From the NCBI GenBank assembly GCA_001897615.1, contig MKTG01000072.1, forward strand, positions 58,101-111,238: 53,138 nucleotides of DNA, written 5' to 3'. How positions within the stretch are numbered: the stretch's first letter is position 1; each line of letters begins with the position of its first letter. The notes beneath the pieces are model-generated. The model was given only the letters and a program-made list of their open reading frames with translations, was not told the origin of the DNA and did no database searches. Positions 1 to 53,138 of this stretch are shown piece after piece. The position numbers and the translations under genes are program-made. Source of the stretch: Burkholderiales bacterium 68-10 (GTDB lineage: Bacteria; Pseudomonadota; Gammaproteobacteria; Burkholderiales; Burkholderiaceae_C).

Positions 1-507
1 TACACGACGCGCGTGCTGGCGCAGCTTAAGCGCACCGGGGCGGACGGCGCCGTGGTGCCGCGCATCGTCTTCACCAAGGGCGGCGGGCTGTGGCTGCCCG
101 AGATGGCGGCGCTGGACTGCGACGTGCTGGGCCTGGACTGGACCATGAACCTGGGCACGGCGCGCCGCATGGTGCAGCAGGCGGCGGCATCCGTAACTCC
201 TGAAATCATAGCTGCCGGCGCAGGCCAGGCGAGCGCCAACACCTCGAAATCCTTGCAAAATCGCCCCCCCAAGGCGCTGCAGGGCAACATCGACCCCAAC
301 GTGCTGTTCGCCCCGCCCGAGGCCATCCGCGCCGAAGTGCGCCGCGTGCTGGACAGCTTCGGCCGACCCCACACCGACCCCACAACGCCGGGCAGCACCC
401 ACATCTTCAACCTGGGCCACGGCATCAGCCAGCACACCCCGCCCGAGCACGTGACGCATCTGGTGGACGAAGTGCACCGCCATTCGCGCCACCTGCGGGC
501 GCGCTGA
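1..507 (+). CDS. hemE: Uroporphyrinogen decarboxylase, C-terminal part (5' truncated by window)
   Basis: [10 protein letters not shown]...[15 protein letters not shown] and [19 protein letters not shown]...[17 protein letters not shown] are HemE C-terminal motifs; carries an unusual ~30 aa insertion before ALQGN. Confidence 0.93.
192..265 (+). repeat. Dispersed repeat family A, in-frame copy in hemE
   Basis: TAACTCCTGAAATCATAGCTGCCGGCGCAGGCCAGGCGAGCGCCAACACC aligns with the 52591 copy. Confidence 0.75.
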
Positions 508-636
508 GCGCTTGAGTCGCCGTTCGGGCGGCACGGGCCCCAATGTCGGCGGGCAGCGCCCTACGCCGCCGGCCGGCCGGCGTCAAGCGCATTGCGCACG
601 ATTGTTGACACCAAACCGGGTGCTGTAGGGCTTGAC

Positions 637-645
637 TTATGCACA
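637..645 (+). promoter_or_regulatory. Putative DnaA box (TTATGCACA)
   Basis: Matches DnaA box consensus TTWTNCACA in the hemE-priA intergenic region. Confidence 0.5.
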
Positions 646-810
646 AAAACCCGAATGCCCCAACACCCGCACACCGCGCCAGCGCGGCCGCGCTATAAAA
701 CGCGAAGCGCTTGCAAGTTATTGATTTCATTGAACATCAAGTCCTGCTGCTTTGGCAGGCAGGACAAGGAAACCCTTGATTTTCAAGGCCTGCGGAGCGG
801 CCAGAGGGGA

Positions 811-831
811 TTCTCCACAAAGTTATCCACA
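811..831 (+). promoter_or_regulatory. Putative DnaA box pair (TTCTCCACA, TTATCCACA)
   Basis: Perfect TTATCCACA at 823-831 and one-mismatch box at 811-819, 12 bp apart. Confidence 0.6.
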
Positions 832-927
832 AAATCTGGGCATGACTTGGCAGACGCTTTCAAAACAAGGACTTAAGGCCGATAGTGCAAGTGGCGGCCC
901 GCCACATCGCCCTGGCCCGCCCACCCC

Positions 928-3036
928 ATGACGCACTGGCTGGCCGTCGCCGTGGCCACCCCCGCCCACAGCGGGCTGGCCGAGCCCCTGACCTACCGCG
1001 CCGACGCGCCGCTGGCGCCCGGCCACATCGTGCGCGTGCCGCTGGGCGCGCGCGAGGTGCTGGGCGTGGTCTGGAGCCAGGCGGCCGAGCCCTCGCCCGA
1101 GCGGGCGGCCCAGGTGCGCCCGCTGGCCGGCGTGTTCGACGGCCTGGCGCCGCTGGCCGACGACTGGCGCCAGCTGATCGCCTTCACCGCCCGCTACTAC
1201 CAGCGCGCGCTGGGCGAGGTGGCGCTGGCCGCGCTGCCGCCGCAGCTGCGCACGCTCAGCAGCGTGCAGATGGCGCGCCGCCTCAAGCGCCTGGGCGAGG
1301 CGCCGCCGGCCAGCGCCGCCGACGCTACTGAAACGGAAGCGCTCACCGCTGAACAGGCGGCCGCCCTGGCCCAGATCGACCAGCAACCCGGCCCCTTCCT
1401 GCTGCACGGCGCCACCGGCAGCGGCAAGACCGAGGTCTACATGCGGGCCGCCGCCCGCGTGCTGGGGCAAGACCCGGCGGCGCAGGTGCTGGTGCTGGTG
1501 CCCGAGATCAACCTGACACCGCAACTGGAAGCGCGCTTTGCCGCCCGCTTTGGCGCCAGCGCCTGCGTGTCGCTGCACAGCGGGCTGACGCCGCCCCAGC
1601 GCCTGGCGGCCTGGCTGGCCGCGCACGGCGGGCGCGCGCGCATCGTGCTGGGCACGCGGGTGGCGGTGCTGGCCTCGATGCCCGGCCTGCGGCTGATCGT
1701 CGTCGACGAGGAGCACGACCCCAGCTACAAGCAGCAGGAAGGCGCGCGCTATTCGGCACGCGACCTGGCGCTGTACCGCGGGCGGCTGCTGGGCGCCCGG
1801 GTCATCCTGGGCTCAGCCACGCCGGCGCTGGAGAGCTGGCACGCCAGCACGCCGGCGCCCGAAGGCCCGGGCCGCTACCAACGCCTGGCCATGCCACGCC
1901 GCGTCGGCCTGGCGCCGGGCGACGACCCGGCCGCCGGCCTGCCGCGCGTGCGCCGGGTGGACATGACGCGCCAACCCAAGGGCACGCTGATCGCGCCGCC
2001 CCTGCTGGCGGCCATTGGCGAGCGCGTGGCGCGCGGCGAGCAGGCGCTGCTGCTGCTCAACCGCCGCGGCTGGGCGCCGGTGCTGCACTGCGCCGACTGC
2101 GGCTGGAAAAGCGAATGCCCGCACTGCAGCGCCTACCGCGTGTTCCACAAGATCGACCGCACCCTGCGCTGCCACCATTGCGGCTTCACCCAGCGCGTGC
2201 CGCGCGCCTGCCCGGCCTGCGGCAACCTCGACATCGGCACCCTGGGGCGCGGCACCGAGCAGCTGGAAGAGCGCCTGGCCGAACTGCTGGCCGACGTGCG
2301 CCGCCCCGACGGCACGCCAGCGCGCATCGCCCGCATCGACGCCGACAGCACGCGCGGCAAGGGCCAGCTGGAAAGCGCGCTGGCCCAGGTGCACGCCGGC
2401 GACGTGGACGTGCTGGTCGGCACGCAGATGATCGCCAAGGGGCACGACTTCCGGCGCGTCACCCTGGTGGCGGCGATCAACCCCGACGCGGCACTGTTCT
2501 CCAGCGACTTTCGCGCGCCCGAGCGGCTGTTTGCCCTGCTCATGCAGGCGGCCGGCCGCGCCGGGCGCGACGCCGCCAGCGCCGCCGGCAGCGAGATGTG
2601 GGTGCAGACCCACCACCCCCAGCACCCGCTGTACGCGGCGCTGAAAGCCCACGACTACCCGGGCTTCGCCGCCCAGCAGCTGGTCGAGCGCGCACAGGCT
2701 GGCCTGCCACCCTTCAGCCGGCTGGCGCTGCTGCGTGCCGAAGCGCGCACGCAGGCGGCGGCGCAGGATTTTCTGACCGCGCTGGCGCAAGCCGCCCAGC
2801 AGGCCCTGGCCGCCGACCCGGCGCTGGCCCAGCTCGCCTGGTACCCCGCGGTGCCGCTGGCGGTGCAGCGCGTGGCCGGCATCGAGCGCGCCCAGATGCT
2901 GCTGGAAAGTCCTTCGCGCGCCGCCCTGCAGCGCGTGCTGACCGCCTGCCAGCCGCTGCTGCACCAGCTGCGCGCCAGCCCCGCCCACCGCGCCATCGTG
3001 CGCTGGGCGGTGGATGTCGATCCGCTGGCACTGTAG
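928..3036 (+). CDS. priA: Primosomal protein N' (replication restart helicase PriA)
   Basis: GATGSGKTEVYM Walker A, DEEHDPSYKQ, zinc-binding CxxC series (CADCGW..CPHC..CHHCGF..CPACG), GTQMIAKGHDF. Confidence 0.96.
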   Translation: MTHWLAVAVATPAHSGLAEPLTYRADAPLAPGHIVRVPLGAREVLGVVWSQAAEPSPERAAQVRPLAGVFDGLAPLADDWRQLIAFTARYYQRALGEVALAALPPQLRTLSSVQMARRLKRLGEAPPASAADATETEALTAEQAAALAQIDQQPGPFLLHGATGSGKTEVYMRAAARVLGQDPAAQVLVLVPEINLTPQLEARFAARFGASACVSLHSGLTPPQRLAAWLAAHGGRARIVLGTRVAVLASMPGLRLIVVDEEHDPSYKQQEGARYSARDLALYRGRLLGARVILGSATPALESWHASTPAPEGPGRYQRLAMPRRVGLAPGDDPAAGLPRVRRVDMTRQPKGTLIAPPLLAAIGERVARGEQALLLLNRRGWAPVLHCADCGWKSECPHCSAYRVFHKIDRTLRCHHCGFTQRVPRACPACGNLDIGTLGRGTEQLEERLAELLADVRRPDGTPARIARIDADSTRGKGQLESALAQVHAGDVDVLVGTQMIAKGHDFRRVTLVAAINPDAALFSSDFRAPERLFALLMQAAGRAGRDAASAAGSEMWVQTHHPQHPLYAALKAHDYPGFAAQQLVERAQAGLPPFSRLALLRAEARTQAAAQDFLTALAQAAQQALAADPALAQLAWYPAVPLAVQRVAGIERAQMLLESPSRAALQRVLTACQPLLHQLRASPAHRAIVRWAVDVDPLAL

Positions 3037-3105
3037 ACATCAGAAACGCGGAACCATCCTGCCCCGCGCCGACTCCACCATGGGCTGATCTGCAGGAGTG
3101 TCCGT

Positions 3106-3480
3106 ATGAGAGCGCAACTTGCCGGACTGGGACTGTGCATCGCCATCAGCCTGCCCGCCCTGGCCCAGATCACCCCCGCCCAGACCAATCTGGACCCAGG
3201 CGCCGGCCGCCTGGAAGCGCGCAACGCCAAGGCGGCGGCGCGCGAGCTGGGCACCGTGACGCCCGAGCAGGCACTGGCCAACGCCCTCAAGCGCTGCGAA
3301 GGGCTGCCCGCGTTCTACCGCAGCGACTGCGAGGCGCGCGTGCGCGGCGGCGGCCAGGTGTCGGGCAGCGTGCTGGGCGGCGGCCTGCTGAAGGAAAGCG
3401 TCACCACCCTGCCCGCCGCCACGCTGGAAGACGAGATTCGCGCCATCCCGCCGCTGCGCCTGCCGCCGTCGGCGCGCTGA
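3106..3480 (+). CDS. Hypothetical secreted protein
   Basis: N-terminal signal peptide MRAQLAGLGLCIAISLPALAQ; no family recognised. Confidence 0.7.
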   Translation: MRAQLAGLGLCIAISLPALAQITPAQTNLDPGAGRLEARNAKAAARELGTVTPEQALANALKRCEGLPAFYRSDCEARVRGGGQVSGSVLGGGLLKESVTTLPAATLEDEIRAIPPLRLPPSAR

Positions 3481-3502
3481 CAGGCGTGTATCGTGGCGCC
3501 GC

Positions 3503-4363
3503 ATGAACCATTGGCATGGTCTCGCTCTTCTGACTGGCGCGCTGATCGCCGCCCCGGCGCTGGCCTGGAACGCCCGCGGGCATGCCGCCGTGGCGGCGCT
3601 GGCTGAAAGTCAGCTGGGCGCGGACGCCCGGGCCCAGGTGGCTGCCGTGCTGGCGGACGATCTGGACCGCTTCGGCCAGCCCTCTGGGCGGCGCAGCCTG
3701 GCGGCGGTGGCGTCCTGGCCGGACGAGATCCGCGCCGAAGCCACCCGCACCGACCCGGAGGCGTTTCGCGGCTGGCATGTGCGCGGCAATCCGGTGTGCA
3801 GCGACCGCCTGGGGCGCTGCCCGCAAGGCCATTGCGTCGACCAGCTGATCCTGAGCTACAGCGCCGTGCTGCGCGATCGGGCGCAACCGCTGCGCGCGCG
3901 CAACGAAGCGCTCAAATGGGTGGTGCACCTGGTGGGGGACGTGCACCAACCGCTGCACGCGGGCGTCAATCCCAATGGCGGGCGTGCCCGCGTGGTGCTG
4001 GCGGGCATTGACCTGCCACCTGGCGCCAGCTTGCACAGTGTCTGGGACGGCGCGCTGCTGGATGCCGCGCTCGCCGGCTGGCAACCGCCCGCCCAGCCGG
4101 TGCCGGCGCCCGCGCTGACCGCTGATGGACCAACCGCCTGGATGCTCGAAGCGCGTGACGTGGCGCTGGCGCATGTCTACCAGCCGCTGACGGGTTTCGC
4201 CTGCGGTGTGCGGCTGGCCGAGCCGCTGCTGCTGGACACCGGCTACCAGCGCGCCAGCGTACCCGTCATCCGCCAGCAGATCGAGCGCGCCGGGCGGCGG
4301 CTGGCCCGGCTGCTGAACGAGGCGCTGGCCGCCGACCAGCCCCCTGCCAGCGCCGCGCGCTGA
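3503..4363 (+). CDS. S1/P1 nuclease family protein
   Basis: Signal peptide followed by W-N-A-R-G-H-A-A-V; HLVGDVHQPLHAG motif typical of S1/P1 zinc nucleases. Confidence 0.88.
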   Translation: MNHWHGLALLTGALIAAPALAWNARGHAAVAALAESQLGADARAQVAAVLADDLDRFGQPSGRRSLAAVASWPDEIRAEATRTDPEAFRGWHVRGNPVCSDRLGRCPQGHCVDQLILSYSAVLRDRAQPLRARNEALKWVVHLVGDVHQPLHAGVNPNGGRARVVLAGIDLPPGASLHSVWDGALLDAALAGWQPPAQPVPAPALTADGPTAWMLEARDVALAHVYQPLTGFACGVRLAEPLLLDTGYQRASVPVIRQQIERAGRRLARLLNEALAADQPPASAAR

Positions 4364-4390
4364 CGCCGGCAACGGCACAACGGGCCGCCC

Positions 4391-5365
4391 TCAGGGACGC
4401 AGCGCCACCACCGCCGAAAAACTGAAGAAGGCCAGCGCGGTGGACCACAGGATGATGCGCGCCACGCGCCCGTTGTCGGCGCCGAAGCGCTCGGCCAGCA
4501 GCGACACGTTGCCGGCCGCCGGCAGCGCGGCCGTCAGCACCAGCGAGGTGAGCACGGCAGGCGTCAGCCCGCCCGCCCGCAGCGCCAGCAGGCCCAGCCC
4601 CCACACCAGCAGCGGGTGCAGCAGCAACTTGACGGCGGTGATCACGCCCACGTCGCCCAGCCGCGCCGCGTTGGTGGCCGCCGCATGGGCCACCTGCGCC
4701 TGCGAGCGCGCCAGCACGGCGCCGATGGTGAACAGCGCCACCGGCGATGCGGCGTCGGCCAGCAGGTGCACGGTGCGCTGCAGCGGCGCCCATGGCGCAA
4801 AGCCCAGCGCGCCGGCCAGCGCGCCCAGCAGGATGGACCAGGGCATGGGGTTGCGCAGCACACCCCGCAGCGCCCGGCCGACGGCCCGGGCCGGGCCGTG
4901 CTCGTCGGCCGCGCCCCATTGCGACAGGCCGATACACAGCGAGGTAGTCACCACCAGGTCCACCAGCAGCGTGGCCATGACCGGACCGACCGCGGCCTCG
5001 CCCAGCAGCGCCAGGATCAGCGGCACGCCCATGAAGCCCGAGTTGGGAAAGGCCGCCACCAGCGCGCCCATGGCGGCGTCCGGCCAGCCGGCGCCGCGCC
5101 GGCGCGCCAGCCATGCCGTGCCGGCGACGATGAGCGCCGCCGCCACCAGCCACAACATCGCGATCACGGGGTTGAACAGTTGCGGCAGCGGCGTCGTGCT
5201 GCCAAAGCGCCACAGCATGCACGGCAGGGCGAAATACAGCACGAACATGTTCAGCCCCGGCACCGCGTCCAGCGGCAGCAGGCGCGAGCGCGCCGCCAGG
5301 TAGCCGCACAGCACCAGGGCGAAGAACGGAAAGGTGACGGAGAGGATGCCGGCCAGCGCTTGCAT
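4391..5365 (-). CDS. AEC (auxin efflux carrier) family transporter
   Basis: Multi-TM protein MQALAGILSVTFPFFALVLCGYLAARSRLLP...; AEC-type N-terminus. Confidence 0.85.
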   Translation of the reverse strand: MQALAGILSVTFPFFALVLCGYLAARSRLLPLDAVPGLNMFVLYFALPCMLWRFGSTTPLPQLFNPVIAMLWLVAAALIVAGTAWLARRRGAGWPDAAMGALVAAFPNSGFMGVPLILALLGEAAVGPVMATLLVDLVVTTSLCIGLSQWGAADEHGPARAVGRALRGVLRNPMPWSILLGALAGALGFAPWAPLQRTVHLLADAASPVALFTIGAVLARSQAQVAHAAATNAARLGDVGVITAVKLLLHPLLVWGLGLLALRAGGLTPAVLTSLVLTAALPAAGNVSLLAERFGADNGRVARIILWSTALAFFSFSAVVALRP

Positions 5366-5411
5366 GCAGGATGCAAGCGTAGCAGGCGGCGCGGCTATCA
5401 TCGGCGCCCCC

Positions 5412-7463
5412 ATGTCCGACCGCCTGAACCTCGCCCAGCAGGACGCCGTGCATCACCTGCGCGGTCCGTGCCTGGTGCTGGCCGGCGCGGGCTCGGGCAA
5501 GACGCGCGTGATCACGCACAAGATCGCGCGGCTGATCGAGACCGGCGTGCAGCCCGCGCGCATCGCCGCCATCACCTTTACCAACAAGGCCGCGGCCGAG
5601 ATGCGCGAGCGCGCGCGCGCCCTGGTGGGCAAGGCGGCGGGCGAGGTGCTGATCTGCACCTTCCACGCCCTGGGTGTGCGCCTGCTGCGCGAAGACGGCG
5701 CGGTGCTGGGCCTCAAACCCCAGTTCAGCATCCTGGACAGCGACGACGTGCTGGGCCTGATCAAGGACTGTGGCGCGACGACGGACGCGGCGACGGCGCG
5801 CCAGTGGCAGTGGGCCATCAGCCGCTGGAAGAACGCCGGCCTGGACGCCGCCGCCGCTCTCGCGCAGGCCAGCGGCGAAGGCGAGCGCCAGACCGCGCTG
5901 CTGATGGCGCGCTACGAAGAGCGATTGAGCGCCTACCAGAGCGTGGACTTCGACGACCTGATCGGCCTGCCGCTGCGTTTGCTACAACAACATGAGCACG
6001 TCGCGCAGAAGTGGCAAGCGCGGCTGGCCCATGTGCTGGTGGACGAATACCAGGACACCAACGCCACCCAGTACGAGCTGATGAAGCGGCTGATCGGCGC
6101 GCAGGGCAGCTTCACCGCCGTGGGCGACGACGACCAGAGCATCTATGGCTGGCGCGGCGCCACGCTGGACAACCTGCGCCGGCTGCCGCAGGACTATCCG
6201 CAGCTCAAGGTCATCAAGCTGGAGCAGAACTACCGCTCCACCTCGGCCATCCTGCGCGCGGCCAACAACGTCATCGGCCCCAACCCCAAGTTGTTTGAAA
6301 AGCGCCTGTTCTCCGAGCTGGGCGAGGGCGAGCCGGTGCGCGTGGTCGACTGCGACCACGAGGCGCACGAGGCCGAGCGCGCGGTGGCGCGCATCCAGTC
6401 GCTGCGCGAAACCTCGCCGCACAAGGAGTGGCGCGACTTTGCCATCCTGTACCGCGCCAACCACCAGGCGCGCGTGTTCGAGCAGGCGCTGCGGCGCGCG
6501 CAGATTCCGTACAAGGTGTCGGGCGGGCAGAGCTTTTTCGACCGCGCCGAGATCAAGGATCTGTGCGCCTGGCTGCGCCTGTGGATCAACGAGGACGATG
6601 ACCCGGCCTTTCTGCGCGCCGTCACCGTTCCGAAGCGCGGCATCGGCCACCAGACGCTGGCCAGCCTGGGCGAGTTCGCCGGCAAGGCGCGGCTGTCGCT
6701 GTTTGGCGCGCTGTTCGCGCACTCGCTGCCGGCCGCGCTGCCGGCGCGCGCCATTGCCGGCCTGCACGAATTTGGCCGCCTGCTGAACGACTTGCGCCAT
6801 CGCGCCGGCCACACCACGGGGCACGAGGCGGCGCGCAGCTTCCTGGCCGACTGGCTGAAGGACATCGGCTACGAACAGCACCTGCACGACAGCGCCGACA
6901 GCGCGCCGCAGGCCAGCGCGCGCTGGCAGAACGTGCTGGAGTTTTGCGACTGGATGGCCGGCCGCTGCGGCGGGCAGATCGAGGACGCGGCCGGCGTCAC
7001 GCTGCGGCAGGAACCGAAAAGCCTGCTGGAGGTGGCGCAGACTATCTCGCTCATCTCCACCCTGAACGAGCGCGAGCAAGACCCGAACGTGGTCACCCTG
7101 TCCACCCTGCACGCCGCCAAGGGCCTGGAGTGGCCGCACGTCGTGCTGGCCGGCGTCACCGAGGGCCTGCTGCCGTTTCGCCCCGACGAGGACGCCGGCG
7201 CCGCCGCGCAGGCCGCGCGCATCGAGGAGGAACGCCGCCTGATGTACGTGGGCATCACGCGCGCCCAGCGCACCCTGGCCGTCAGCTGGACGCGCCGTCG
7301 CAAGCAGGGGCGCGAGATGGTCGCCGCGCGGCCCAGTCGCTTCATCGCCGAGATGGCGCTGGAGTCGGCCACCGTGCGCGAGGACCCGCGCGAAAAGCTC
7401 AAGGCCCTGCGCGCCGAGTTTGCCCGCCGCGCCGCCAGCACGCCACCGCAGACGGCACCATGA
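5412..7463 (+). CDS. rep: UvrD/Rep family ATP-dependent DNA helicase (Rep-like)
   Basis: LNLAQQDAVHHLRGPCLVLAGAGSGKTRVITHKI, VDEYQDTN, GDDDQSIYGWRGA, STLHAAKGLEWPHV. Confidence 0.92.
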   Translation: MSDRLNLAQQDAVHHLRGPCLVLAGAGSGKTRVITHKIARLIETGVQPARIAAITFTNKAAAEMRERARALVGKAAGEVLICTFHALGVRLLREDGAVLGLKPQFSILDSDDVLGLIKDCGATTDAATARQWQWAISRWKNAGLDAAAALAQASGEGERQTALLMARYEERLSAYQSVDFDDLIGLPLRLLQQHEHVAQKWQARLAHVLVDEYQDTNATQYELMKRLIGAQGSFTAVGDDDQSIYGWRGATLDNLRRLPQDYPQLKVIKLEQNYRSTSAILRAANNVIGPNPKLFEKRLFSELGEGEPVRVVDCDHEAHEAERAVARIQSLRETSPHKEWRDFAILYRANHQARVFEQALRRAQIPYKVSGGQSFFDRAEIKDLCAWLRLWINEDDDPAFLRAVTVPKRGIGHQTLASLGEFAGKARLSLFGALFAHSLPAALPARAIAGLHEFGRLLNDLRHRAGHTTGHEAARSFLADWLKDIGYEQHLHDSADSAPQASARWQNVLEFCDWMAGRCGGQIEDAAGVTLRQEPKSLLEVAQTISLISTLNEREQDPNVVTLSTLHAAKGLEWPHVVLAGVTEGLLPFRPDEDAGAAAQAARIEEERRLMYVGITRAQRTLAVSWTRRRKQGREMVAARPSRFIAEMALESATVREDPREKLKALRAEFARRAASTPPQTAP

Positions 7464-7473
7464 GGTTTGCCCG

Positions 7474-7959
7474 ATGAGTCGATTTACTATTCTTTTGGTA
7501 GCTGCTTGCGCTCTATCCGCCTGCGCTACAGGCCCAAACGATTTCTCACACCCAATCCGGGACGCGACGGCGGCGCAGCCCGTCAACCCCGCCTGCCCCG
7601 GCCTCAAGCGCTGGACGGCGCGCCAGCTCTACGGCACGTGGGAGGTCGAGCTGAGCGAGCTGGGCCTGCGCGGCCGGCTGGTGCTGCGCCAGCACCCCGA
7701 GTTCCTGGAGAGTCTGCGCGGCGAGTTCGATTTCGGCGGCCAGCAGGCCATCGCCTCGGGCGACATCGAGGAAGGCGAACTCAACCTCGACGAATCGCGC
7801 GACGGCAAGAGCCTGTTTGCCTTCTGGACTGGCCACCTGGTGCCCGCCGCCTGCGGCCGCGAAATCCGCGGCACCTGGCAGCTGCTGCCCAAGGACGGCC
7901 AGCCGGCGCGCGAAAGCCCCTTCGTGCTGCGGCGGGTGGCCGGCGATCGGGGTTGGTAG
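7474..7959 (+). CDS. Small hypothetical lipoprotein (signal peptide encoded by dispersed repeat)
   Basis: MSRFTILLVAACALSACATGP with lipobox LSAC; body conserved-looking (TARQLYGTWEVELSELGLRGRL.L.QHPEF). Confidence 0.75.
   Translation: MSRFTILLVAACALSACATGPNDFSHPIRDATAAQPVNPACPGLKRWTARQLYGTWEVELSELGLRGRLVLRQHPEFLESLRGEFDFGGQQAIASGDIEEGELNLDESRDGKSLFAFWTGHLVPAACGREIRGTWQLLPKDGQPARESPFVLRRVAGDRGW
7481..7543 (+). repeat. Dispersed repeat family A, encodes lipoprotein signal peptide
   Basis: TTTTGGTAGCTGCTTGCGCTCTATCCGCCTGCGCTACAGGCCCAAA, near-identical to the reverse complement of the 28071 copy. Confidence 0.8.
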
Positions 7960-7989
7960 TGGCGCAGTCTTGCGGCGTTGAAGCACCGA

Positions 7990-8095
7990 ACATCCATACG
8001 CAGAGGGCGCAGAACAAACCAATTCTTCTGGCTGTTCTTTTGCGTCCTCTGCGGATCCTTTGCGCCCTCTGCGTTCGGCTGTTGGTTGTTTTTCT
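7990..8095 (+). repeat. Palindromic intergenic repeat family B (CGCAGAGG type), copy 1
   Basis: ACGCAGAGGGCGCA (7998-8011) / TGCGCCCTCTGCGT (8061-8074) plus inner TGCGTCCTCTGCGGATCC. Confidence 0.85.
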
Positions 8096-8110
8096 GAAAC
8101 CGACCGAACG

Positions 8111-8812
8111 TCAAACCCGCCCCAGCACCGGAATCAACGCCCCGTGAATGGCGCGCGCCGCGTCGGAGGCCAGAAAGCCGATCACCTCGGCCAGCGCCGC
8201 CGGCTCGACCCAGCGGCTGGCGTCGGCATCGGGCATGGCGGCGCGGTTGGCCGGCGTGTCCAGCGTCGAGGGCAGCACGCAGTTGACGTGGATGCCCTGG
8301 TCGCGCAGTTCGGCCGACATGGATTCGACCAGGCGCATCAGCGCGCTCTTGGACGCCGCGTAGGCGCCCATGTCCGCCCCGCCCTTGAGCGCCCCCGCCG
8401 CGCCCACGGCGACGATGCGGCCCGCGCCCTGCGCGATCATGCGCGGCACCACGGCGGCGGCGACGTGGATCAGGCTGCGCGCGTTCAGGTCCATCATCAG
8501 GTCCCAGGCGGCAGCCGGTGTGTCGTGCACCCGTTCGCCCATGTGAAAGCCGCCGGCCAGATGGCACAGCACGTCGACGCGGCCGGCGCGTGCAATGGCC
8601 TGGCCGATGCGGTCGGCCACCTGCTCGCGATCCAGCAGGTTGACCTCGACCAGCTCGGCGTCCGCGATGCCGCCGTAGTGCTGACGCAGCGCGCCCGCGT
8701 TGCGGTCCGCCAGCAGCAGCCGCGCGCCCTGGCCGGCGAAGTGGGCCACCACGGCGGCGCCCAGGTTGCCGGCGGCGCCGGTGATGAGAACGGTGGGGCG
8801 GGTTTCGGTCAT
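8111..8812 (-). CDS. SDR family oxidoreductase, resembles quinonoid dihydropteridine reductase
   Basis: TGAAGNLGAAV nucleotide fold, YAASKSA active site, LPSTLDTPANRAAMPDAD motif; 4-nt overlap with phhA. Confidence 0.85.
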   Translation of the reverse strand: MTETRPTVLITGAAGNLGAAVVAHFAGQGARLLLADRNAGALRQHYGGIADAELVEVNLLDREQVADRIGQAIARAGRVDVLCHLAGGFHMGERVHDTPAAAWDLMMDLNARSLIHVAAAVVPRMIAQGAGRIVAVGAAGALKGGADMGAYAASKSALMRLVESMSAELRDQGIHVNCVLPSTLDTPANRAAMPDADASRWVEPAALAEVIGFLASDAARAIHGALIPVLGRV

Positions 8813-9702
8813 GGCGCGGCCTGTGCGCGTTTGTCGGCGTGGTAGCGGCCGCTGCCGCGGGTGATGACGGGGTCGCTGGCCAGCACGTCGCCGGGCTGGT
8901 GCGTGGGGCCGGTTTGCAGACGCTGGTAGTAGGGATCGAAGTCGATCTGCGCCAGCGCCAGCAGCTGATCCAGGTTGTCGAGCACGAAGTAGCTTTCCTG
9001 GAAGTCGTCGATGCGGTAGCGCGTGCGCATCACCCGCTCCAGATCGAAGCCGATGCGGTTGGGCGAGTCGCTTTCGACGGCAAATACCGATTCGGCGCTG
9101 GAGGAGGCAATGCCCGCGCCATAGATGCGCACCGCATCGCCCTCACGCACCAGGCCGAACTCGACCGTGTACCAGTACACCCGCGCCAGTTGCTCCAGCA
9201 CGCCGAGCTTCTGCGCGCGCAACCCGCCCTGGCCGTAGGCCTGGATGAACTCGGCCATCACCGGGTTCATCAGCATCGGCACGTGGCCGAACACGTCGTG
9301 GAACACATCGGGCTCTTCCAGGTAGTCCAGCTCGTCGGGCCGGCGGATGAACCGGCCGGACGGAAAACGCCGGTGCGCCAGGTGATCGAAGAACACCTCG
9401 TCGGGCACCAGCCCCGGCACCGCGACCACCTGCCAGCCGGTGCGCTTCATCAGCGCCTCGGACAGCTCGTCGAAGCGCGGAATCTGGTCATGGCGCATCG
9501 GCAGCGCGCGCATGCCCTGCACGAAGGCCTCGCAGGCGCGGCCGGGCAGCAGGCCGGTCTGGCGCTCGAACAGTGCCTTCCAGACCGCATGGTCTTGCGG
9601 CGTGTAGTGCGCCCAGCCCTGGTCGATGGTCCAGTCGGCGCGCTCGGGGCGATAGCCGCGGTCGGCCAGGCCGTGCTTGGCTTCGGTCGATGTGGTGTTC
9701 AT
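8809..9702 (-). CDS. phhA: Phenylalanine 4-monooxygenase
   Basis: [24 protein letters not shown] iron-binding motif; [10 protein letters not shown]. Confidence 0.95.
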
Positions 9703-10010
9703 GGCGCTTGCTCCTGGCCCAGGGCCGCGGCCACCCGATCCATGAAACGCGCCAGTTCGATGTCCTTCATCGACAGGCCGTCCACGTCGTGGGTGGTCAG
9801 CGTCACCTTCACCTTGTTGTAGACATTGAACCATTCCGGGTGGTGGTTGCGGCTTTCGGCCACCAGCGCCACCTGGGCCATGAAGCCGAAGGCCTGGGCG
9901 AAGTCGCGAAACACGTAGTCGCGCTCGATGAGTCCGCCACGCCGTGGATCGAAACGCCAGGCGGGCAGATCCGCCAATAGGGCTGTCAGCTGTGGCGGGG
10001 TGAGTTTCAT
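9699..10010 (-). CDS. phhB: Pterin-4a-carbinolamine dehydratase
   Basis: [34 protein letters not shown] motif; overlaps phhA by ATGA. Confidence 0.95.
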
Positions 10011-10142
10011 TCGCGGGGCTCTCCAGTCGAATCATCATAGCCATGCCGTCCGCAGTCCGCCGACGGTGTCGCTCAGCGCGCCTGTCACCAGGGTGGTCAT
10101 GGACAGCCCCGGTCCGGCTGCGGCACAATCGCAAGCTTCGAG

Positions 10143-10240
10143 CATCGCTGGGGGTGCCGCCCGGCCGTCATGACGACGCCGAGCGGCTGAGACAGTCCCT
10201 TCGAACCTGATTGAGATCATCCTCGCGCAGGAAAGCAGCT
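10143..10240 (+). ncRNA. TPP (THI-box) riboswitch
   Basis: GGGGTGCC ... GGCTGAGACAGTCCCTTCGAACCTGATTGAGATCATCCTCGCGCAGGAAAGC matches the conserved TPP aptamer core; directly upstream of a permease. Confidence 0.9.
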
Positions 10241-10303
10241 CGCCGGACGGCCGCTGGGCCGGGTCGCGCCTGCTCCCTGCTTTTCTTGACTGGCAGGCGC
10301 ACC

Positions 10304-11572
10304 ATGAACTCCGCATCTTCATCCCCCACCGCTTCAGCGCCCGAACGCGTGTTCGGCTGGCGCGAGCACACCGCCCTGTGGTTCAGCCTGGGCGTCGGCC
10401 TGCTGGTGATGCAGGTGGGCGCCTACCTGGTGCCGGCCATGGGCACGCAGGGCGCGCTGCTGGCGGTGGTGTTCGGCTCCCTCCTGGGCGCCGGCCTGCT
10501 GGCCTGGGTGGCGTGGCTGGGCTGCACCAGCGGCCAGACCAGCGCCGGCCTGATCCAGACCGCCTACGGCCGCGGCTTCGCGCGCCTGCCGATCCTGCTC
10601 AACGTGGTGCAGCTGCTGGGCTGGGCCACCTTCGAGCTGGTCGTCATGCGCGACGGCACGCGCGCCATCGGCCAGCAGGCTTTCGGCCTCGACCCGGGCC
10701 TGGTCGCGCCGACGCTGCTGTGGGGCGCCATCGTGCTGCTGCTGCTGCGCGGCTCCATGCTCACGCTGGTGCGCCGCATCGTCAGCCGTATCGGCCTGCC
10801 GCTGGTGGTGCTGTCGCTGATCTGGCTGAGCGTGCAGTTCGGATTGAAGCTGGACGCGGCCGGGCTGGACGCGCTGTGGCAGCGCGCCGGCGACGGCAGC
10901 ATGAACACCTTCCAGGCGCTGGACCTGGTGATCGCCATGCCGGTGTCCTGGCTGCCGCTGGTGGCCGACTACGCGCGCCACGGCAAGAGCGGGCGCAGCG
11001 CGCTGGGCGGCACCTGGCTGGGCTACACCATCGCCAACATCTGGTGCTACGGCCTGGGCGTGCTGGTCATCACCGCCGTCGGCCCCGGCACCGACATGGT
11101 CGGCGCGCTGTTGCTGGCGCAGGGCGGCCTGATCGCACTGGGCCTGATCCTGGTCGACGAGCTGGACAACACCTACGGCGACCTGTATTCGGGCTCCGTC
11201 TCGGCCCACAGCCTGCACGGCGGCCTGAGCCTGCGCGCCTGGGGCACGCTGCTGGCGGTGGTCTCGATCGCCTTCGCGCTGGTGCTGCCCATGCACCAGC
11301 TGGAGCCCTTCCTGCTGATGCTCAGCTCGGTCTTCGTGCCGCTGTTCGGCACCATCCTGGGACGCCTGGGCATCCAGCCCGCGCGCCTGGGCCAGGCGCC
11401 GCGCCTCGTGCACGCCGGGCCTGCCGCGATCTGGGTGCTGGGCATCGTGCTGTACCACGCGCTGGCGCAATGGGCGCCGCAGTACGGCAGCGCCCTGCCC
11501 ACACTGGCAGTGACCTTCGTGCTGGGCGCGCTGAGCGCGCGCACCGGCATGCGGGTGGCGCAACCTGCCTGA
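10304..11572 (+). CDS. NCS1-family permease, probable hydroxymethylpyrimidine/thiamine-precursor transporter (CytX-like)
   Basis: NCS1-type multi-TM protein under a TPP riboswitch. Confidence 0.85.
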   Translation: MNSASSSPTASAPERVFGWREHTALWFSLGVGLLVMQVGAYLVPAMGTQGALLAVVFGSLLGAGLLAWVAWLGCTSGQTSAGLIQTAYGRGFARLPILLNVVQLLGWATFELVVMRDGTRAIGQQAFGLDPGLVAPTLLWGAIVLLLLRGSMLTLVRRIVSRIGLPLVVLSLIWLSVQFGLKLDAAGLDALWQRAGDGSMNTFQALDLVIAMPVSWLPLVADYARHGKSGRSALGGTWLGYTIANIWCYGLGVLVITAVGPGTDMVGALLLAQGGLIALGLILVDELDNTYGDLYSGSVSAHSLHGGLSLRAWGTLLAVVSIAFALVLPMHQLEPFLLMLSSVFVPLFGTILGRLGIQPARLGQAPRLVHAGPAAIWVLGIVLYHALAQWAPQYGSALPTLAVTFVLGALSARTGMRVAQPA

Positions 11573-11655
11573 GCAGCGCTGCGGGGATTCCCCGGTGGTG
11601 CCGCCCAGGCGCACGCTCTATATTGACCGGCTTCTTTACCTGAAGGAGAGGACGC

Positions 11656-12858
11656 ATGGACAAGCGCTTTCTGACCCCCCTGCTGTCGGCTCTGCTGGTT
11701 GCCGGCTCCCTGCCGGCCCAGGCCGCCGATGATGTCATCCGCATCGGTGTGCTGAACGACCAGTCGGGCCTGTATTCGGACTTCGGTGGCGCCACCTCGG
11801 TCATCGCCGCGCGCATGGCGGTGGAAGACTTCGGCGGCAAGGTGCTGGGCAAGCCGATCGAGATCCTGTCGGCCGACCACCAGAACAAGGCCGACGTCGC
11901 CACCTCGGTGGCACGCCGCTGGTTCGACGTCGATGGCGTGAGCGCCGTCGCCGACCTGACCAACTCGGCCGTGGCGCTGGCCGTGCAGCAGCTGGCCAAG
12001 GGGCAGGGCAAGGTGACCTTGTCCTCCGGGCCGGCGACCACCCGCCTGACCAACGAAGACTGCTCGCCCACCGGCTTTCACTGGGCGTTCGACACCTACT
12101 CGCAGGCCGTCGGCACGGCCAAGGCGGTGGTGGCCACCGGCGGCAAGAGCTGGTTCATCCTGGCCGCCGACTACGCGTTCGGGCACCAGATGGCGGCCGA
12201 CCTGGACCGCGTGGTCAAGGAAAGCGGCGGCACCGTGCTGGGCCAGGTGCGCGCGCCCACGGGCACGATGGATTTTTCGTCCTTCCTGCTGCAGGCGCAG
12301 TCGTCCAAGGCGCAGATCATCGGCCTGGCCAACGCCGGGGCGGACACCGTCAACTCGATCAAGCAGGCGGGCGAGTTCGGCATCATGTCCGGCGGGCAGA
12401 AAATCGCCGGCCTGGTGGTGGTGATCAGCGACATCCATGCCCTGGGCCTGAAAACCGCCAACGGCCTGCTGCTGACCACCGCGTTCTACTGGGACCGCGA
12501 CGAGGCCTCGCGCAAGTGGTCCAAGCGCTTCTTCGACCGCACCGGACGCATGCCCGGCATGGTGCAGGCGAGCACCTACTCGTCGGTGCTGCACTACCTG
12601 AAGGCCATGCAGGCGGCCGGCAAGACCGACGGCAAGGCGGTGGCCGACAAGATGCGCGAGCTGCCGGTGGACGACGCCTTCGCCAAGGGCAAGGTGCGCG
12701 CCGACGGACGCCTGCTGCACGACATGTACCTGGCCGAAGTCAAGAAACCGGCCGAATCCAAGGGCCCGTGGGACTACTACAAGATCCTGCGCACCATCCC
12801 GGCCGAGGACGCCGCGCAACCGCTCAGCCAGAGCAAGTGCTCGCTGGTCAAGCAGTGA
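11656..12858 (+). CDS. Branched-chain amino acid-type ABC transporter substrate-binding protein
   Basis: Signal peptide; DVIRIGVLNDQSGLYSDFGG...ADHQNKADVATSVARRW, LivK-like. Confidence 0.9.
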   Translation: MDKRFLTPLLSALLVAGSLPAQAADDVIRIGVLNDQSGLYSDFGGATSVIAARMAVEDFGGKVLGKPIEILSADHQNKADVATSVARRWFDVDGVSAVADLTNSAVALAVQQLAKGQGKVTLSSGPATTRLTNEDCSPTGFHWAFDTYSQAVGTAKAVVATGGKSWFILAADYAFGHQMAADLDRVVKESGGTVLGQVRAPTGTMDFSSFLLQAQSSKAQIIGLANAGADTVNSIKQAGEFGIMSGGQKIAGLVVVISDIHALGLKTANGLLLTTAFYWDRDEASRKWSKRFFDRTGRMPGMVQASTYSSVLHYLKAMQAAGKTDGKAVADKMRELPVDDAFAKGKVRADGRLLHDMYLAEVKKPAESKGPWDYYKILRTIPAEDAAQPLSQSKCSLVKQ

Positions 12859-12933
12859 TCCTGCCGTGTGCGCGAGCGCTTGGCGCCCGGGCCTGACGGC
12901 GCTCCGGCGGCGTGCGCAGAGACGACAGTTGAC

Positions 12934-12966
12934 CGCTTGCGGGTCTTCGCCAGACCCGCGCAAGCG
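12934..12966. terminator. Stem-loop between convergent genes (possible bidirectional terminator)
   Basis: CGCTTGCGGGTCT-tcgcc-AGACCCGCGCAAGCG inverted repeat between the SBP and phaM. Confidence 0.4.
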
Positions 12967-13029
12967 CTGACATTCATGGCTTCGCGGGCGTTCACCCAGA
13001 AGGTGCGCGTGCCTCGCACCGGCCAGGGT

Positions 13030-13896
13030 TCAGCGGCCCAGCTTGAACGGCGGCGGCAGCGGCCAGCCCAGCGTGGCGCCGCGCGTCTCGGCGGCCGGCG
13101 GCGTCGGGTCGCTGGCCGCCTTGGCGGCACGTGCGGCGGTCTTCCTGGTTGCCGGCTTGCGGGCTGGCTTGCGCGCCGGCACCTTCTTGGCGCTCGATGA
13201 CTTCCTGGCGGCGGCTTTGGCGCTGCCCGCGGCGGCCGGCGGCGTCGCGTCGGCCTTTGGCAGCTCGGGCGCGGCACGTGCCGCCTCGCGCACCGCGTTG
13301 GCGGCGATCTGCTGAAACTGCTGCGTCAGCGCGCCCCACCACTGCATCGGGTCGGCCAGTGCCGGCGCTCCAGTGACCGGTGCGGCGGCGGCCGCCGCCT
13401 TTGTCTTGGTCTTGCGTGCCGGCGCAGCGGCGCGGGCCGGCGGCTCGGGTTCGGGTTCCGGTTCGGGCTCCACTTCGGCGGGGGCGGCGGCCGGCTGGAC
13501 GGTGGGCGTGGCCGCCGCGGCAAACGGCCAGTGGGGCGGCGCGGCCGGCTCGCTGGCCGGTGCCGCGGCGGGTTTGGCCGGCGTGGCCACGGTGAAGGCC
13601 TTGGCGACCTCGGCCATGCTCAGGTTCATCCCCTGCAGCGTGGCCAGGGTCATCTTCTGCACTTCCAGCGCCTGGATGGTGGCCTTGAGCGCGGTGCTGT
13701 TCTGCTCCAGCCAGAACAGCACCGCCTTCAGTTCGGCGATGCGCTTGTCCAGCTCCTCGACGCTGACGGTGGGGGCCACCCAGTTGTGCAGCGCCGACAC
13801 CGGCCCGGCAGGGCCCTTGGCGCTGGTGGCCAGGTTCTGCAGGAAATCGAAGCCGGGGATGAACTTGCCGAAGTCGAAGGCGGGAGAGTCGCTCAT
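13030..13896 (-). CDS. phaM: PhaM family polyhydroxyalkanoate granule regulatory protein
   Basis: DFGKFIPGFDFLQNLA, ELDKRIAELKAVLFWLEQNSTALKATIQALEVQKMTLATL; C-terminal AAKKP-like Lys/Arg/Ala/Pro DNA-binding tail. Confidence 0.88.
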   Translation of the reverse strand: MSDSPAFDFGKFIPGFDFLQNLATSAKGPAGPVSALHNWVAPTVSVEELDKRIAELKAVLFWLEQNSTALKATIQALEVQKMTLATLQGMNLSMAEVAKAFTVATPAKPAAAPASEPAAPPHWPFAAAATPTVQPAAAPAEVEPEPEPEPEPPARAAAPARKTKTKAAAAAAPVTGAPALADPMQWWGALTQQFQQIAANAVREAARAAPELPKADATPPAAAGSAKAAARKSSSAKKVPARKPARKPATRKTAARAAKAASDPTPPAAETRGATLGWPLPPPFKLGR

Positions 13897-14028
13897 GAAA
13901 GGCTCCTGGTGTGACCGGACGTGACGCCAGCTTACCGCAAGCCGGCACGGCGCGGGTCGGGTTCTTGCCGCGACAAGGCCGGCGCCGGCGCCCTGGTGTC
14001 GGCGCACGGGCCGGGGCCGTGCCGCGTC

Positions 14029-14640
14029 TCAAACACGCGCCGGCGACCCGGGGCGTGCGCCGAGGGCATCGGTGCGCGGACGTGGCGGCTTCAACGACGG
14101 CATGCGTCGCCGCAACTGGCGGCAGATGGTCTCGGGCGCGACGTCGATGATCTGCGCCATCTCCTTCAGTGGTGGCAGTGCCTTGCGCGTGGCCGGGTCG
14201 GCGACGTCGCCGCCAACGCAGCGCACCAGCCAGGCCACCCGGTCGGCGGCGGCGCCGATGCGCAGTCGCGCCATGTCCTGCGCCTGGCGCTGCTGCTGCA
14301 CCAGGGCCTGCGCGACCAGTGCCAGGCGCGTCGCCTCGTCGGGCACCGGCTCGATGCGCGCCGTGCTGGCCACCAGCGCCGACACCGTCACCGTGCAGGG
14401 CTGGCCGAACAGCGACTCCAGCCCGATGCAGTCGCCCGGCAGCGCCAGTTGGATGAGGGCGTGGGCGCCATCGCCCTGGCGTTCGACGCGAAATGCCCCG
14501 CTCACCACGCGCCACAGCGCGCCGTATTGCCCCGCGTGCAACAGCGCCTGGCCGCGCGCGAGGGCCGTAACGGCCGGGGATGGGTATCCGTGCGCCACCG
14601 TCTCACGGCGCGCGGACGCCAGATTCGTCCTGATGTTCAT
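14029..14640 (-). CDS. Crp/Fnr family transcriptional regulator
   Basis: cNMP-like N-terminal fold and HTH LKEMAQIIDVAPETICRQLRRR. Confidence 0.85.
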   Translation of the reverse strand: MNIRTNLASARRETVAHGYPSPAVTALARGQALLHAGQYGALWRVVSGAFRVERQGDGAHALIQLALPGDCIGLESLFGQPCTVTVSALVASTARIEPVPDEATRLALVAQALVQQQRQAQDMARLRIGAAADRVAWLVRCVGGDVADPATRKALPPLKEMAQIIDVAPETICRQLRRRMPSLKPPRPRTDALGARPGSPARV

Positions 14641-14743
14641 GCTTGCTCTCCTTGCCGGCCCGTCACCCGCATGGTGGACTGCGGCATTGCGATCCAGACT
14701 CCGCCTGTGCGCCACTGCAAGCCACGGCGGCGTGCATGCGGCT

Positions 14744-15154
14744 TCAGGCCTCGAAAAAGGCGTGGATGCCCGGAGGCCCGCGTGGCTGGCCGGCAAGCAG
14801 GCGCATCGTGGCTCGCGCCGCCACCGTGCTGGTGGCTGGCGCCACGTGACCCAGGTCACCGCGCAGCACCAGGAGATACCCACGGGGCGGCGGTGCCAAC
14901 CGGTCTCCCGCGAGCAGGCACAGCGGGCAGTCGCCGTGCGCGGCCGGCGCGGGCACGCCACCCTGCCCGGCGGCCACGCTGCCCTGGGGCACCCGGTGGA
15001 GGCCGCTGGATGTGCAGACCTCGATCCAGCCCGCCCGCGGCGCGCCGCCGTGGTGTCCAAGCATCCGGGACACCGTGGGCGCGAGCATGGCCAGGCCGAT
15101 GACCAGCATGGCCAGTCGACCGGCCCAGCAACCACGCTTGCGCCAGGTACTCAT
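14744..15154 (-). CDS. DUF2946 family protein (CPLC motif)
   Basis: Single N-terminal TM and DCPLCLLAGD motif. Confidence 0.6.
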   Translation of the reverse strand: MSTWRKRGCWAGRLAMLVIGLAMLAPTVSRMLGHHGGAPRAGWIEVCTSSGLHRVPQGSVAAGQGGVPAPAAHGDCPLCLLAGDRLAPPPRGYLLVLRGDLGHVAPATSTVAARATMRLLAGQPRGPPGIHAFFEA

Positions 15155-15184
15155 GTGCGCGCCGCCCTCACGCCCCGACCGGGT

Positions 15185-15658
15185 TCAGCGCAGGCCGTCC
15201 AGGTACAGGCGGGTCAGACGGGCGTACTGCGCCGGCGTCAGCGTCCTGCGCATGAACTCGGCGCAGCGCTCGCGCGCCTGCAGGTGCGCCAGTTCGGCCT
15301 CGGTCACCTGCTGCATCAGCCGTGCCGTGGGACGAGCTTCCAGTATGGCCGCGCGCAGCTCGCCGCGCAGGGCCAGCAGTTGCGTCTGGCCTTTCAGGCG
15401 CGCCGGCATGTTGGCTTTGCGGTAGGCATCAAGCGCCTGGATCTGCTCGGCCGTCAGATTCAGGTCGGCCTCGTGGCGCACGGTCAGCGGCATCAGCTCG
15501 ACGATGGGGATGGCGGCGTCGCCCGGCACGGACTTGACGGCCGCCGCCACCGGCGCGGCGGCGCTGCCGGCCGGTGCCGGCGAGGTCGTCTGCGCGCAGC
15601 CGGCCAGCAGCGCCGCCACCACCGCAGTGGCGAAAAGGGAAGATGTGACGGCTCTCAT
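15185..15658 (-). CDS. Periplasmic lipoprotein, Spy/CpxP-like (LTXXQ-type)
   Basis: Lipobox LLAGC; LTAEQIQALDAYRKA and LTPAQYARL motifs. Confidence 0.6.
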   Translation of the reverse strand: MRAVTSSLFATAVVAALLAGCAQTTSPAPAGSAAAPVAAAVKSVPGDAAIPIVELMPLTVRHEADLNLTAEQIQALDAYRKANMPARLKGQTQLLALRGELRAAILEARPTARLMQQVTEAELAHLQARERCAEFMRRTLTPAQYARLTRLYLDGLR

Positions 15659-15682
15659 GGGATGGTCCTTGTCGTGGTGTAG

Positions 15683-16150
15683 TCAGTGCCGGTTGTGCTG
15701 CATGGGCGCGGCCTGGCCGCCGCCCAGCGCGGTGACGGGCGCCTTGACCTCCTGCGTGAACTGCTTCTTGCTGGCGATGTCCTCGAAGGTCAGCGTGACC
15801 GGCACGGTGTCGCCGCCCTTGAGCTGCTGCTTCAGCTCCATCAGCATCACGTGGTAGCCGCCGGGCTTGAGCGCCATGGTGCGGCCCTTGGCGATCTCCA
15901 GGCCGTTCTTGAGCGCGCGCATCTTCATGACGTCGCCCTCCATCGCCATTTCGTGGACTTCCACCACGCCGGCCACGGGCGAGCTGCCGCCGATCAGGCG
16001 CACGTCCTGCGCGGCGTCGATCTGCATGAACAGGCCCGAGGCCTTCTGCTGCGGCACGGTGCCGCGCACCCAGGGATCGGTGATGGTGACCTGGGCCGAG
16101 GCGGCGGCGCAGAAGATCAGGGCCGACAGGGCGGTGGCGAGATGTTTCAT
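15683..16150 (-). CDS. Copper chaperone PCu(A)C
   Basis: WVRGTVPQQKASGLFM, VVEVHEMAMEGDVMKMR, LKPGGYHVMLMELKQ motifs. Confidence 0.92.
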   Translation of the reverse strand: MKHLATALSALIFCAAASAQVTITDPWVRGTVPQQKASGLFMQIDAAQDVRLIGGSSPVAGVVEVHEMAMEGDVMKMRALKNGLEIAKGRTMALKPGGYHVMLMELKQQLKGGDTVPVTLTFEDIASKKQFTQEVKAPVTALGGGQAAPMQHNRH

Positions 16151-16330
16151 CGAATATTCCTTTCGTGAGGGTCGGGATGCACAGAAATAAAGCGGATCAG
16201 CCGGCCCGGGCGGCGGGCGCGGCGCCCGGCGCGCGCGGCAGCCGGGCAATGTCGTGGTCATGGTGCTCGGCGGTTTGCTCATGGCGCCGCATCCGTCGCG
16301 CGCTGACCTCCTCGTTTCAAGAGAAATCAG

Positions 16331-16385
16331 CGTACAACCCGCGCTCGATCAGCGCCAGCAGCTACAAAACCGGGAGCAATCAGGA
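16331..16385 (-). repeat. Dispersed repeat family A, at the 3' end of DUF2946 gene
   Basis: Reverse complement CCTGATTGCTCCCGGTTTTGTAGCTGCTGGCGCTGATCGAGCGCGGGTTGTA; its ccTGA supplies the stop codon. Confidence 0.7.
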
Positions 16386-16739
16386 ACGCAAGGATGGGGG
16401 CGCGCGCGCCTGCCAGGGCAGGGTCGTGGCGGCGGCCGGCGCGGCCGCAACCGTCAGGTCGAGGACGAACGAAGGCGCCGGCTCGGCCAGTGCCAGCAGG
16501 GGCAGCGGCCCGGGGGCGCCCGCCGGGATGCACAGCGGACAATCCAGATGGCCGGCGCCCAGCTCCAGCGTGTCGCCGCTGGCGGTGTGCACCACGGCCT
16601 TGACCTGGCCGCCGGCGCTGCACAGCAGCTCGACCTGCTGCGGGTGCACCAGCGGCGACGCCACCGCCACCGCGAGCGACAGCGCAAACCACGCCAGCAT
16701 GAAGCGGGCAAGGCGGTGAGCGTGGCGCAGCGGGTTCAT
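16380..16739 (-). CDS. DUF2946 family protein (CPLC motif)
   Basis: N-terminal TM, DCPLCIPAG motif. Confidence 0.65.
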   Translation of the reverse strand: MNPLRHAHRLARFMLAWFALSLAVAVASPLVHPQQVELLCSAGGQVKAVVHTASGDTLELGAGHLDCPLCIPAGAPGPLPLLALAEPAPSFVLDLTVAAAPAAATTLPWQARAPPSLRS

Positions 16740-16804
16740 CCAAGGTGCATTATGGCCGGACACCCGCCCCGGTGATTGAGCAACATCAAGTCCGGGCCGC
16801 TGCC

Positions 16805-16970
16805 AAGGAACCTCTGCATAATCTCCTGCGCCGCAGGCATCTGCGGTCTCGGGCGGGCTGCGGCGTTGCAAATCCTCGCGATGGCCGCGGCCATCGCTGC
16901 GGTTTGCGCCTTGCATCCCATCCCGATCCGCAGCGCCTGCTTGCCGCGAGAGCTTATGCAGAGGTTCCCT
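16805..16970. mobile_element. MITE-like element
   Basis: 15-bp perfect terminal inverted repeats GGAACCTCTGCATAA (16807-16821)/TTATGCAGAGGTTCC (16954-16968), no transposase, internal 20-bp palindrome GCGATGGCCGCGGCCATCGC (16878-16897). Confidence 0.6.
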
Positions 16971-17025
16971 AAGCTGGCGCCGGCGCGCCGCGCCCCTTCG
17001 ATTTCAGATTCCGGAGACCCCCACC

Positions 17026-17676
17026 ATGCTCAAACTCTGTGGCTTTGCCGCCAGCAACTACTACAACAAGGTCAAGCTCGCGCTGCTCGAAAAAGGCGTG
17101 CCGTTCGAGGAGGTCATCGCCTGGATGGGCGAGACCGACGCCGCCGCCAGCCCGCTGGGCAAGGTGCCCTACGTGCTCACCGACGAGGGGCCGATCAGCG
17201 AGTCGACCGTGATCCTGGAATACCTGGAGCAGCGCTACCCGCAACATCCCCTGCTGCCCGCCAACCCCTACCAGGCGGCCAAGGTGCGCGAGCTGCTGCG
17301 CTACATCGAGCTGCACCTGGAGCTGGTGGCGCGCAACCTGTACCCCGAGGCCTTCTTCGGCGGCCAGGTGAGCGACGGCCTGAAGGCCAAGCTGCGCCCG
17401 CAACTGGAGAAGAACATCGCCGCCTTCGGTCAACTGGCGGCGTTCTCGCCCTACGTGGCCGGCAACGCATTCACGCTGGCCGACTGCGCCGCCGCCGTGC
17501 ACCTGCCGCTGGTGGCCAGTTGCAGCAAGATCATCTACGGCGAAGATCTGCTGGCCGACCTGCCCGTCAAGGACTACCTCAAGCGCATGAGCGAGCGGCC
17601 GACGGTGCAGCAGGTGAACGCCGACCGCAAGACGAACACCGAGTTGATGATGGCACGGATGAAAGCCAAATCTTGA
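17026..17676 (+). CDS. Glutathione S-transferase family protein
   Basis: MLKLCGFAASNYYNKVKLALLEKGVPFEE...GKVPYVLTDEGPISESTVILEYLE. Confidence 0.93.
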   Translation: MLKLCGFAASNYYNKVKLALLEKGVPFEEVIAWMGETDAAASPLGKVPYVLTDEGPISESTVILEYLEQRYPQHPLLPANPYQAAKVRELLRYIELHLELVARNLYPEAFFGGQVSDGLKAKLRPQLEKNIAAFGQLAAFSPYVAGNAFTLADCAAAVHLPLVASCSKIIYGEDLLADLPVKDYLKRMSERPTVQQVNADRKTNTELMMARMKAKS

Positions 17677-17745
17677 GCAAAATCGAGTTCCAGCGCCCGC
17701 CAGTCAAGCGCTGGCAGCTATATTTTAAATAGCTATCAGTATTTG
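17674..17745 (-). repeat. Dispersed repeat family A, between convergent GST and enoyl-CoA hydratase genes
   Basis: Reverse complement ACTGATAGCTATTTAAAATATAGCTGCCAGCGCTTGACTGGCGGGCGCTGGAACTCGATTTTG. Confidence 0.75.
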
Positions 17746-18545
17746 GGCGCGCGCCGCTCGCGCAAGGACGCCACGCCTTCGTGCACGTCCGGCCCGCCAA
17801 AGCCCATGAATTCCAGCGCCAGCGAGGTGTCGAAGCTGGGGCCCGCCTGGCGATACCAGTTGTTGAGCGAGTACTTGGTCCAGCGGATGGCGCTGGTGCT
17901 GCCGGCGGCCAGCTTGTCGGCCACCTCGTAGGCCCGGGGCAGGAGCTGGTCGTCGTCCACCGCCAGCGACACCAGGCCGATGCGCTCGGCCTCCTCGCCA
18001 GTCACGGCCTCGCACAGCATCAGGTAGTACTTGGCCTTGGCCATGCCGCACAGCAGTGGCCAGCAGATGGCGGCGTGGTCGCCGGCGGCCACGCCCAGGC
18101 GGGTGTGGCCGTCGACGATCCTGGCGCTTCGGGCGGCGATCGAGATGTCGGCCAGCAGCCCGGCCACCAGGCCGGCGCCCACCGCCGGGCCGTGCATGGC
18201 GCTGACGATGGGCTTGTCGCAGTTGATGACGTTGTAGACCAGATCGCGCGCCTCCTTCCAGACGCGCGAGCGCACCGCGAAGTCGCTGGCCATGTCCTGC
18301 ACCAGCGCCAGATCGCCGCCGCCCGAAAAGCCCATGCCTTCGCCGCGCAGCACCACGGCGCGCACGCTGTCGTCCTTGTCGATATCGCGCCAGATCTCGG
18401 CCAGCTCCCAGTGGCCGTCGTGGCCGGCGGTCGGCAGCTTGCCGTTCTTGGCCTTCATCTGCACGTCGAGCACGCAGCCATCCTGCCCGCGGCGGCTGAT
18501 GTGCAGGCTCTGGTAGCGGCTGTAGTCGATGGCGGGCTGGCTCAT
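17736..18545 (-). CDS. Enoyl-CoA hydratase/isomerase family protein
   Basis: [44 protein letters not shown]. Confidence 0.92.
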
Positions 18546-18610
18546 GGCGGGGTCTCCGTGTGGGTTCAGGGCAATGGCCCGCATGGTAGCGGCACGCCGC
18601 CGCGCGCGGC

Positions 18611-19447
18611 TCAAGCCGGCCGGGCGCGAAACACCAGCAGCAACCCCAGCACCACCGCGGCCAGCCCGCCCAGCGCCAGCGGCGCCATGCGGTGGCCCAG
18701 CAGCCACCAGTCGAGCAGCGCCGTGCCGCCCGGCACCAGATAGAACAGGCTGGTGACGTTGACCAGGTTGCCCGCGCGCAGCAGGCGGTACAGCAGCACC
18801 GAGGCGCCGGCCGAGATCACCGCGCCCAGCCACAGCACCGAGCCGGCCAGCGCCCAGCCCGGCTGCAGGCGCAGCGGCTGCACCGGCAGCAGCGCCAGGC
18901 ACAGCAGCAACGCCACCGCGCATTGCAGCGGCAGCACCCGGCTGGGCGGCTGGGTGATGCGCTTTTGCGCCATGGTGCCGGCCGTGATGCAAGCCAGCGC
19001 GGCCAGCGCCCAGGCCACGCCGGCCGGCGACACCTGGGCGCGCAGCAGGCTGTCATGCACCACCAGCACCAGGCCGGCCAGTGCCAGCGCCAGGCCCAGC
19101 GCGCGCGCCGGCGTGGCCCGGCGCTCCTGCAGCAGCAGCGTGACGATGGGCTGCACGCCCAGGATGGTGGCCAGCGCGCCCGGCGTCAGGCCCTGGTCCA
19201 GCGCCAGGAAATAGGTGCACGAGTAGCCGCCCACCAGCAGCAGGCCGGTACCCGCCACCTGCGCGCGCGTGCCCGGCGCCGGCAGCCAGCCGCGCCCGCG
19301 GCCGGCCAGCAGGACGAGCACCGTCAGCGCCACGCCAAAGCGCAGCGCCAGCAGCACGAACGGGGAGGCCTGATCCAGCCCCCAACGGGAAACAATGGCG
19401 CCGCTGCTCCACAGCAGCACGAACAGCGCCGTCGACCATGCCTGCAT
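18611..19447 (-). CDS. EamA/DMT family transporter
   Basis: [31 protein letters not shown]; multi-TM. Confidence 0.9.
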
Positions 19448-19658
19448 GGGACATCACCTTTCCAGAAAACCACACGCGATGGCGGCGACCCGCGCGGGGC
19501 CGCTCGCCTGATGGAGCCGCAAGGCGCGGGGCTTCAGCCCGGCGCCGGCGCACCCGGCGGGGGTGCGGCGACAGACGGCGGGTTCAAGGGACGGCAGGAC
19601 ATGGCGCCATGCTAGCCGACGGCGGCACAATGCGCAGCTTGTGCCCGCCGCGCCTGCC

Positions 19659-20261
19659 ATGAGTTACAGCTTCGCCTCCGCCACCGTCCTGCTGCTGCTG
19701 ATCACCGACCCGGTGGGCAACATCCCGATCTTCGCCAACGCGCTGAAGGCGGTGGCGCCGGCGCGGCGCCGCCGCGTGATCCTGCGCGAGGTGCTGATCG
19801 CCTTCGGGCTGCTGCTGGGCTTCATGTTCGCGGGCGACGGCTTTCTGCGCGTGATGAACCTGTCGCCGCTGTCGCTGCAGATGGCCGGCGGCGTGGTGCT
19901 GTTCCTGATCGCGCTGCGCATGGTGTTTCCGCCGCCGCCGGCGCCGGTGGAGCCGACGGCGGCCGAGCCGCTGATCGTGCCGCTGGCCATTCCGGCGCTG
20001 GCCGGGCCGTCGGCGCTGGCCACCGTGATGCTGCTGGTCAGCCAGGCGCCCGAGCGCCGCTGGGAATGGGTGGGCGCGCTCAGCGTCACCATGGCGGTGT
20101 GCGCCATCGTGCTGCTGCTGGCCGAGCGCCTGCAGCAGCGCGTGGGCCCGCGCGTGCTGCAGGCCTTCGAGCGGTTGATGGGCCTGATCCTGGTGGCCGT
20201 GGCGGTGGAGATGCTGCTGCGCGCGGTCAGAACGCTGGCGGCGCAGCTCGGCGGCGGCTGA
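19659..20261 (+). CDS. MarC family membrane protein
   Basis: LLLLITDPVGNIPIFANALK ... LSLQMAGGVVLFLIALRMV ... PLAIPALAGPSALATVMLL. Confidence 0.92.
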   Translation: MSYSFASATVLLLLITDPVGNIPIFANALKAVAPARRRRVILREVLIAFGLLLGFMFAGDGFLRVMNLSPLSLQMAGGVVLFLIALRMVFPPPPAPVEPTAAEPLIVPLAIPALAGPSALATVMLLVSQAPERRWEWVGALSVTMAVCAIVLLLAERLQQRVGPRVLQAFERLMGLILVAVAVEMLLRAVRTLAAQLGGG

Positions 20262-20280
20262 AGGCCAAGGCCTCGCATCG

Positions 20281-20350
20281 AGTTTGCTATTTAATCAATA
20301 TCTTCTGGCGCATACCCACAAAGCGCTGGGGCGATATTTGAGGCTCTTCT
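20281..20350 (+). repeat. Dispersed repeat family A, intergenic
   Basis: TTTGCTATTTAATCAATATCTTCTGGCGCATACCCACAAAGCGCTGGGGCGATATTTG aligns with the 21631 copy. Confidence 0.75.
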
Positions 20351-20410
20351 CGCGAAGGATGGTGATGGCCTGCGAGACAAGGCTTCGAATGGTCGCTTAT
20401 TGGAAACCGC

Positions 20411-20532
20411 CAACCTCCGAACGCAGAGAGCGCAGAGATTTCGCAGAGGACGCAGAAAGCAAGAGGATCCATCGATTTTCTTTGCGTCCTCTGCGAATCC
20501 TTGGCGTCCTCTGCGTATGGCTGTTCATTTTT
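20411..20532 (+). repeat. Palindromic intergenic repeat family B, copy 2
   Basis: TTCGCAGAGGACGCA (20440-20454) / TGCGTCCTCTGCGAA (20483-20497), flanks match copies 1 and 3. Confidence 0.88.
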
Positions 20533-20625
20533 CTCATGCGTCGTGTCGCGGTGCGGCACTGATCAAGTACCTCACCATCATTCGCGCGTAGAGCCATATT
20601 TGATTCGCAACACCGACCGGAAGGC

Positions 20626-21423
20626 TCAACCGCCCGGCTGCCGGCGGCGCAGGAATTGCGCCACCCGCGTCGCCACGTCGCCACCGGCCAGCGCCTCGGC
20701 CGCCAGCTCGGGCTCGGCCACGGTGACCTCGCCCCAGCGCGCCGGTGCCGCCGCGTTGGCCACCTGCTTGCCAAGGCGCACCGCCGGCCAGCTGCGCTGG
20801 CGCAGGGTGGCGATCATGGCGTCGATGCGCGCGCGCACCTGATCGCGCGGCACCACCTGCTGCACCGCGCCCGCGGCCAGGCACCGGGGCGCGTCCCAGT
20901 CCTCGGCGAACAGGATCATCTCCTTGGCGCGCGCCAGGCCCAGCGCCGCCACCAGCGGCGGCGTGGCGCCGAAGCTGAGGAACATGCCCAGGCGCGTCTC
21001 GGGCAGGTTGAGCACGGCGTCCTCGGCCATGACGCGGAAGTCGCAGGCCATGGCGATCGCCACGCCGGCGCCGTAGGCGGAGCCGCGCAGGGCGGCAAAG
21101 CTGATCTGCTCCACCGCCGCCAGCTTGGCCAGGGCCTCCTGCGCGAGGCGCTGGTTGGCGCGCAGGCGGGCCCGCACGCGCTCGGTGTCGGCGAAGATCG
21201 CGCCGGCTTCCTCCAGGTGCGCGCCGGCCGAAAACACCGGTCCGTCGTGGTCGAGCACCAGGTAGTGCAGGTCGTCGCGCTGGCGCAGCCAGTCGGCCAG
21301 CGTCACCAGCTCCTGAAGCAGCTGGCCACTGACGGCGTTCAGCCGCTCGGGGTGGCACAGCGTGGCGGTGACGGCGTCGCCGTCGATGTCCAGGCGCAGG
21401 GTGTGCAGGCAAGGGGTGTCCAT
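20626..21423 (-). CDS. Enoyl-CoA hydratase/isomerase family protein
   Basis: HPERLNAVSGQLLQEL, FSAGAHLEE, QISFAALRGSAYGAGVAIAMACDFRV. Confidence 0.9.
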   Translation of the reverse strand: MDTPCLHTLRLDIDGDAVTATLCHPERLNAVSGQLLQELVTLADWLRQRDDLHYLVLDHDGPVFSAGAHLEEAGAIFADTERVRARLRANQRLAQEALAKLAAVEQISFAALRGSAYGAGVAIAMACDFRVMAEDAVLNLPETRLGMFLSFGATPPLVAALGLARAKEMILFAEDWDAPRCLAAGAVQQVVPRDQVRARIDAMIATLRQRSWPAVRLGKQVANAAAPARWGEVTVAEPELAAEALAGGDVATRVAQFLRRRQPGG

Positions 21424-21630
21424 GATGAGCTCCAGGCAGTCGTGGGAAAGGGGTCGGCGCGCCGATTGCAGCGCAGCGGCGCCGCGCGCGCATCGGGACT
21501 GGCCCCAGTTCTGTCGCCGGCACGACAGGGACACGCGCGGGCACAGGACAGCGGGCAGTGCAGCGCGGCTGGCCACGCCTCGATGCGCCTGCCCGAGGGC
21601 GTCATCCACGGGTCGGCATGGCCACTGATG

Positions 21631-21690
21631 GACTATATTTTTGATAGCTGCTGGCGCTCGCCCACCAAGCGCTGGCGCCTTATTTGGCTA
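21631..21690 (+). repeat. Dispersed repeat family A, intergenic, overlapping the FAH gene stop codon
   Basis: TATTTTTGATAGCTGCTGGCGCTCGCCCACCAAGCGCTGGCGCCTTATTTGGCTAC. Confidence 0.85.
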
Positions 21691-22681
21691 CTTTTTGATC
21701 AATGGCACCGAACACCGAGCGGCCGTCGCGCCCCTTCATCTCGATGCGCACGGTGTCGCCGAACTTCATGTACTCGGTGCGCGGCGCGCCGTCCTGCAGG
21801 GTTTCCATGGCGCGCTTTTCGGCGATGCAGCCGTAGCCCTTGGGCCACTCGCGTCGGTCGTCCTGCTCGACGCCCGGATTGCTCACCGTGCCGCTGCCGA
21901 CGATGCTGCCGGCGCGCAGGCGCCGCGTGCGCGCGGCATGGGCGATCAGCTGGCCGAAGTGAAAGCGCATGTCGGGCCCGGCGTCGCACAGGCCGACCTT
22001 GCGGCCGTTCCAGCTTACTTGCAGCGTCAGGTGCACGCGGCCGTCCTGCCAGGCCTCGCCCAGCTCGTCGGGCGTGACGGCCACCGGGCTGAAAGCGGTC
22101 GACGGCTTGCCCTGCACCAGGCCCAGCCGGGTCTCGACCTCGGCCGCGATCAGCTCGCGCAGGCTGACGTCGTTGGCCAGCATGAGCAGGCGCACGGCGT
22201 CCAGCCCCTGCTCGGGCGTGGCGCCCATCGACACGTCGCCGGTGACCACGGCCAGCTCGCCCTCGAAGTCGATACCGAAGGCCTCGTCCGCCACCCGGAT
22301 GTCGTCGCAGGGGCCCAGGAAGTCGTCGCTGCCGCCCTGGTACATCAGCGGTTCGGTGTAGAAGCGCTCGGGCACGTCGGCGCGGCCGGCGGCGCGCACC
22401 AGCTCGACATGGTTCAGGTAGGCCGAGCCGTCCAGCCACTGATAGGCACGCGGCAGCGGCGCCATGCAGCGCTCGGGCTCGAACGGGAACGCGTGGCGCG
22501 CGCGGCCGGCGTTGAGCGCGTCGTACAGGTCCTGCAACTGCGGCGCCATGAAGTTCCAGTCGTCCAGCGCCTGCTGCAGGCGGCTGGCGATGCCGGTCGC
22601 ATAATGGGCCGTCGTCAGGTCGCGCGAGACGACCACCAGTTGCCCGTCGCGCGAGCCGTCTTTGTAGGTTGCCAGTTTCAT
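21680..22681 (-). CDS. Fumarylacetoacetate hydrolase family protein
   Basis: FEGELAVVTGDVSMG, GSGTVSN, EYMKFGDTVRIEM. Confidence 0.92.
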   Translation of the reverse strand: MKLATYKDGSRDGQLVVVSRDLTTAHYATGIASRLQQALDDWNFMAPQLQDLYDALNAGRARHAFPFEPERCMAPLPRAYQWLDGSAYLNHVELVRAAGRADVPERFYTEPLMYQGGSDDFLGPCDDIRVADEAFGIDFEGELAVVTGDVSMGATPEQGLDAVRLLMLANDVSLRELIAAEVETRLGLVQGKPSTAFSPVAVTPDELGEAWQDGRVHLTLQVSWNGRKVGLCDAGPDMRFHFGQLIAHAARTRRLRAGSIVGSGTVSNPGVEQDDRREWPKGYGCIAEKRAMETLQDGAPRTEYMKFGDTVRIEMKGRDGRSVFGAIDQKVAK

Positions 22682-22804
22682 GGGTGCTTGCCAGCCAAAC
22701 CCCCGCCGCCGCAGTGACGCGCGGTCGGCGCGGACCGGCGGGCGAGGAGCGGGCGCGGCCTGGGGCGCGCGCCCGGAAGCGGCGATTCTAGGTGGGCCGG
22801 CGCG

Positions 22805-23860
22805 ATGACCGGCACCCCCCTGTCCGCGTGCCCTCCCGAGCGACGCCGCCCCCCGCTGGCGCTGGTGGCCGCCGTGGTGCTGGCCCACGCCGTGCTGCTG
22901 CGGCCGACGCCACCGCCGGCCGCGGCGCCCGCGCCATCCGCCCGGCCCGATCCGCTGTGGCTGCGCGCCATCGCGCCGCCGCCCGCCACGGCGGCCCGCG
23001 CCGCCACCCTGCCGCCGCCTGCGCCGGCCACGCCGTCCGCACAGCGCGCTGCGCCAGCCACCACGCCCCGCGCGCAGGCGGTGGCAACGCGCTCGCCTGC
23101 CGCGGCCAGCGCCACCCGGCGCCCGCCCGCGCCGCGCCAGGCCGCGGCGCCGCACACCACCACCGCCCCGCCCGAGACCGCCCCGGCGCCGCCACCCACC
23201 ACCACGCCCGCCGTCCCCGTGCGGCTGGCCGATTCGGCGACCCTGCACTACCGCGTCAGCGGCCACGCGCGTGGCCTGCCGTTCGAGGCCGAGGCGCAAC
23301 TGCGCTGGCAGCGCGACAGCACGCGCTACGAGGCCGAATGGACGGTGCCGCTGCCCCTGATCGGCACGCGCGCGCAGCACAGCGTCGGCGCCGTCACCGC
23401 CGCCGGCCTGGCGCCCGAGCGCTACGCCGAGCGCGCCCGCGGCGAACGGGCGGCGCACTTCGACGCCGACGGCGGGCGCATCCGCTTTTCCGCCAACCGG
23501 CCCGACGCCGCCCTGGAAAGCGGCGCGCAGGACCGCCTGAGCGGCGTGCTGCAACTGGGCGGCCTGATTGCCGCCGACCCGGGCCGCTACCCGCCGGGCA
23601 GCCAGCTCAGCCTGCAGACCGCCGGCGTGCGCGAGGCCGACCCCTGGCGCTGGCAGGTGCTGGACGACGAGGTGCTGCACATCGACGGCCAGCAAGTGCC
23701 CTGCGTGCGCCTGCTGCGCGCGCCCCGGCACGACTGGGACACGCGGATCGAGCTGTGGCTGGCGCGCCCGCTGGGCTACCTGCCGGCGCGCCTGCGCGTC
23801 ACCCAGGCCGGCGGCGATGTGGCCGATCAGCAACTGTCGCGGCTGCCGCGGAGCCGCTGA
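22805..23860 (+). CDS. DUF3108 domain-containing protein
   Basis: Pro-rich N-terminal region, then LHYRVSGHARGLPFEAEAQLRWQRDSTRYEAEW... typical of DUF3108. Confidence 0.75.
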   Translation: MTGTPLSACPPERRRPPLALVAAVVLAHAVLLRPTPPPAAAPAPSARPDPLWLRAIAPPPATAARAATLPPPAPATPSAQRAAPATTPRAQAVATRSPAAASATRRPPAPRQAAAPHTTTAPPETAPAPPPTTTPAVPVRLADSATLHYRVSGHARGLPFEAEAQLRWQRDSTRYEAEWTVPLPLIGTRAQHSVGAVTAAGLAPERYAERARGERAAHFDADGGRIRFSANRPDAALESGAQDRLSGVLQLGGLIAADPGRYPPGSQLSLQTAGVREADPWRWQVLDDEVLHIDGQQVPCVRLLRAPRHDWDTRIELWLARPLGYLPARLRVTQAGGDVADQQLSRLPRSR

Positions 23861-23991
23861 AGCGGCCCAAAACGGACTTATTTGCCCCGCGGCGCCCACG
23901 CGGTCTACCTTGAAACGCGCAAATGCGTTCTCATATGCAGGCTGGGCATTCATTCCCGCCACCCACCACTCACCGAGGGGCCTGACCACTG

Positions 23992-24273
23992 ATGAACACG
24001 CTCTACGATTCCGACAGCTTCGCCGTCGTTCACCTGCTGCCCGACGTGCTGGCCGATTCGCCCGCGCAAGAGGGCCAGCCCGTGCTGGCGCGCCACGGCT
24101 TCGAGATCGTGGACAAGCGCTCGGGCAAGGAGGTCTACCTCGACGGCCTGTGGGCCGAGCTGTTCCAGCAGCGCATCGCCGCCTGGCAGGAAAACACGCC
24201 CACCCAGGAAGAGGTCGAGGAAACCCTGGAAGGCTACGCCGAGCTGGCGCAGAACCCGGTGGTGATGCACTGA
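23992..24273 (+). CDS. DUF3567 family protein
   Basis: MNTLYDSDSFAVVHLLPD...HGFEIVDKRSGKEVYLDGLWAELFQ. Confidence 0.8.
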   Translation: MNTLYDSDSFAVVHLLPDVLADSPAQEGQPVLARHGFEIVDKRSGKEVYLDGLWAELFQQRIAAWQENTPTQEEVEETLEGYAELAQNPVVMH

Positions 24274-24276
24274 CCC

Positions 24277-25359
24277 TCAGCCACGCCCGACCCACCACCG
24301 ATACACCGGCTCGGCCAGCAGCAGCACCGCCACCAGCCGGCACACCTGAAACGCCGTCACCACCGCCGCGCCCAGTTGCAGCACCTGCGCGGTGATGGCC
24401 ATCTCGGCCAGGCCACCGGGCGAGGTGGCCAGCATCAGCGTCACCGGATGCAGCCCGCTGGCCCAGGCCAGCACCACCGCAAAGGCCGCGCACAGCACGA
24501 TCATGCCCAGCGTGCCCAGTGCCACGGCGGCCAGCCAGCGTGGCGCCGCGTGCAAGAAGCGGCGCGAAAAACGCACCCCCAGGCTGACGCCGATCACCAG
24601 CTGCGCCGCGTGGCTCAGCGCCGGCGGCACGGCCGACAGGTGCACGTCCAGCAGGGTCAGACCCATGGCCACCAGCAGCGGGCCGATGAACCAGGGGTTG
24701 GCGCCACCGGTGCGCCGCATCAGCGCCGCGCCCGCGCCGCTGGCCAGCGCCAGCCACAGCAGGCCCGGCCATTCGACCACGCGAGCCACCGCGGGCAGCG
24801 TGTCCAGCGCCTGCAGCTGCCAGTGCTGGCGCGCCCACTGCATGGCAAACGGCAGCGTCAGCACCACCGCCGCCATGCGCACGCTGTGCGCGGCCGCCAC
24901 CAGGTCGGTGCGGGCACCGGCGCGCTCGGCCAGCAGCGTCATCTCCGACGCCCCGCCGATGGTGCTCGCGTAGTAGGCGGTGGCTCCGCGCTCGGCCGCC
25001 GGCAGCGCGGCCAGGCTGGGCCCCGCTGCCCAGCGCAGCCAGGCGCCAAAGCCCAGCCCCAGCGCCAGCGCCCAGGCCACGCCCAGCAGCACCGCCCACC
25101 ACAGGCCCAGCATCAGCGCCGCCATCGACGGCGTGAAGTACAGCCCCAGGCTGACGCCAATCACCCACTGGCCCCCGTTGCGCAGCGCCGTCACGCTGTG
25201 CGTGCCCAGCCCGGCCATGCTGGCCAGCGCGGTGGCCAGCAGCGGCCCCAGCATCCACGGCACCGGCAGCGACAGGCGCGCCCCCAGCCACGCAGCGCCC
25301 CAGGCCAGCAGCAGGGTGAGCGCGGCACGCGCGGGCAGGGCAACGGCAGGTGGCGGCAT
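24277..25359 (-). CDS. AbrB family (putative ammonia monooxygenase-like) membrane protein
   Basis: Internal duplication, LSLPVPWMLGPLLATALAS and TIGGASEMTLLAERAGAR motifs. Confidence 0.85.
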   Translation of the reverse strand: MPPPAVALPARAALTLLLAWGAAWLGARLSLPVPWMLGPLLATALASMAGLGTHSVTALRNGGQWVIGVSLGLYFTPSMAALMLGLWWAVLLGVAWALALGLGFGAWLRWAAGPSLAALPAAERGATAYYASTIGGASEMTLLAERAGARTDLVAAAHSVRMAAVVLTLPFAMQWARQHWQLQALDTLPAVARVVEWPGLLWLALASGAGAALMRRTGGANPWFIGPLLVAMGLTLLDVHLSAVPPALSHAAQLVIGVSLGVRFSRRFLHAAPRWLAAVALGTLGMIVLCAAFAVVLAWASGLHPVTLMLATSPGGLAEMAITAQVLQLGAAVVTAFQVCRLVAVLLLAEPVYRWWVGRG

Positions 25360-25380
25360 GGGTGCCCTTAGTATGGCGCC

Positions 25381-26208
25381 ATGCCACGCCTGCTTCGCCC
25401 CCTCGCCGCGCTACTGGCCCTGCTGCTGAGTGCCTGCGCCCTGCCGCCGCTGGATGCCGAGAGGCAGGCCCGGCTGGCCAGCCTGCTGCCGGCCGATGCG
25501 CTGCTGCTGGGCGAGCAGCACGATGCGCCGGAGCACCAGCAGTTGCAGCGCCAGGTGGTGCAGTGGCTGGCCGATCGCGGCCAGCTGGCCGCCGTGGTGC
25601 TGGAGATGGCCGAAGCCGGACACGGCACGGCCGGCCTGCCGCCCGACGCCAGAGCGCGCCAGGTGCGCGCCGCCCTGGCCTGGGACGACGCGCGCTGGCC
25701 GTGGCGGACGTACGGCCCGGTGATCATGGCCGCCGTGGCCGCTGGCGCCCCGGTGCTGGGGGCCAACCTGTCGCTGGCGCAAATGCGCGAGGCCATGCGC
25801 CAGTCCGCGCTCGATGACCGCCTGCCCGCCGAGCTGCTGGCGGTGCAGCGTCAACGCATCCGCGACAGCCATTGCGGCCTGTTGCCCGAGCCACGGATCG
25901 ACCCCATGACACGGGTGCAGATCGCACGCGACATCGCCATGGCCGACGCCGTGGCGCGGGCCGCGCAACAAGCCGCGCCGGGCCGCGTGGTGCTGCTGAT
26001 CACCGGCAACGGCCATGTGCACCGCGCGCTCGGCGTGCCGCGCTTTCTGCCTGCTGATTTGAAGGCAAAAGTGCTTTCAGCGCAGGCACAGTCAGCGCAA
26101 GCAGCTATCGAAAATGAAGCGCTCGCCGACCGCGCCCTGCAGGCTGGCGACCTGCGCTGGCCCACCCCGCCGCTGCCGCCGCGCGACCCCTGCGCCACGC
26201 TGCGCTGA
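25381..26208 (+). CDS. ChaN family lipoprotein
   Basis: Lipobox LLSAC; ALLLGEQHDAPEHQQLQRQVVQWL, VLEMAEAG, LITGNGHVHRALGVPRFL. Confidence 0.85.
   Translation: MPRLLRPLAALLALLLSACALPPLDAERQARLASLLPADALLLGEQHDAPEHQQLQRQVVQWLADRGQLAAVVLEMAEAGHGTAGLPPDARARQVRAALAWDDARWPWRTYGPVIMAAVAAGAPVLGANLSLAQMREAMRQSALDDRLPAELLAVQRQRIRDSHCGLLPEPRIDPMTRVQIARDIAMADAVARAAQQAAPGRVVLLITGNGHVHRALGVPRFLPADLKAKVLSAQAQSAQAAIENEALADRALQAGDLRWPTPPLPPRDPCATLR
26050..26125 (-). repeat. Dispersed repeat family A, in-frame copy in ChaN-family gene
   Basis: Reverse complement CATTTTCGATAGCTGCTTGCGCTGACTGTGCCTGCGCTGAAAGCACTTTTGCC. Confidence 0.75.
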
Positions 26209-26214
26209 GCGCGG

Positions 26215-29200
26215 TCACCAGGTATCGACAAAGCGCGGCCCCGCCGCCGGCGCCACGCGCGCCGACGCCAGGCCACGCGCCAGCCAGGCCCGCGTATCAG
26301 ACGGGTCGATGACGGCGTCGATCTCCAGGGTGGTGGCCATGTGGGTCGCCGCGCCGTGCTCGTAGCGCTCGGCCAGCAGGCGAGCGAACAGCGCGTCGCG
26401 CTCGGGGCCTTCGGGCACCGCCGCCAGCTCCTTGCGAAAGCCCAGCCGCACATAGCCTTCCAGGCCCATGCCGCCGAACTCGCCGGTGGGCCAGGACACG
26501 GTGAACACCGGCGCATGAAAGCCGCCCGCGGCCATCGCCATCGCGCCCAGGCCGTAGCCCTTGCGCAGCACGACGCCGAACAGCGGCACGCGCAGCGCGG
26601 CGGCGGTGACGAACAGGCGGCTGACGTGGCGCACCTGCGCGGTCTTCTCGACCTCCGGGCCGACCATGAAGCCGGGCGTGTCGATCAGGCTGACGATGGG
26701 CAGGCCGTGCGCATTGCACAGCTGCATGAAGCGCGCGCCCTTGTCGGCCGCGTCGGCGTCGATGGCGCCGCCCAGGTGCAGCGGGTTGTTGGCCATCAGC
26801 CCCACCGGCCGCCCCTCGATGCGCGCCAGGGCCGTGTGGATGCCGGCGCCGAAGCCGGTGCGCAGCAGCATCAGGCTGCCCGCATCCACCAGCCCGGCCA
26901 TGGCGTCGCGGGTGTCGTACACGCGCAGGCGGTTTTCCGGCACCACGGCGCGCAGCGCGCGCTGGTCGGGCGTGACCCAGTCCTTCACCCGGCCCTGGAA
27001 GTAGCCCAGGTAATGCCGCGCCGCCACCACCGCCTGCGCCTCGTCGTCGACCAGCAAGTCAATCACGCCATTGCCGTGCTGCACCGGGCTGGGGCCGATC
27101 TCCTCGGGCCGGAACACGCCCAGGCCGCCCCCTTCGATCATGGCCGGCCCGCCCATGCCGATGTGGCTGGCGCGGGTGGCGATGATGACGTCGCTGCAAC
27201 CCAGCAGCGCGGCGTTGCCGGCAAAGCAGTAGCCATGCACCACGCCCACCACCGGCACCCGGCCCGACAGCGCGGCGTAGGCGGCGAAGGTGCCCACGTG
27301 CAGGCCGGCCACCACCGGCACGTCGACATCGGCGGGCCGGCCGCCGCCGCCCTCGGCAAACAGTACCACGGGCAGTTGCTGCTCTAGCGCGATGGCCAGC
27401 ATGCGGTCGGTCTTGGCGTGGTTGCGCATGCCCTGGGTGCCGGCCAGCACGGTGGCGTCGTAGCCCATGACCACGGTGCGCGCCGCCTCGGCGCCGAAGA
27501 TCAGGCCGTTGACGCCGCCAATGCCCGTCACCATGCCGTCGGCCGGGGTGTTGGCGATCAGGTCGGGCATGCTGCGCCGGCGCGTCTGCGCCGCCACGGC
27601 CAGCGCGCCGTATTCGATGAAGCTGCCGTCGTCGCACAGGTCGGCGATGTTCTCGCGCACGGTGCGCCCGCCGCGGGCATGGCGCGCGGCCACGGCGTCG
27701 GGGCGCGCGGCATCCAGCGTGAAGGCCTGGCGGTCGAGCACGCGCCGCAGGTCGGCGCGGATGTGGTCCGGGTCGTGCGCGGCGGCGGCCGCCTGCTGCC
27801 CGGCATCGCCCACGTCGAGCTCTTCCAGCACCAGCAGCACGTCGCCCTGCGCCACGTAGGCGCCGGGTTCGACGAAGCACTGGCGCAGCACGCCCGCATG
27901 CGGCGCGGTGAGCACGTGCTCCATCTTCATGGCCTCCAGCACCGCCAGCTCGGCACCGGCCGCCACCGTGTCCCCGGGTGCCACCGACAGCTGCACCACG
28001 CGCGCCGGCATGGGCGCCAGCACCGCGCCCTCGGGGGCTTCGCCGGCCGGCAGGGCGTGCGGCGGTTCGGCATCATTTTGGCCTGTAGCGCCCGCCTGAT
28101 CTGCGCAAGCAGCTATCTTTTGCGCAGCATCCAGCAGCTCGGGCAACGCCGATTCCAGCCAGCGCGTGTGCACCGCCTGGCTGGCCATCTCGGGCCGCTC
28201 GGCCAGCGCGCGCAGCAGCGCCAGGTTGGTGGCCACGCCATCGATGCGCGTTTCGGTCAGCGCGCGGCGCGAGCGGCGCAGCACGTCGGCAAAGTCATGG
28301 CCGGGCGCGTGCACGATCAGCTTGGCCAGCAGGCTGTCGTAGTGTGGCGAGGGCGTGGCACCGGCCACGCCGTGCGTGTCCACCCGCACGCCCGGGCCGG
28401 CCGGCAGGTCGAAGCGCGTCAGCCGCCCGCTGCCCGGCGTGGCGCTGCCATCCGCCGCCAGGGTCTCGGCGTTGATGCGCCACTGGATGGCATGGCCGCG
28501 CGGCGGCGGTGGCGCGGCGGCGTCCAGCCCGGCGTCGGCCAGGCGCTGGCCGGCGGCCAGCCGCAGCTGGGTCTGCACCAGGTCGACCCCGGTGACGGCC
28601 TCGGTGATGGTGTGCTCGACCTGCAGGCGCGCGTTGGCCTCGATGAACACATAGGGCAGCGTGTCCGATGCCGCATCGACCAGGAATTCGAACGTGCCCA
28701 GGCCCTCGTAGCGCAGCTCGCGCGCCATGCGCAGGGCGCTGTCGACGAGGCGCTGGCGCAGCGGCGCCGGCAGGCTGGGGCTGGGGGCGATCTCGACCAG
28801 CTTCTGGAAGCGCCGCTGCAGCGTGCATTCGCGCTCGCCCAGCGCCATCACGTCGCGGCCGTCGCCCAGCACCTGCACTTCGATGTGGCGCGCGCGGCGC
28901 ATCAGGCGCTCCACATACACGTCGGCGATGCCGAAGGCGGCCTGCGCTTCGCCGCGGCAGCGCGCGTAGGCGGCGGCCAGCGCGGCCTCGTCCTCGACGG
29001 CGCGCATGCCGCGTCCGCCGCCGCCGCCCACCGCCTTGATGACGATGCCGGCCTGCGCGTGCTCGCGAAAGAAGGCCTGCGCCTGCTCCAGCGTCACCGC
29101 GTGCTGCGTGCCGGGCAGCAGCGGCACGTCGCAGCGCAGGGCCAGCGCGCGCGCCTGCGCCTTGTCGCCAAACAGCGCCAGCTGCTCGGGCGTGGGGCCG

Positions 29201-29505
29201 ATGAAGCGCACACCCGCCGCCGCGCAGTCGCGCGCGAAGTCGGCGCGCTCGGCCAGAAAGCCGTAGCCCGGGTGCAGCGCGTCGGCGCCGTGCTCGCGCG
29301 CAATCGCCAGCAGCCGCGCGCCATCCAGATAGGCGGTTGGCCCGGTGGCGCCCAGCGCCTGCGCCGCGTCGGCCGCCTGCACATGCGGCGCCCGCGCGTC
29401 GTCGTCGGCGTAAACCGCCAGGCTCGGAATGCCCAGGTCCTGCAGGGCGCGCACGATGCGCAGGGCGATTTCGCCGCGGTTGGCGATCAGTACTTTGTGG
29501 AACAT
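26215..29505 (-). CDS. Single-chain biotin-dependent acyl-CoA carboxylase (biotin carboxylase, BCCP and carboxyltransferase domains fused)
   Basis: MFHKVLIANRGEIALRIVRALQDLG; AVGGGGGRGMRAV; VLEAMKMEHVL biotinylation motif; carboxyltransferase VVMGYDATVLAGTQGMRNHAK...DTPGFMVGPEVE...MAMAAGGFHAPVFTVSWPTGEFGGMGLEG; ~1096 aa. Confidence 0.92.
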   Translation of the reverse strand: MFHKVLIANRGEIALRIVRALQDLGIPSLAVYADDDARAPHVQAADAAQALGATGPTAYLDGARLLAIAREHGADALHPGYGFLAERADFARDCAAAGVRFIGPTPEQLALFGDKAQARALALRCDVPLLPGTQHAVTLEQAQAFFREHAQAGIVIKAVGGGGGRGMRAVEDEAALAAAYARCRGEAQAAFGIADVYVERLMRRARHIEVQVLGDGRDVMALGERECTLQRRFQKLVEIAPSPSLPAPLRQRLVDSALRMARELRYEGLGTFEFLVDAASDTLPYVFIEANARLQVEHTITEAVTGVDLVQTQLRLAAGQRLADAGLDAAAPPPPRGHAIQWRINAETLAADGSATPGSGRLTRFDLPAGPGVRVDTHGVAGATPSPHYDSLLAKLIVHAPGHDFADVLRRSRRALTETRIDGVATNLALLRALAERPEMASQAVHTRWLESALPELLDAAQKIAACADQAGATGQNDAEPPHALPAGEAPEGAVLAPMPARVVQLSVAPGDTVAAGAELAVLEAMKMEHVLTAPHAGVLRQCFVEPGAYVAQGDVLLVLEELDVGDAGQQAAAAAHDPDHIRADLRRVLDRQAFTLDAARPDAVAARHARGGRTVRENIADLCDDGSFIEYGALAVAAQTRRRSMPDLIANTPADGMVTGIGGVNGLIFGAEAARTVVMGYDATVLAGTQGMRNHAKTDRMLAIALEQQLPVVLFAEGGGGRPADVDVPVVAGLHVGTFAAYAALSGRVPVVGVVHGYCFAGNAALLGCSDVIIATRASHIGMGGPAMIEGGGLGVFRPEEIGPSPVQHGNGVIDLLVDDEAQAVVAARHYLGYFQGRVKDWVTPDQRALRAVVPENRLRVYDTRDAMAGLVDAGSLMLLRTGFGAGIHTALARIEGRPVGLMANNPLHLGGAIDADAADKGARFMQLCNAHGLPIVSLIDTPGFMVGPEVEKTAQVRHVSRLFVTAAALRVPLFGVVLRKGYGLGAMAMAAGGFHAPVFTVSWPTGEFGGMGLEGYVRLGFRKELAAVPEGPERDALFARLLAERYEHGAATHMATTLEIDAVIDPSDTRAWLARGLASARVAPAAGPRFVDTW
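28071..28125 (-). repeat. Dispersed repeat family A, in-frame copy in acyl-CoA carboxylase linker
   Basis: Reverse complement GCAAAAGATAGCTGCTTGCGCAGATCAGGCGGGCGCTACAGGCCAAAATGATG. Confidence 0.85.
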
Positions 29506-29619
29506 GGGCAATGCCTTGGGAAGGTTCGAAACACGGATAGCCGTGCGCCGAGGACGCAGCGGGCGCTTCGAGCAGTGTTCTGGGGCGCCATGGCGCACGG
29601 CAGTGGCGACGCGCTGGCG

Positions 29620-31227
29620 TCAGCCCTGATCCTTCAGCAGCCGCCGCAGCACCTTGCCCGAGCCGGTGGCTGGCAGCGCGTCGATGAAGCGCACATGGCG
29701 CGGCGCCTTGTAGGGGGCCATGTTGTCGCGGCTCCAGGCGATCAGCGCGTCGGCCGTCAGGCTGGCGCCGGGTTTGAGCACGATGAAGGCCTTGACCACC
29801 TCGCCCTTTTCGGCGTCGGGCTGGCCCAGCACCGCCGCCTGCGCCACGGCCGGATGGCGGATCAGGATGGTTTCGACCTCCTCGGGGAACACGCTGTAGC
29901 CGGAGACCTTGATCATCTCCTTGGTGCGGCCGATGAAGGTGAGGTAGCCCTCGGTGTCCATGCGGCCCATGTCGCCGGTCCACACCCAGCCGTCGCGCAG
30001 CGTCTGGGCGCTGGCTTCGGGCTTGCGCCAGTAGCCCTTGAAGTTGCCCGGCGAGCGCACGGTGATCTCGCCAGTCTCACCGATCGGCTTCTCGGCGCCG
30101 CTGTCGGGGTCGATGATGCGGATGCTGACGCCGGGCATGGGCTGACCGTGAGTGCCCCAGCGGATGGCCTCGGGCGGCATGCCGGTGTCCATGGTGTGGG
30201 TTTCGGACAAGCCGTAGGCGGCCTCGTAGCTGATGCACGGCCCCTGGGTGAAGGCCTGCCACTGCCGGGCCAGCGCCTCGGTGAAGGTGATGCCAAAGCT
30301 GGTGACCGGGTTGCGCCGCAGGCTCTGGAGGTCGAAGCGGGCGGCGTCGGGCACCTGCATACAGGCAACGTTCATCGGCGCGATGGAATACCAGTGCGTG
30401 ACGCGCCAGCGGTCGATGGCCTGCAGCACCGCCAGCGGGTCGAAGCGCAGCAGCAGCACCTGGGTGGCCCCCACGAGCACCGGCACGTTGACCCCCATCA
30501 GCATGCCGGCGATGTGGTAGAGCGGCGCCACCGACAGCGACACGTCGTCGGCGCCGATGCCGGCCGACTGCGCGGTGACGGTGGTCTTGAACAGCGCGTT
30601 GCCATAGCTCAGCATGGCGCCCTTGGGCAGGCCGGTGGTGCCGCTGGTGTAGGTCATCAGGGCCACGTCGTCCAGCTGGATGTCCACCGGCCGCGGGCGC
30701 TGGCCCAGGGCCGCGCCCTGCTGGGCGAGTTGCAGCATGTCGCCCACGCCCGCTGGCAGCGGGGCTGGCGCGGCCTGCAGCTCGGGCGGCACGGCAATGG
30801 CGGCCTGCGCCGGCAGCAGGTCGGCATAGCGGGCGGCCAGCACGTGCGCCAGCGCGGTCTGGCCGCGCACCTGCTCGACGATGGGCAGCAGGTTGTCGGC
30901 GGCGATGATGACGCGCGCCTGCAGGTCCTGCAGCTGGTATTGCAGCTCGTGCGCCTTGTTCAGTGGCCCGCAGGGGCAGACGATGGCGCCGATCTTCTGG
31001 ATCGCGTAGTGTGCCAGCAGGTACTGCGGGCAGTTGTTCATGAACAGCGCCACCGGCTCGCCCTTGGCCACGCCCAGCGATTGCAAGTGCGCACCCACCG
31101 CGTCGCTCCAGTCGTCCAGCTCGCGCCAGCTGATGGCGCGGCCATACCAGATGACGGCGGCGCGGTCGGGCCGCTGGCGGGCGTGGCGGCGCAGGTGCTC
31201 GTGCAGGGGCTGCTCGGGGGCGGTCAT
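29620..31227 (-). CDS. AMP-dependent acyl-CoA synthetase/ligase
   Basis: MTYTSGTTGLPKGAMLSYGN; GWVWTGDMGRMDTEGYLTFIGRTKEMIKVSGYSVFPEEVE. Confidence 0.93.
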   Translation of the reverse strand: MTAPEQPLHEHLRRHARQRPDRAAVIWYGRAISWRELDDWSDAVGAHLQSLGVAKGEPVALFMNNCPQYLLAHYAIQKIGAIVCPCGPLNKAHELQYQLQDLQARVIIAADNLLPIVEQVRGQTALAHVLAARYADLLPAQAAIAVPPELQAAPAPLPAGVGDMLQLAQQGAALGQRPRPVDIQLDDVALMTYTSGTTGLPKGAMLSYGNALFKTTVTAQSAGIGADDVSLSVAPLYHIAGMLMGVNVPVLVGATQVLLLRFDPLAVLQAIDRWRVTHWYSIAPMNVACMQVPDAARFDLQSLRRNPVTSFGITFTEALARQWQAFTQGPCISYEAAYGLSETHTMDTGMPPEAIRWGTHGQPMPGVSIRIIDPDSGAEKPIGETGEITVRSPGNFKGYWRKPEASAQTLRDGWVWTGDMGRMDTEGYLTFIGRTKEMIKVSGYSVFPEEVETILIRHPAVAQAAVLGQPDAEKGEVVKAFIVLKPGASLTADALIAWSRDNMAPYKAPRHVRFIDALPATGSGKVLRRLLKDQG

Positions 31228-31340
31228 GCAAGTCTCCATCGGTGGGGCAAAAAATCCAATATAGCGAGCCGCGCGGGCCCGCCCGCCCGCGCGCAATCGC
31301 GCAGGCGACAGCGGCGCGCCGCCTGCGACAATCGCGCCCG

Positions 31341-32189
31341 ATGCAAGACACCTACATCCTGACCCTGTCCTGCCCGGACCAGCGCGGCATCGTGCATGCC
31401 GTCTCGGGCTTTCTGATGGAGCGCGGCGGCAATATCGAGGAAGCCGCGCAGTTCAACGACCACGGCACCGGCCTGTTCTTCATGCGGGTGCAGTTTGCCT
31501 GCGCCGAGCTGGACGCCGGCGCGCTGCGCGCGCAGCTGACCGTGCTGGCCGAGCGCTTTGCCATGCGCTGGCAGCTGCACGAGGCGGCGCAGCCCATGCG
31601 CACCGTGATCTTCGTCAGCCGCGAGGGCCATTGCCTGAACGACCTGCTGTTCCGCTGGAAGAGCGGGCTGCTGCCGCTGGACATCCGCGCCATCGTCAGC
31701 AACCACCGCGACTTCTACCAGCTGGCGGCCAGCTACAACGTGCCGTTTCACCACATCGCCGTCACGCGCGACCACAAGGCGCAGGCCGAGGCACGGCAGC
31801 TGGAGATCATCGACGGCGAGGACGCCGAGCTGGTGGTGCTGGCGCGCTACATGCAGGTCCTGTCGGACGGGATGTGCCAGCGGCTGGCCGGGCGCGCCAT
31901 CAACATCCACCACAGCTTTCTGCCCAGCTTCAAGGGCGCGCGGCCCTACTGGCAGGCGCACGAGCGCGGCGTCAAGCTGATCGGCGCCACCGCGCACTAC
32001 GTGACGGCCGACCTGGACGAAGGCCCGATCATCGAGCAGGACGTGGCCCGCGTCGACCACAGCGCCACGGTGGAGGACCTGACCGCCGTCGGCCGCGACA
32101 CCGAAAGCCAGGTGCTGGCGCGCGCCGTCAAGTGGCACAGCGAGCACCGCGTGCTGCTGAACGGGCAGCGGACGGTGGTGTTTCGATGA
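31341..32189 (+). CDS. purU: Formyltetrahydrofolate deformylase
   Basis: ACT-type N-terminus YILTLSCPDQRGIVHAVSGFL; INIHHSFLPSFKGARPYWQAHERGVKLIGATAHYVTADLDEGPIIEQ. Confidence 0.96.
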   Translation: MQDTYILTLSCPDQRGIVHAVSGFLMERGGNIEEAAQFNDHGTGLFFMRVQFACAELDAGALRAQLTVLAERFAMRWQLHEAAQPMRTVIFVSREGHCLNDLLFRWKSGLLPLDIRAIVSNHRDFYQLAASYNVPFHHIAVTRDHKAQAEARQLEIIDGEDAELVVLARYMQVLSDGMCQRLAGRAINIHHSFLPSFKGARPYWQAHERGVKLIGATAHYVTADLDEGPIIEQDVARVDHSATVEDLTAVGRDTESQVLARAVKWHSEHRVLLNGQRTVVFR

Positions 32190-32323
32190 CGCAATGACTT
32201 CGCCGCGGGCGCGGCGTCCATGACGAGATGACCGGACGCCAGCGCCGAGGGCAGCCGCCGGGGCAAGCCATGACCCTCCTGTCATGGCGCGCAGCGCCGC
32301 CATCGAAGGCCGTCAGGCCCGGG

Positions 32324-33031
32324 TCATTGCCGTGATGGTTTGACTGCGCGCGTGCCAAAAATCGCCGAGCCCACCCGCACCATGGTGCTGCCGGCGGCCA
32401 CCGCCGCTTCCAGATCGTCGCTCATGCCCATGGACAGCGTGTCCAGCCCCAGGCCGGCCGCATTCAACTGGTCAAAAAGGGCTCTGGCGCTTGCGTGGAC
32501 TGCGCGAGCAGCTTCGAAATCAGGAGCAGGATCGGGGATCGTCATGAGCCCGCGCAGGCGCAGCCTCGGCAGCGCCGCCACCGCCTGCGCGAGGGCCAGC
32601 GCCTCGGCCGGCGCCACGCCGGACTTGGTGGGCCCGCCGTCGATGTTGACCTGCAGGCACAGGTTCAGCGGCGGCAGGCCGGGCGGGCGCTGCGCCGACA
32701 GGCGCTCGGCGGTCTTCAGCCGGTCGACGCCGTGGGCCCAGTCGAACTGCTCGGCCACCAGGCGGGTCTTGTTGCTCTGGATCGGGCCGATGCAGTGCCA
32801 GCGCAGCTGGCCGCGCAGATCGGCCAGGGCGGCGATCTTGTCCACGCCTTCCTGGATGTAGTTCTCGCCGAAATCGCGCTGCCCGGCGGCGGCGGCGGCG
32901 CGCACCGCCTCGGGGCCGAAGGTCTTGGAGACAGCCAGCAGCGTGACATCCTGCACATTGCGCCCGGCCTGTTGACAGGCTGTGGCAATCCGTGCACGCA
33001 CGTGTTGGAGCTTGGCGGCGATCGTCGTCAT
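32324..33031 (-). CDS. YggS family pyridoxal phosphate homeostasis protein
   Basis: VTLLAVSKTFGPEAVRAAAAAGQRDFGENYIQEGVDKI; LDTLSMGMSDDLEAAVAAGSTMVRVGSAIFG. Confidence 0.95.
   Translation of the reverse strand: MTTIAAKLQHVRARIATACQQAGRNVQDVTLLAVSKTFGPEAVRAAAAAGQRDFGENYIQEGVDKIAALADLRGQLRWHCIGPIQSNKTRLVAEQFDWAHGVDRLKTAERLSAQRPPGLPPLNLCLQVNIDGGPTKSGVAPAEALALAQAVAALPRLRLRGLMTIPDPAPDFEAARAVHASARALFDQLNAAGLGLDTLSMGMSDDLEAAVAAGSTMVRVGSAIFGTRAVKPSRQ
32471..32530 (-). repeat. Dispersed repeat family A, in-frame copy in yggS
   Basis: Reverse complement GCTCCTGATTTCGAAGCTGCTCGCGCAGTCCACGCAAGCGCCAGAGCCCTTTTTGACC. Confidence 0.8.
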
Positions 33032-33075
33032 AATGCCCGCAGCGTATCAAACTGCAACCAATTGGATTCATTCCC

Positions 33076-34119
33076 GTGGACATTACCCAATTGCTGGCCT
33101 TCAGCGTCAAGAACAAGGCGTCGGACCTGCACCTGTCGGCCGGCCTGCCGCCCATGATCCGCGTGCACGGCGACGTGCGGCGCCTGAACGTCGATCCGCT
33201 CGACCACAAGCAGGTGTTCGCCATGCTGTACGACATCATGAACGACACCCAGCGCAAGATCTACGAGGAAAACCTGGAGGTCGACTTCTCGTTCGAGATC
33301 GAAGGCCTGGCGCGCTTTCGGGTCAACGCCTTCAACCAGAACCGCGGCGCCGCCGGTGTGCTGCGGACCATCCCCAGCAAGATCCTGACGCTGGAGCAGC
33401 TCAATGCGCCCAAGATCTTCGGCGAACTGGCGCTCAAGCCGCGCGGCCTGGTGCTGGTCACCGGCCCCACCGGCTCGGGCAAGTCGACCACGCTGGCGGC
33501 CATGGTCAACCACCTGAACGAAATGGAGTACGGCCACGTGCTGACGGTGGAAGACCCGATCGAGTTCGTGCACGAATCCAAGAAGTGCCTGATCAACCAG
33601 CGCGAGGTCGGCCCCATGACGCACAGCTTTGCCAACGCCCTGCGCTCGGCTCTGCGCGAGGACCCGGACGCCATCCTGGTGGGCGAGATGCGCGACCTGG
33701 AGACCATTCGCCTGGCCATGACCGCCGCCGAGACCGGTCACCTGGTGTTCGGCACCCTGCACACCAGCAGTGCGGCCAAGACCATCGACCGCATCATCGA
33801 CGTCTTCCCGGCCGAGGAAAAGGAGATGGTGCGCGCCATGCTGTCCGAATCGCTGGTGGCCGTGATCTCGCAGTCGCTGTGCAAGCTCAAGGACGGCAGC
33901 GGCCGCGTGGCGGCGCACGAGATCATGCTGGGCACGCCCGCCATCCGCAACCTGATCCGCGAGGCCAAGGTGGCGCAGATGTACTCGTCCATCCAGACCG
34001 GCAACAGCCTGGGCATGCAGACGCTGGACCAGAACCTGACCGACCTGGTGCGGCGCAACGTGATCAGCGCCGCAGAGGCGCGCAGCAAGGCCAAGATTCC
34101 GGAAAACTTTCCTGGATGA
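33076..34119 (+). CDS. pilT: Type IV pilus twitching motility ATPase PilT
   Basis: MDITQLLAFSVKNKASDLHLSAGLPPMIRVHGD; GPTGSGKSTTLAAM; AIRNLIREAKVAQMYSSIQTG. Confidence 0.97.
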   Translation: MDITQLLAFSVKNKASDLHLSAGLPPMIRVHGDVRRLNVDPLDHKQVFAMLYDIMNDTQRKIYEENLEVDFSFEIEGLARFRVNAFNQNRGAAGVLRTIPSKILTLEQLNAPKIFGELALKPRGLVLVTGPTGSGKSTTLAAMVNHLNEMEYGHVLTVEDPIEFVHESKKCLINQREVGPMTHSFANALRSALREDPDAILVGEMRDLETIRLAMTAAETGHLVFGTLHTSSAAKTIDRIIDVFPAEEKEMVRAMLSESLVAVISQSLCKLKDGSGRVAAHEIMLGTPAIRNLIREAKVAQMYSSIQTGNSLGMQTLDQNLTDLVRRNVISAAEARSKAKIPENFPG

Positions 34120-34123
34120 GTGA

Positions 34124-34214
34124 GAGGTTCAGCGTTGGGCGTTCAGCGTTTGGCGTGAACTTCTGAAACCCATCGCTTCGCTCCGCTCAACGCTCAACGC
34201 TCAACGCTCAACGG
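34124..34214. repeat. Heptad-based inverted repeat family C in the pilT-pilU leader
   Basis: Perfect (CTCAACG)x4 at 34186-34213 facing degenerate GTTCAGC/GTTGGGC/GTTCAGC/GTTTGGC heptads at 34128-34155. Confidence 0.85.
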
Positions 34215-34223
34215 TAGACCACC

Positions 34224-35360
34224 ATGGAACGCGATCAGGCCAGCAAATTCATTCACGATCTGCTCAAGCTCTTGCTCACCCGCAAGGGCAGCGACCTGTT
34301 CATCACGGCCGACTTTCCGCCCGCCATCAAGGTGGACGGCAAGATCACCAAGGTGTCGTCGCAGAACCTGACGGCGGCCCACACGCTGGCGCTGGTGCGC
34401 GCCGTGATGAACGACAAGCAGGCCGCCGAGTTCGAACGCACCAAGGAATGCAACTTCGCCATCTCGCCGGCGGGCATCGGGCGCTTTCGCTGCAACGCCT
34501 TCATCCAGCAGGGCAACATCGGCATGGTGATGCGGGTGATTCCGGCCGATCTGCCCACCATCGACGGCCTGGGCATGCCCCAGATTCTCAAGGAAGTGGC
34601 GATGAGCAAGCGCGGGCTGACCATCCTGGTGGGCGCCACCGGTTCGGGCAAGTCGACCACGCTGGCGGCCATGGTGGACTGGCGCAACATCAACAGCCAG
34701 GGCCACATCATCACGGTGGAAGACCCGGTCGAATTCGTGCACCCGCACAAGAACTGCATCGTGACCCAGCGCGAGGTCGGGCTGGACACCGACGACTGGG
34801 AATCGGCGCTGAAGAACAGCCTGCGCCAGGCGCCCGACGTGATCCTGATGGGCGAGATCCGCGACCGCGAAACCATGGAGCACGCCGTGGCCTTCGCCGA
34901 GACCGGCCACCTGTGCCTGGCCACGCTGCACGCCAACAGCGCCAACCAGGCACTCGACCGCATCATCAACTTCTTCCCCGAGGAGCGCCGCCTGCAGTTG
35001 CTGATGGACCTGTCGCTCAACCTGCGCGCGCTGATCTCGCAGCGCCTGATCCCCAAGCAGGACGCCAAGGGCCGCACGGCGGTGGTGGAGATCATGCTCA
35101 ACTCGCCGCTGATCAGCGACCTGATCTTCAAGGGCGAGGTGGGCGAGATCAAGGAAGTGATGAAGCGCAGCCGCGAGCTGGGCATGCAAACCTTCGACCA
35201 GGCACTGTTCGACGCCTTCGAGGCCAACCTGATCAGCTACGAAGACGCGCTGCGCAACGCCGATTCGGCCAACGACCTGCGCCTGCAGATCAAGCTGACC
35301 AGCAAGCGCGCCAAGGAGCGCGACCTGGCGGCGGGCACCGAGCATCTGCAAATCGTCTAA
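34224..35360 (+). CDS. pilU: PilT/PilU family type IV pilus ATPase PilU
   Basis: Follows pilT; KGSDLFITADFPPAIKVDGKI; VGATGSGKSTTLAAMVDWRN; LLSPLISDLI-type C-terminus. Confidence 0.95.
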   Translation: MERDQASKFIHDLLKLLLTRKGSDLFITADFPPAIKVDGKITKVSSQNLTAAHTLALVRAVMNDKQAAEFERTKECNFAISPAGIGRFRCNAFIQQGNIGMVMRVIPADLPTIDGLGMPQILKEVAMSKRGLTILVGATGSGKSTTLAAMVDWRNINSQGHIITVEDPVEFVHPHKNCIVTQREVGLDTDDWESALKNSLRQAPDVILMGEIRDRETMEHAVAFAETGHLCLATLHANSANQALDRIINFFPEERRLQLLMDLSLNLRALISQRLIPKQDAKGRTAVVEIMLNSPLISDLIFKGEVGEIKEVMKRSRELGMQTFDQALFDAFEANLISYEDALRNADSANDLRLQIKLTSKRAKERDLAAGTEHLQIV

Positions 35361-35411
35361 CGGTGCGTGCTGCCCGGCAGGGACCGTACCCTGGTTCCCT
35401 AGAATGGCTGC

Positions 35412-36329
35412 ATGAACACCACGATCAACGCCCGCCCGTACGACCCCACCCCCGCCCGCCGCGTGGCCTTTCTCGGCCTGGGCGTGATGGGCTACCCCAT
35501 GGCCGGCCATCTGGCGCTGGCCGGGCACGAGGTCACGGTCTACAACCGTACCGCTACAAAATCAGAAGCGTTTTGCGCACAACTGGCGGGCGCCGGCAAG
35601 GTAAAACATGCCGAAACCCCGGCGGCTGCAGCGGCCGGCGCCGAGATCGTGCTGGCCTGTGTCGGCAACGACGACGACCTGCGCCAGGTGGTGCTGGGCG
35701 AGGCCGGTGCCTTTGCCGGCATGGCGCCGGGCGCCATCTTCGTCGACCACACCACGGCCTCGGCCAACGTGGCGCGCGAGCTGGACGCGGTGGCGCGCAG
35801 CCGGGGCCTGCACTTCATCGACGCGCCGGTGTCCGGCGGTCAGGCCGGCGCGCAGAACGGCCAGCTGACGGGGATGTGCGGTGGCGATCAGGCCGCGTTC
35901 GATCGCGTGCGGCCGGTGGCCCTGGCGTTCTCGCGCGCCTTCACCCTGATGGGGCCCAGCGGCGCCGGTCAGCTGACCAAGATGGTCAACCAGATCTGCA
36001 TCGCCGGCCTGGTGCAGGGCCTGTCGGAGGCCATCGCCTTCGGCCAGCGCGCCGGGCTGGACATGCAGCAGGTGATCGAGGTCATCGGCAAGGGCGCGGC
36101 GCAAAGCTGGCAGCTGGACAACCGCGGCCCGACCATGGCGCAGGACAGGTTCGATTTCGGCTTTGCCGTCGACTGGATGCGCAAGGACCTGGGGCTGGTG
36201 CTCGACGAAGCCAAGCGCAACGGCGCGCGCCTGCCGGTGACCGCCCTGGTCGACCAGTTCTATGCCGACGTGCAGCAGATGGGCGGCGGCCGCTGGGATA
36301 CCTCCAGCCTGGTGCGGCGCCTGAAGTGA
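35412..36329 (+). CDS. NAD(P)-dependent beta-hydroxyacid dehydrogenase (3-hydroxyisobutyrate/tartronate semialdehyde reductase family)
   Basis: VAFLGLGVMGYPMAGHL, DAPVSGGQAGAQNGQLTGMCGG, GPSGAGQLTKMVNQ. Confidence 0.92.
   Translation: MNTTINARPYDPTPARRVAFLGLGVMGYPMAGHLALAGHEVTVYNRTATKSEAFCAQLAGAGKVKHAETPAAAAAGAEIVLACVGNDDDLRQVVLGEAGAFAGMAPGAIFVDHTTASANVARELDAVARSRGLHFIDAPVSGGQAGAQNGQLTGMCGGDQAAFDRVRPVALAFSRAFTLMGPSGAGQLTKMVNQICIAGLVQGLSEAIAFGQRAGLDMQQVIEVIGKGAAQSWQLDNRGPTMAQDRFDFGFAVDWMRKDLGLVLDEAKRNGARLPVTALVDQFYADVQQMGGGRWDTSSLVRRLK
35551..35612 (+). repeat. Possible degenerate family A copy, in-frame in a hydroxyacid dehydrogenase
   Basis: AATCAGAAGCGTTTTGCGCACAACTGGCGGGCGCCGGCAAGGTAAAACATG partly aligns with the 28071 copy. 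Confidence 0.45.
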
Positions 36330-36344
36330 GCGGCGCGCCGCGGG

Positions 36345-37094
36345 CTATCTGGCCGGCGGCAGGGTCTGCACCTGGATCGGCTGCGGTGCGTTGACGATGG
36401 CCGGCTGCGTCACCGGGTGGGTCTGCACACCCACCGCGGCGTCCTGGGCCGGCGCCGGCACCGTCGCGCCGCTGCTGGACGCCGTGCCATTGCCGACGGC
36501 CGGATCGACGATCAGGTCAATCACGCGCACCACGCGCTGCACGCCCTCGGTCTGGCGCGCGGCGTCGGTGGCCAGGGCCATCTCGGTGGCCGTCAGACGA
36601 CCCATCAGATAGGTCGTGCCGCGCTCGGTCAGCACCTTGATGCTGGCCGACGGCACGCCATTGGTGCCCACCAGACGCCCGCGCACCTTGCTGGTGATGA
36701 AGGCGTCGTTGGAGCGCTGGAACGCGCTCGACTCGGGCATCACCGCCAGCTCGTTGACCACGCCCTGCACGCCGGGCAGGGCGCGCACGCGGGTCTCCAT
36801 CAGCTGGCGGTCCTGCACGCTGGGCACTTCGCCGGTGATCAGCGCCTTGCGGTAGTAGCTGGCCACGTTGACATGGCCGCGCCCGGCCAGCGCCTGCGCC
36901 ACGACCTCGCGCGCGCCCGCCTCGATGGCCTGGTCGGCGTCCTGGGTCTCGGCGCTGCGGCGGTCGGCCGTCATCAGCAAGGCACCGGTGCCCACCGCGC
37001 CACCCACCACGGCGGCCGCGCAACCCGTCAGCAGGGCGGCGGCCAGTGCGCTGGCCAGCGCCAGCGCGGCCCCTCGGGTACGAAAGAACTTCAT
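36345..37094 (-). CDS. dolP: BON domain lipoprotein (DolP/YraP-like)
   Basis: Lipobox LLTGC, two BON domains, located in the rsmI-yraN-diaA block. Confidence 0.85.
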   Translation of the reverse strand: MKFFRTRGAALALASALAAALLTGCAAAVVGGAVGTGALLMTADRRSAETQDADQAIEAGAREVVAQALAGRGHVNVASYYRKALITGEVPSVQDRQLMETRVRALPGVQGVVNELAVMPESSAFQRSNDAFITSKVRGRLVGTNGVPSASIKVLTERGTTYLMGRLTATEMALATDAARQTEGVQRVVRVIDLIVDPAVGNGTASSSGATVPAPAQDAAVGVQTHPVTQPAIVNAPQPIQVQTLPPAR

Positions 37095-37690
37095 TCGGAA
37101 CTCTCCTCGTTGCCAAGCAGTTGCACGTCCAGGCCGTCACACAGGCAGTGCAGCACCAGCTGGTGCGCCTCGTGGATGCGCGGCGTGCGCTCGTGGGGGA
37201 TGCACACGTGGACATCGGTGTCGCGCAGCACGCGCCCTAGCTCGCCGCCACCGCGCCCGGTGAGCGCGATCACGCTGATGTCGCGCTCGTGCGCGGCCTG
37301 CGCGGCGCGCACCAGGTTGACGGTATTGCCGTTGGTCGACAGCAGCAGCAGCGCATCGCCGGGGTTGCCCAGCGCCCGCACCTGGGCGGCGAACACGTCG
37401 GCGTACTCGCCGCGCCGCGCCACGGCGGTCAGCGTGGCGGCGTCGGTGCCCAGGGCCAGCGCGGGCAGCTCGGGGCGGGCGCGCTCCAGGCCGCCGACCA
37501 TCAGCGCCGCCATGTACTGCGCCAGCGCGCCGGAGGCGCCGTTGCCGCAGGCCATCACCTTGCCGCCGCCGGTGATGCAGGCCAGCAGCGCCTGCGTGGC
37601 CTCCTCGATGGGCCGCGCCAGGCTTTGCGCCCACTGGTACTTCAGGTCGGCGCTGTCGATGAACTGCTGAGGCGTGCGTTGTTCAGGCAT
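37091..37690 (-). CDS. diaA: SIS-domain phosphoheptose isomerase/DnaA initiator-associating protein family
   Basis: KVMACGNGASGALAQYMAALMVG; LLLLSTNGNTVNLVRA; neighbours yraN/dolP. Confidence 0.85.
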   Translation of the reverse strand: MPEQRTPQQFIDSADLKYQWAQSLARPIEEATQALLACITGGGKVMACGNGASGALAQYMAALMVGGLERARPELPALALGTDAATLTAVARRGEYADVFAAQVRALGNPGDALLLLSTNGNTVNLVRAAQAAHERDISVIALTGRGGGELGRVLRDTDVHVCIPHERTPRIHEAHQLVLHCLCDGLDVQLLGNEESSE

Positions 37691-37820
37691 CGGCGCCGAT
37701 CATAACCGCGCCGGGCCCCTTCGGTGCAAATTTAGGAGCAAATCGGCTCCCTCAGCGGCACTTTCGGCGCACGGCGCGGCGCGGGCCCGGGGCGTGCCGG
37801 GCGGTTGGCTGGCTCCGGGA

Positions 37821-38210
37821 TCAACCGGCGTCGAAGGCGGCCTGCAGCCATTCGATGCGATCGCCGTCGATGGCCAGCACGTCGAAGCGGCACGGCGGCG
37901 GCGCGCGGTGGCGCAGCAGATAGTGGCGCGCCGCCAGCACGATGCGCCGCTGCTTGACGGCGCCCACGCTGGCCGCCGCGCCGCCGTGCGTGGCGCTGGC
38001 CCGCGCGCGCACCTCGACGAACACCAGCGTGCCGTCGGGCGCATGCATCACCAGGTCGATCTCGCCGCCGCCGCGGCCGGGCGTTCGATAATTGCGCTCG
38101 ACGAGCGACAGCCCGGCGGCCTGCAGATGGGCCAGGGCCCGGTCTTCCGCGGCCAGCCCGCGCGCCCGCGTGCTGGGCCGGCCGAGTCGATTCCAGTTGA
38201 ACAGCGCCAT
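37821..38210 (-). CDS. YraN family endonuclease-like protein (UPF0102)
   Basis: AEDRALAHLQAAGLSLVERNYRTPGRGGGEIDLVMHAPDGTLVFVEVRAR. Confidence 0.93.
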   Translation of the reverse strand: MALFNWNRLGRPSTRARGLAAEDRALAHLQAAGLSLVERNYRTPGRGGGEIDLVMHAPDGTLVFVEVRARASATHGGAAASVGAVKQRRIVLAARHYLLRHRAPPPCRFDVLAIDGDRIEWLQAAFDAG

Positions 38211-38222
38211 GTGCCTCCCGCC

Positions 38223-39215
38223 ATGGTGGAACACCCCACCCCCGATTCACCACGCCCGCCAATGCCACCGACCGCTCCCCCGCTGGGCCAGGCCAGCTTC
38301 CTGCCCGCCCTGGACGCCGCGCGCGCCGCCGCTGGCGCGCAGCATTATCCGGCCGGCAGCCTGTACGTGGTGGCCACGCCCATCGGCAACCTGGCCGACA
38401 TCACGCTGCGTGCCCTGCACCTGCTGACACTGGCCGACGCCATCGCCTGCGAGGACACGCGCCACACCAACCATCTGCTGCGCGCCTACGGCATCGACGG
38501 CAAGCCGCTGCTGGCGCTGCACGAGCACAACGAGGCCGAGGCCGCGCAAGCCGTGGTCGCGCGCCTGCAGGCCGGCCAGCGCGTGGCCTACGTCAGCGAT
38601 GCCGGCACACCGGCCGTGAGCGACCCTGGCGCGCGGCTGGTGGCGGCCTGCGCCGCCGCCAGTCTGCGCGTGGTGCCGCTGCCCGGTGCCAGCAGCGTGA
38701 CCACCGCCATCAGTGCCGCCGGTCTGGGAGGTGATGGCCAGTTCCTGTTCCACGGTTTTCTGCCCGCCAAAACCGGCGAACGCCAGTCGGCGGTGCAAGC
38801 GCTGGCCGCCGAGCCGCGCGCCGTGGTGCTGCTGGAGGCGCCGCACCGCATCGCCGCCCTGGCCGACGCCCTGGCCACGCTGGGCGAGCGCCGCGTCACC
38901 GTGGCGCGCGAGCTGACCAAGCAGTTCGAGCAGATCGCCACCACGACCTGCGCCGCGCTGCCCGCCTGGCTGGCGCAGGACGCGCAGCGCCAGCGCGGCG
39001 AGTTCGCGCTGGTGCTGCACCCGCAGGAAATGCACGCCACCGCGCACGACAGCGAGCGCCTGCTGCGCCTGCTGCTGGCCGAGCTGCCGCTGAAAAGCGC
39101 GGTGCGGCTGGCGGCCGACATCACCGGGGCGCCGCGCAATGCGCTGTACGAGCGGGCGCTGGCCTTGAAATCAACGCCAGGAAATGGCCACGACGGCCAA
39201 GGAACCCCCGCATAG
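38223..39215 (+). CDS. rsmI: 16S rRNA (cytidine(1402)-2'-O)-methyltransferase
   Basis: GSLYVVATPIGNLADITLRALHLL, CEDTRHTNHLL, YVSDAGTPAVSDPGARLV. Confidence 0.96.
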   Translation: MVEHPTPDSPRPPMPPTAPPLGQASFLPALDAARAAAGAQHYPAGSLYVVATPIGNLADITLRALHLLTLADAIACEDTRHTNHLLRAYGIDGKPLLALHEHNEAEAAQAVVARLQAGQRVAYVSDAGTPAVSDPGARLVAACAAASLRVVPLPGASSVTTAISAAGLGGDGQFLFHGFLPAKTGERQSAVQALAAEPRAVVLLEAPHRIAALADALATLGERRVTVARELTKQFEQIATTTCAALPAWLAQDAQRQRGEFALVLHPQEMHATAHDSERLLRLLLAELPLKSAVRLAADITGAPRNALYERALALKSTPGNGHDGQGTPA

Positions 39216-39310
39216 GCTCGCGCGACGCAGGCGAGGGGGTCGAGCCGCGCCGCCCTTGCCCCACGGCAATCCGCCCAGCTCGCCCAGCCACGCCGAATTC
39301 AGAGTCAGAT

Positions 39311-39366
39311 CAGGCGACAGCGCTTATGCAGACTGCGCAGACAGCTATGTTATTCATAGCTATCGC
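39311..39366 (-). repeat. Dispersed repeat family A, intergenic (rsmI / SEC-C gene)
   Basis: Reverse complement GATAGCTATGAATAACATAGCTGTCTGCGCAGTCTGCATAAGCGCTGTCGCCTGATC. Confidence 0.7.
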
Positions 39367-39383
39367 AGGTGGGACACCGTGGC

Positions 39384-40208
<825 letters not shown>

Positions 40209-40267
40209 GGGCAGGCTCCGCGCCGGGGCGCAAACGCGCATGGTAACGGCGCGCGGGGCTTGGCCTC

Positions 40268-41173
40268 TCAGCGCCTGCGCAGGCCCAGCCATATCACGGC
40301 GCCGACCACCACCAGTGCGCCGGCCACCTGCACCGGCGCCACGGCCTGCCCCAGCACCAGCCAGGCCAGGATGAGGGCGAACACCGGCTCCACGTTCATG
40401 ATGGCCGAGTTGCCCACCACGCCCAGGCGCGGCAGCACGGTGAACAGCAGGGTGATGCCGGTGCCGTACAGCAGGGTCAGCAGCGCCAGCCCCCACCAGC
40501 CGGGCGCGGCCCGCGGCAGCGCCAGCCCGCCCCCTGCCAGCGCCGCCGCGCCGGCCAGCAGGCCGACGATGGCCATGGTGGCAAAGGTGCGCAGGCGCCC
40601 GTCCAGCCCGCCGGCCTCGTGCTGCGTCAGCACCAGCGCCAGGCCGAAGGTGGCGGCCGCGCCCAGCGCAAACGCCACGCCGGCGCCGATCTGGTGCCAC
40701 TGGCCGGCCGCCCCCAGGCCGGAGGCTGCCCCCAGCACGTCCAGCGCCAGCACCAGGCCCAGCAGGATCACCGGCATGGCGATGAGCACCGTGCGCTCGG
40801 GTCGGTGCTGGTAGAGCACGCGCGCCCACAGCGCCGTCATCAGCGGGAAGCTGTTGAACACCAGCAGCGCCAGCGCCACCGGCAGCCGCGCCACGGCCGA
40901 ATACAGGCACAGGCTCTGCACCGCCACCAGCGCGCCGATCAGCGGCAGCGCCTTGCGCTGGCGGGCGTTCAGCGTCAGCGGCACCCGCTGGATCAGCAGC
41001 AACGCGCCCACCACCAGTGCCGTGCCGACGCTGCGCACGGTGACGGCGGTGGGCACGTCCACCCCATGGTTGAAGGCCATCCGCGCCGACACATGGTTGG
41101 CCGCCATCAGCAGGGCGATCAGCAGCAGCGTGGCAAAACCGGCGGCCGCGCGCGCCGACAGGCGATCAGACAT
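40268..41173 (-). CDS. EamA/DMT family transporter
   Basis: 10-TM DMT-type sequence. Confidence 0.88.
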
Positions 41174-42164
41174 ACAGCCCGCGCACCCGCGCATGCAGCC
41201 GCGCCAGGCCCAGCAGCGCGTCGGTGAAGGGCGTGGCCACGCCGGTCAGCTGCCCCAGCTCGCGCACCGAGGCGACCAGCGCGTCCAGCTCGACCGACCG
41301 GCCGGCCTCCACGTCCTGCAGCATCGAGGGCTTGAAGGCGCCCAGCTTGCGCGTCACCGCATGGCGATCCTCGGGCGTCTGATCGATCGGCACGCCGATG
41401 CGCGCGCCGATCTCGCGCGCCTCCAGCATCACGGCGCTGACGAAGCCGCGCGCCAGATCGTCATCCAGGATGCGGTCGGCGGTGGCGCCGGTGAAGGCGC
41501 TGATGGGGTTGATCGTCATATTGCCCCATAGCTTGTACCAGACGTCCTTCTGGATCTGTGCCGACACCGTTGTGTCGAAGCCTGCCTGGCGCAGCAGCGC
41601 CGCCAGTGACGCGAGGCGCGGCGTGTCGCCGCCGGCCGGCTCGCCCACGATCAGGCCGTTGCCGAAGTGGCGCCGGATCACGCCCGGCTCGTCGACCGAG
41701 CAGCTGGCATGCACCACGCAGCCGATCACGCGCCGCGCGTCGATGGCCTGCGCGATGGCGCCGCCCGGATCGACCGACTCCAGCCGCGTGCCGGCCAGCG
41801 GCCCGCCAAAGCCCTGCAAAAACCACCACGGCACGCCGTTCATGGCCGTCAGCACGGCGGTATCCGGGCCCAGCAGCGGCGCGATGGCGCGCGCCACCTC
41901 GGCCATGGCCGGCGCCTTGACGGCGACGATCACCAGGTCTTGCGGGCCCAGATCAAACGGGCTGTCGCTGGCCTGCACGGCAAACGCACGCTCGGCCACC
42001 GCGCCATCGGCCCCCGCCTCGCGCAGGCGCAGCCCGTGCGTGCGCAACGCCGCCAGCGTGGCGCCGCGCGCCACCGCGCTCACGGCAGCGCCCTGTGCGG
42101 CCAGCCGCGCGCCCAGCCAGCCACCGATGGCGCCGGCGCCGTAGATGCAGATTTTTTGAGTCAT
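41166..42164 (-). CDS. 2-dehydropantoate 2-reductase (ketopantoate reductase family)
   Basis: KICIYGAGAIGGWLGARLA; NDxxPISAFTGAT-like NMTINPISAFTGATADRIL. Confidence 0.92.
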   Translation of the reverse strand: MTQKICIYGAGAIGGWLGARLAAQGAAVSAVARGATLAALRTHGLRLREAGADGAVAERAFAVQASDSPFDLGPQDLVIVAVKAPAMAEVARAIAPLLGPDTAVLTAMNGVPWWFLQGFGGPLAGTRLESVDPGGAIAQAIDARRVIGCVVHASCSVDEPGVIRRHFGNGLIVGEPAGGDTPRLASLAALLRQAGFDTTVSAQIQKDVWYKLWGNMTINPISAFTGATADRILDDDLARGFVSAVMLEAREIGARIGVPIDQTPEDRHAVTRKLGAFKPSMLQDVEAGRSVELDALVASVRELGQLTGVATPFTDALLGLARLHARVRGLYV

Positions 42165-42225
42165 ATTGGTCTTCAGCGCTTTACCATCAAGCGCAAACAG
42201 CTATATATTTGATAGTTAACTTGAC
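42161..42225 (-). repeat. Dispersed repeat family A, intergenic, carries the ketopantoate reductase start codon
   Basis: Reverse complement ACTATCAAATATATAGCTGTTTGCGCTTGATGGTAAAGCGCTGAAGACCAATATGACTC. Confidence 0.8.
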
Positions 42226-42235
42226 GCCGACCAGA

Positions 42236-42664
42236 TCAACCCAGGCTGCCCAGATGCCGCTGCGCGGCCTGCGCCAGGCCCTGATCGAAAGTGACCAGTG
42301 GGCACTTCAGCGCCTCGGCCAGCCACAAATAGCTGGCGTCGTAGGCGCTGAGCTGGTAGCGCTGGGCCAGGGCAAAACCGGGTGCCATCTCGACTTCGTG
42401 CAACTCGACGTCCAGCACCAGCGCATCGGCCAAGCCCGGCAGGGCGTGCGCTTCGCCACGCCGATGCTTCTTGAGCGCGACGTTGGTGATTTCGTACATC
42501 AGCAGGTGCGGCGCATGGATAGCGCGGCCTTGCAGGTGATCTTGCGCGACGTCGTACCAATGCTCGCGGAACACCAGCCCGGCCAGCACCGAGCAGTCGA
42601 TGACCACCGCGGGGCGCACCAGGTACCGCGCGGGCGGCTCGGCCACGTGCAAGCGCAAGCTCAT
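42236..42664 (-). CDS. PIN-domain toxin (VapC/FitB-like)
   Basis: VIDCSVLAGLVF, LMYEITNVALKK, LSAYDASYLWLAEALKCPLVTFDQGLA PIN acid residues. Confidence 0.88.
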   Translation of the reverse strand: MSLRLHVAEPPARYLVRPAVVIDCSVLAGLVFREHWYDVAQDHLQGRAIHAPHLLMYEITNVALKKHRRGEAHALPGLADALVLDVELHEVEMAPGFALAQRYQLSAYDASYLWLAEALKCPLVTFDQGLAQAAQRHLGSLG

Positions 42665-42960
42665 CGGCTGTCGCGGTCTTCGCGGATGAGCTGCACGCTG
42701 TTGCTCTGGTCGTGGATGGGCTCGGGGTACTTGGCCCGCAGCTCGGCGTAGATCTGGTCGATGCTCTTCCAGCCGCGGCGCACGCCGGGCGGGCGAGTGG
42801 GTGCGCCGGCCACGGGGGCGCTGGTGACCTGGTCTTCGCGCGCGGCCTGCTCGATGATGCTCATCAGCTCGCCCTGCAGCGAGCGGTGGTTGCGCGCGGC
42901 GCGCTGGCGCAGATGCTCGGCCAGGGGCTCGGGAACGTCCTTGATGGTCAGCGTGGTCAT
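42661..42960 (-). CDS. Ribbon-helix-helix antitoxin (FitA-like)
   Basis: MTTLTIKDVPEPLAEHLRQRAARNHRSLQGELMSIIEQA; ATGA overlap with the PIN toxin. Confidence 0.88.
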   Translation of the reverse strand: MTTLTIKDVPEPLAEHLRQRAARNHRSLQGELMSIIEQAAREDQVTSAPVAGAPTRPPGVRRGWKSIDQIYAELRAKYPEPIHDQSNSVQLIREDRDSR

Positions 42961-42980
42961 GGCTTAGGGCTCGATGGATT

Positions 42981-43009
42981 CGAAATGCATCCGATTTGAA
43001 TGCATTTCG
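42981..43009. promoter_or_regulatory. Probable TA autoregulatory operator
   Basis: Perfect 10-bp inverted repeat CGAAATGCAT-ccgatttga-ATGCATTTCG 21 bp upstream of the antitoxin ATG. Confidence 0.75.
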
Positions 43010-43035
43010 GCGCCATCGTCAACGGCGCGAGTGGC

Positions 43036-43797
43036 TCACTCGCGCCAGCCACGGTCCATGCGATCGACCTGCCGCACCAGCGCGTCGAACACATCCTGCC
43101 CCGCACCGCGTGCGGGGTCGAACTGGAACGAGTCGCGCGTGCACTGCGCCGCAATGGCCTCGGGCACCGGCAGGGGCGCGCCCATGCTTTGCGTGGCCAG
43201 CTGGATCTCGCAGGCGCGCTGCAGCGTCCACAGCACGGCAAAGGCCAGCGGCAGGGTTTGGCCCCAGGACAGCAAGCCGTGGTTGCGCAGGATGACGGCT
43301 TTTCGGTTACCAATGCTTTGAACGACCCGCGGCCCTTCGTCGGCACGGATGGTGATGCCCTCGAAGTCGTGATAGGCCACCATGCCGTGCAGCTGCGCGC
43401 TGTAGAAGTTGCTTTGCGACAGCCCGCTGGCCAGCGAGGCCACCGCCACGCCCGCCGTGGTGTGCGTGTGCATGACGCAGTGCGCGCCCTCCACGCCGTC
43501 GTGAATGCAGCTGTGCAGCACGTAGCCGGCCGGGTTGATGGGGTACTTCGACTCGCACAGGATGTCGCCCGCCAGATTGATCTTGACCAGGTTGCTGGCC
43601 GTCACTTCGCTGTAGTGCAAGCCGAAGGGGTTGATCAGGAAATGCTTGTCGCCGCCCGTGGCGCTTTCGGGTACGCGCAGGGTGATGTGGTTGTAGATCA
43701 TCTCGGTCCAGCCGAGCAGCGCGAACACGCGGTAGCAGGCGGCCAGTTGCAGGCGTGCGGCGCGCTCGTCGGGGTGGCAGGTGTCGAGCAGGCTCAT
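43036..43797 (-). CDS. Class II aldolase/adducin family protein
   Basis: NHITLRVPE...FLINPFGLHYSEVTASNLVKI...HCVMHTHTTAG. Confidence 0.92.
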   Translation of the reverse strand: MSLLDTCHPDERAARLQLAACYRVFALLGWTEMIYNHITLRVPESATGGDKHFLINPFGLHYSEVTASNLVKINLAGDILCESKYPINPAGYVLHSCIHDGVEGAHCVMHTHTTAGVAVASLASGLSQSNFYSAQLHGMVAYHDFEGITIRADEGPRVVQSIGNRKAVILRNHGLLSWGQTLPLAFAVLWTLQRACEIQLATQSMGAPLPVPEAIAAQCTRDSFQFDPARGAGQDVFDALVRQVDRMDRGWRE

Positions 43798-43799
43798 GG

Positions 43800-44642
43800 T
43801 CAGGCCTTCTTCAGGATGGCGTCGAAGTCGCTGGCCGCATGGCGCTCGCGCAGGCCGCCGTTGCGGCGGTTCACCAGCCGGCCGCGCTGCACGCCGGGGC
43901 GCGCCGCCACCTGCTTTTGCCAGCGCAGCACGTTCTGGTACGAGGCGGCGCCCAGAAACTCGGCCGCGTTGTAGGCCTCGCCCACCACCAGCGCGCCGTA
44001 CCAGGGCCAGATCGCCATGTCGGCGATGCTGTAGTCGCTGCCGGCCACGTATTCATGCTGGGCGAGCTGCTGGTCCAGCAGGTCAAGCTGGCGCTTGACC
44101 TCCATGGTGAAGCGGTCGATCGGGTATTGCTGCTTTTCGTTGGCGTAGGCGTAGAAATGCCCGAATCCGCCGCCCAGGTAGGGCGTGGCGCCCATCTGCC
44201 AGAACAGCCACGACAGGCAGGCCGCGCGCGCCTTTGGTGCGCCGGGAATGAAAGCGCCGAACTTTTCGGCCAGGTACAGCAGGATGGCGCCGGACTCGAA
44301 CACCGGGATGGCCGGCGACACGCCGCGGTCGACCAGCGCCGGGATCTTGGAATTGGGGTTGACCGCGACAAAGCCGCTGCCGAACTGATCGCCCTCGCCG
44401 ATGTCGATCAGCCAGGCGTCGTATTCGGCACCCGCAATGCCTTTTTGCAGCAGCTCCTCCAGCAGGATCGTCACCTTCTGGCCGTTGGGCGTGGCCAGCG
44501 AATACAGCTGCAGCGGGTGCTGGCCCACCGGCAGCTCGCGCTCGAAGCGCGCCCCGGCCGTAGGGCGGTTGATGCTGGCGAACTTGTTGTCCTCTTTGGG
44601 CTGCCATTGCCAGACTTTGGGCGGGACGTAGGAGGTGCTCAT
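43800..44642 (-). CDS. yghU: Glutathione-dependent disulfide-bond oxidoreductase (YghU-like)
   Basis: MSTSYVPPKVWQWQ...FASINRPTAGARFERELPVGQHPLQLYSLATPNGQKVTILLEELL. Confidence 0.92.
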   Translation of the reverse strand: MSTSYVPPKVWQWQPKEDNKFASINRPTAGARFERELPVGQHPLQLYSLATPNGQKVTILLEELLQKGIAGAEYDAWLIDIGEGDQFGSGFVAVNPNSKIPALVDRGVSPAIPVFESGAILLYLAEKFGAFIPGAPKARAACLSWLFWQMGATPYLGGGFGHFYAYANEKQQYPIDRFTMEVKRQLDLLDQQLAQHEYVAGSDYSIADMAIWPWYGALVVGEAYNAAEFLGAASYQNVLRWQKQVAARPGVQRGRLVNRRNGGLRERHAASDFDAILKKA

Positions 44643-44677
44643 GTCGGTGCTCTGTGTTGCCGGCGAATGCGACGCCA

Positions 44678-45469
44678 TCAGCCGCTCTTGAAATGGCTGG
44701 CCAGCGCACTGGTTTCGCGCGCCAGCACGTTGGTATCCAACCCCACGGCGACAAAGGTGGCGCCCCAGTCCAGATAGCGCTGGGCGCTGGCACGGTCGGG
44801 TGAGAGGTTGCCCGCCGCCTTGCCAGCGGCCACGATGCGGCGCGTGGCGTCTTCCATCAGGGCCTGCATCTCGGGGTGAGCGGGATTGCCGCGATGGCCC
44901 ATGGAGGCCGACAGGTCGGCCGGGCCGATGAAGATGCCGTCCACGCCATCGACGGCGGCAATCGCCTCCAGGTTGTCGATGGCGGTCCGCGTTTCGGCCT
45001 GCACCAGGATGCACAGGCGATCGTTGGCCTCGTGCACGTATTGCGGCCAGCGGCCCCAGCGCGCGGCGCGTCCGCCGGCCATGCCGCGAATGCCGCCGGC
45101 GCCGCCCTCGCCCGGATAGCGCGCGGCGCGCACGATGGCCGCCGCCTGCTCGGGCGTGTCGACCATGGGCACCAGCAGGGTTTGCACACCCAGGTCGAGG
45201 TACTGCTTGATCAACATCTCGCCCACGTAGCCGTGGCCCATGGGCAGGCGGGCGATGGCGTGGGTCTGCGGGTAGGCGGCGATGGTCTGCAATTGATGCA
45301 GGATGGTCTCCAGGCTGTGATAGGTGTGCTCGCCGTCGATCAGCAGCCAGTCGAAGCCGGCGCCGGCGGCGATTTCGGCCACCGTGGTGTTGGGCAGGTT
45401 GAGCCAGAAGCCGATCTGGCGGCGCTGGTTCTGCAGCGCCTGCTTGAAGGGGTTGACGGGGGTTTGCAT
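44678..45469 (-). CDS. hpaI: 4-hydroxy-2-oxoheptanedioate aldolase
   Basis: GFDWLLIDGEHTYHSLETILHQLQ, VDGIFIGPADLSASMGHRGNPAHPEM. Confidence 0.93.
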   Translation of the reverse strand: MQTPVNPFKQALQNQRRQIGFWLNLPNTTVAEIAAGAGFDWLLIDGEHTYHSLETILHQLQTIAAYPQTHAIARLPMGHGYVGEMLIKQYLDLGVQTLLVPMVDTPEQAAAIVRAARYPGEGGAGGIRGMAGGRAARWGRWPQYVHEANDRLCILVQAETRTAIDNLEAIAAVDGVDGIFIGPADLSASMGHRGNPAHPEMQALMEDATRRIVAAGKAAGNLSPDRASAQRYLDWGATFVAVGLDTNVLARETSALASHFKSG

Positions 45470-45474
45470 GGTGT

Positions 45475-46290
45475 TCAGGTGAATTGGAATTGCAGCGTGC
45501 CCAGCGGGCCGTAGTCGGCCTCGAACACATCGCCGGCTTTGGCCGCGACGGGGCGGGTGAAGGAGCCGGCCAGCACGATCTGCCCGGCCTTGAGCTGCTC
45601 GCCCCAGGGCGCCAGCTTGTTGGCCAGCCAGGCGATGCCGATGGCCGGGTCGCCCTGCACGCCGGCGGCCAGGCCCGTTTCTTCGACCATGCCGTTTTGT
45701 CGCAGGATGGCGCCGACCCAGGGGCGGCTGATGGCGCGCGCATCAGCCCGGCTGGCGCCCACCACGATGCCGGCGTTGGCGGCGTTGTCGCTGATGGTGT
45801 CCTGGACCTTGCGCATGGCGCGCGTGTGGCGGTCGAACTGTTCGATGCGGGCGTCGATGATCTCGATGGCGGGCGTGACGTAGTCGGTGGCGGCCAGCAC
45901 CTGTTCCACGTCCACGTGGGGTCCCTTCAGGTCGGCCTTGAGCACGAAGGCCAGCTCGACCTCGACGCGCGGGGCGATGAAGCGCTGGGTGGAGATGGCC
46001 AGCACCTGCCCGGGTGTGCAGGTGTAGAGCATGCTGTCCAGCAGGGTGCCGTAGTCCGGTTCGTCGATCTGGCTGGAGATCTGCATGGCGCGCGATGTGA
46101 GGCCGATCTTGTGGCCGATGACCTTGCGCCCCTGCGCCAGTTGCAGCGCCACCCAGGCGCGGCTGATGCGGTAGCCGTCCTGCACGGTCATGCCGGGAAA
46201 GCGCTTGGAAAAATGCTCGACGGGCTGGCGCGAGCGCTCGCTGGCGTGCAATTCGGCGGCAAGCTGCTGGATCTGGTCGTCGGTCAGCAT
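45475..46290 (-). CDS. hpaH: 2-oxo-hept-4-ene-1,7-dioate hydratase
   Basis: TVQDGYRISRAWVALQLAQGRKVIGHKIGLTSRAMQ; cluster context. Confidence 0.92.
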   Translation of the reverse strand: MLTDDQIQQLAAELHASERSRQPVEHFSKRFPGMTVQDGYRISRAWVALQLAQGRKVIGHKIGLTSRAMQISSQIDEPDYGTLLDSMLYTCTPGQVLAISTQRFIAPRVEVELAFVLKADLKGPHVDVEQVLAATDYVTPAIEIIDARIEQFDRHTRAMRKVQDTISDNAANAGIVVGASRADARAISRPWVGAILRQNGMVEETGLAAGVQGDPAIGIAWLANKLAPWGEQLKAGQIVLAGSFTRPVAAKAGDVFEADYGPLGTLQFQFT

Positions 46291-46291
46291 G

Positions 46292-46750
46292 TCAGGGCTT
46301 CTTGAACAAGGGGTGCAGGGTGCTGTGCTTGGCGTCGAAGACTTCAGGGCCTTCGTCGACCTGCACCGTCAGGCCGATGTGGCGCGTGGCCATCAGCGGG
46401 TCGAGTCGGGCGCGCAGCGCGGCGGTGATGGCCTGGCCGGCCGCCTGCTGCGTGGCCGCGCTGCGGCCGCGCGCCATGCGTAGGTTGGCGTACATGAAGG
46501 CGTATTCGCCCGGGTCGGGGCTGCTGATGCCGGTCTTGCCACTGCCCACGGCGCGCCCGGCGACGCCGCCGTCGGCCAGCGCGAAGTGCGGCGCCGGATA
46601 GGCCAGCACGCGCGTGCCGCCAGTGGGAAACACCTGGGCGCCCGCCTCGTCGCGCACCGCCAGCATGGCGTCGGCGGCGTCGCGGCACAGGGCGGGCATG
46701 TCGACGATGGCGTCGAGGTTGCCGGAGTAGAGGATGACGAGGTGGGGCAT
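46292..46750 (-). CDS. hpaF: 5-carboxymethyl-2-hydroxymuconate delta-isomerase
   Basis: MPHLVILYSGNLDAIVDM with N-terminal MPH; cluster context. Confidence 0.88.
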   Translation of the reverse strand: MPHLVILYSGNLDAIVDMPALCRDAADAMLAVRDEAGAQVFPTGGTRVLAYPAPHFALADGGVAGRAVGSGKTGISSPDPGEYAFMYANLRMARGRSAATQQAAGQAITAALRARLDPLMATRHIGLTVQVDEGPEVFDAKHSTLHPLFKKP

Positions 46751-46777
46751 GGTGAATTCAGTCAACCAGACAGATCT

Positions 46778-46864
46778 GTCATTGCGAGGAGTGCAGCGAC
46801 GAAGCAATCCATGTGCGTTCGATTCGGCGCGGCGGCTGGATTGCTTCGCTGCGCTCGCAATGAC
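46778..46864. repeat. Palindromic intergenic repeat, family D (GTCATTGCGAGgag.GCAGCGACGAAGCAATCCA...TGGATTGCTTCGCTGCGCTCGCAATGAC)
   Basis: ~28-34 bp near-perfect inverted repeat between hpaD and hpaF. Confidence 0.85.
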
Positions 46865-46881
46865 GAAACAAAGGTCACGAC

Positions 46882-47805
46882 TTACAGTCGGGGAAAGGCC
46901 CTGAAGCCGGTCGCGCGCGAAGCCTCGGGCCCTGGCACCGCGCTGCCGTCCTGCCTTGTCACCGGAAACACGGCGTTCATCTGCCCCGTTCCCGACGCCG
47001 CGAAGTAGGGCGTGATGACCTCCATCTTGCCGTCATACGCCGACCAGCCCAACGCGCCCAGCAGCATGGCGGTGTCGTGCATCATGCCTTCGCCGTGGCC
47101 CTTGGTGGCGTACTCGGGCAGCATGGCGCAGAAGTCGGTCCATTCGCCGTTCTTCCACATCTGGATCACCTCGTGGTCCAGCCGCTCCAGCAACGGGCTC
47201 CAGATCTTGAAGGCGAATTCGGGCGCCAGGCCGTTTTGCGCGAAGCGGTGCGACAGCGAGCCGCTGGCGAGGAACGCCACCTTGCCGTCGTAATGCTTCT
47301 CGACCGCCTCGCGCATGGCCCAGCCCAGACGAGCGCTATCATTCAGATAGTGACTGGTGCACAGTGCAGACACCGACACCACCTTGAAATGCTCGTCCGC
47401 ATTCATGTAGCGCATCGGCACCAGCGTGCCGTATTCGGGCTGCAGCGAGGTGGCGTCGTGCGCCAGCGTCTCCACCCCCTGCTCGTTGCACACCTGGGCC
47501 AGCAGCCGCCCCAGCTCGGGGTTGCCGTTGAAGCCGTAGGCCATGTTGCTGATGAAGTGCGGTAGCTCGTTGCTGGTGTACGTGCCCTGCCAGCGCGGCG
47601 CGCAGTTGAGGTGGTAGGTGGCGTTGACCAGCCAGTGGGTGTCGAACACCACCAGCGTGTCCACCCCCAACTCGCGGCAGCGGCGGCCGATTTCCTTGTG
47701 GCCGTCGATGGCGTCCTGGCGCGTGCCCTGGCGCGCGCCGGGCAGCTCGCTCAGGTACATGCTGGGCACGTGGGTGATCTTGGCGGCGAGGGCGAGTTGT
47801 CCCAT
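46882..47805 (-). CDS. hpaD: 3,4-dihydroxyphenylacetate 2,3-dioxygenase (homoprotocatechuate extradiol dioxygenase)
   Basis: ITHVPSMYLSELPG, VDTLVVFDTHWLVNATYHLN, FLASGSLSHRFAQNG type III extradiol dioxygenase motifs. Confidence 0.93.
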   Translation of the reverse strand: MGQLALAAKITHVPSMYLSELPGARQGTRQDAIDGHKEIGRRCRELGVDTLVVFDTHWLVNATYHLNCAPRWQGTYTSNELPHFISNMAYGFNGNPELGRLLAQVCNEQGVETLAHDATSLQPEYGTLVPMRYMNADEHFKVVSVSALCTSHYLNDSARLGWAMREAVEKHYDGKVAFLASGSLSHRFAQNGLAPEFAFKIWSPLLERLDHEVIQMWKNGEWTDFCAMLPEYATKGHGEGMMHDTAMLLGALGWSAYDGKMEVITPYFAASGTGQMNAVFPVTRQDGSAVPGPEASRATGFRAFPRL

Positions 47806-48746
47806 CACTGCTCTCCGAGTTGCACGGCGCGCTGCGGCGCCGTGTTGACATGAAGTGAAAACACGTCCGGCCGGGCGTAGTGGCCCACCGGGTCGAAGTC
47901 CATCTGCGCGCCCGGGATGATCGACAGGTCCAGCTCGGCCGTCAGCAGCGCGTCCTCGCCGAACACCGGGCCGGCCAGCAGCTTGCCCAGCGGGTCGTGG
48001 ATGCTGCTGCCGCCACGCATCAGCACGGTGTCGGGCGCTTCGGGCAGCCGGTTGTTCATGCGTTCGGACGGGAAGTCCTTGCGCCGCAGGTGCTGGCAGG
48101 CCGACAGCACGAAGCAGCGCCCTTCCAGCGCGATGTGCTGCATGGTGGACTGCCACGAGTCGCGGTCGTCGGCGGTGGGCGCGCAATAGATCGTCACGCG
48201 CTGCTGGTACATGGCCAGGCGCAGCGCCGGCATGTAGTTTTCCCAGCAGATCACGGCGCCCAGCCTGCCCCAGGGCGTGTCCACCGCCTGCAGGGTGGAG
48301 CCGTCGCCGAAGCCCCACACCAGGCGCTCCAGCGCCGTGGGCATCAGCTTGCGGTGCTTGCCGATCACGCGGCCCTGCGGCCCCAGGTAGACCGCGGTGC
48401 AGTACAGCGTGCCGCCCTCGCGCTCGATGATGCCGAACACGGCGTACATCTGGTGGCGCGCGCATGCCTCGGCCAGCTGGGCCATCTCGGGGCCGTCGAC
48501 GGTGACGGCGGCGTCGTGGTAATGCTTGTACTCGGCGCGCCCCTGCGGCGTGCGCGCACCCAGGTAGATGTGGAAGTCGGCCCCCTTGGGATAGCCGCCG
48601 ATGAAGGCCTCGGGAAACACCACCAGTTGCGCGCCCTGGCGCGCCGCCTCGGCCATCAGGCCCAGCGCGCGCTCGACGGTGGCGGGGGTGTCCAGCAGCA
48701 CGGACGAGGCCTGCACCACGGCGGCGGTCAGCTTGGCCGTGCTCAT
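47805..48746 (-). CDS. Nitrilase (carbon-nitrogen hydrolase), plant NIT1/NIT4-like
   Basis: VFPEAFIGGYPKG, KHRKLMPTALERLVWGFGDGSTL, GAVICWENYMPALRLAMYQQ, YCAPTADDRDSWQSTMQHIALEGRCFVLSACQHLRRKDFP. Confidence 0.93.
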   Translation of the reverse strand: MSTAKLTAAVVQASSVLLDTPATVERALGLMAEAARQGAQLVVFPEAFIGGYPKGADFHIYLGARTPQGRAEYKHYHDAAVTVDGPEMAQLAEACARHQMYAVFGIIEREGGTLYCTAVYLGPQGRVIGKHRKLMPTALERLVWGFGDGSTLQAVDTPWGRLGAVICWENYMPALRLAMYQQRVTIYCAPTADDRDSWQSTMQHIALEGRCFVLSACQHLRRKDFPSERMNNRLPEAPDTVLMRGGSSIHDPLGKLLAGPVFGEDALLTAELDLSIIPGAQMDFDPVGHYARPDVFSLHVNTAPQRAVQLGEQ

Positions 48747-48820
48747 GTCGCGCTCCCGAGGCGATGGGGGATGGGGTAGGTCATTCGTGTCTCCTGTTCT
48801 CGTAGGGGCAAAGGGGCGGA

Positions 48821-49786
48821 TCAGTTGTCGGCGCTGATGCCGGCCCGCCGAATCACCTCGGCGTAGCGCGCGGTCTCGCTGGCGATGAAGTCGGCAAACT
48901 GCTGCGGCGTTCCCGATTTGGCGGCGATGCCACCCTTCTGGAACGCCTCGACGACAGCGGGCTGCCGCATGGCCTCGTTGACGGCGGCGTTCATGCGCTG
49001 CACCACGGCATCGGGCACGCCGGCGGGCGCCAGCAGGCCGTTCCAGGAATTGGACTCGATCTTGAGCCCCTGCTCGGCCAGCGTGGGGATGTCGGGCGCG
49101 TACTGCGAGCGCTGCGCCGTGGCCATGCCGATGGCCACCAGCTTGCCCGACTGCACGTGGCCGCGGAACTCGGGCCAGTTGCCGAACATCATCGACACCT
49201 GGCCGCCCAGCAGGTCGGCCAGCGCCGGGGCCTGGCCCTTGTAGGGCACGTGCACGATGTCGACGCCCAGCTGGCTCTTGAGCATTTCGCCCGCCAGATG
49301 TGCCGAGGTACCGTTGCCAAACGAGGCGTAGCTGAGCTTCTTGCTCGCCTTGACCTGGGCCACGATGTCGGCCACGTTCTTCAAGCCGCTGGCCGGGTGC
49401 GTGGCCAGCACGTGCTCGGACAGACCCATCAGCGCCACCGGCCGCAAGTCCTTCAAGCCGTCGTAGGGCAGCTTCTTGACCAGCGTCTGGTTGACGGTGA
49501 AGCTGTTGGCCACGGTGACGAAGCTGCTGCCATCGGGCACCGACTTGGCCACGCTGTCGACCCCGATCACGGTGCCGGCGCCGGGCTTGTTCTCGATCAT
49601 CACCGGCTGGCCCAGCGACTTGGCCAGTTCGGCCGCCACCAGGCGGGTGACAAAATCGGTGGTGCCGCCAGGCGTGAAGGGCACGACGATGCGGATCGCC
49701 TTGGTCGGCCACTGACTTTGGGCGCGCGCCGCCAAGGGCGCGAAGGCGGCCGCTGCCGCGGCCTGAATGAAATGTCGACGTTGCAT
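48821..49786 (-). CDS. Bug-family tripartite tricarboxylate transporter substrate-binding protein
   Basis: Signal peptide; WPTKAIRIVVPFTPGGTTDFVTRLVA...NKPGAGTVIG. Confidence 0.93.
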   Translation of the reverse strand: MQRRHFIQAAAAAAFAPLAARAQSQWPTKAIRIVVPFTPGGTTDFVTRLVAAELAKSLGQPVMIENKPGAGTVIGVDSVAKSVPDGSSFVTVANSFTVNQTLVKKLPYDGLKDLRPVALMGLSEHVLATHPASGLKNVADIVAQVKASKKLSYASFGNGTSAHLAGEMLKSQLGVDIVHVPYKGQAPALADLLGGQVSMMFGNWPEFRGHVQSGKLVAIGMATAQRSQYAPDIPTLAEQGLKIESNSWNGLLAPAGVPDAVVQRMNAAVNEAMRQPAVVEAFQKGGIAAKSGTPQQFADFIASETARYAEVIRRAGISADN

Positions 49787-49789
49787 GGT

Positions 49790-51259
49790 TCAAACTCCCC
49801 AATGTGGGATGTGGTGACTGCCCATCGACACCGCGATGTTCTTGGGCTCCAGAAAAACCTCGTAGCTCCAGGTGCCGCCTTCGCGCCCGGTGCCGCTGGC
49901 CTTGGTGCCGCCGAAGGGCTGGCGCAGGTCGCGCACGTTCTGGCTGTTGACGAAGCACATGCCAGCCTCGATGGCGGCGGCCACGCGGTGGGCGCGGCCG
50001 ATGTTCTCGCTCCACACGTAGCTGGACAGGCCGTAGTCGATGTCGTTGGCGATGCGGATGGCGTCCGCCTCGTCCTTGAACGGGATCAGGCAGGCGACGG
50101 GGCCGAAGATTTCTTCCTGTGCGATGCGCATGCGGTTGTCGACGTCGGCAAACACCGTCGGCCAGACGAAGTTGCCGTCCTTGACGCGCGCGGCCAGCTC
50201 GGGCGCATAGGACGGGCGATCGAGCCCGCCGCACAGCAGGGTCGCGCCCTCTTTCGGGCCCAGCTCGATGTAGCTGCGCACCTTCGCCAGGTGGCCCTGG
50301 GAAATCATCGGGCCGACGATGGTTTTTTCATCCTGCGGGTCGCCCACGATGATCTTCTTTGCACGCTCGGCGAACCTGGCGGCAAAGTCGGCATAGATGC
50401 TCTGCTGCACCAGGATGCGGCTGCCGGCGGTGCAGCGCTCGCCGTTGTTGGAAAAAATCATGAACACGGCGGCATCCAGCGCGCGGTCCAGATCGGCGTC
50501 GTCGAAGATCACGAACGGGCTCTTGCCGCCCAGCTCCATGCTGAATTTTTTCAGGCCCGCGGCGCGCACGATGCGGTTGCCAGTGGCCGTCGAGCCAGTG
50601 AAGCTGATGGCGCGCACGTCGGGGTGGGCACACAGCGGCTCACCGGCCTCCTTGCCAAAGCCGTGCACGATGTTCAGCACGCCGGCCGGAATGCCCGCCT
50701 CCAGCGCCAGCTCGCCCAGGCGCGCGGCCGTCAGGGGCGACAGCTCGCTCATCTTCAGCACCGCCGTGTTGCCAAAAGCCAGGCAGGGCGCGACCTTCCA
50801 GGTGGCCGTCATGAAGGGCACGTTCCAGGGGCTGATGAGCGCGCACACGCCCACCGGGTGGAACAGGGTGTAGTTGAGGTGCGTTGGCGTGGGGTAGGTG
50901 TGACCGTCCACGCGCACGCACATCTCGGCGAAGTAGCTGAAGTTGTCGGCCGCGCGCGGCACCAGCTGCTTGCCGGTCTGGCTGATGGTCTGGCCGGTGT
51001 CGTCGGTCTCGGTGCGGGCGATCTCGGGCACATGCTTGGCGATCAACTCGCCCAGCGCGCGGATCTTCTTCGCGCGCTCGGTGGCGGGCAGGCCGGCCCA
51101 CTGGGGGAAAGCCGCTTTCGCCGCGGCCACGGCGGCATGGACCTCGGCCTCGCCACCGCTGGCGACCTCGGCCAGCACGCCTTGCGTGGCGGGGTTGACG
51201 GACTCGAAATAGTCGGTGCCGGGGACGGACTTGCCGTTGATGAGGTGGTCGATTTTCAT
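49790..51259 (-). CDS. hpaE: 5-carboxymethyl-2-hydroxymuconate semialdehyde dehydrogenase
   Basis: ALDH motifs FTGSTATGNRIVRAAGLKKFSMELGGKSPF, NNGERCTAGSRIL; hpa context. Confidence 0.93.
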   Translation of the reverse strand: MKIDHLINGKSVPGTDYFESVNPATQGVLAEVASGGEAEVHAAVAAAKAAFPQWAGLPATERAKKIRALGELIAKHVPEIARTETDDTGQTISQTGKQLVPRAADNFSYFAEMCVRVDGHTYPTPTHLNYTLFHPVGVCALISPWNVPFMTATWKVAPCLAFGNTAVLKMSELSPLTAARLGELALEAGIPAGVLNIVHGFGKEAGEPLCAHPDVRAISFTGSTATGNRIVRAAGLKKFSMELGGKSPFVIFDDADLDRALDAAVFMIFSNNGERCTAGSRILVQQSIYADFAARFAERAKKIIVGDPQDEKTIVGPMISQGHLAKVRSYIELGPKEGATLLCGGLDRPSYAPELAARVKDGNFVWPTVFADVDNRMRIAQEEIFGPVACLIPFKDEADAIRIANDIDYGLSSYVWSENIGRAHRVAAAIEAGMCFVNSQNVRDLRQPFGGTKASGTGREGGTWSYEVFLEPKNIAVSMGSHHIPHWGV

Positions 51260-51291
51260 GGAGATTCAAGGTTGTTGGGGGGCGATGCGGT

Positions 51292-51412
51292 AAACAGCCG
51301 CACGCAGAGGGCGCAGAGATTTCGCGGAGGACGCAGAAAATTCAAGAAATTGAAATGGGTTTTCTGCGCCTTCTGCGTGACTTTCGCGGCCTCTGCGTTC
51401 GGAGGTTCTGAA
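51292..51412 (-). repeat. Palindromic intergenic repeat family B, copy 3 (between hpaE and hpaG2)
   Basis: CACGCAGAGGGCGCAGAGATTTCGCGGAGGACGCAGAAAA ... TTTTCTGCGCCTTCTGCGTGACTTTCGCGGCCTCTGCGTTCGGAGGTT. Confidence 0.88.
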
Positions 51413-51413
51413 T

Positions 51414-52190
51414 TCATTGCGCCGCCCCCACCATGGTGGTCTGCAGGGCGCCGAGGCCTTCGATTTCGCACACCACCACGGCGCCGACCGGGCAGTCCAC
51501 CACGCCGTCGGGGGTGCCGGTCAGGATCAGATCGCCCGGGTACAGCGTCATGAAGCTGCTGAAGTACTCGATCAGCGTGGGCACGTCGAACACCATGTCG
51601 GCGGTGCTGCCCTGCTGGGTCCGCTGGCCGTTGACGGTGGTGGTCAGGCGCAGGTTCATGGGGTCGGGCACGTCGGCGGCGTCGACCAGCCAGGGGCCGA
51701 TGGGGGTGCAGGTGTCGCGGTTCTTCACGCGCAGGTTGGGCCGATACCAGTTTTCCAGGTAGTCGCGGATGGCGAAGTCGTTGGCGACGGTGTAGCCCGC
51801 GATGAAGTCGTAAGCGTCGCTCTTTTTCACCTTCTTGGCTTCGCGGCCGATGACAACGGCCAGTTCGCATTCGTAGTGCATGTTCTGCACGCCGTCGGGG
51901 CGAACGGTGAATGCGCGGTGGCCGATCAGCGAGGCGGCGCCCTTGGCAAAGGCCAGCGGCTCCTCGGGCGGCTTGAAGGCCAGCTCGCGCGCGTGGTCGG
52001 CGTAGTTCAGGCCCAGCGCCAGCACCGTGCGCGAGCGGTGCGCCGGCATGGGCGCCAGCGGCGGCAGCCAGACCACGTCGTCAAAACCGACGCGCCGGCC
52101 CTTGAAGGCGGGTGTCAGCAGCTTGAGCTGGCCATCGGCTTCGACGGCTTCATGAACCGCGCCGGCCCAGGCGATGCGGGCGTGTTTCAT
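51414..52190 (-). CDS. HpaG2-type decarboxylase/isomerase subunit (FAH family)
   Basis: VLALGLNYADHARELAFKPPEEPLAFAKG; FTVANDFAIRDYLENWYRPNLRVKNRDTCTPIGPWLV. Confidence 0.88.
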   Translation of the reverse strand: MKHARIAWAGAVHEAVEADGQLKLLTPAFKGRRVGFDDVVWLPPLAPMPAHRSRTVLALGLNYADHARELAFKPPEEPLAFAKGAASLIGHRAFTVRPDGVQNMHYECELAVVIGREAKKVKKSDAYDFIAGYTVANDFAIRDYLENWYRPNLRVKNRDTCTPIGPWLVDAADVPDPMNLRLTTTVNGQRTQQGSTADMVFDVPTLIEYFSSFMTLYPGDLILTGTPDGVVDCPVGAVVVCEIEGLGALQTTMVGAAQ

Positions 52191-52888
52191 GCGTCCTCCT
52201 TCACCAGCGTGTGCACCAGCGGCGCGAAGCCCGGCGCGCGAATCTCGATCCGGTCACCGGCACCCGCCAGCGGACGGCTGCCGTCATCCAGACAGTCGGT
52301 GCCCAGCATCAGCACGTCGCCAGGTTGCAGCGTCATGAATTCGCCCACGTCGGCCAGCAGCGCGGCCGCGTCGCGCACCAGGGTGGCGAGCGCCACCGTC
52401 TGCACGCGTTCGCCGTTGACGCGCACCTCGATCGACAGCGCCTCGATCTGCGCCGCCGTCAGCGGCGCCACGGGCGTGCCGCAGACCAGGAAGCCGTCGC
52501 GGTTGCGAAAGCGGATCGGCGGGCGGTAGTAGCTGGCGTGCGGCAGGCTGAGATCGTTCAGCAGCACGCAGCCGGCGACGATGGGCCAGCCATTTACTCC
52601 TGAATCAATAGCTGCTTGCGCACGTTGCGCAAGCGCTGTCGCCCGATTCGACTCATCGCCGATCAGCAGGCCCAGGGTCGCCCCCAGGTGCACCGGCGCC
52701 GGCACGGCCACGGTGGCGCCGTGGGTGGCGAAGGTGTTGGCGGTCTTGACGTACAGCACCGGCGCGCGGGGCGCGGCCTGGTAGGGCGGCTCGCTCATCT
52801 TCGGCGTCCACAGCGCGTATTCGCGCCGCAGGTTCAGCAGCGGGCCATACACGGTGCCGCTGGGCAGCCATGGCAGGACAGGGGTCAT
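52187..52888 (-). CDS. HpaG1-type isomerase/decarboxylase subunit (FAH family)
   Basis: GTVYGPLLNLRREYALW...PVLYVKTANTFATHGA; ATGA overlap with HpaG2. Confidence 0.88.
   Translation of the reverse strand: MTPVLPWLPSGTVYGPLLNLRREYALWTPKMSEPPYQAAPRAPVLYVKTANTFATHGATVAVPAPVHLGATLGLLIGDESNRATALAQRAQAAIDSGVNGWPIVAGCVLLNDLSLPHASYYRPPIRFRNRDGFLVCGTPVAPLTAAQIEALSIEVRVNGERVQTVALATLVRDAAALLADVGEFMTLQPGDVLMLGTDCLDDGSRPLAGAGDRIEIRAPGFAPLVHTLVKEDA
52591..52650 (+). repeat. Dispersed repeat family A, in-frame copy in the HpaG1-type gene
   Basis: TTACTCCTGAATCAATAGCTGCTTGCGCACGTTGCGCAAGCGCTGTCGCCCGATTCGA. Confidence 0.85.
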
Positions 52889-52891
52889 CGT

Positions 52892-53138
52892 TCAGGTCTC
52901 CAGCATCTCTTCAGCCCATTCGGCATCGGCGTGCGCCGGCAGGGCAATCAGTTCATCCAGCAGCGTGTAGAGCTGGCGCAAGCGGGCCTCGCCCAGGTGC
53001 GCCGCCAGGTCGGCGTACTGCGCCTGGATTGACGCCGACAGCGCGTCGGCCAGCGCCAGACCCTCGGGCGTGGCCGCCACCAGGCTGCGGCGGGCGTCTT
53101 CCGGGCAGCGCTCGCGCGTGACCAGGCCGCTCTTTTCC
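52892..53138 (-). CDS. MarR family regulator, C-terminal part (probable HpaR; truncated by window edge)
   Basis: Frame open to the window end: KSGLVTRERCPEDARRSLVAATPEGLALADAL = MarR wing; immediately upstream of hpaG1. Confidence 0.75.
   Translation of the reverse strand, partial: EKSGLVTRERCPEDARRSLVAATPEGLALADALSASIQAQYADLAAHLGEARLRQLYTLLDELIALPAHADAEWAEEMLET

What the first reader, a model, noticed from the sequence alone, without database searches (positions are those of the whole stretch)
192..52650. A 50-65 bp palindromic repeat family (family A) that inserts into genes in frame as well as between genes
About 13 copies share an imperfect palindrome, roughly (actcctga)aat.aTAGCTGCttGCGC-(7-12 nt)-(g)CAAGCGCt.(a)G(c)CcaaaTTgacc. 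Examples: 21631, 28071(rc), 7481, 32471(rc), 42161(rc), 52591. At least five copies are inside otherwise conserved proteins with the frame kept (HemE, ChaN-like, acyl-CoA carboxylase, YggS, HpaG1-like). The rest sit at gene edges. I recall similar sequences in other Comamonadaceae genomes but know of no named element or mobilising enzyme. Keeping the frame in both orientations suggests a small element tolerated or exapted as a protein linker, comparable to RPEs in Rickettsia.
Basis: partly seen in the sequence, partly recalled or inferred. Interest (0 to 1): 0.85.

Follow-up and report, generated by a model that had tools for sequence, protein, structure and literature searches.

The report
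Genome-wide 62-bp DNA motif with dialects
This bacterium and many of its relatives carry several hundred copies of a 62-base DNA signal, also inside genes, whose core letters are kept even where the protein would allow any letter and have switched to new wordings in some species, so it looks like a recognised signal (such as a self-DNA uptake tag) rather than leftovers of a jumping element.

Summary
The repeat family is real. The window holds 12 ungapped 62-nt copies; 441 kb of the host genome holds 96, extrapolating to about 790. Five window copies lie in frame inside genes. The reading as a small inserting element is only partly right. HemE and some other genes gained residues there, but YggS and PurK gained none: their codons were rewritten towards the motif.

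No two of the 96 copies are more than 77% identical, yet core columns are 93-100% conserved. In orthologous coding copies, A/T-ending fourfold codons at core columns are kept in 76/78 comparisons with related species, against 2/25 in the same genes' flanks.

Other lineages keep the architecture (RCT-N9-RTAGC anchor, 3' A/T tract) with a different core: G007 uses CAGGAT-N5-CACGCCGAC, also at orthologous sites; G005 uses GTCCTAGTG. Hairpin potential exists only in the GCGC dialect. The motif is absent from a Mu-like prophage, nearly absent from promoter-type gaps, and needs no RAYT.

Best reading: a genome-wide recognition motif maintained in trans, most likely an uptake-sequence-like system spread by molecular drive, of a kind I found no report of in Burkholderiales. 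The recognising factor is unidentified and uptake is untested.

The parts
195..256 (+). motif copy, in frame inside HemE (sense, frame [14 protein letters not shown]); net gain of about 24 aa against relatives without the motif
7485..7546 (+). motif copy just after the gene ending at 7463
16317..16378 (-). motif copy between genes; same position and orientation in G010, G003, G023, G014
17673..17734 (-). motif copy in a convergent gap, overlapping the stop codon of the + strand gene; a copy at the same place in G017, decayed sequence in G010
20285..20346 (+). motif copy between genes
21631..21692 (+). motif copy between genes; kept in the closest relative G020 with core intact
26060..26121 (-). 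motif copy, in frame (antisense) inside a ChaN-like gene (25381-26208 +); same site in G020, G003, G011, G008, G016, G017, G018
28068..28129 (-). motif copy, in frame (sense) in the linker before the biotinyl domain of the carboxylase fusion (26215-29598 -)
32467..32528 (-). motif copy, in frame (sense) inside yggS (32324-33031 -) with no insertion: codons recoded to the motif
39300..39361 (-). motif copy between genes; conserved position in G010 and G023
42156..42217 (-). motif copy overlapping the start codon of the ketopantoate reductase-like gene (41166-42164 -)
52595..52656 (+). motif copy, in frame (antisense) inside the FAA-hydrolase/HpaG-like gene (52187-52888 -); best-scoring copy in the genome

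Best explanation
The family is a genome-wide DNA recognition motif of about 62 bp, not primarily a mobile element. Shown: it has a constant anchor (RCT-N9-RTAGC), a dialect-specific core and a 3' A/T tract; hundreds of sites per genome; the sites largely keep position and orientation across species; core letters are maintained by a DNA-level force even at synonymous codon positions; and different species keep different cores, in one case at the same sites. Inferred: one trans-acting recognition factor reads the motif, and when its specificity changes the sites follow. Most likely this is a DNA-uptake-sequence-like system: competent cells preferentially take up DNA bearing their own dialect, and recombination then restores and spreads matching sites (molecular drive), mostly by point changes in permissive places (gene ends, loops), sometimes with an in-frame length gain. 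Confidence about 0.85 that it is a maintained recognition motif, about 0.4-0.45 that the process is DNA uptake.
For: Copies: 52 bits over 62 columns, mean pairwise identity 56%, maximum 77%, with core columns 93-100% conserved. Maintenance: in mid relatives third codon positions match G000 in 201/210 cases at core columns against 265/504 at variable columns; A/T-ending fourfold codons are kept 76/78 at core columns against 2/25 in flanks of the same genes, Fisher 1.6e-18. Natural experiment: in G007 the GCGC-dialect score is lost or much reduced at nearly all orthologous coding sites compared (PurK keeps 39.5), yet G007 has its own dialect at normal density, 69 sites in 347 kb and none in Markov shuffles at the same threshold. 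Dialect III: >=88 in G005, 3 weak in G015, none elsewhere. Anchor spacing N9 enriched across dialects, 129 against a mean of 16 for other gaps in G000; not in G012, G024 or G034. No insertion in YggS or PurK. Positional conservation. Absent from a 42-kb stretch holding Mu-like prophage genes and nearly absent from divergent gaps, 2 of 99. Dialects around a conserved core and origin by point mutation are known for uptake sequences (PMC3630211; PMC1939737).
Against: No uptake experiment and no receptor identified. ComEC is nearly universal and does not separate carriers from non-carriers. 62 bp and 52 bits is far longer than known uptake sequences (10-12 nt in Neisseriaceae). Net gains of 10-24 aa at several genes are not predicted by the point-mutation model. 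The orthologous comparisons are not phylogenetically independent (5 species, 10 genes). Sites were found by scoring, which inflates column conservation within G000, though not in its orthologs.
Confidence: 0.45

Rival explanations
1. Binding sites of a chromosome-organising or other DNA-binding protein (nucleoid, replication, segregation or repair), each site under direct weak selection; dialects track changes in that protein.
For: Same maintenance and dialect evidence; A/T tracts flanking the core; independence of transcription direction, since PurK (antisense) and YggS (sense) copies are both kept.
Against: Re-tuning several hundred weakly selected sites to a new core is hard without a drive; no regular spacing (CV 1.25 against 0.97 random) and no strong strand bias; absence in related genomes would mean loss of a central protein.
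Confidence: 0.25
2. Relics of a small mobile element (RPE-, MITE- or REP-like) inserted in waves; dialects are successive subfamilies and coding copies are tolerated linkers.
For: Net in-frame length gains at HemE, UDG, UvrA, RimO, TlyA and others; enrichment at gene ends; hairpin potential in the GCGC dialect.
Against: No recent (near-identical) copies; no length gain in YggS or PurK; core maintained at synonymous sites; core rewritten at the same sites in G007 with flanks and much of the peptide kept; no Y1 transposase in G000, G005, G016, G020, G021; no target-site duplication seen.
Confidence: 0.2
3. RNA-level elements such as intrinsic terminators or REP-like hairpins acting on transcripts.
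For: GCGC-N11-GCGC palindrome; enrichment in convergent gaps (28 sites).
Against: Dialects II and III have no hairpin potential above shuffles (mean z -0.19 and -0.26 against -1.72 for dialect I); many copies inside genes on either strand; RNAalifold finds only four pairs or none; no Rfam match.
Confidence: 0.05

Closest known systems
DNA uptake sequences (DUS) of Neisseriaceae and uptake signal sequences (USS) of Pasteurellaceae
   Same: Hundreds to thousands of sites per genome, in and between genes; arise without insertion; lineage dialects around a conserved core; some family members lack them (PMC3630211, PMC1939737).
   Different: Here 62 bp, degenerate and bipartite with A/T tracts rather than 10-12 nt near-exact; lower density (about 1 per 4-5 kb); some sites come with length gain; uptake function and receptor untested; order Burkholderiales.
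Rickettsia palindromic elements (RPE)
   Same: Palindromic repeat (in dialect I), in frame inside conserved proteins and between genes.
   Different: RPEs are about 150 bp insertions (PMC10969869); here 62 nt, no insertion at YggS or PurK, synonymous-site maintenance, concerted change of core.
REP sequences with RAYT transposases
   Same: Short imperfect palindromes, hundreds of copies, mostly extragenic, with lineage-specific sequence and a conserved short 5' block (own knowledge).
   Different: No RAYT in the host and several other carriers; hairpin not conserved across dialects; sites kept inside genes at codon third positions.
Other genome-wide recognition motifs (Chi, KOPS, matS)
   Same: Genome-wide sites read by one protein, with species-specific wording (own knowledge).
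   Different: Those are 8-13 nt, often strand-biased (own knowledge); this is 62 bp without obvious strand bias in the contigs examined.

Membership tests
DUS/USS-type uptake sequence | strong genome-wide over-representation of one motif | tested here: met
DUS/USS-type uptake sequence | sites arise in pre-existing sequence without insertion | tested here: inconclusive
   met for YggS and PurK; HemE, UDG, RimO, UvrA and TlyA have net gains
DUS/USS-type uptake sequence | lineage dialects sharing a conserved core | tested here: met
   the part shared by all dialects is the RCT-N9-RTAGC anchor
DUS/USS-type uptake sequence | carriers possess competence machinery | tested here: inconclusive
   ComEC present in nearly all genomes including non-carriers; in pieces in the assemblies of G003 and G032
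DUS/USS-type uptake sequence | motif increases DNA uptake or transformation | not testable with these tools
   needs an uptake assay
RPE / MITE-like mobile element | insertion of a discrete unit into an empty site | tested here: inconclusive
   net gain 0 to +24 aa, not constant; none in YggS or PurK
RPE / MITE-like mobile element | target-site duplication or terminal inverted repeats | tested here: inconclusive
   none seen in alignments of shared and missing sites or in the flank profile; intergenic flanks are diverged, so power is limited
REP with RAYT | cognate Y1 transposase (PF01797) in the carrier genome | tested here: not met
   none in G000 (99.99% complete) or G005, G016, G020, G021; single copies also in non-carriers
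REP with RAYT | conserved hairpin | tested here: not met
   only dialect I folds better than shuffles
Known RNA family (Rfam 15) | match above gathering score | tested here: not met

The most novel reading that the evidence does not exclude
A previously undescribed class of genome-wide recognition motif: a 62-bp bipartite DNA site (constant anchor plus exchangeable core), present in hundreds of copies in Comamonadaceae and rewritten in concert into new dialects, which both overwrites existing codons and adds in-frame peptides to conserved proteins, read by an unknown factor that is neither a pilin uptake receptor nor a RAYT.
Probability: 0.35. Interest if true: 0.92.

Novelty: new variant of a known kind. 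Interest (0 to 1): 0.8.

Why it matters
If right, a bacterial family outside Neisseriaceae and Pasteurellaceae marks its genome with a self-recognition signal, with species dialects that could act as barriers to gene exchange. It would turn many 'repeats' and odd peptide insertions in Comamonadaceae proteins into footprints of one process, allow foreign DNA to be spotted by missing or wrong-dialect sites, and give a natural series (dialect I, possible intermediates such as G025, dialect II, dialect III, absence) for studying how a genome-wide motif and its reader co-evolve.

Tried and rejected
RAYT linkage: searched PF01797 in 61 genomes; absent in the host, no correlation with copy number. 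ComEC as discriminating competence marker: nearly universal. Rfam: no match. Empty/occupied site pairs with clean boundaries: intergenic sequence too diverged, no clean pair or duplication. yggS as the source gene of the family: rejected because other genera encode the same peptide with unrelated codons. Conserved RNA hairpin: weak covariation in dialect I, no hairpin in the other dialects. Regular spacing: none. Literature: no paper held contains the core sequences; no named Comamonadaceae element found. Motif search in G034 started from dialect II converged on noise. HemE tree of the genus: too weakly resolved to tell loss from primary absence in motif-poor members.

Full report
Check of the observation. 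A covariance model from these 12 (R1) finds at least 150 copies in the host genome G000 (3.64 Mb; 150 is the scoring cap) and 96 at E < 1e-3 in 441 kb of it, about one per 4.6 kb, or roughly 790 per genome by extrapolation. It hits 29 of 61 related genomes, all in the same family and none in 24 other families of the order, with a patchy distribution inside the genus. Among named loci around hemE it hits Paracidovorax, Comamonas, Acidovorax, Simplicispira, Polaromonas, Xenophilus and Rhodoferax. The host itself is unnamed.

Anatomy. The 96 copies carry 52 bits over 62 columns: [TC][AG]CT-N4-6-AAT-NN-ATAGCTGCTgGCGC-N11-GCGCtggaGcCC-n-ATTTGAC. No two copies are more than 77% identical and the mean is 56%, while core columns are 93-100% conserved; beyond the motif the flanks carry no signal. 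Uniform decay of old insertions would not give this pattern. By a codon-based gene caller, 28 of 96 copies lie in open frame inside genes, 16 of them in one sense frame (..[19 protein letters not shown]..) and 6 in one antisense frame. Intergenic copies avoid divergent, promoter-type gaps (2 of 99) and favour convergent gaps (28).

Insertion or rewriting? HemE gained about 24 aa: the DW..LQGN spacing is 52-61 residues in most motif-rich genus members, 28-32 in several motif-poor ones, 40-50 in others, and 27-32 in 78 other Burkholderiales loci. Other genes gained less: UDG about 19, UvrA 8-14, RimO 5-17, TlyA 9-15, MoaC 0-4, GlpK 0-7 (spans and alignments). YggS gained nothing: genera without the motif encode the same-length peptide (PAPDFEAALAVHRRTRALFDHL against PAPDFEAARAVHASARALFDQL) with GC-rich codons, whereas here the codons are A/T-ending and spell the motif. 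PurK is the same. So insertion of a unit is not the general mode.

Maintenance. Ten coding copies were compared with their orthologs. Relatives G003, G010, G014, G018 and G023 agree with G000 at 201/210 core third-codon positions but only 265/504 variable-column third positions. With codon type controlled, A/T-ending fourfold codons are conserved 76/78 at core columns and 2/25 in the flanks of the same genes (Fisher 1.6e-18). The comparisons share ancestry, so the p-value is optimistic, but the contrast is very large. Both sense (YggS, UDG) and antisense (PurK) copies are kept, so the force acts on DNA, not on transcripts.

Dialects. In G007, at the same coding sites, the GCGC core is gone or eroded (motif scores fall from mostly 40-65 to between -41 and 27; PurK keeps 39.5), and the orthologous sequences share a different core. 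An iterated motif search of 347 kb of G007 finds 69 sites reading GCT-N..AAT..ATAGCT-CTCAGGAT-N5-CACGCCGAC (none in Markov shuffles at that threshold; alignment). G005 has a third core, ATAGCA-gA-GTCCTAGTGgAA, and another genus (G031) a fourth, TGCG..AAGGGC (few sites). Genus-wide searches give at least 88 dialect II hits in G007, 34 weak ones in G025 and 0-10 elsewhere, and at least 88 dialect III hits in G005, 3 weak in G015 and none elsewhere. All dialects share the RCT-N9-RTAGC anchor: the N9 spacing occurs 129 times against a mean of 16 for other spacings in G000, and is likewise enriched in G007, G005, G029 and G031, but not in G012, G024 or G034. Hairpin potential is a property of dialect I alone (mean z -1.72, against -0.19 and -0.26).

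Surroundings. Positions and orientations are largely conserved across the genus. A 42-kb gap without copies (G000 contig C71, 33.9-76.0 kb) carries Mu-like prophage genes, as expected if sites accumulate only in long-resident DNA. No Y1 transposase exists in the host or in G005, G016, G020 and G021. ComEC is nearly universal and does not discriminate.

Interpretation. Shown: a genome-wide motif, conserved at DNA level, with different cores in different species. Inferred: a trans-acting reader that co-evolves with the core. Among known kinds, uptake sequences fit best: dialects around a shared core in Neisseriaceae with some family members lacking any (PMC3630211), accumulation by point mutation and molecular drive, and excess in non-coding DNA (PMC1939737). 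Differences are the 62-bp length, the degenerate bipartite structure and the occasional peptide gains. Membership in DUS/USS is not claimed, because uptake itself was not tested. Binding sites of another protein under direct selection remain a serious rival; relics of a mobile element are less likely.

Noticed in passing
window 8038-8091, 20404-20458, 20481-20532, 51293-51338, 51361-51414: A second repeat family (TTTGCGTCCTCTGCG.../...CGCAGAGGACGCAGAA), often as inverted pairs. Relatives G008, G010 and G023 carry a species variant with TTCGCG in place of CTGCG at a syntenic gap, so it too may have dialects.
   Followed up: no
window about 32179-32237 and 32280-32330: Intergenic stretches that recur at many places in related genomes (matches to query 2103-2161 and 2204-2253): a possible third repeat family.
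   Followed up: no
L424:1501-1540 (plasmid pP11b, NZ_MZ513635.1): A 40-nt piece of the GCGC-dialect consensus (92.5% identical) lies inside the DUF1010 gene cassette between dfrA12 and aadA2 in a class 1 integron; the consensus query matches 1775 plasmid records, mostly Enterobacteriaceae. The motif may mark this cassette as Comamonadaceae-derived.
   Followed up: partly
L425:2001-2060 (plasmid pADP-1, NC_004956.1): A diverged motif copy (77% to the consensus) between IS1071 and an amidohydrolase gene on plasmid pADP-1, hinting at a Comamonadaceae origin of that segment.
   Followed up: no
G000 contig C71, 33.9-76.0 kb (L038-L040): Mu-like prophage region (terminase, gpT, I protein) without any motif copy.
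   Followed up: partly
G003:C1:3619011-3619842 and G032:C1:1836740-1837544: ComEC appears broken into pieces in the motif-rich genomes G003 and G032; sequencing errors not excluded.
   Followed up: no
L280, L286 (G024) and L293, L301 (G012): Motif-free genus members G012 and G024 keep about the length of GlpK and MoaC of carriers but with ordinary codons, possibly former sites that decayed.
   Followed up: partly
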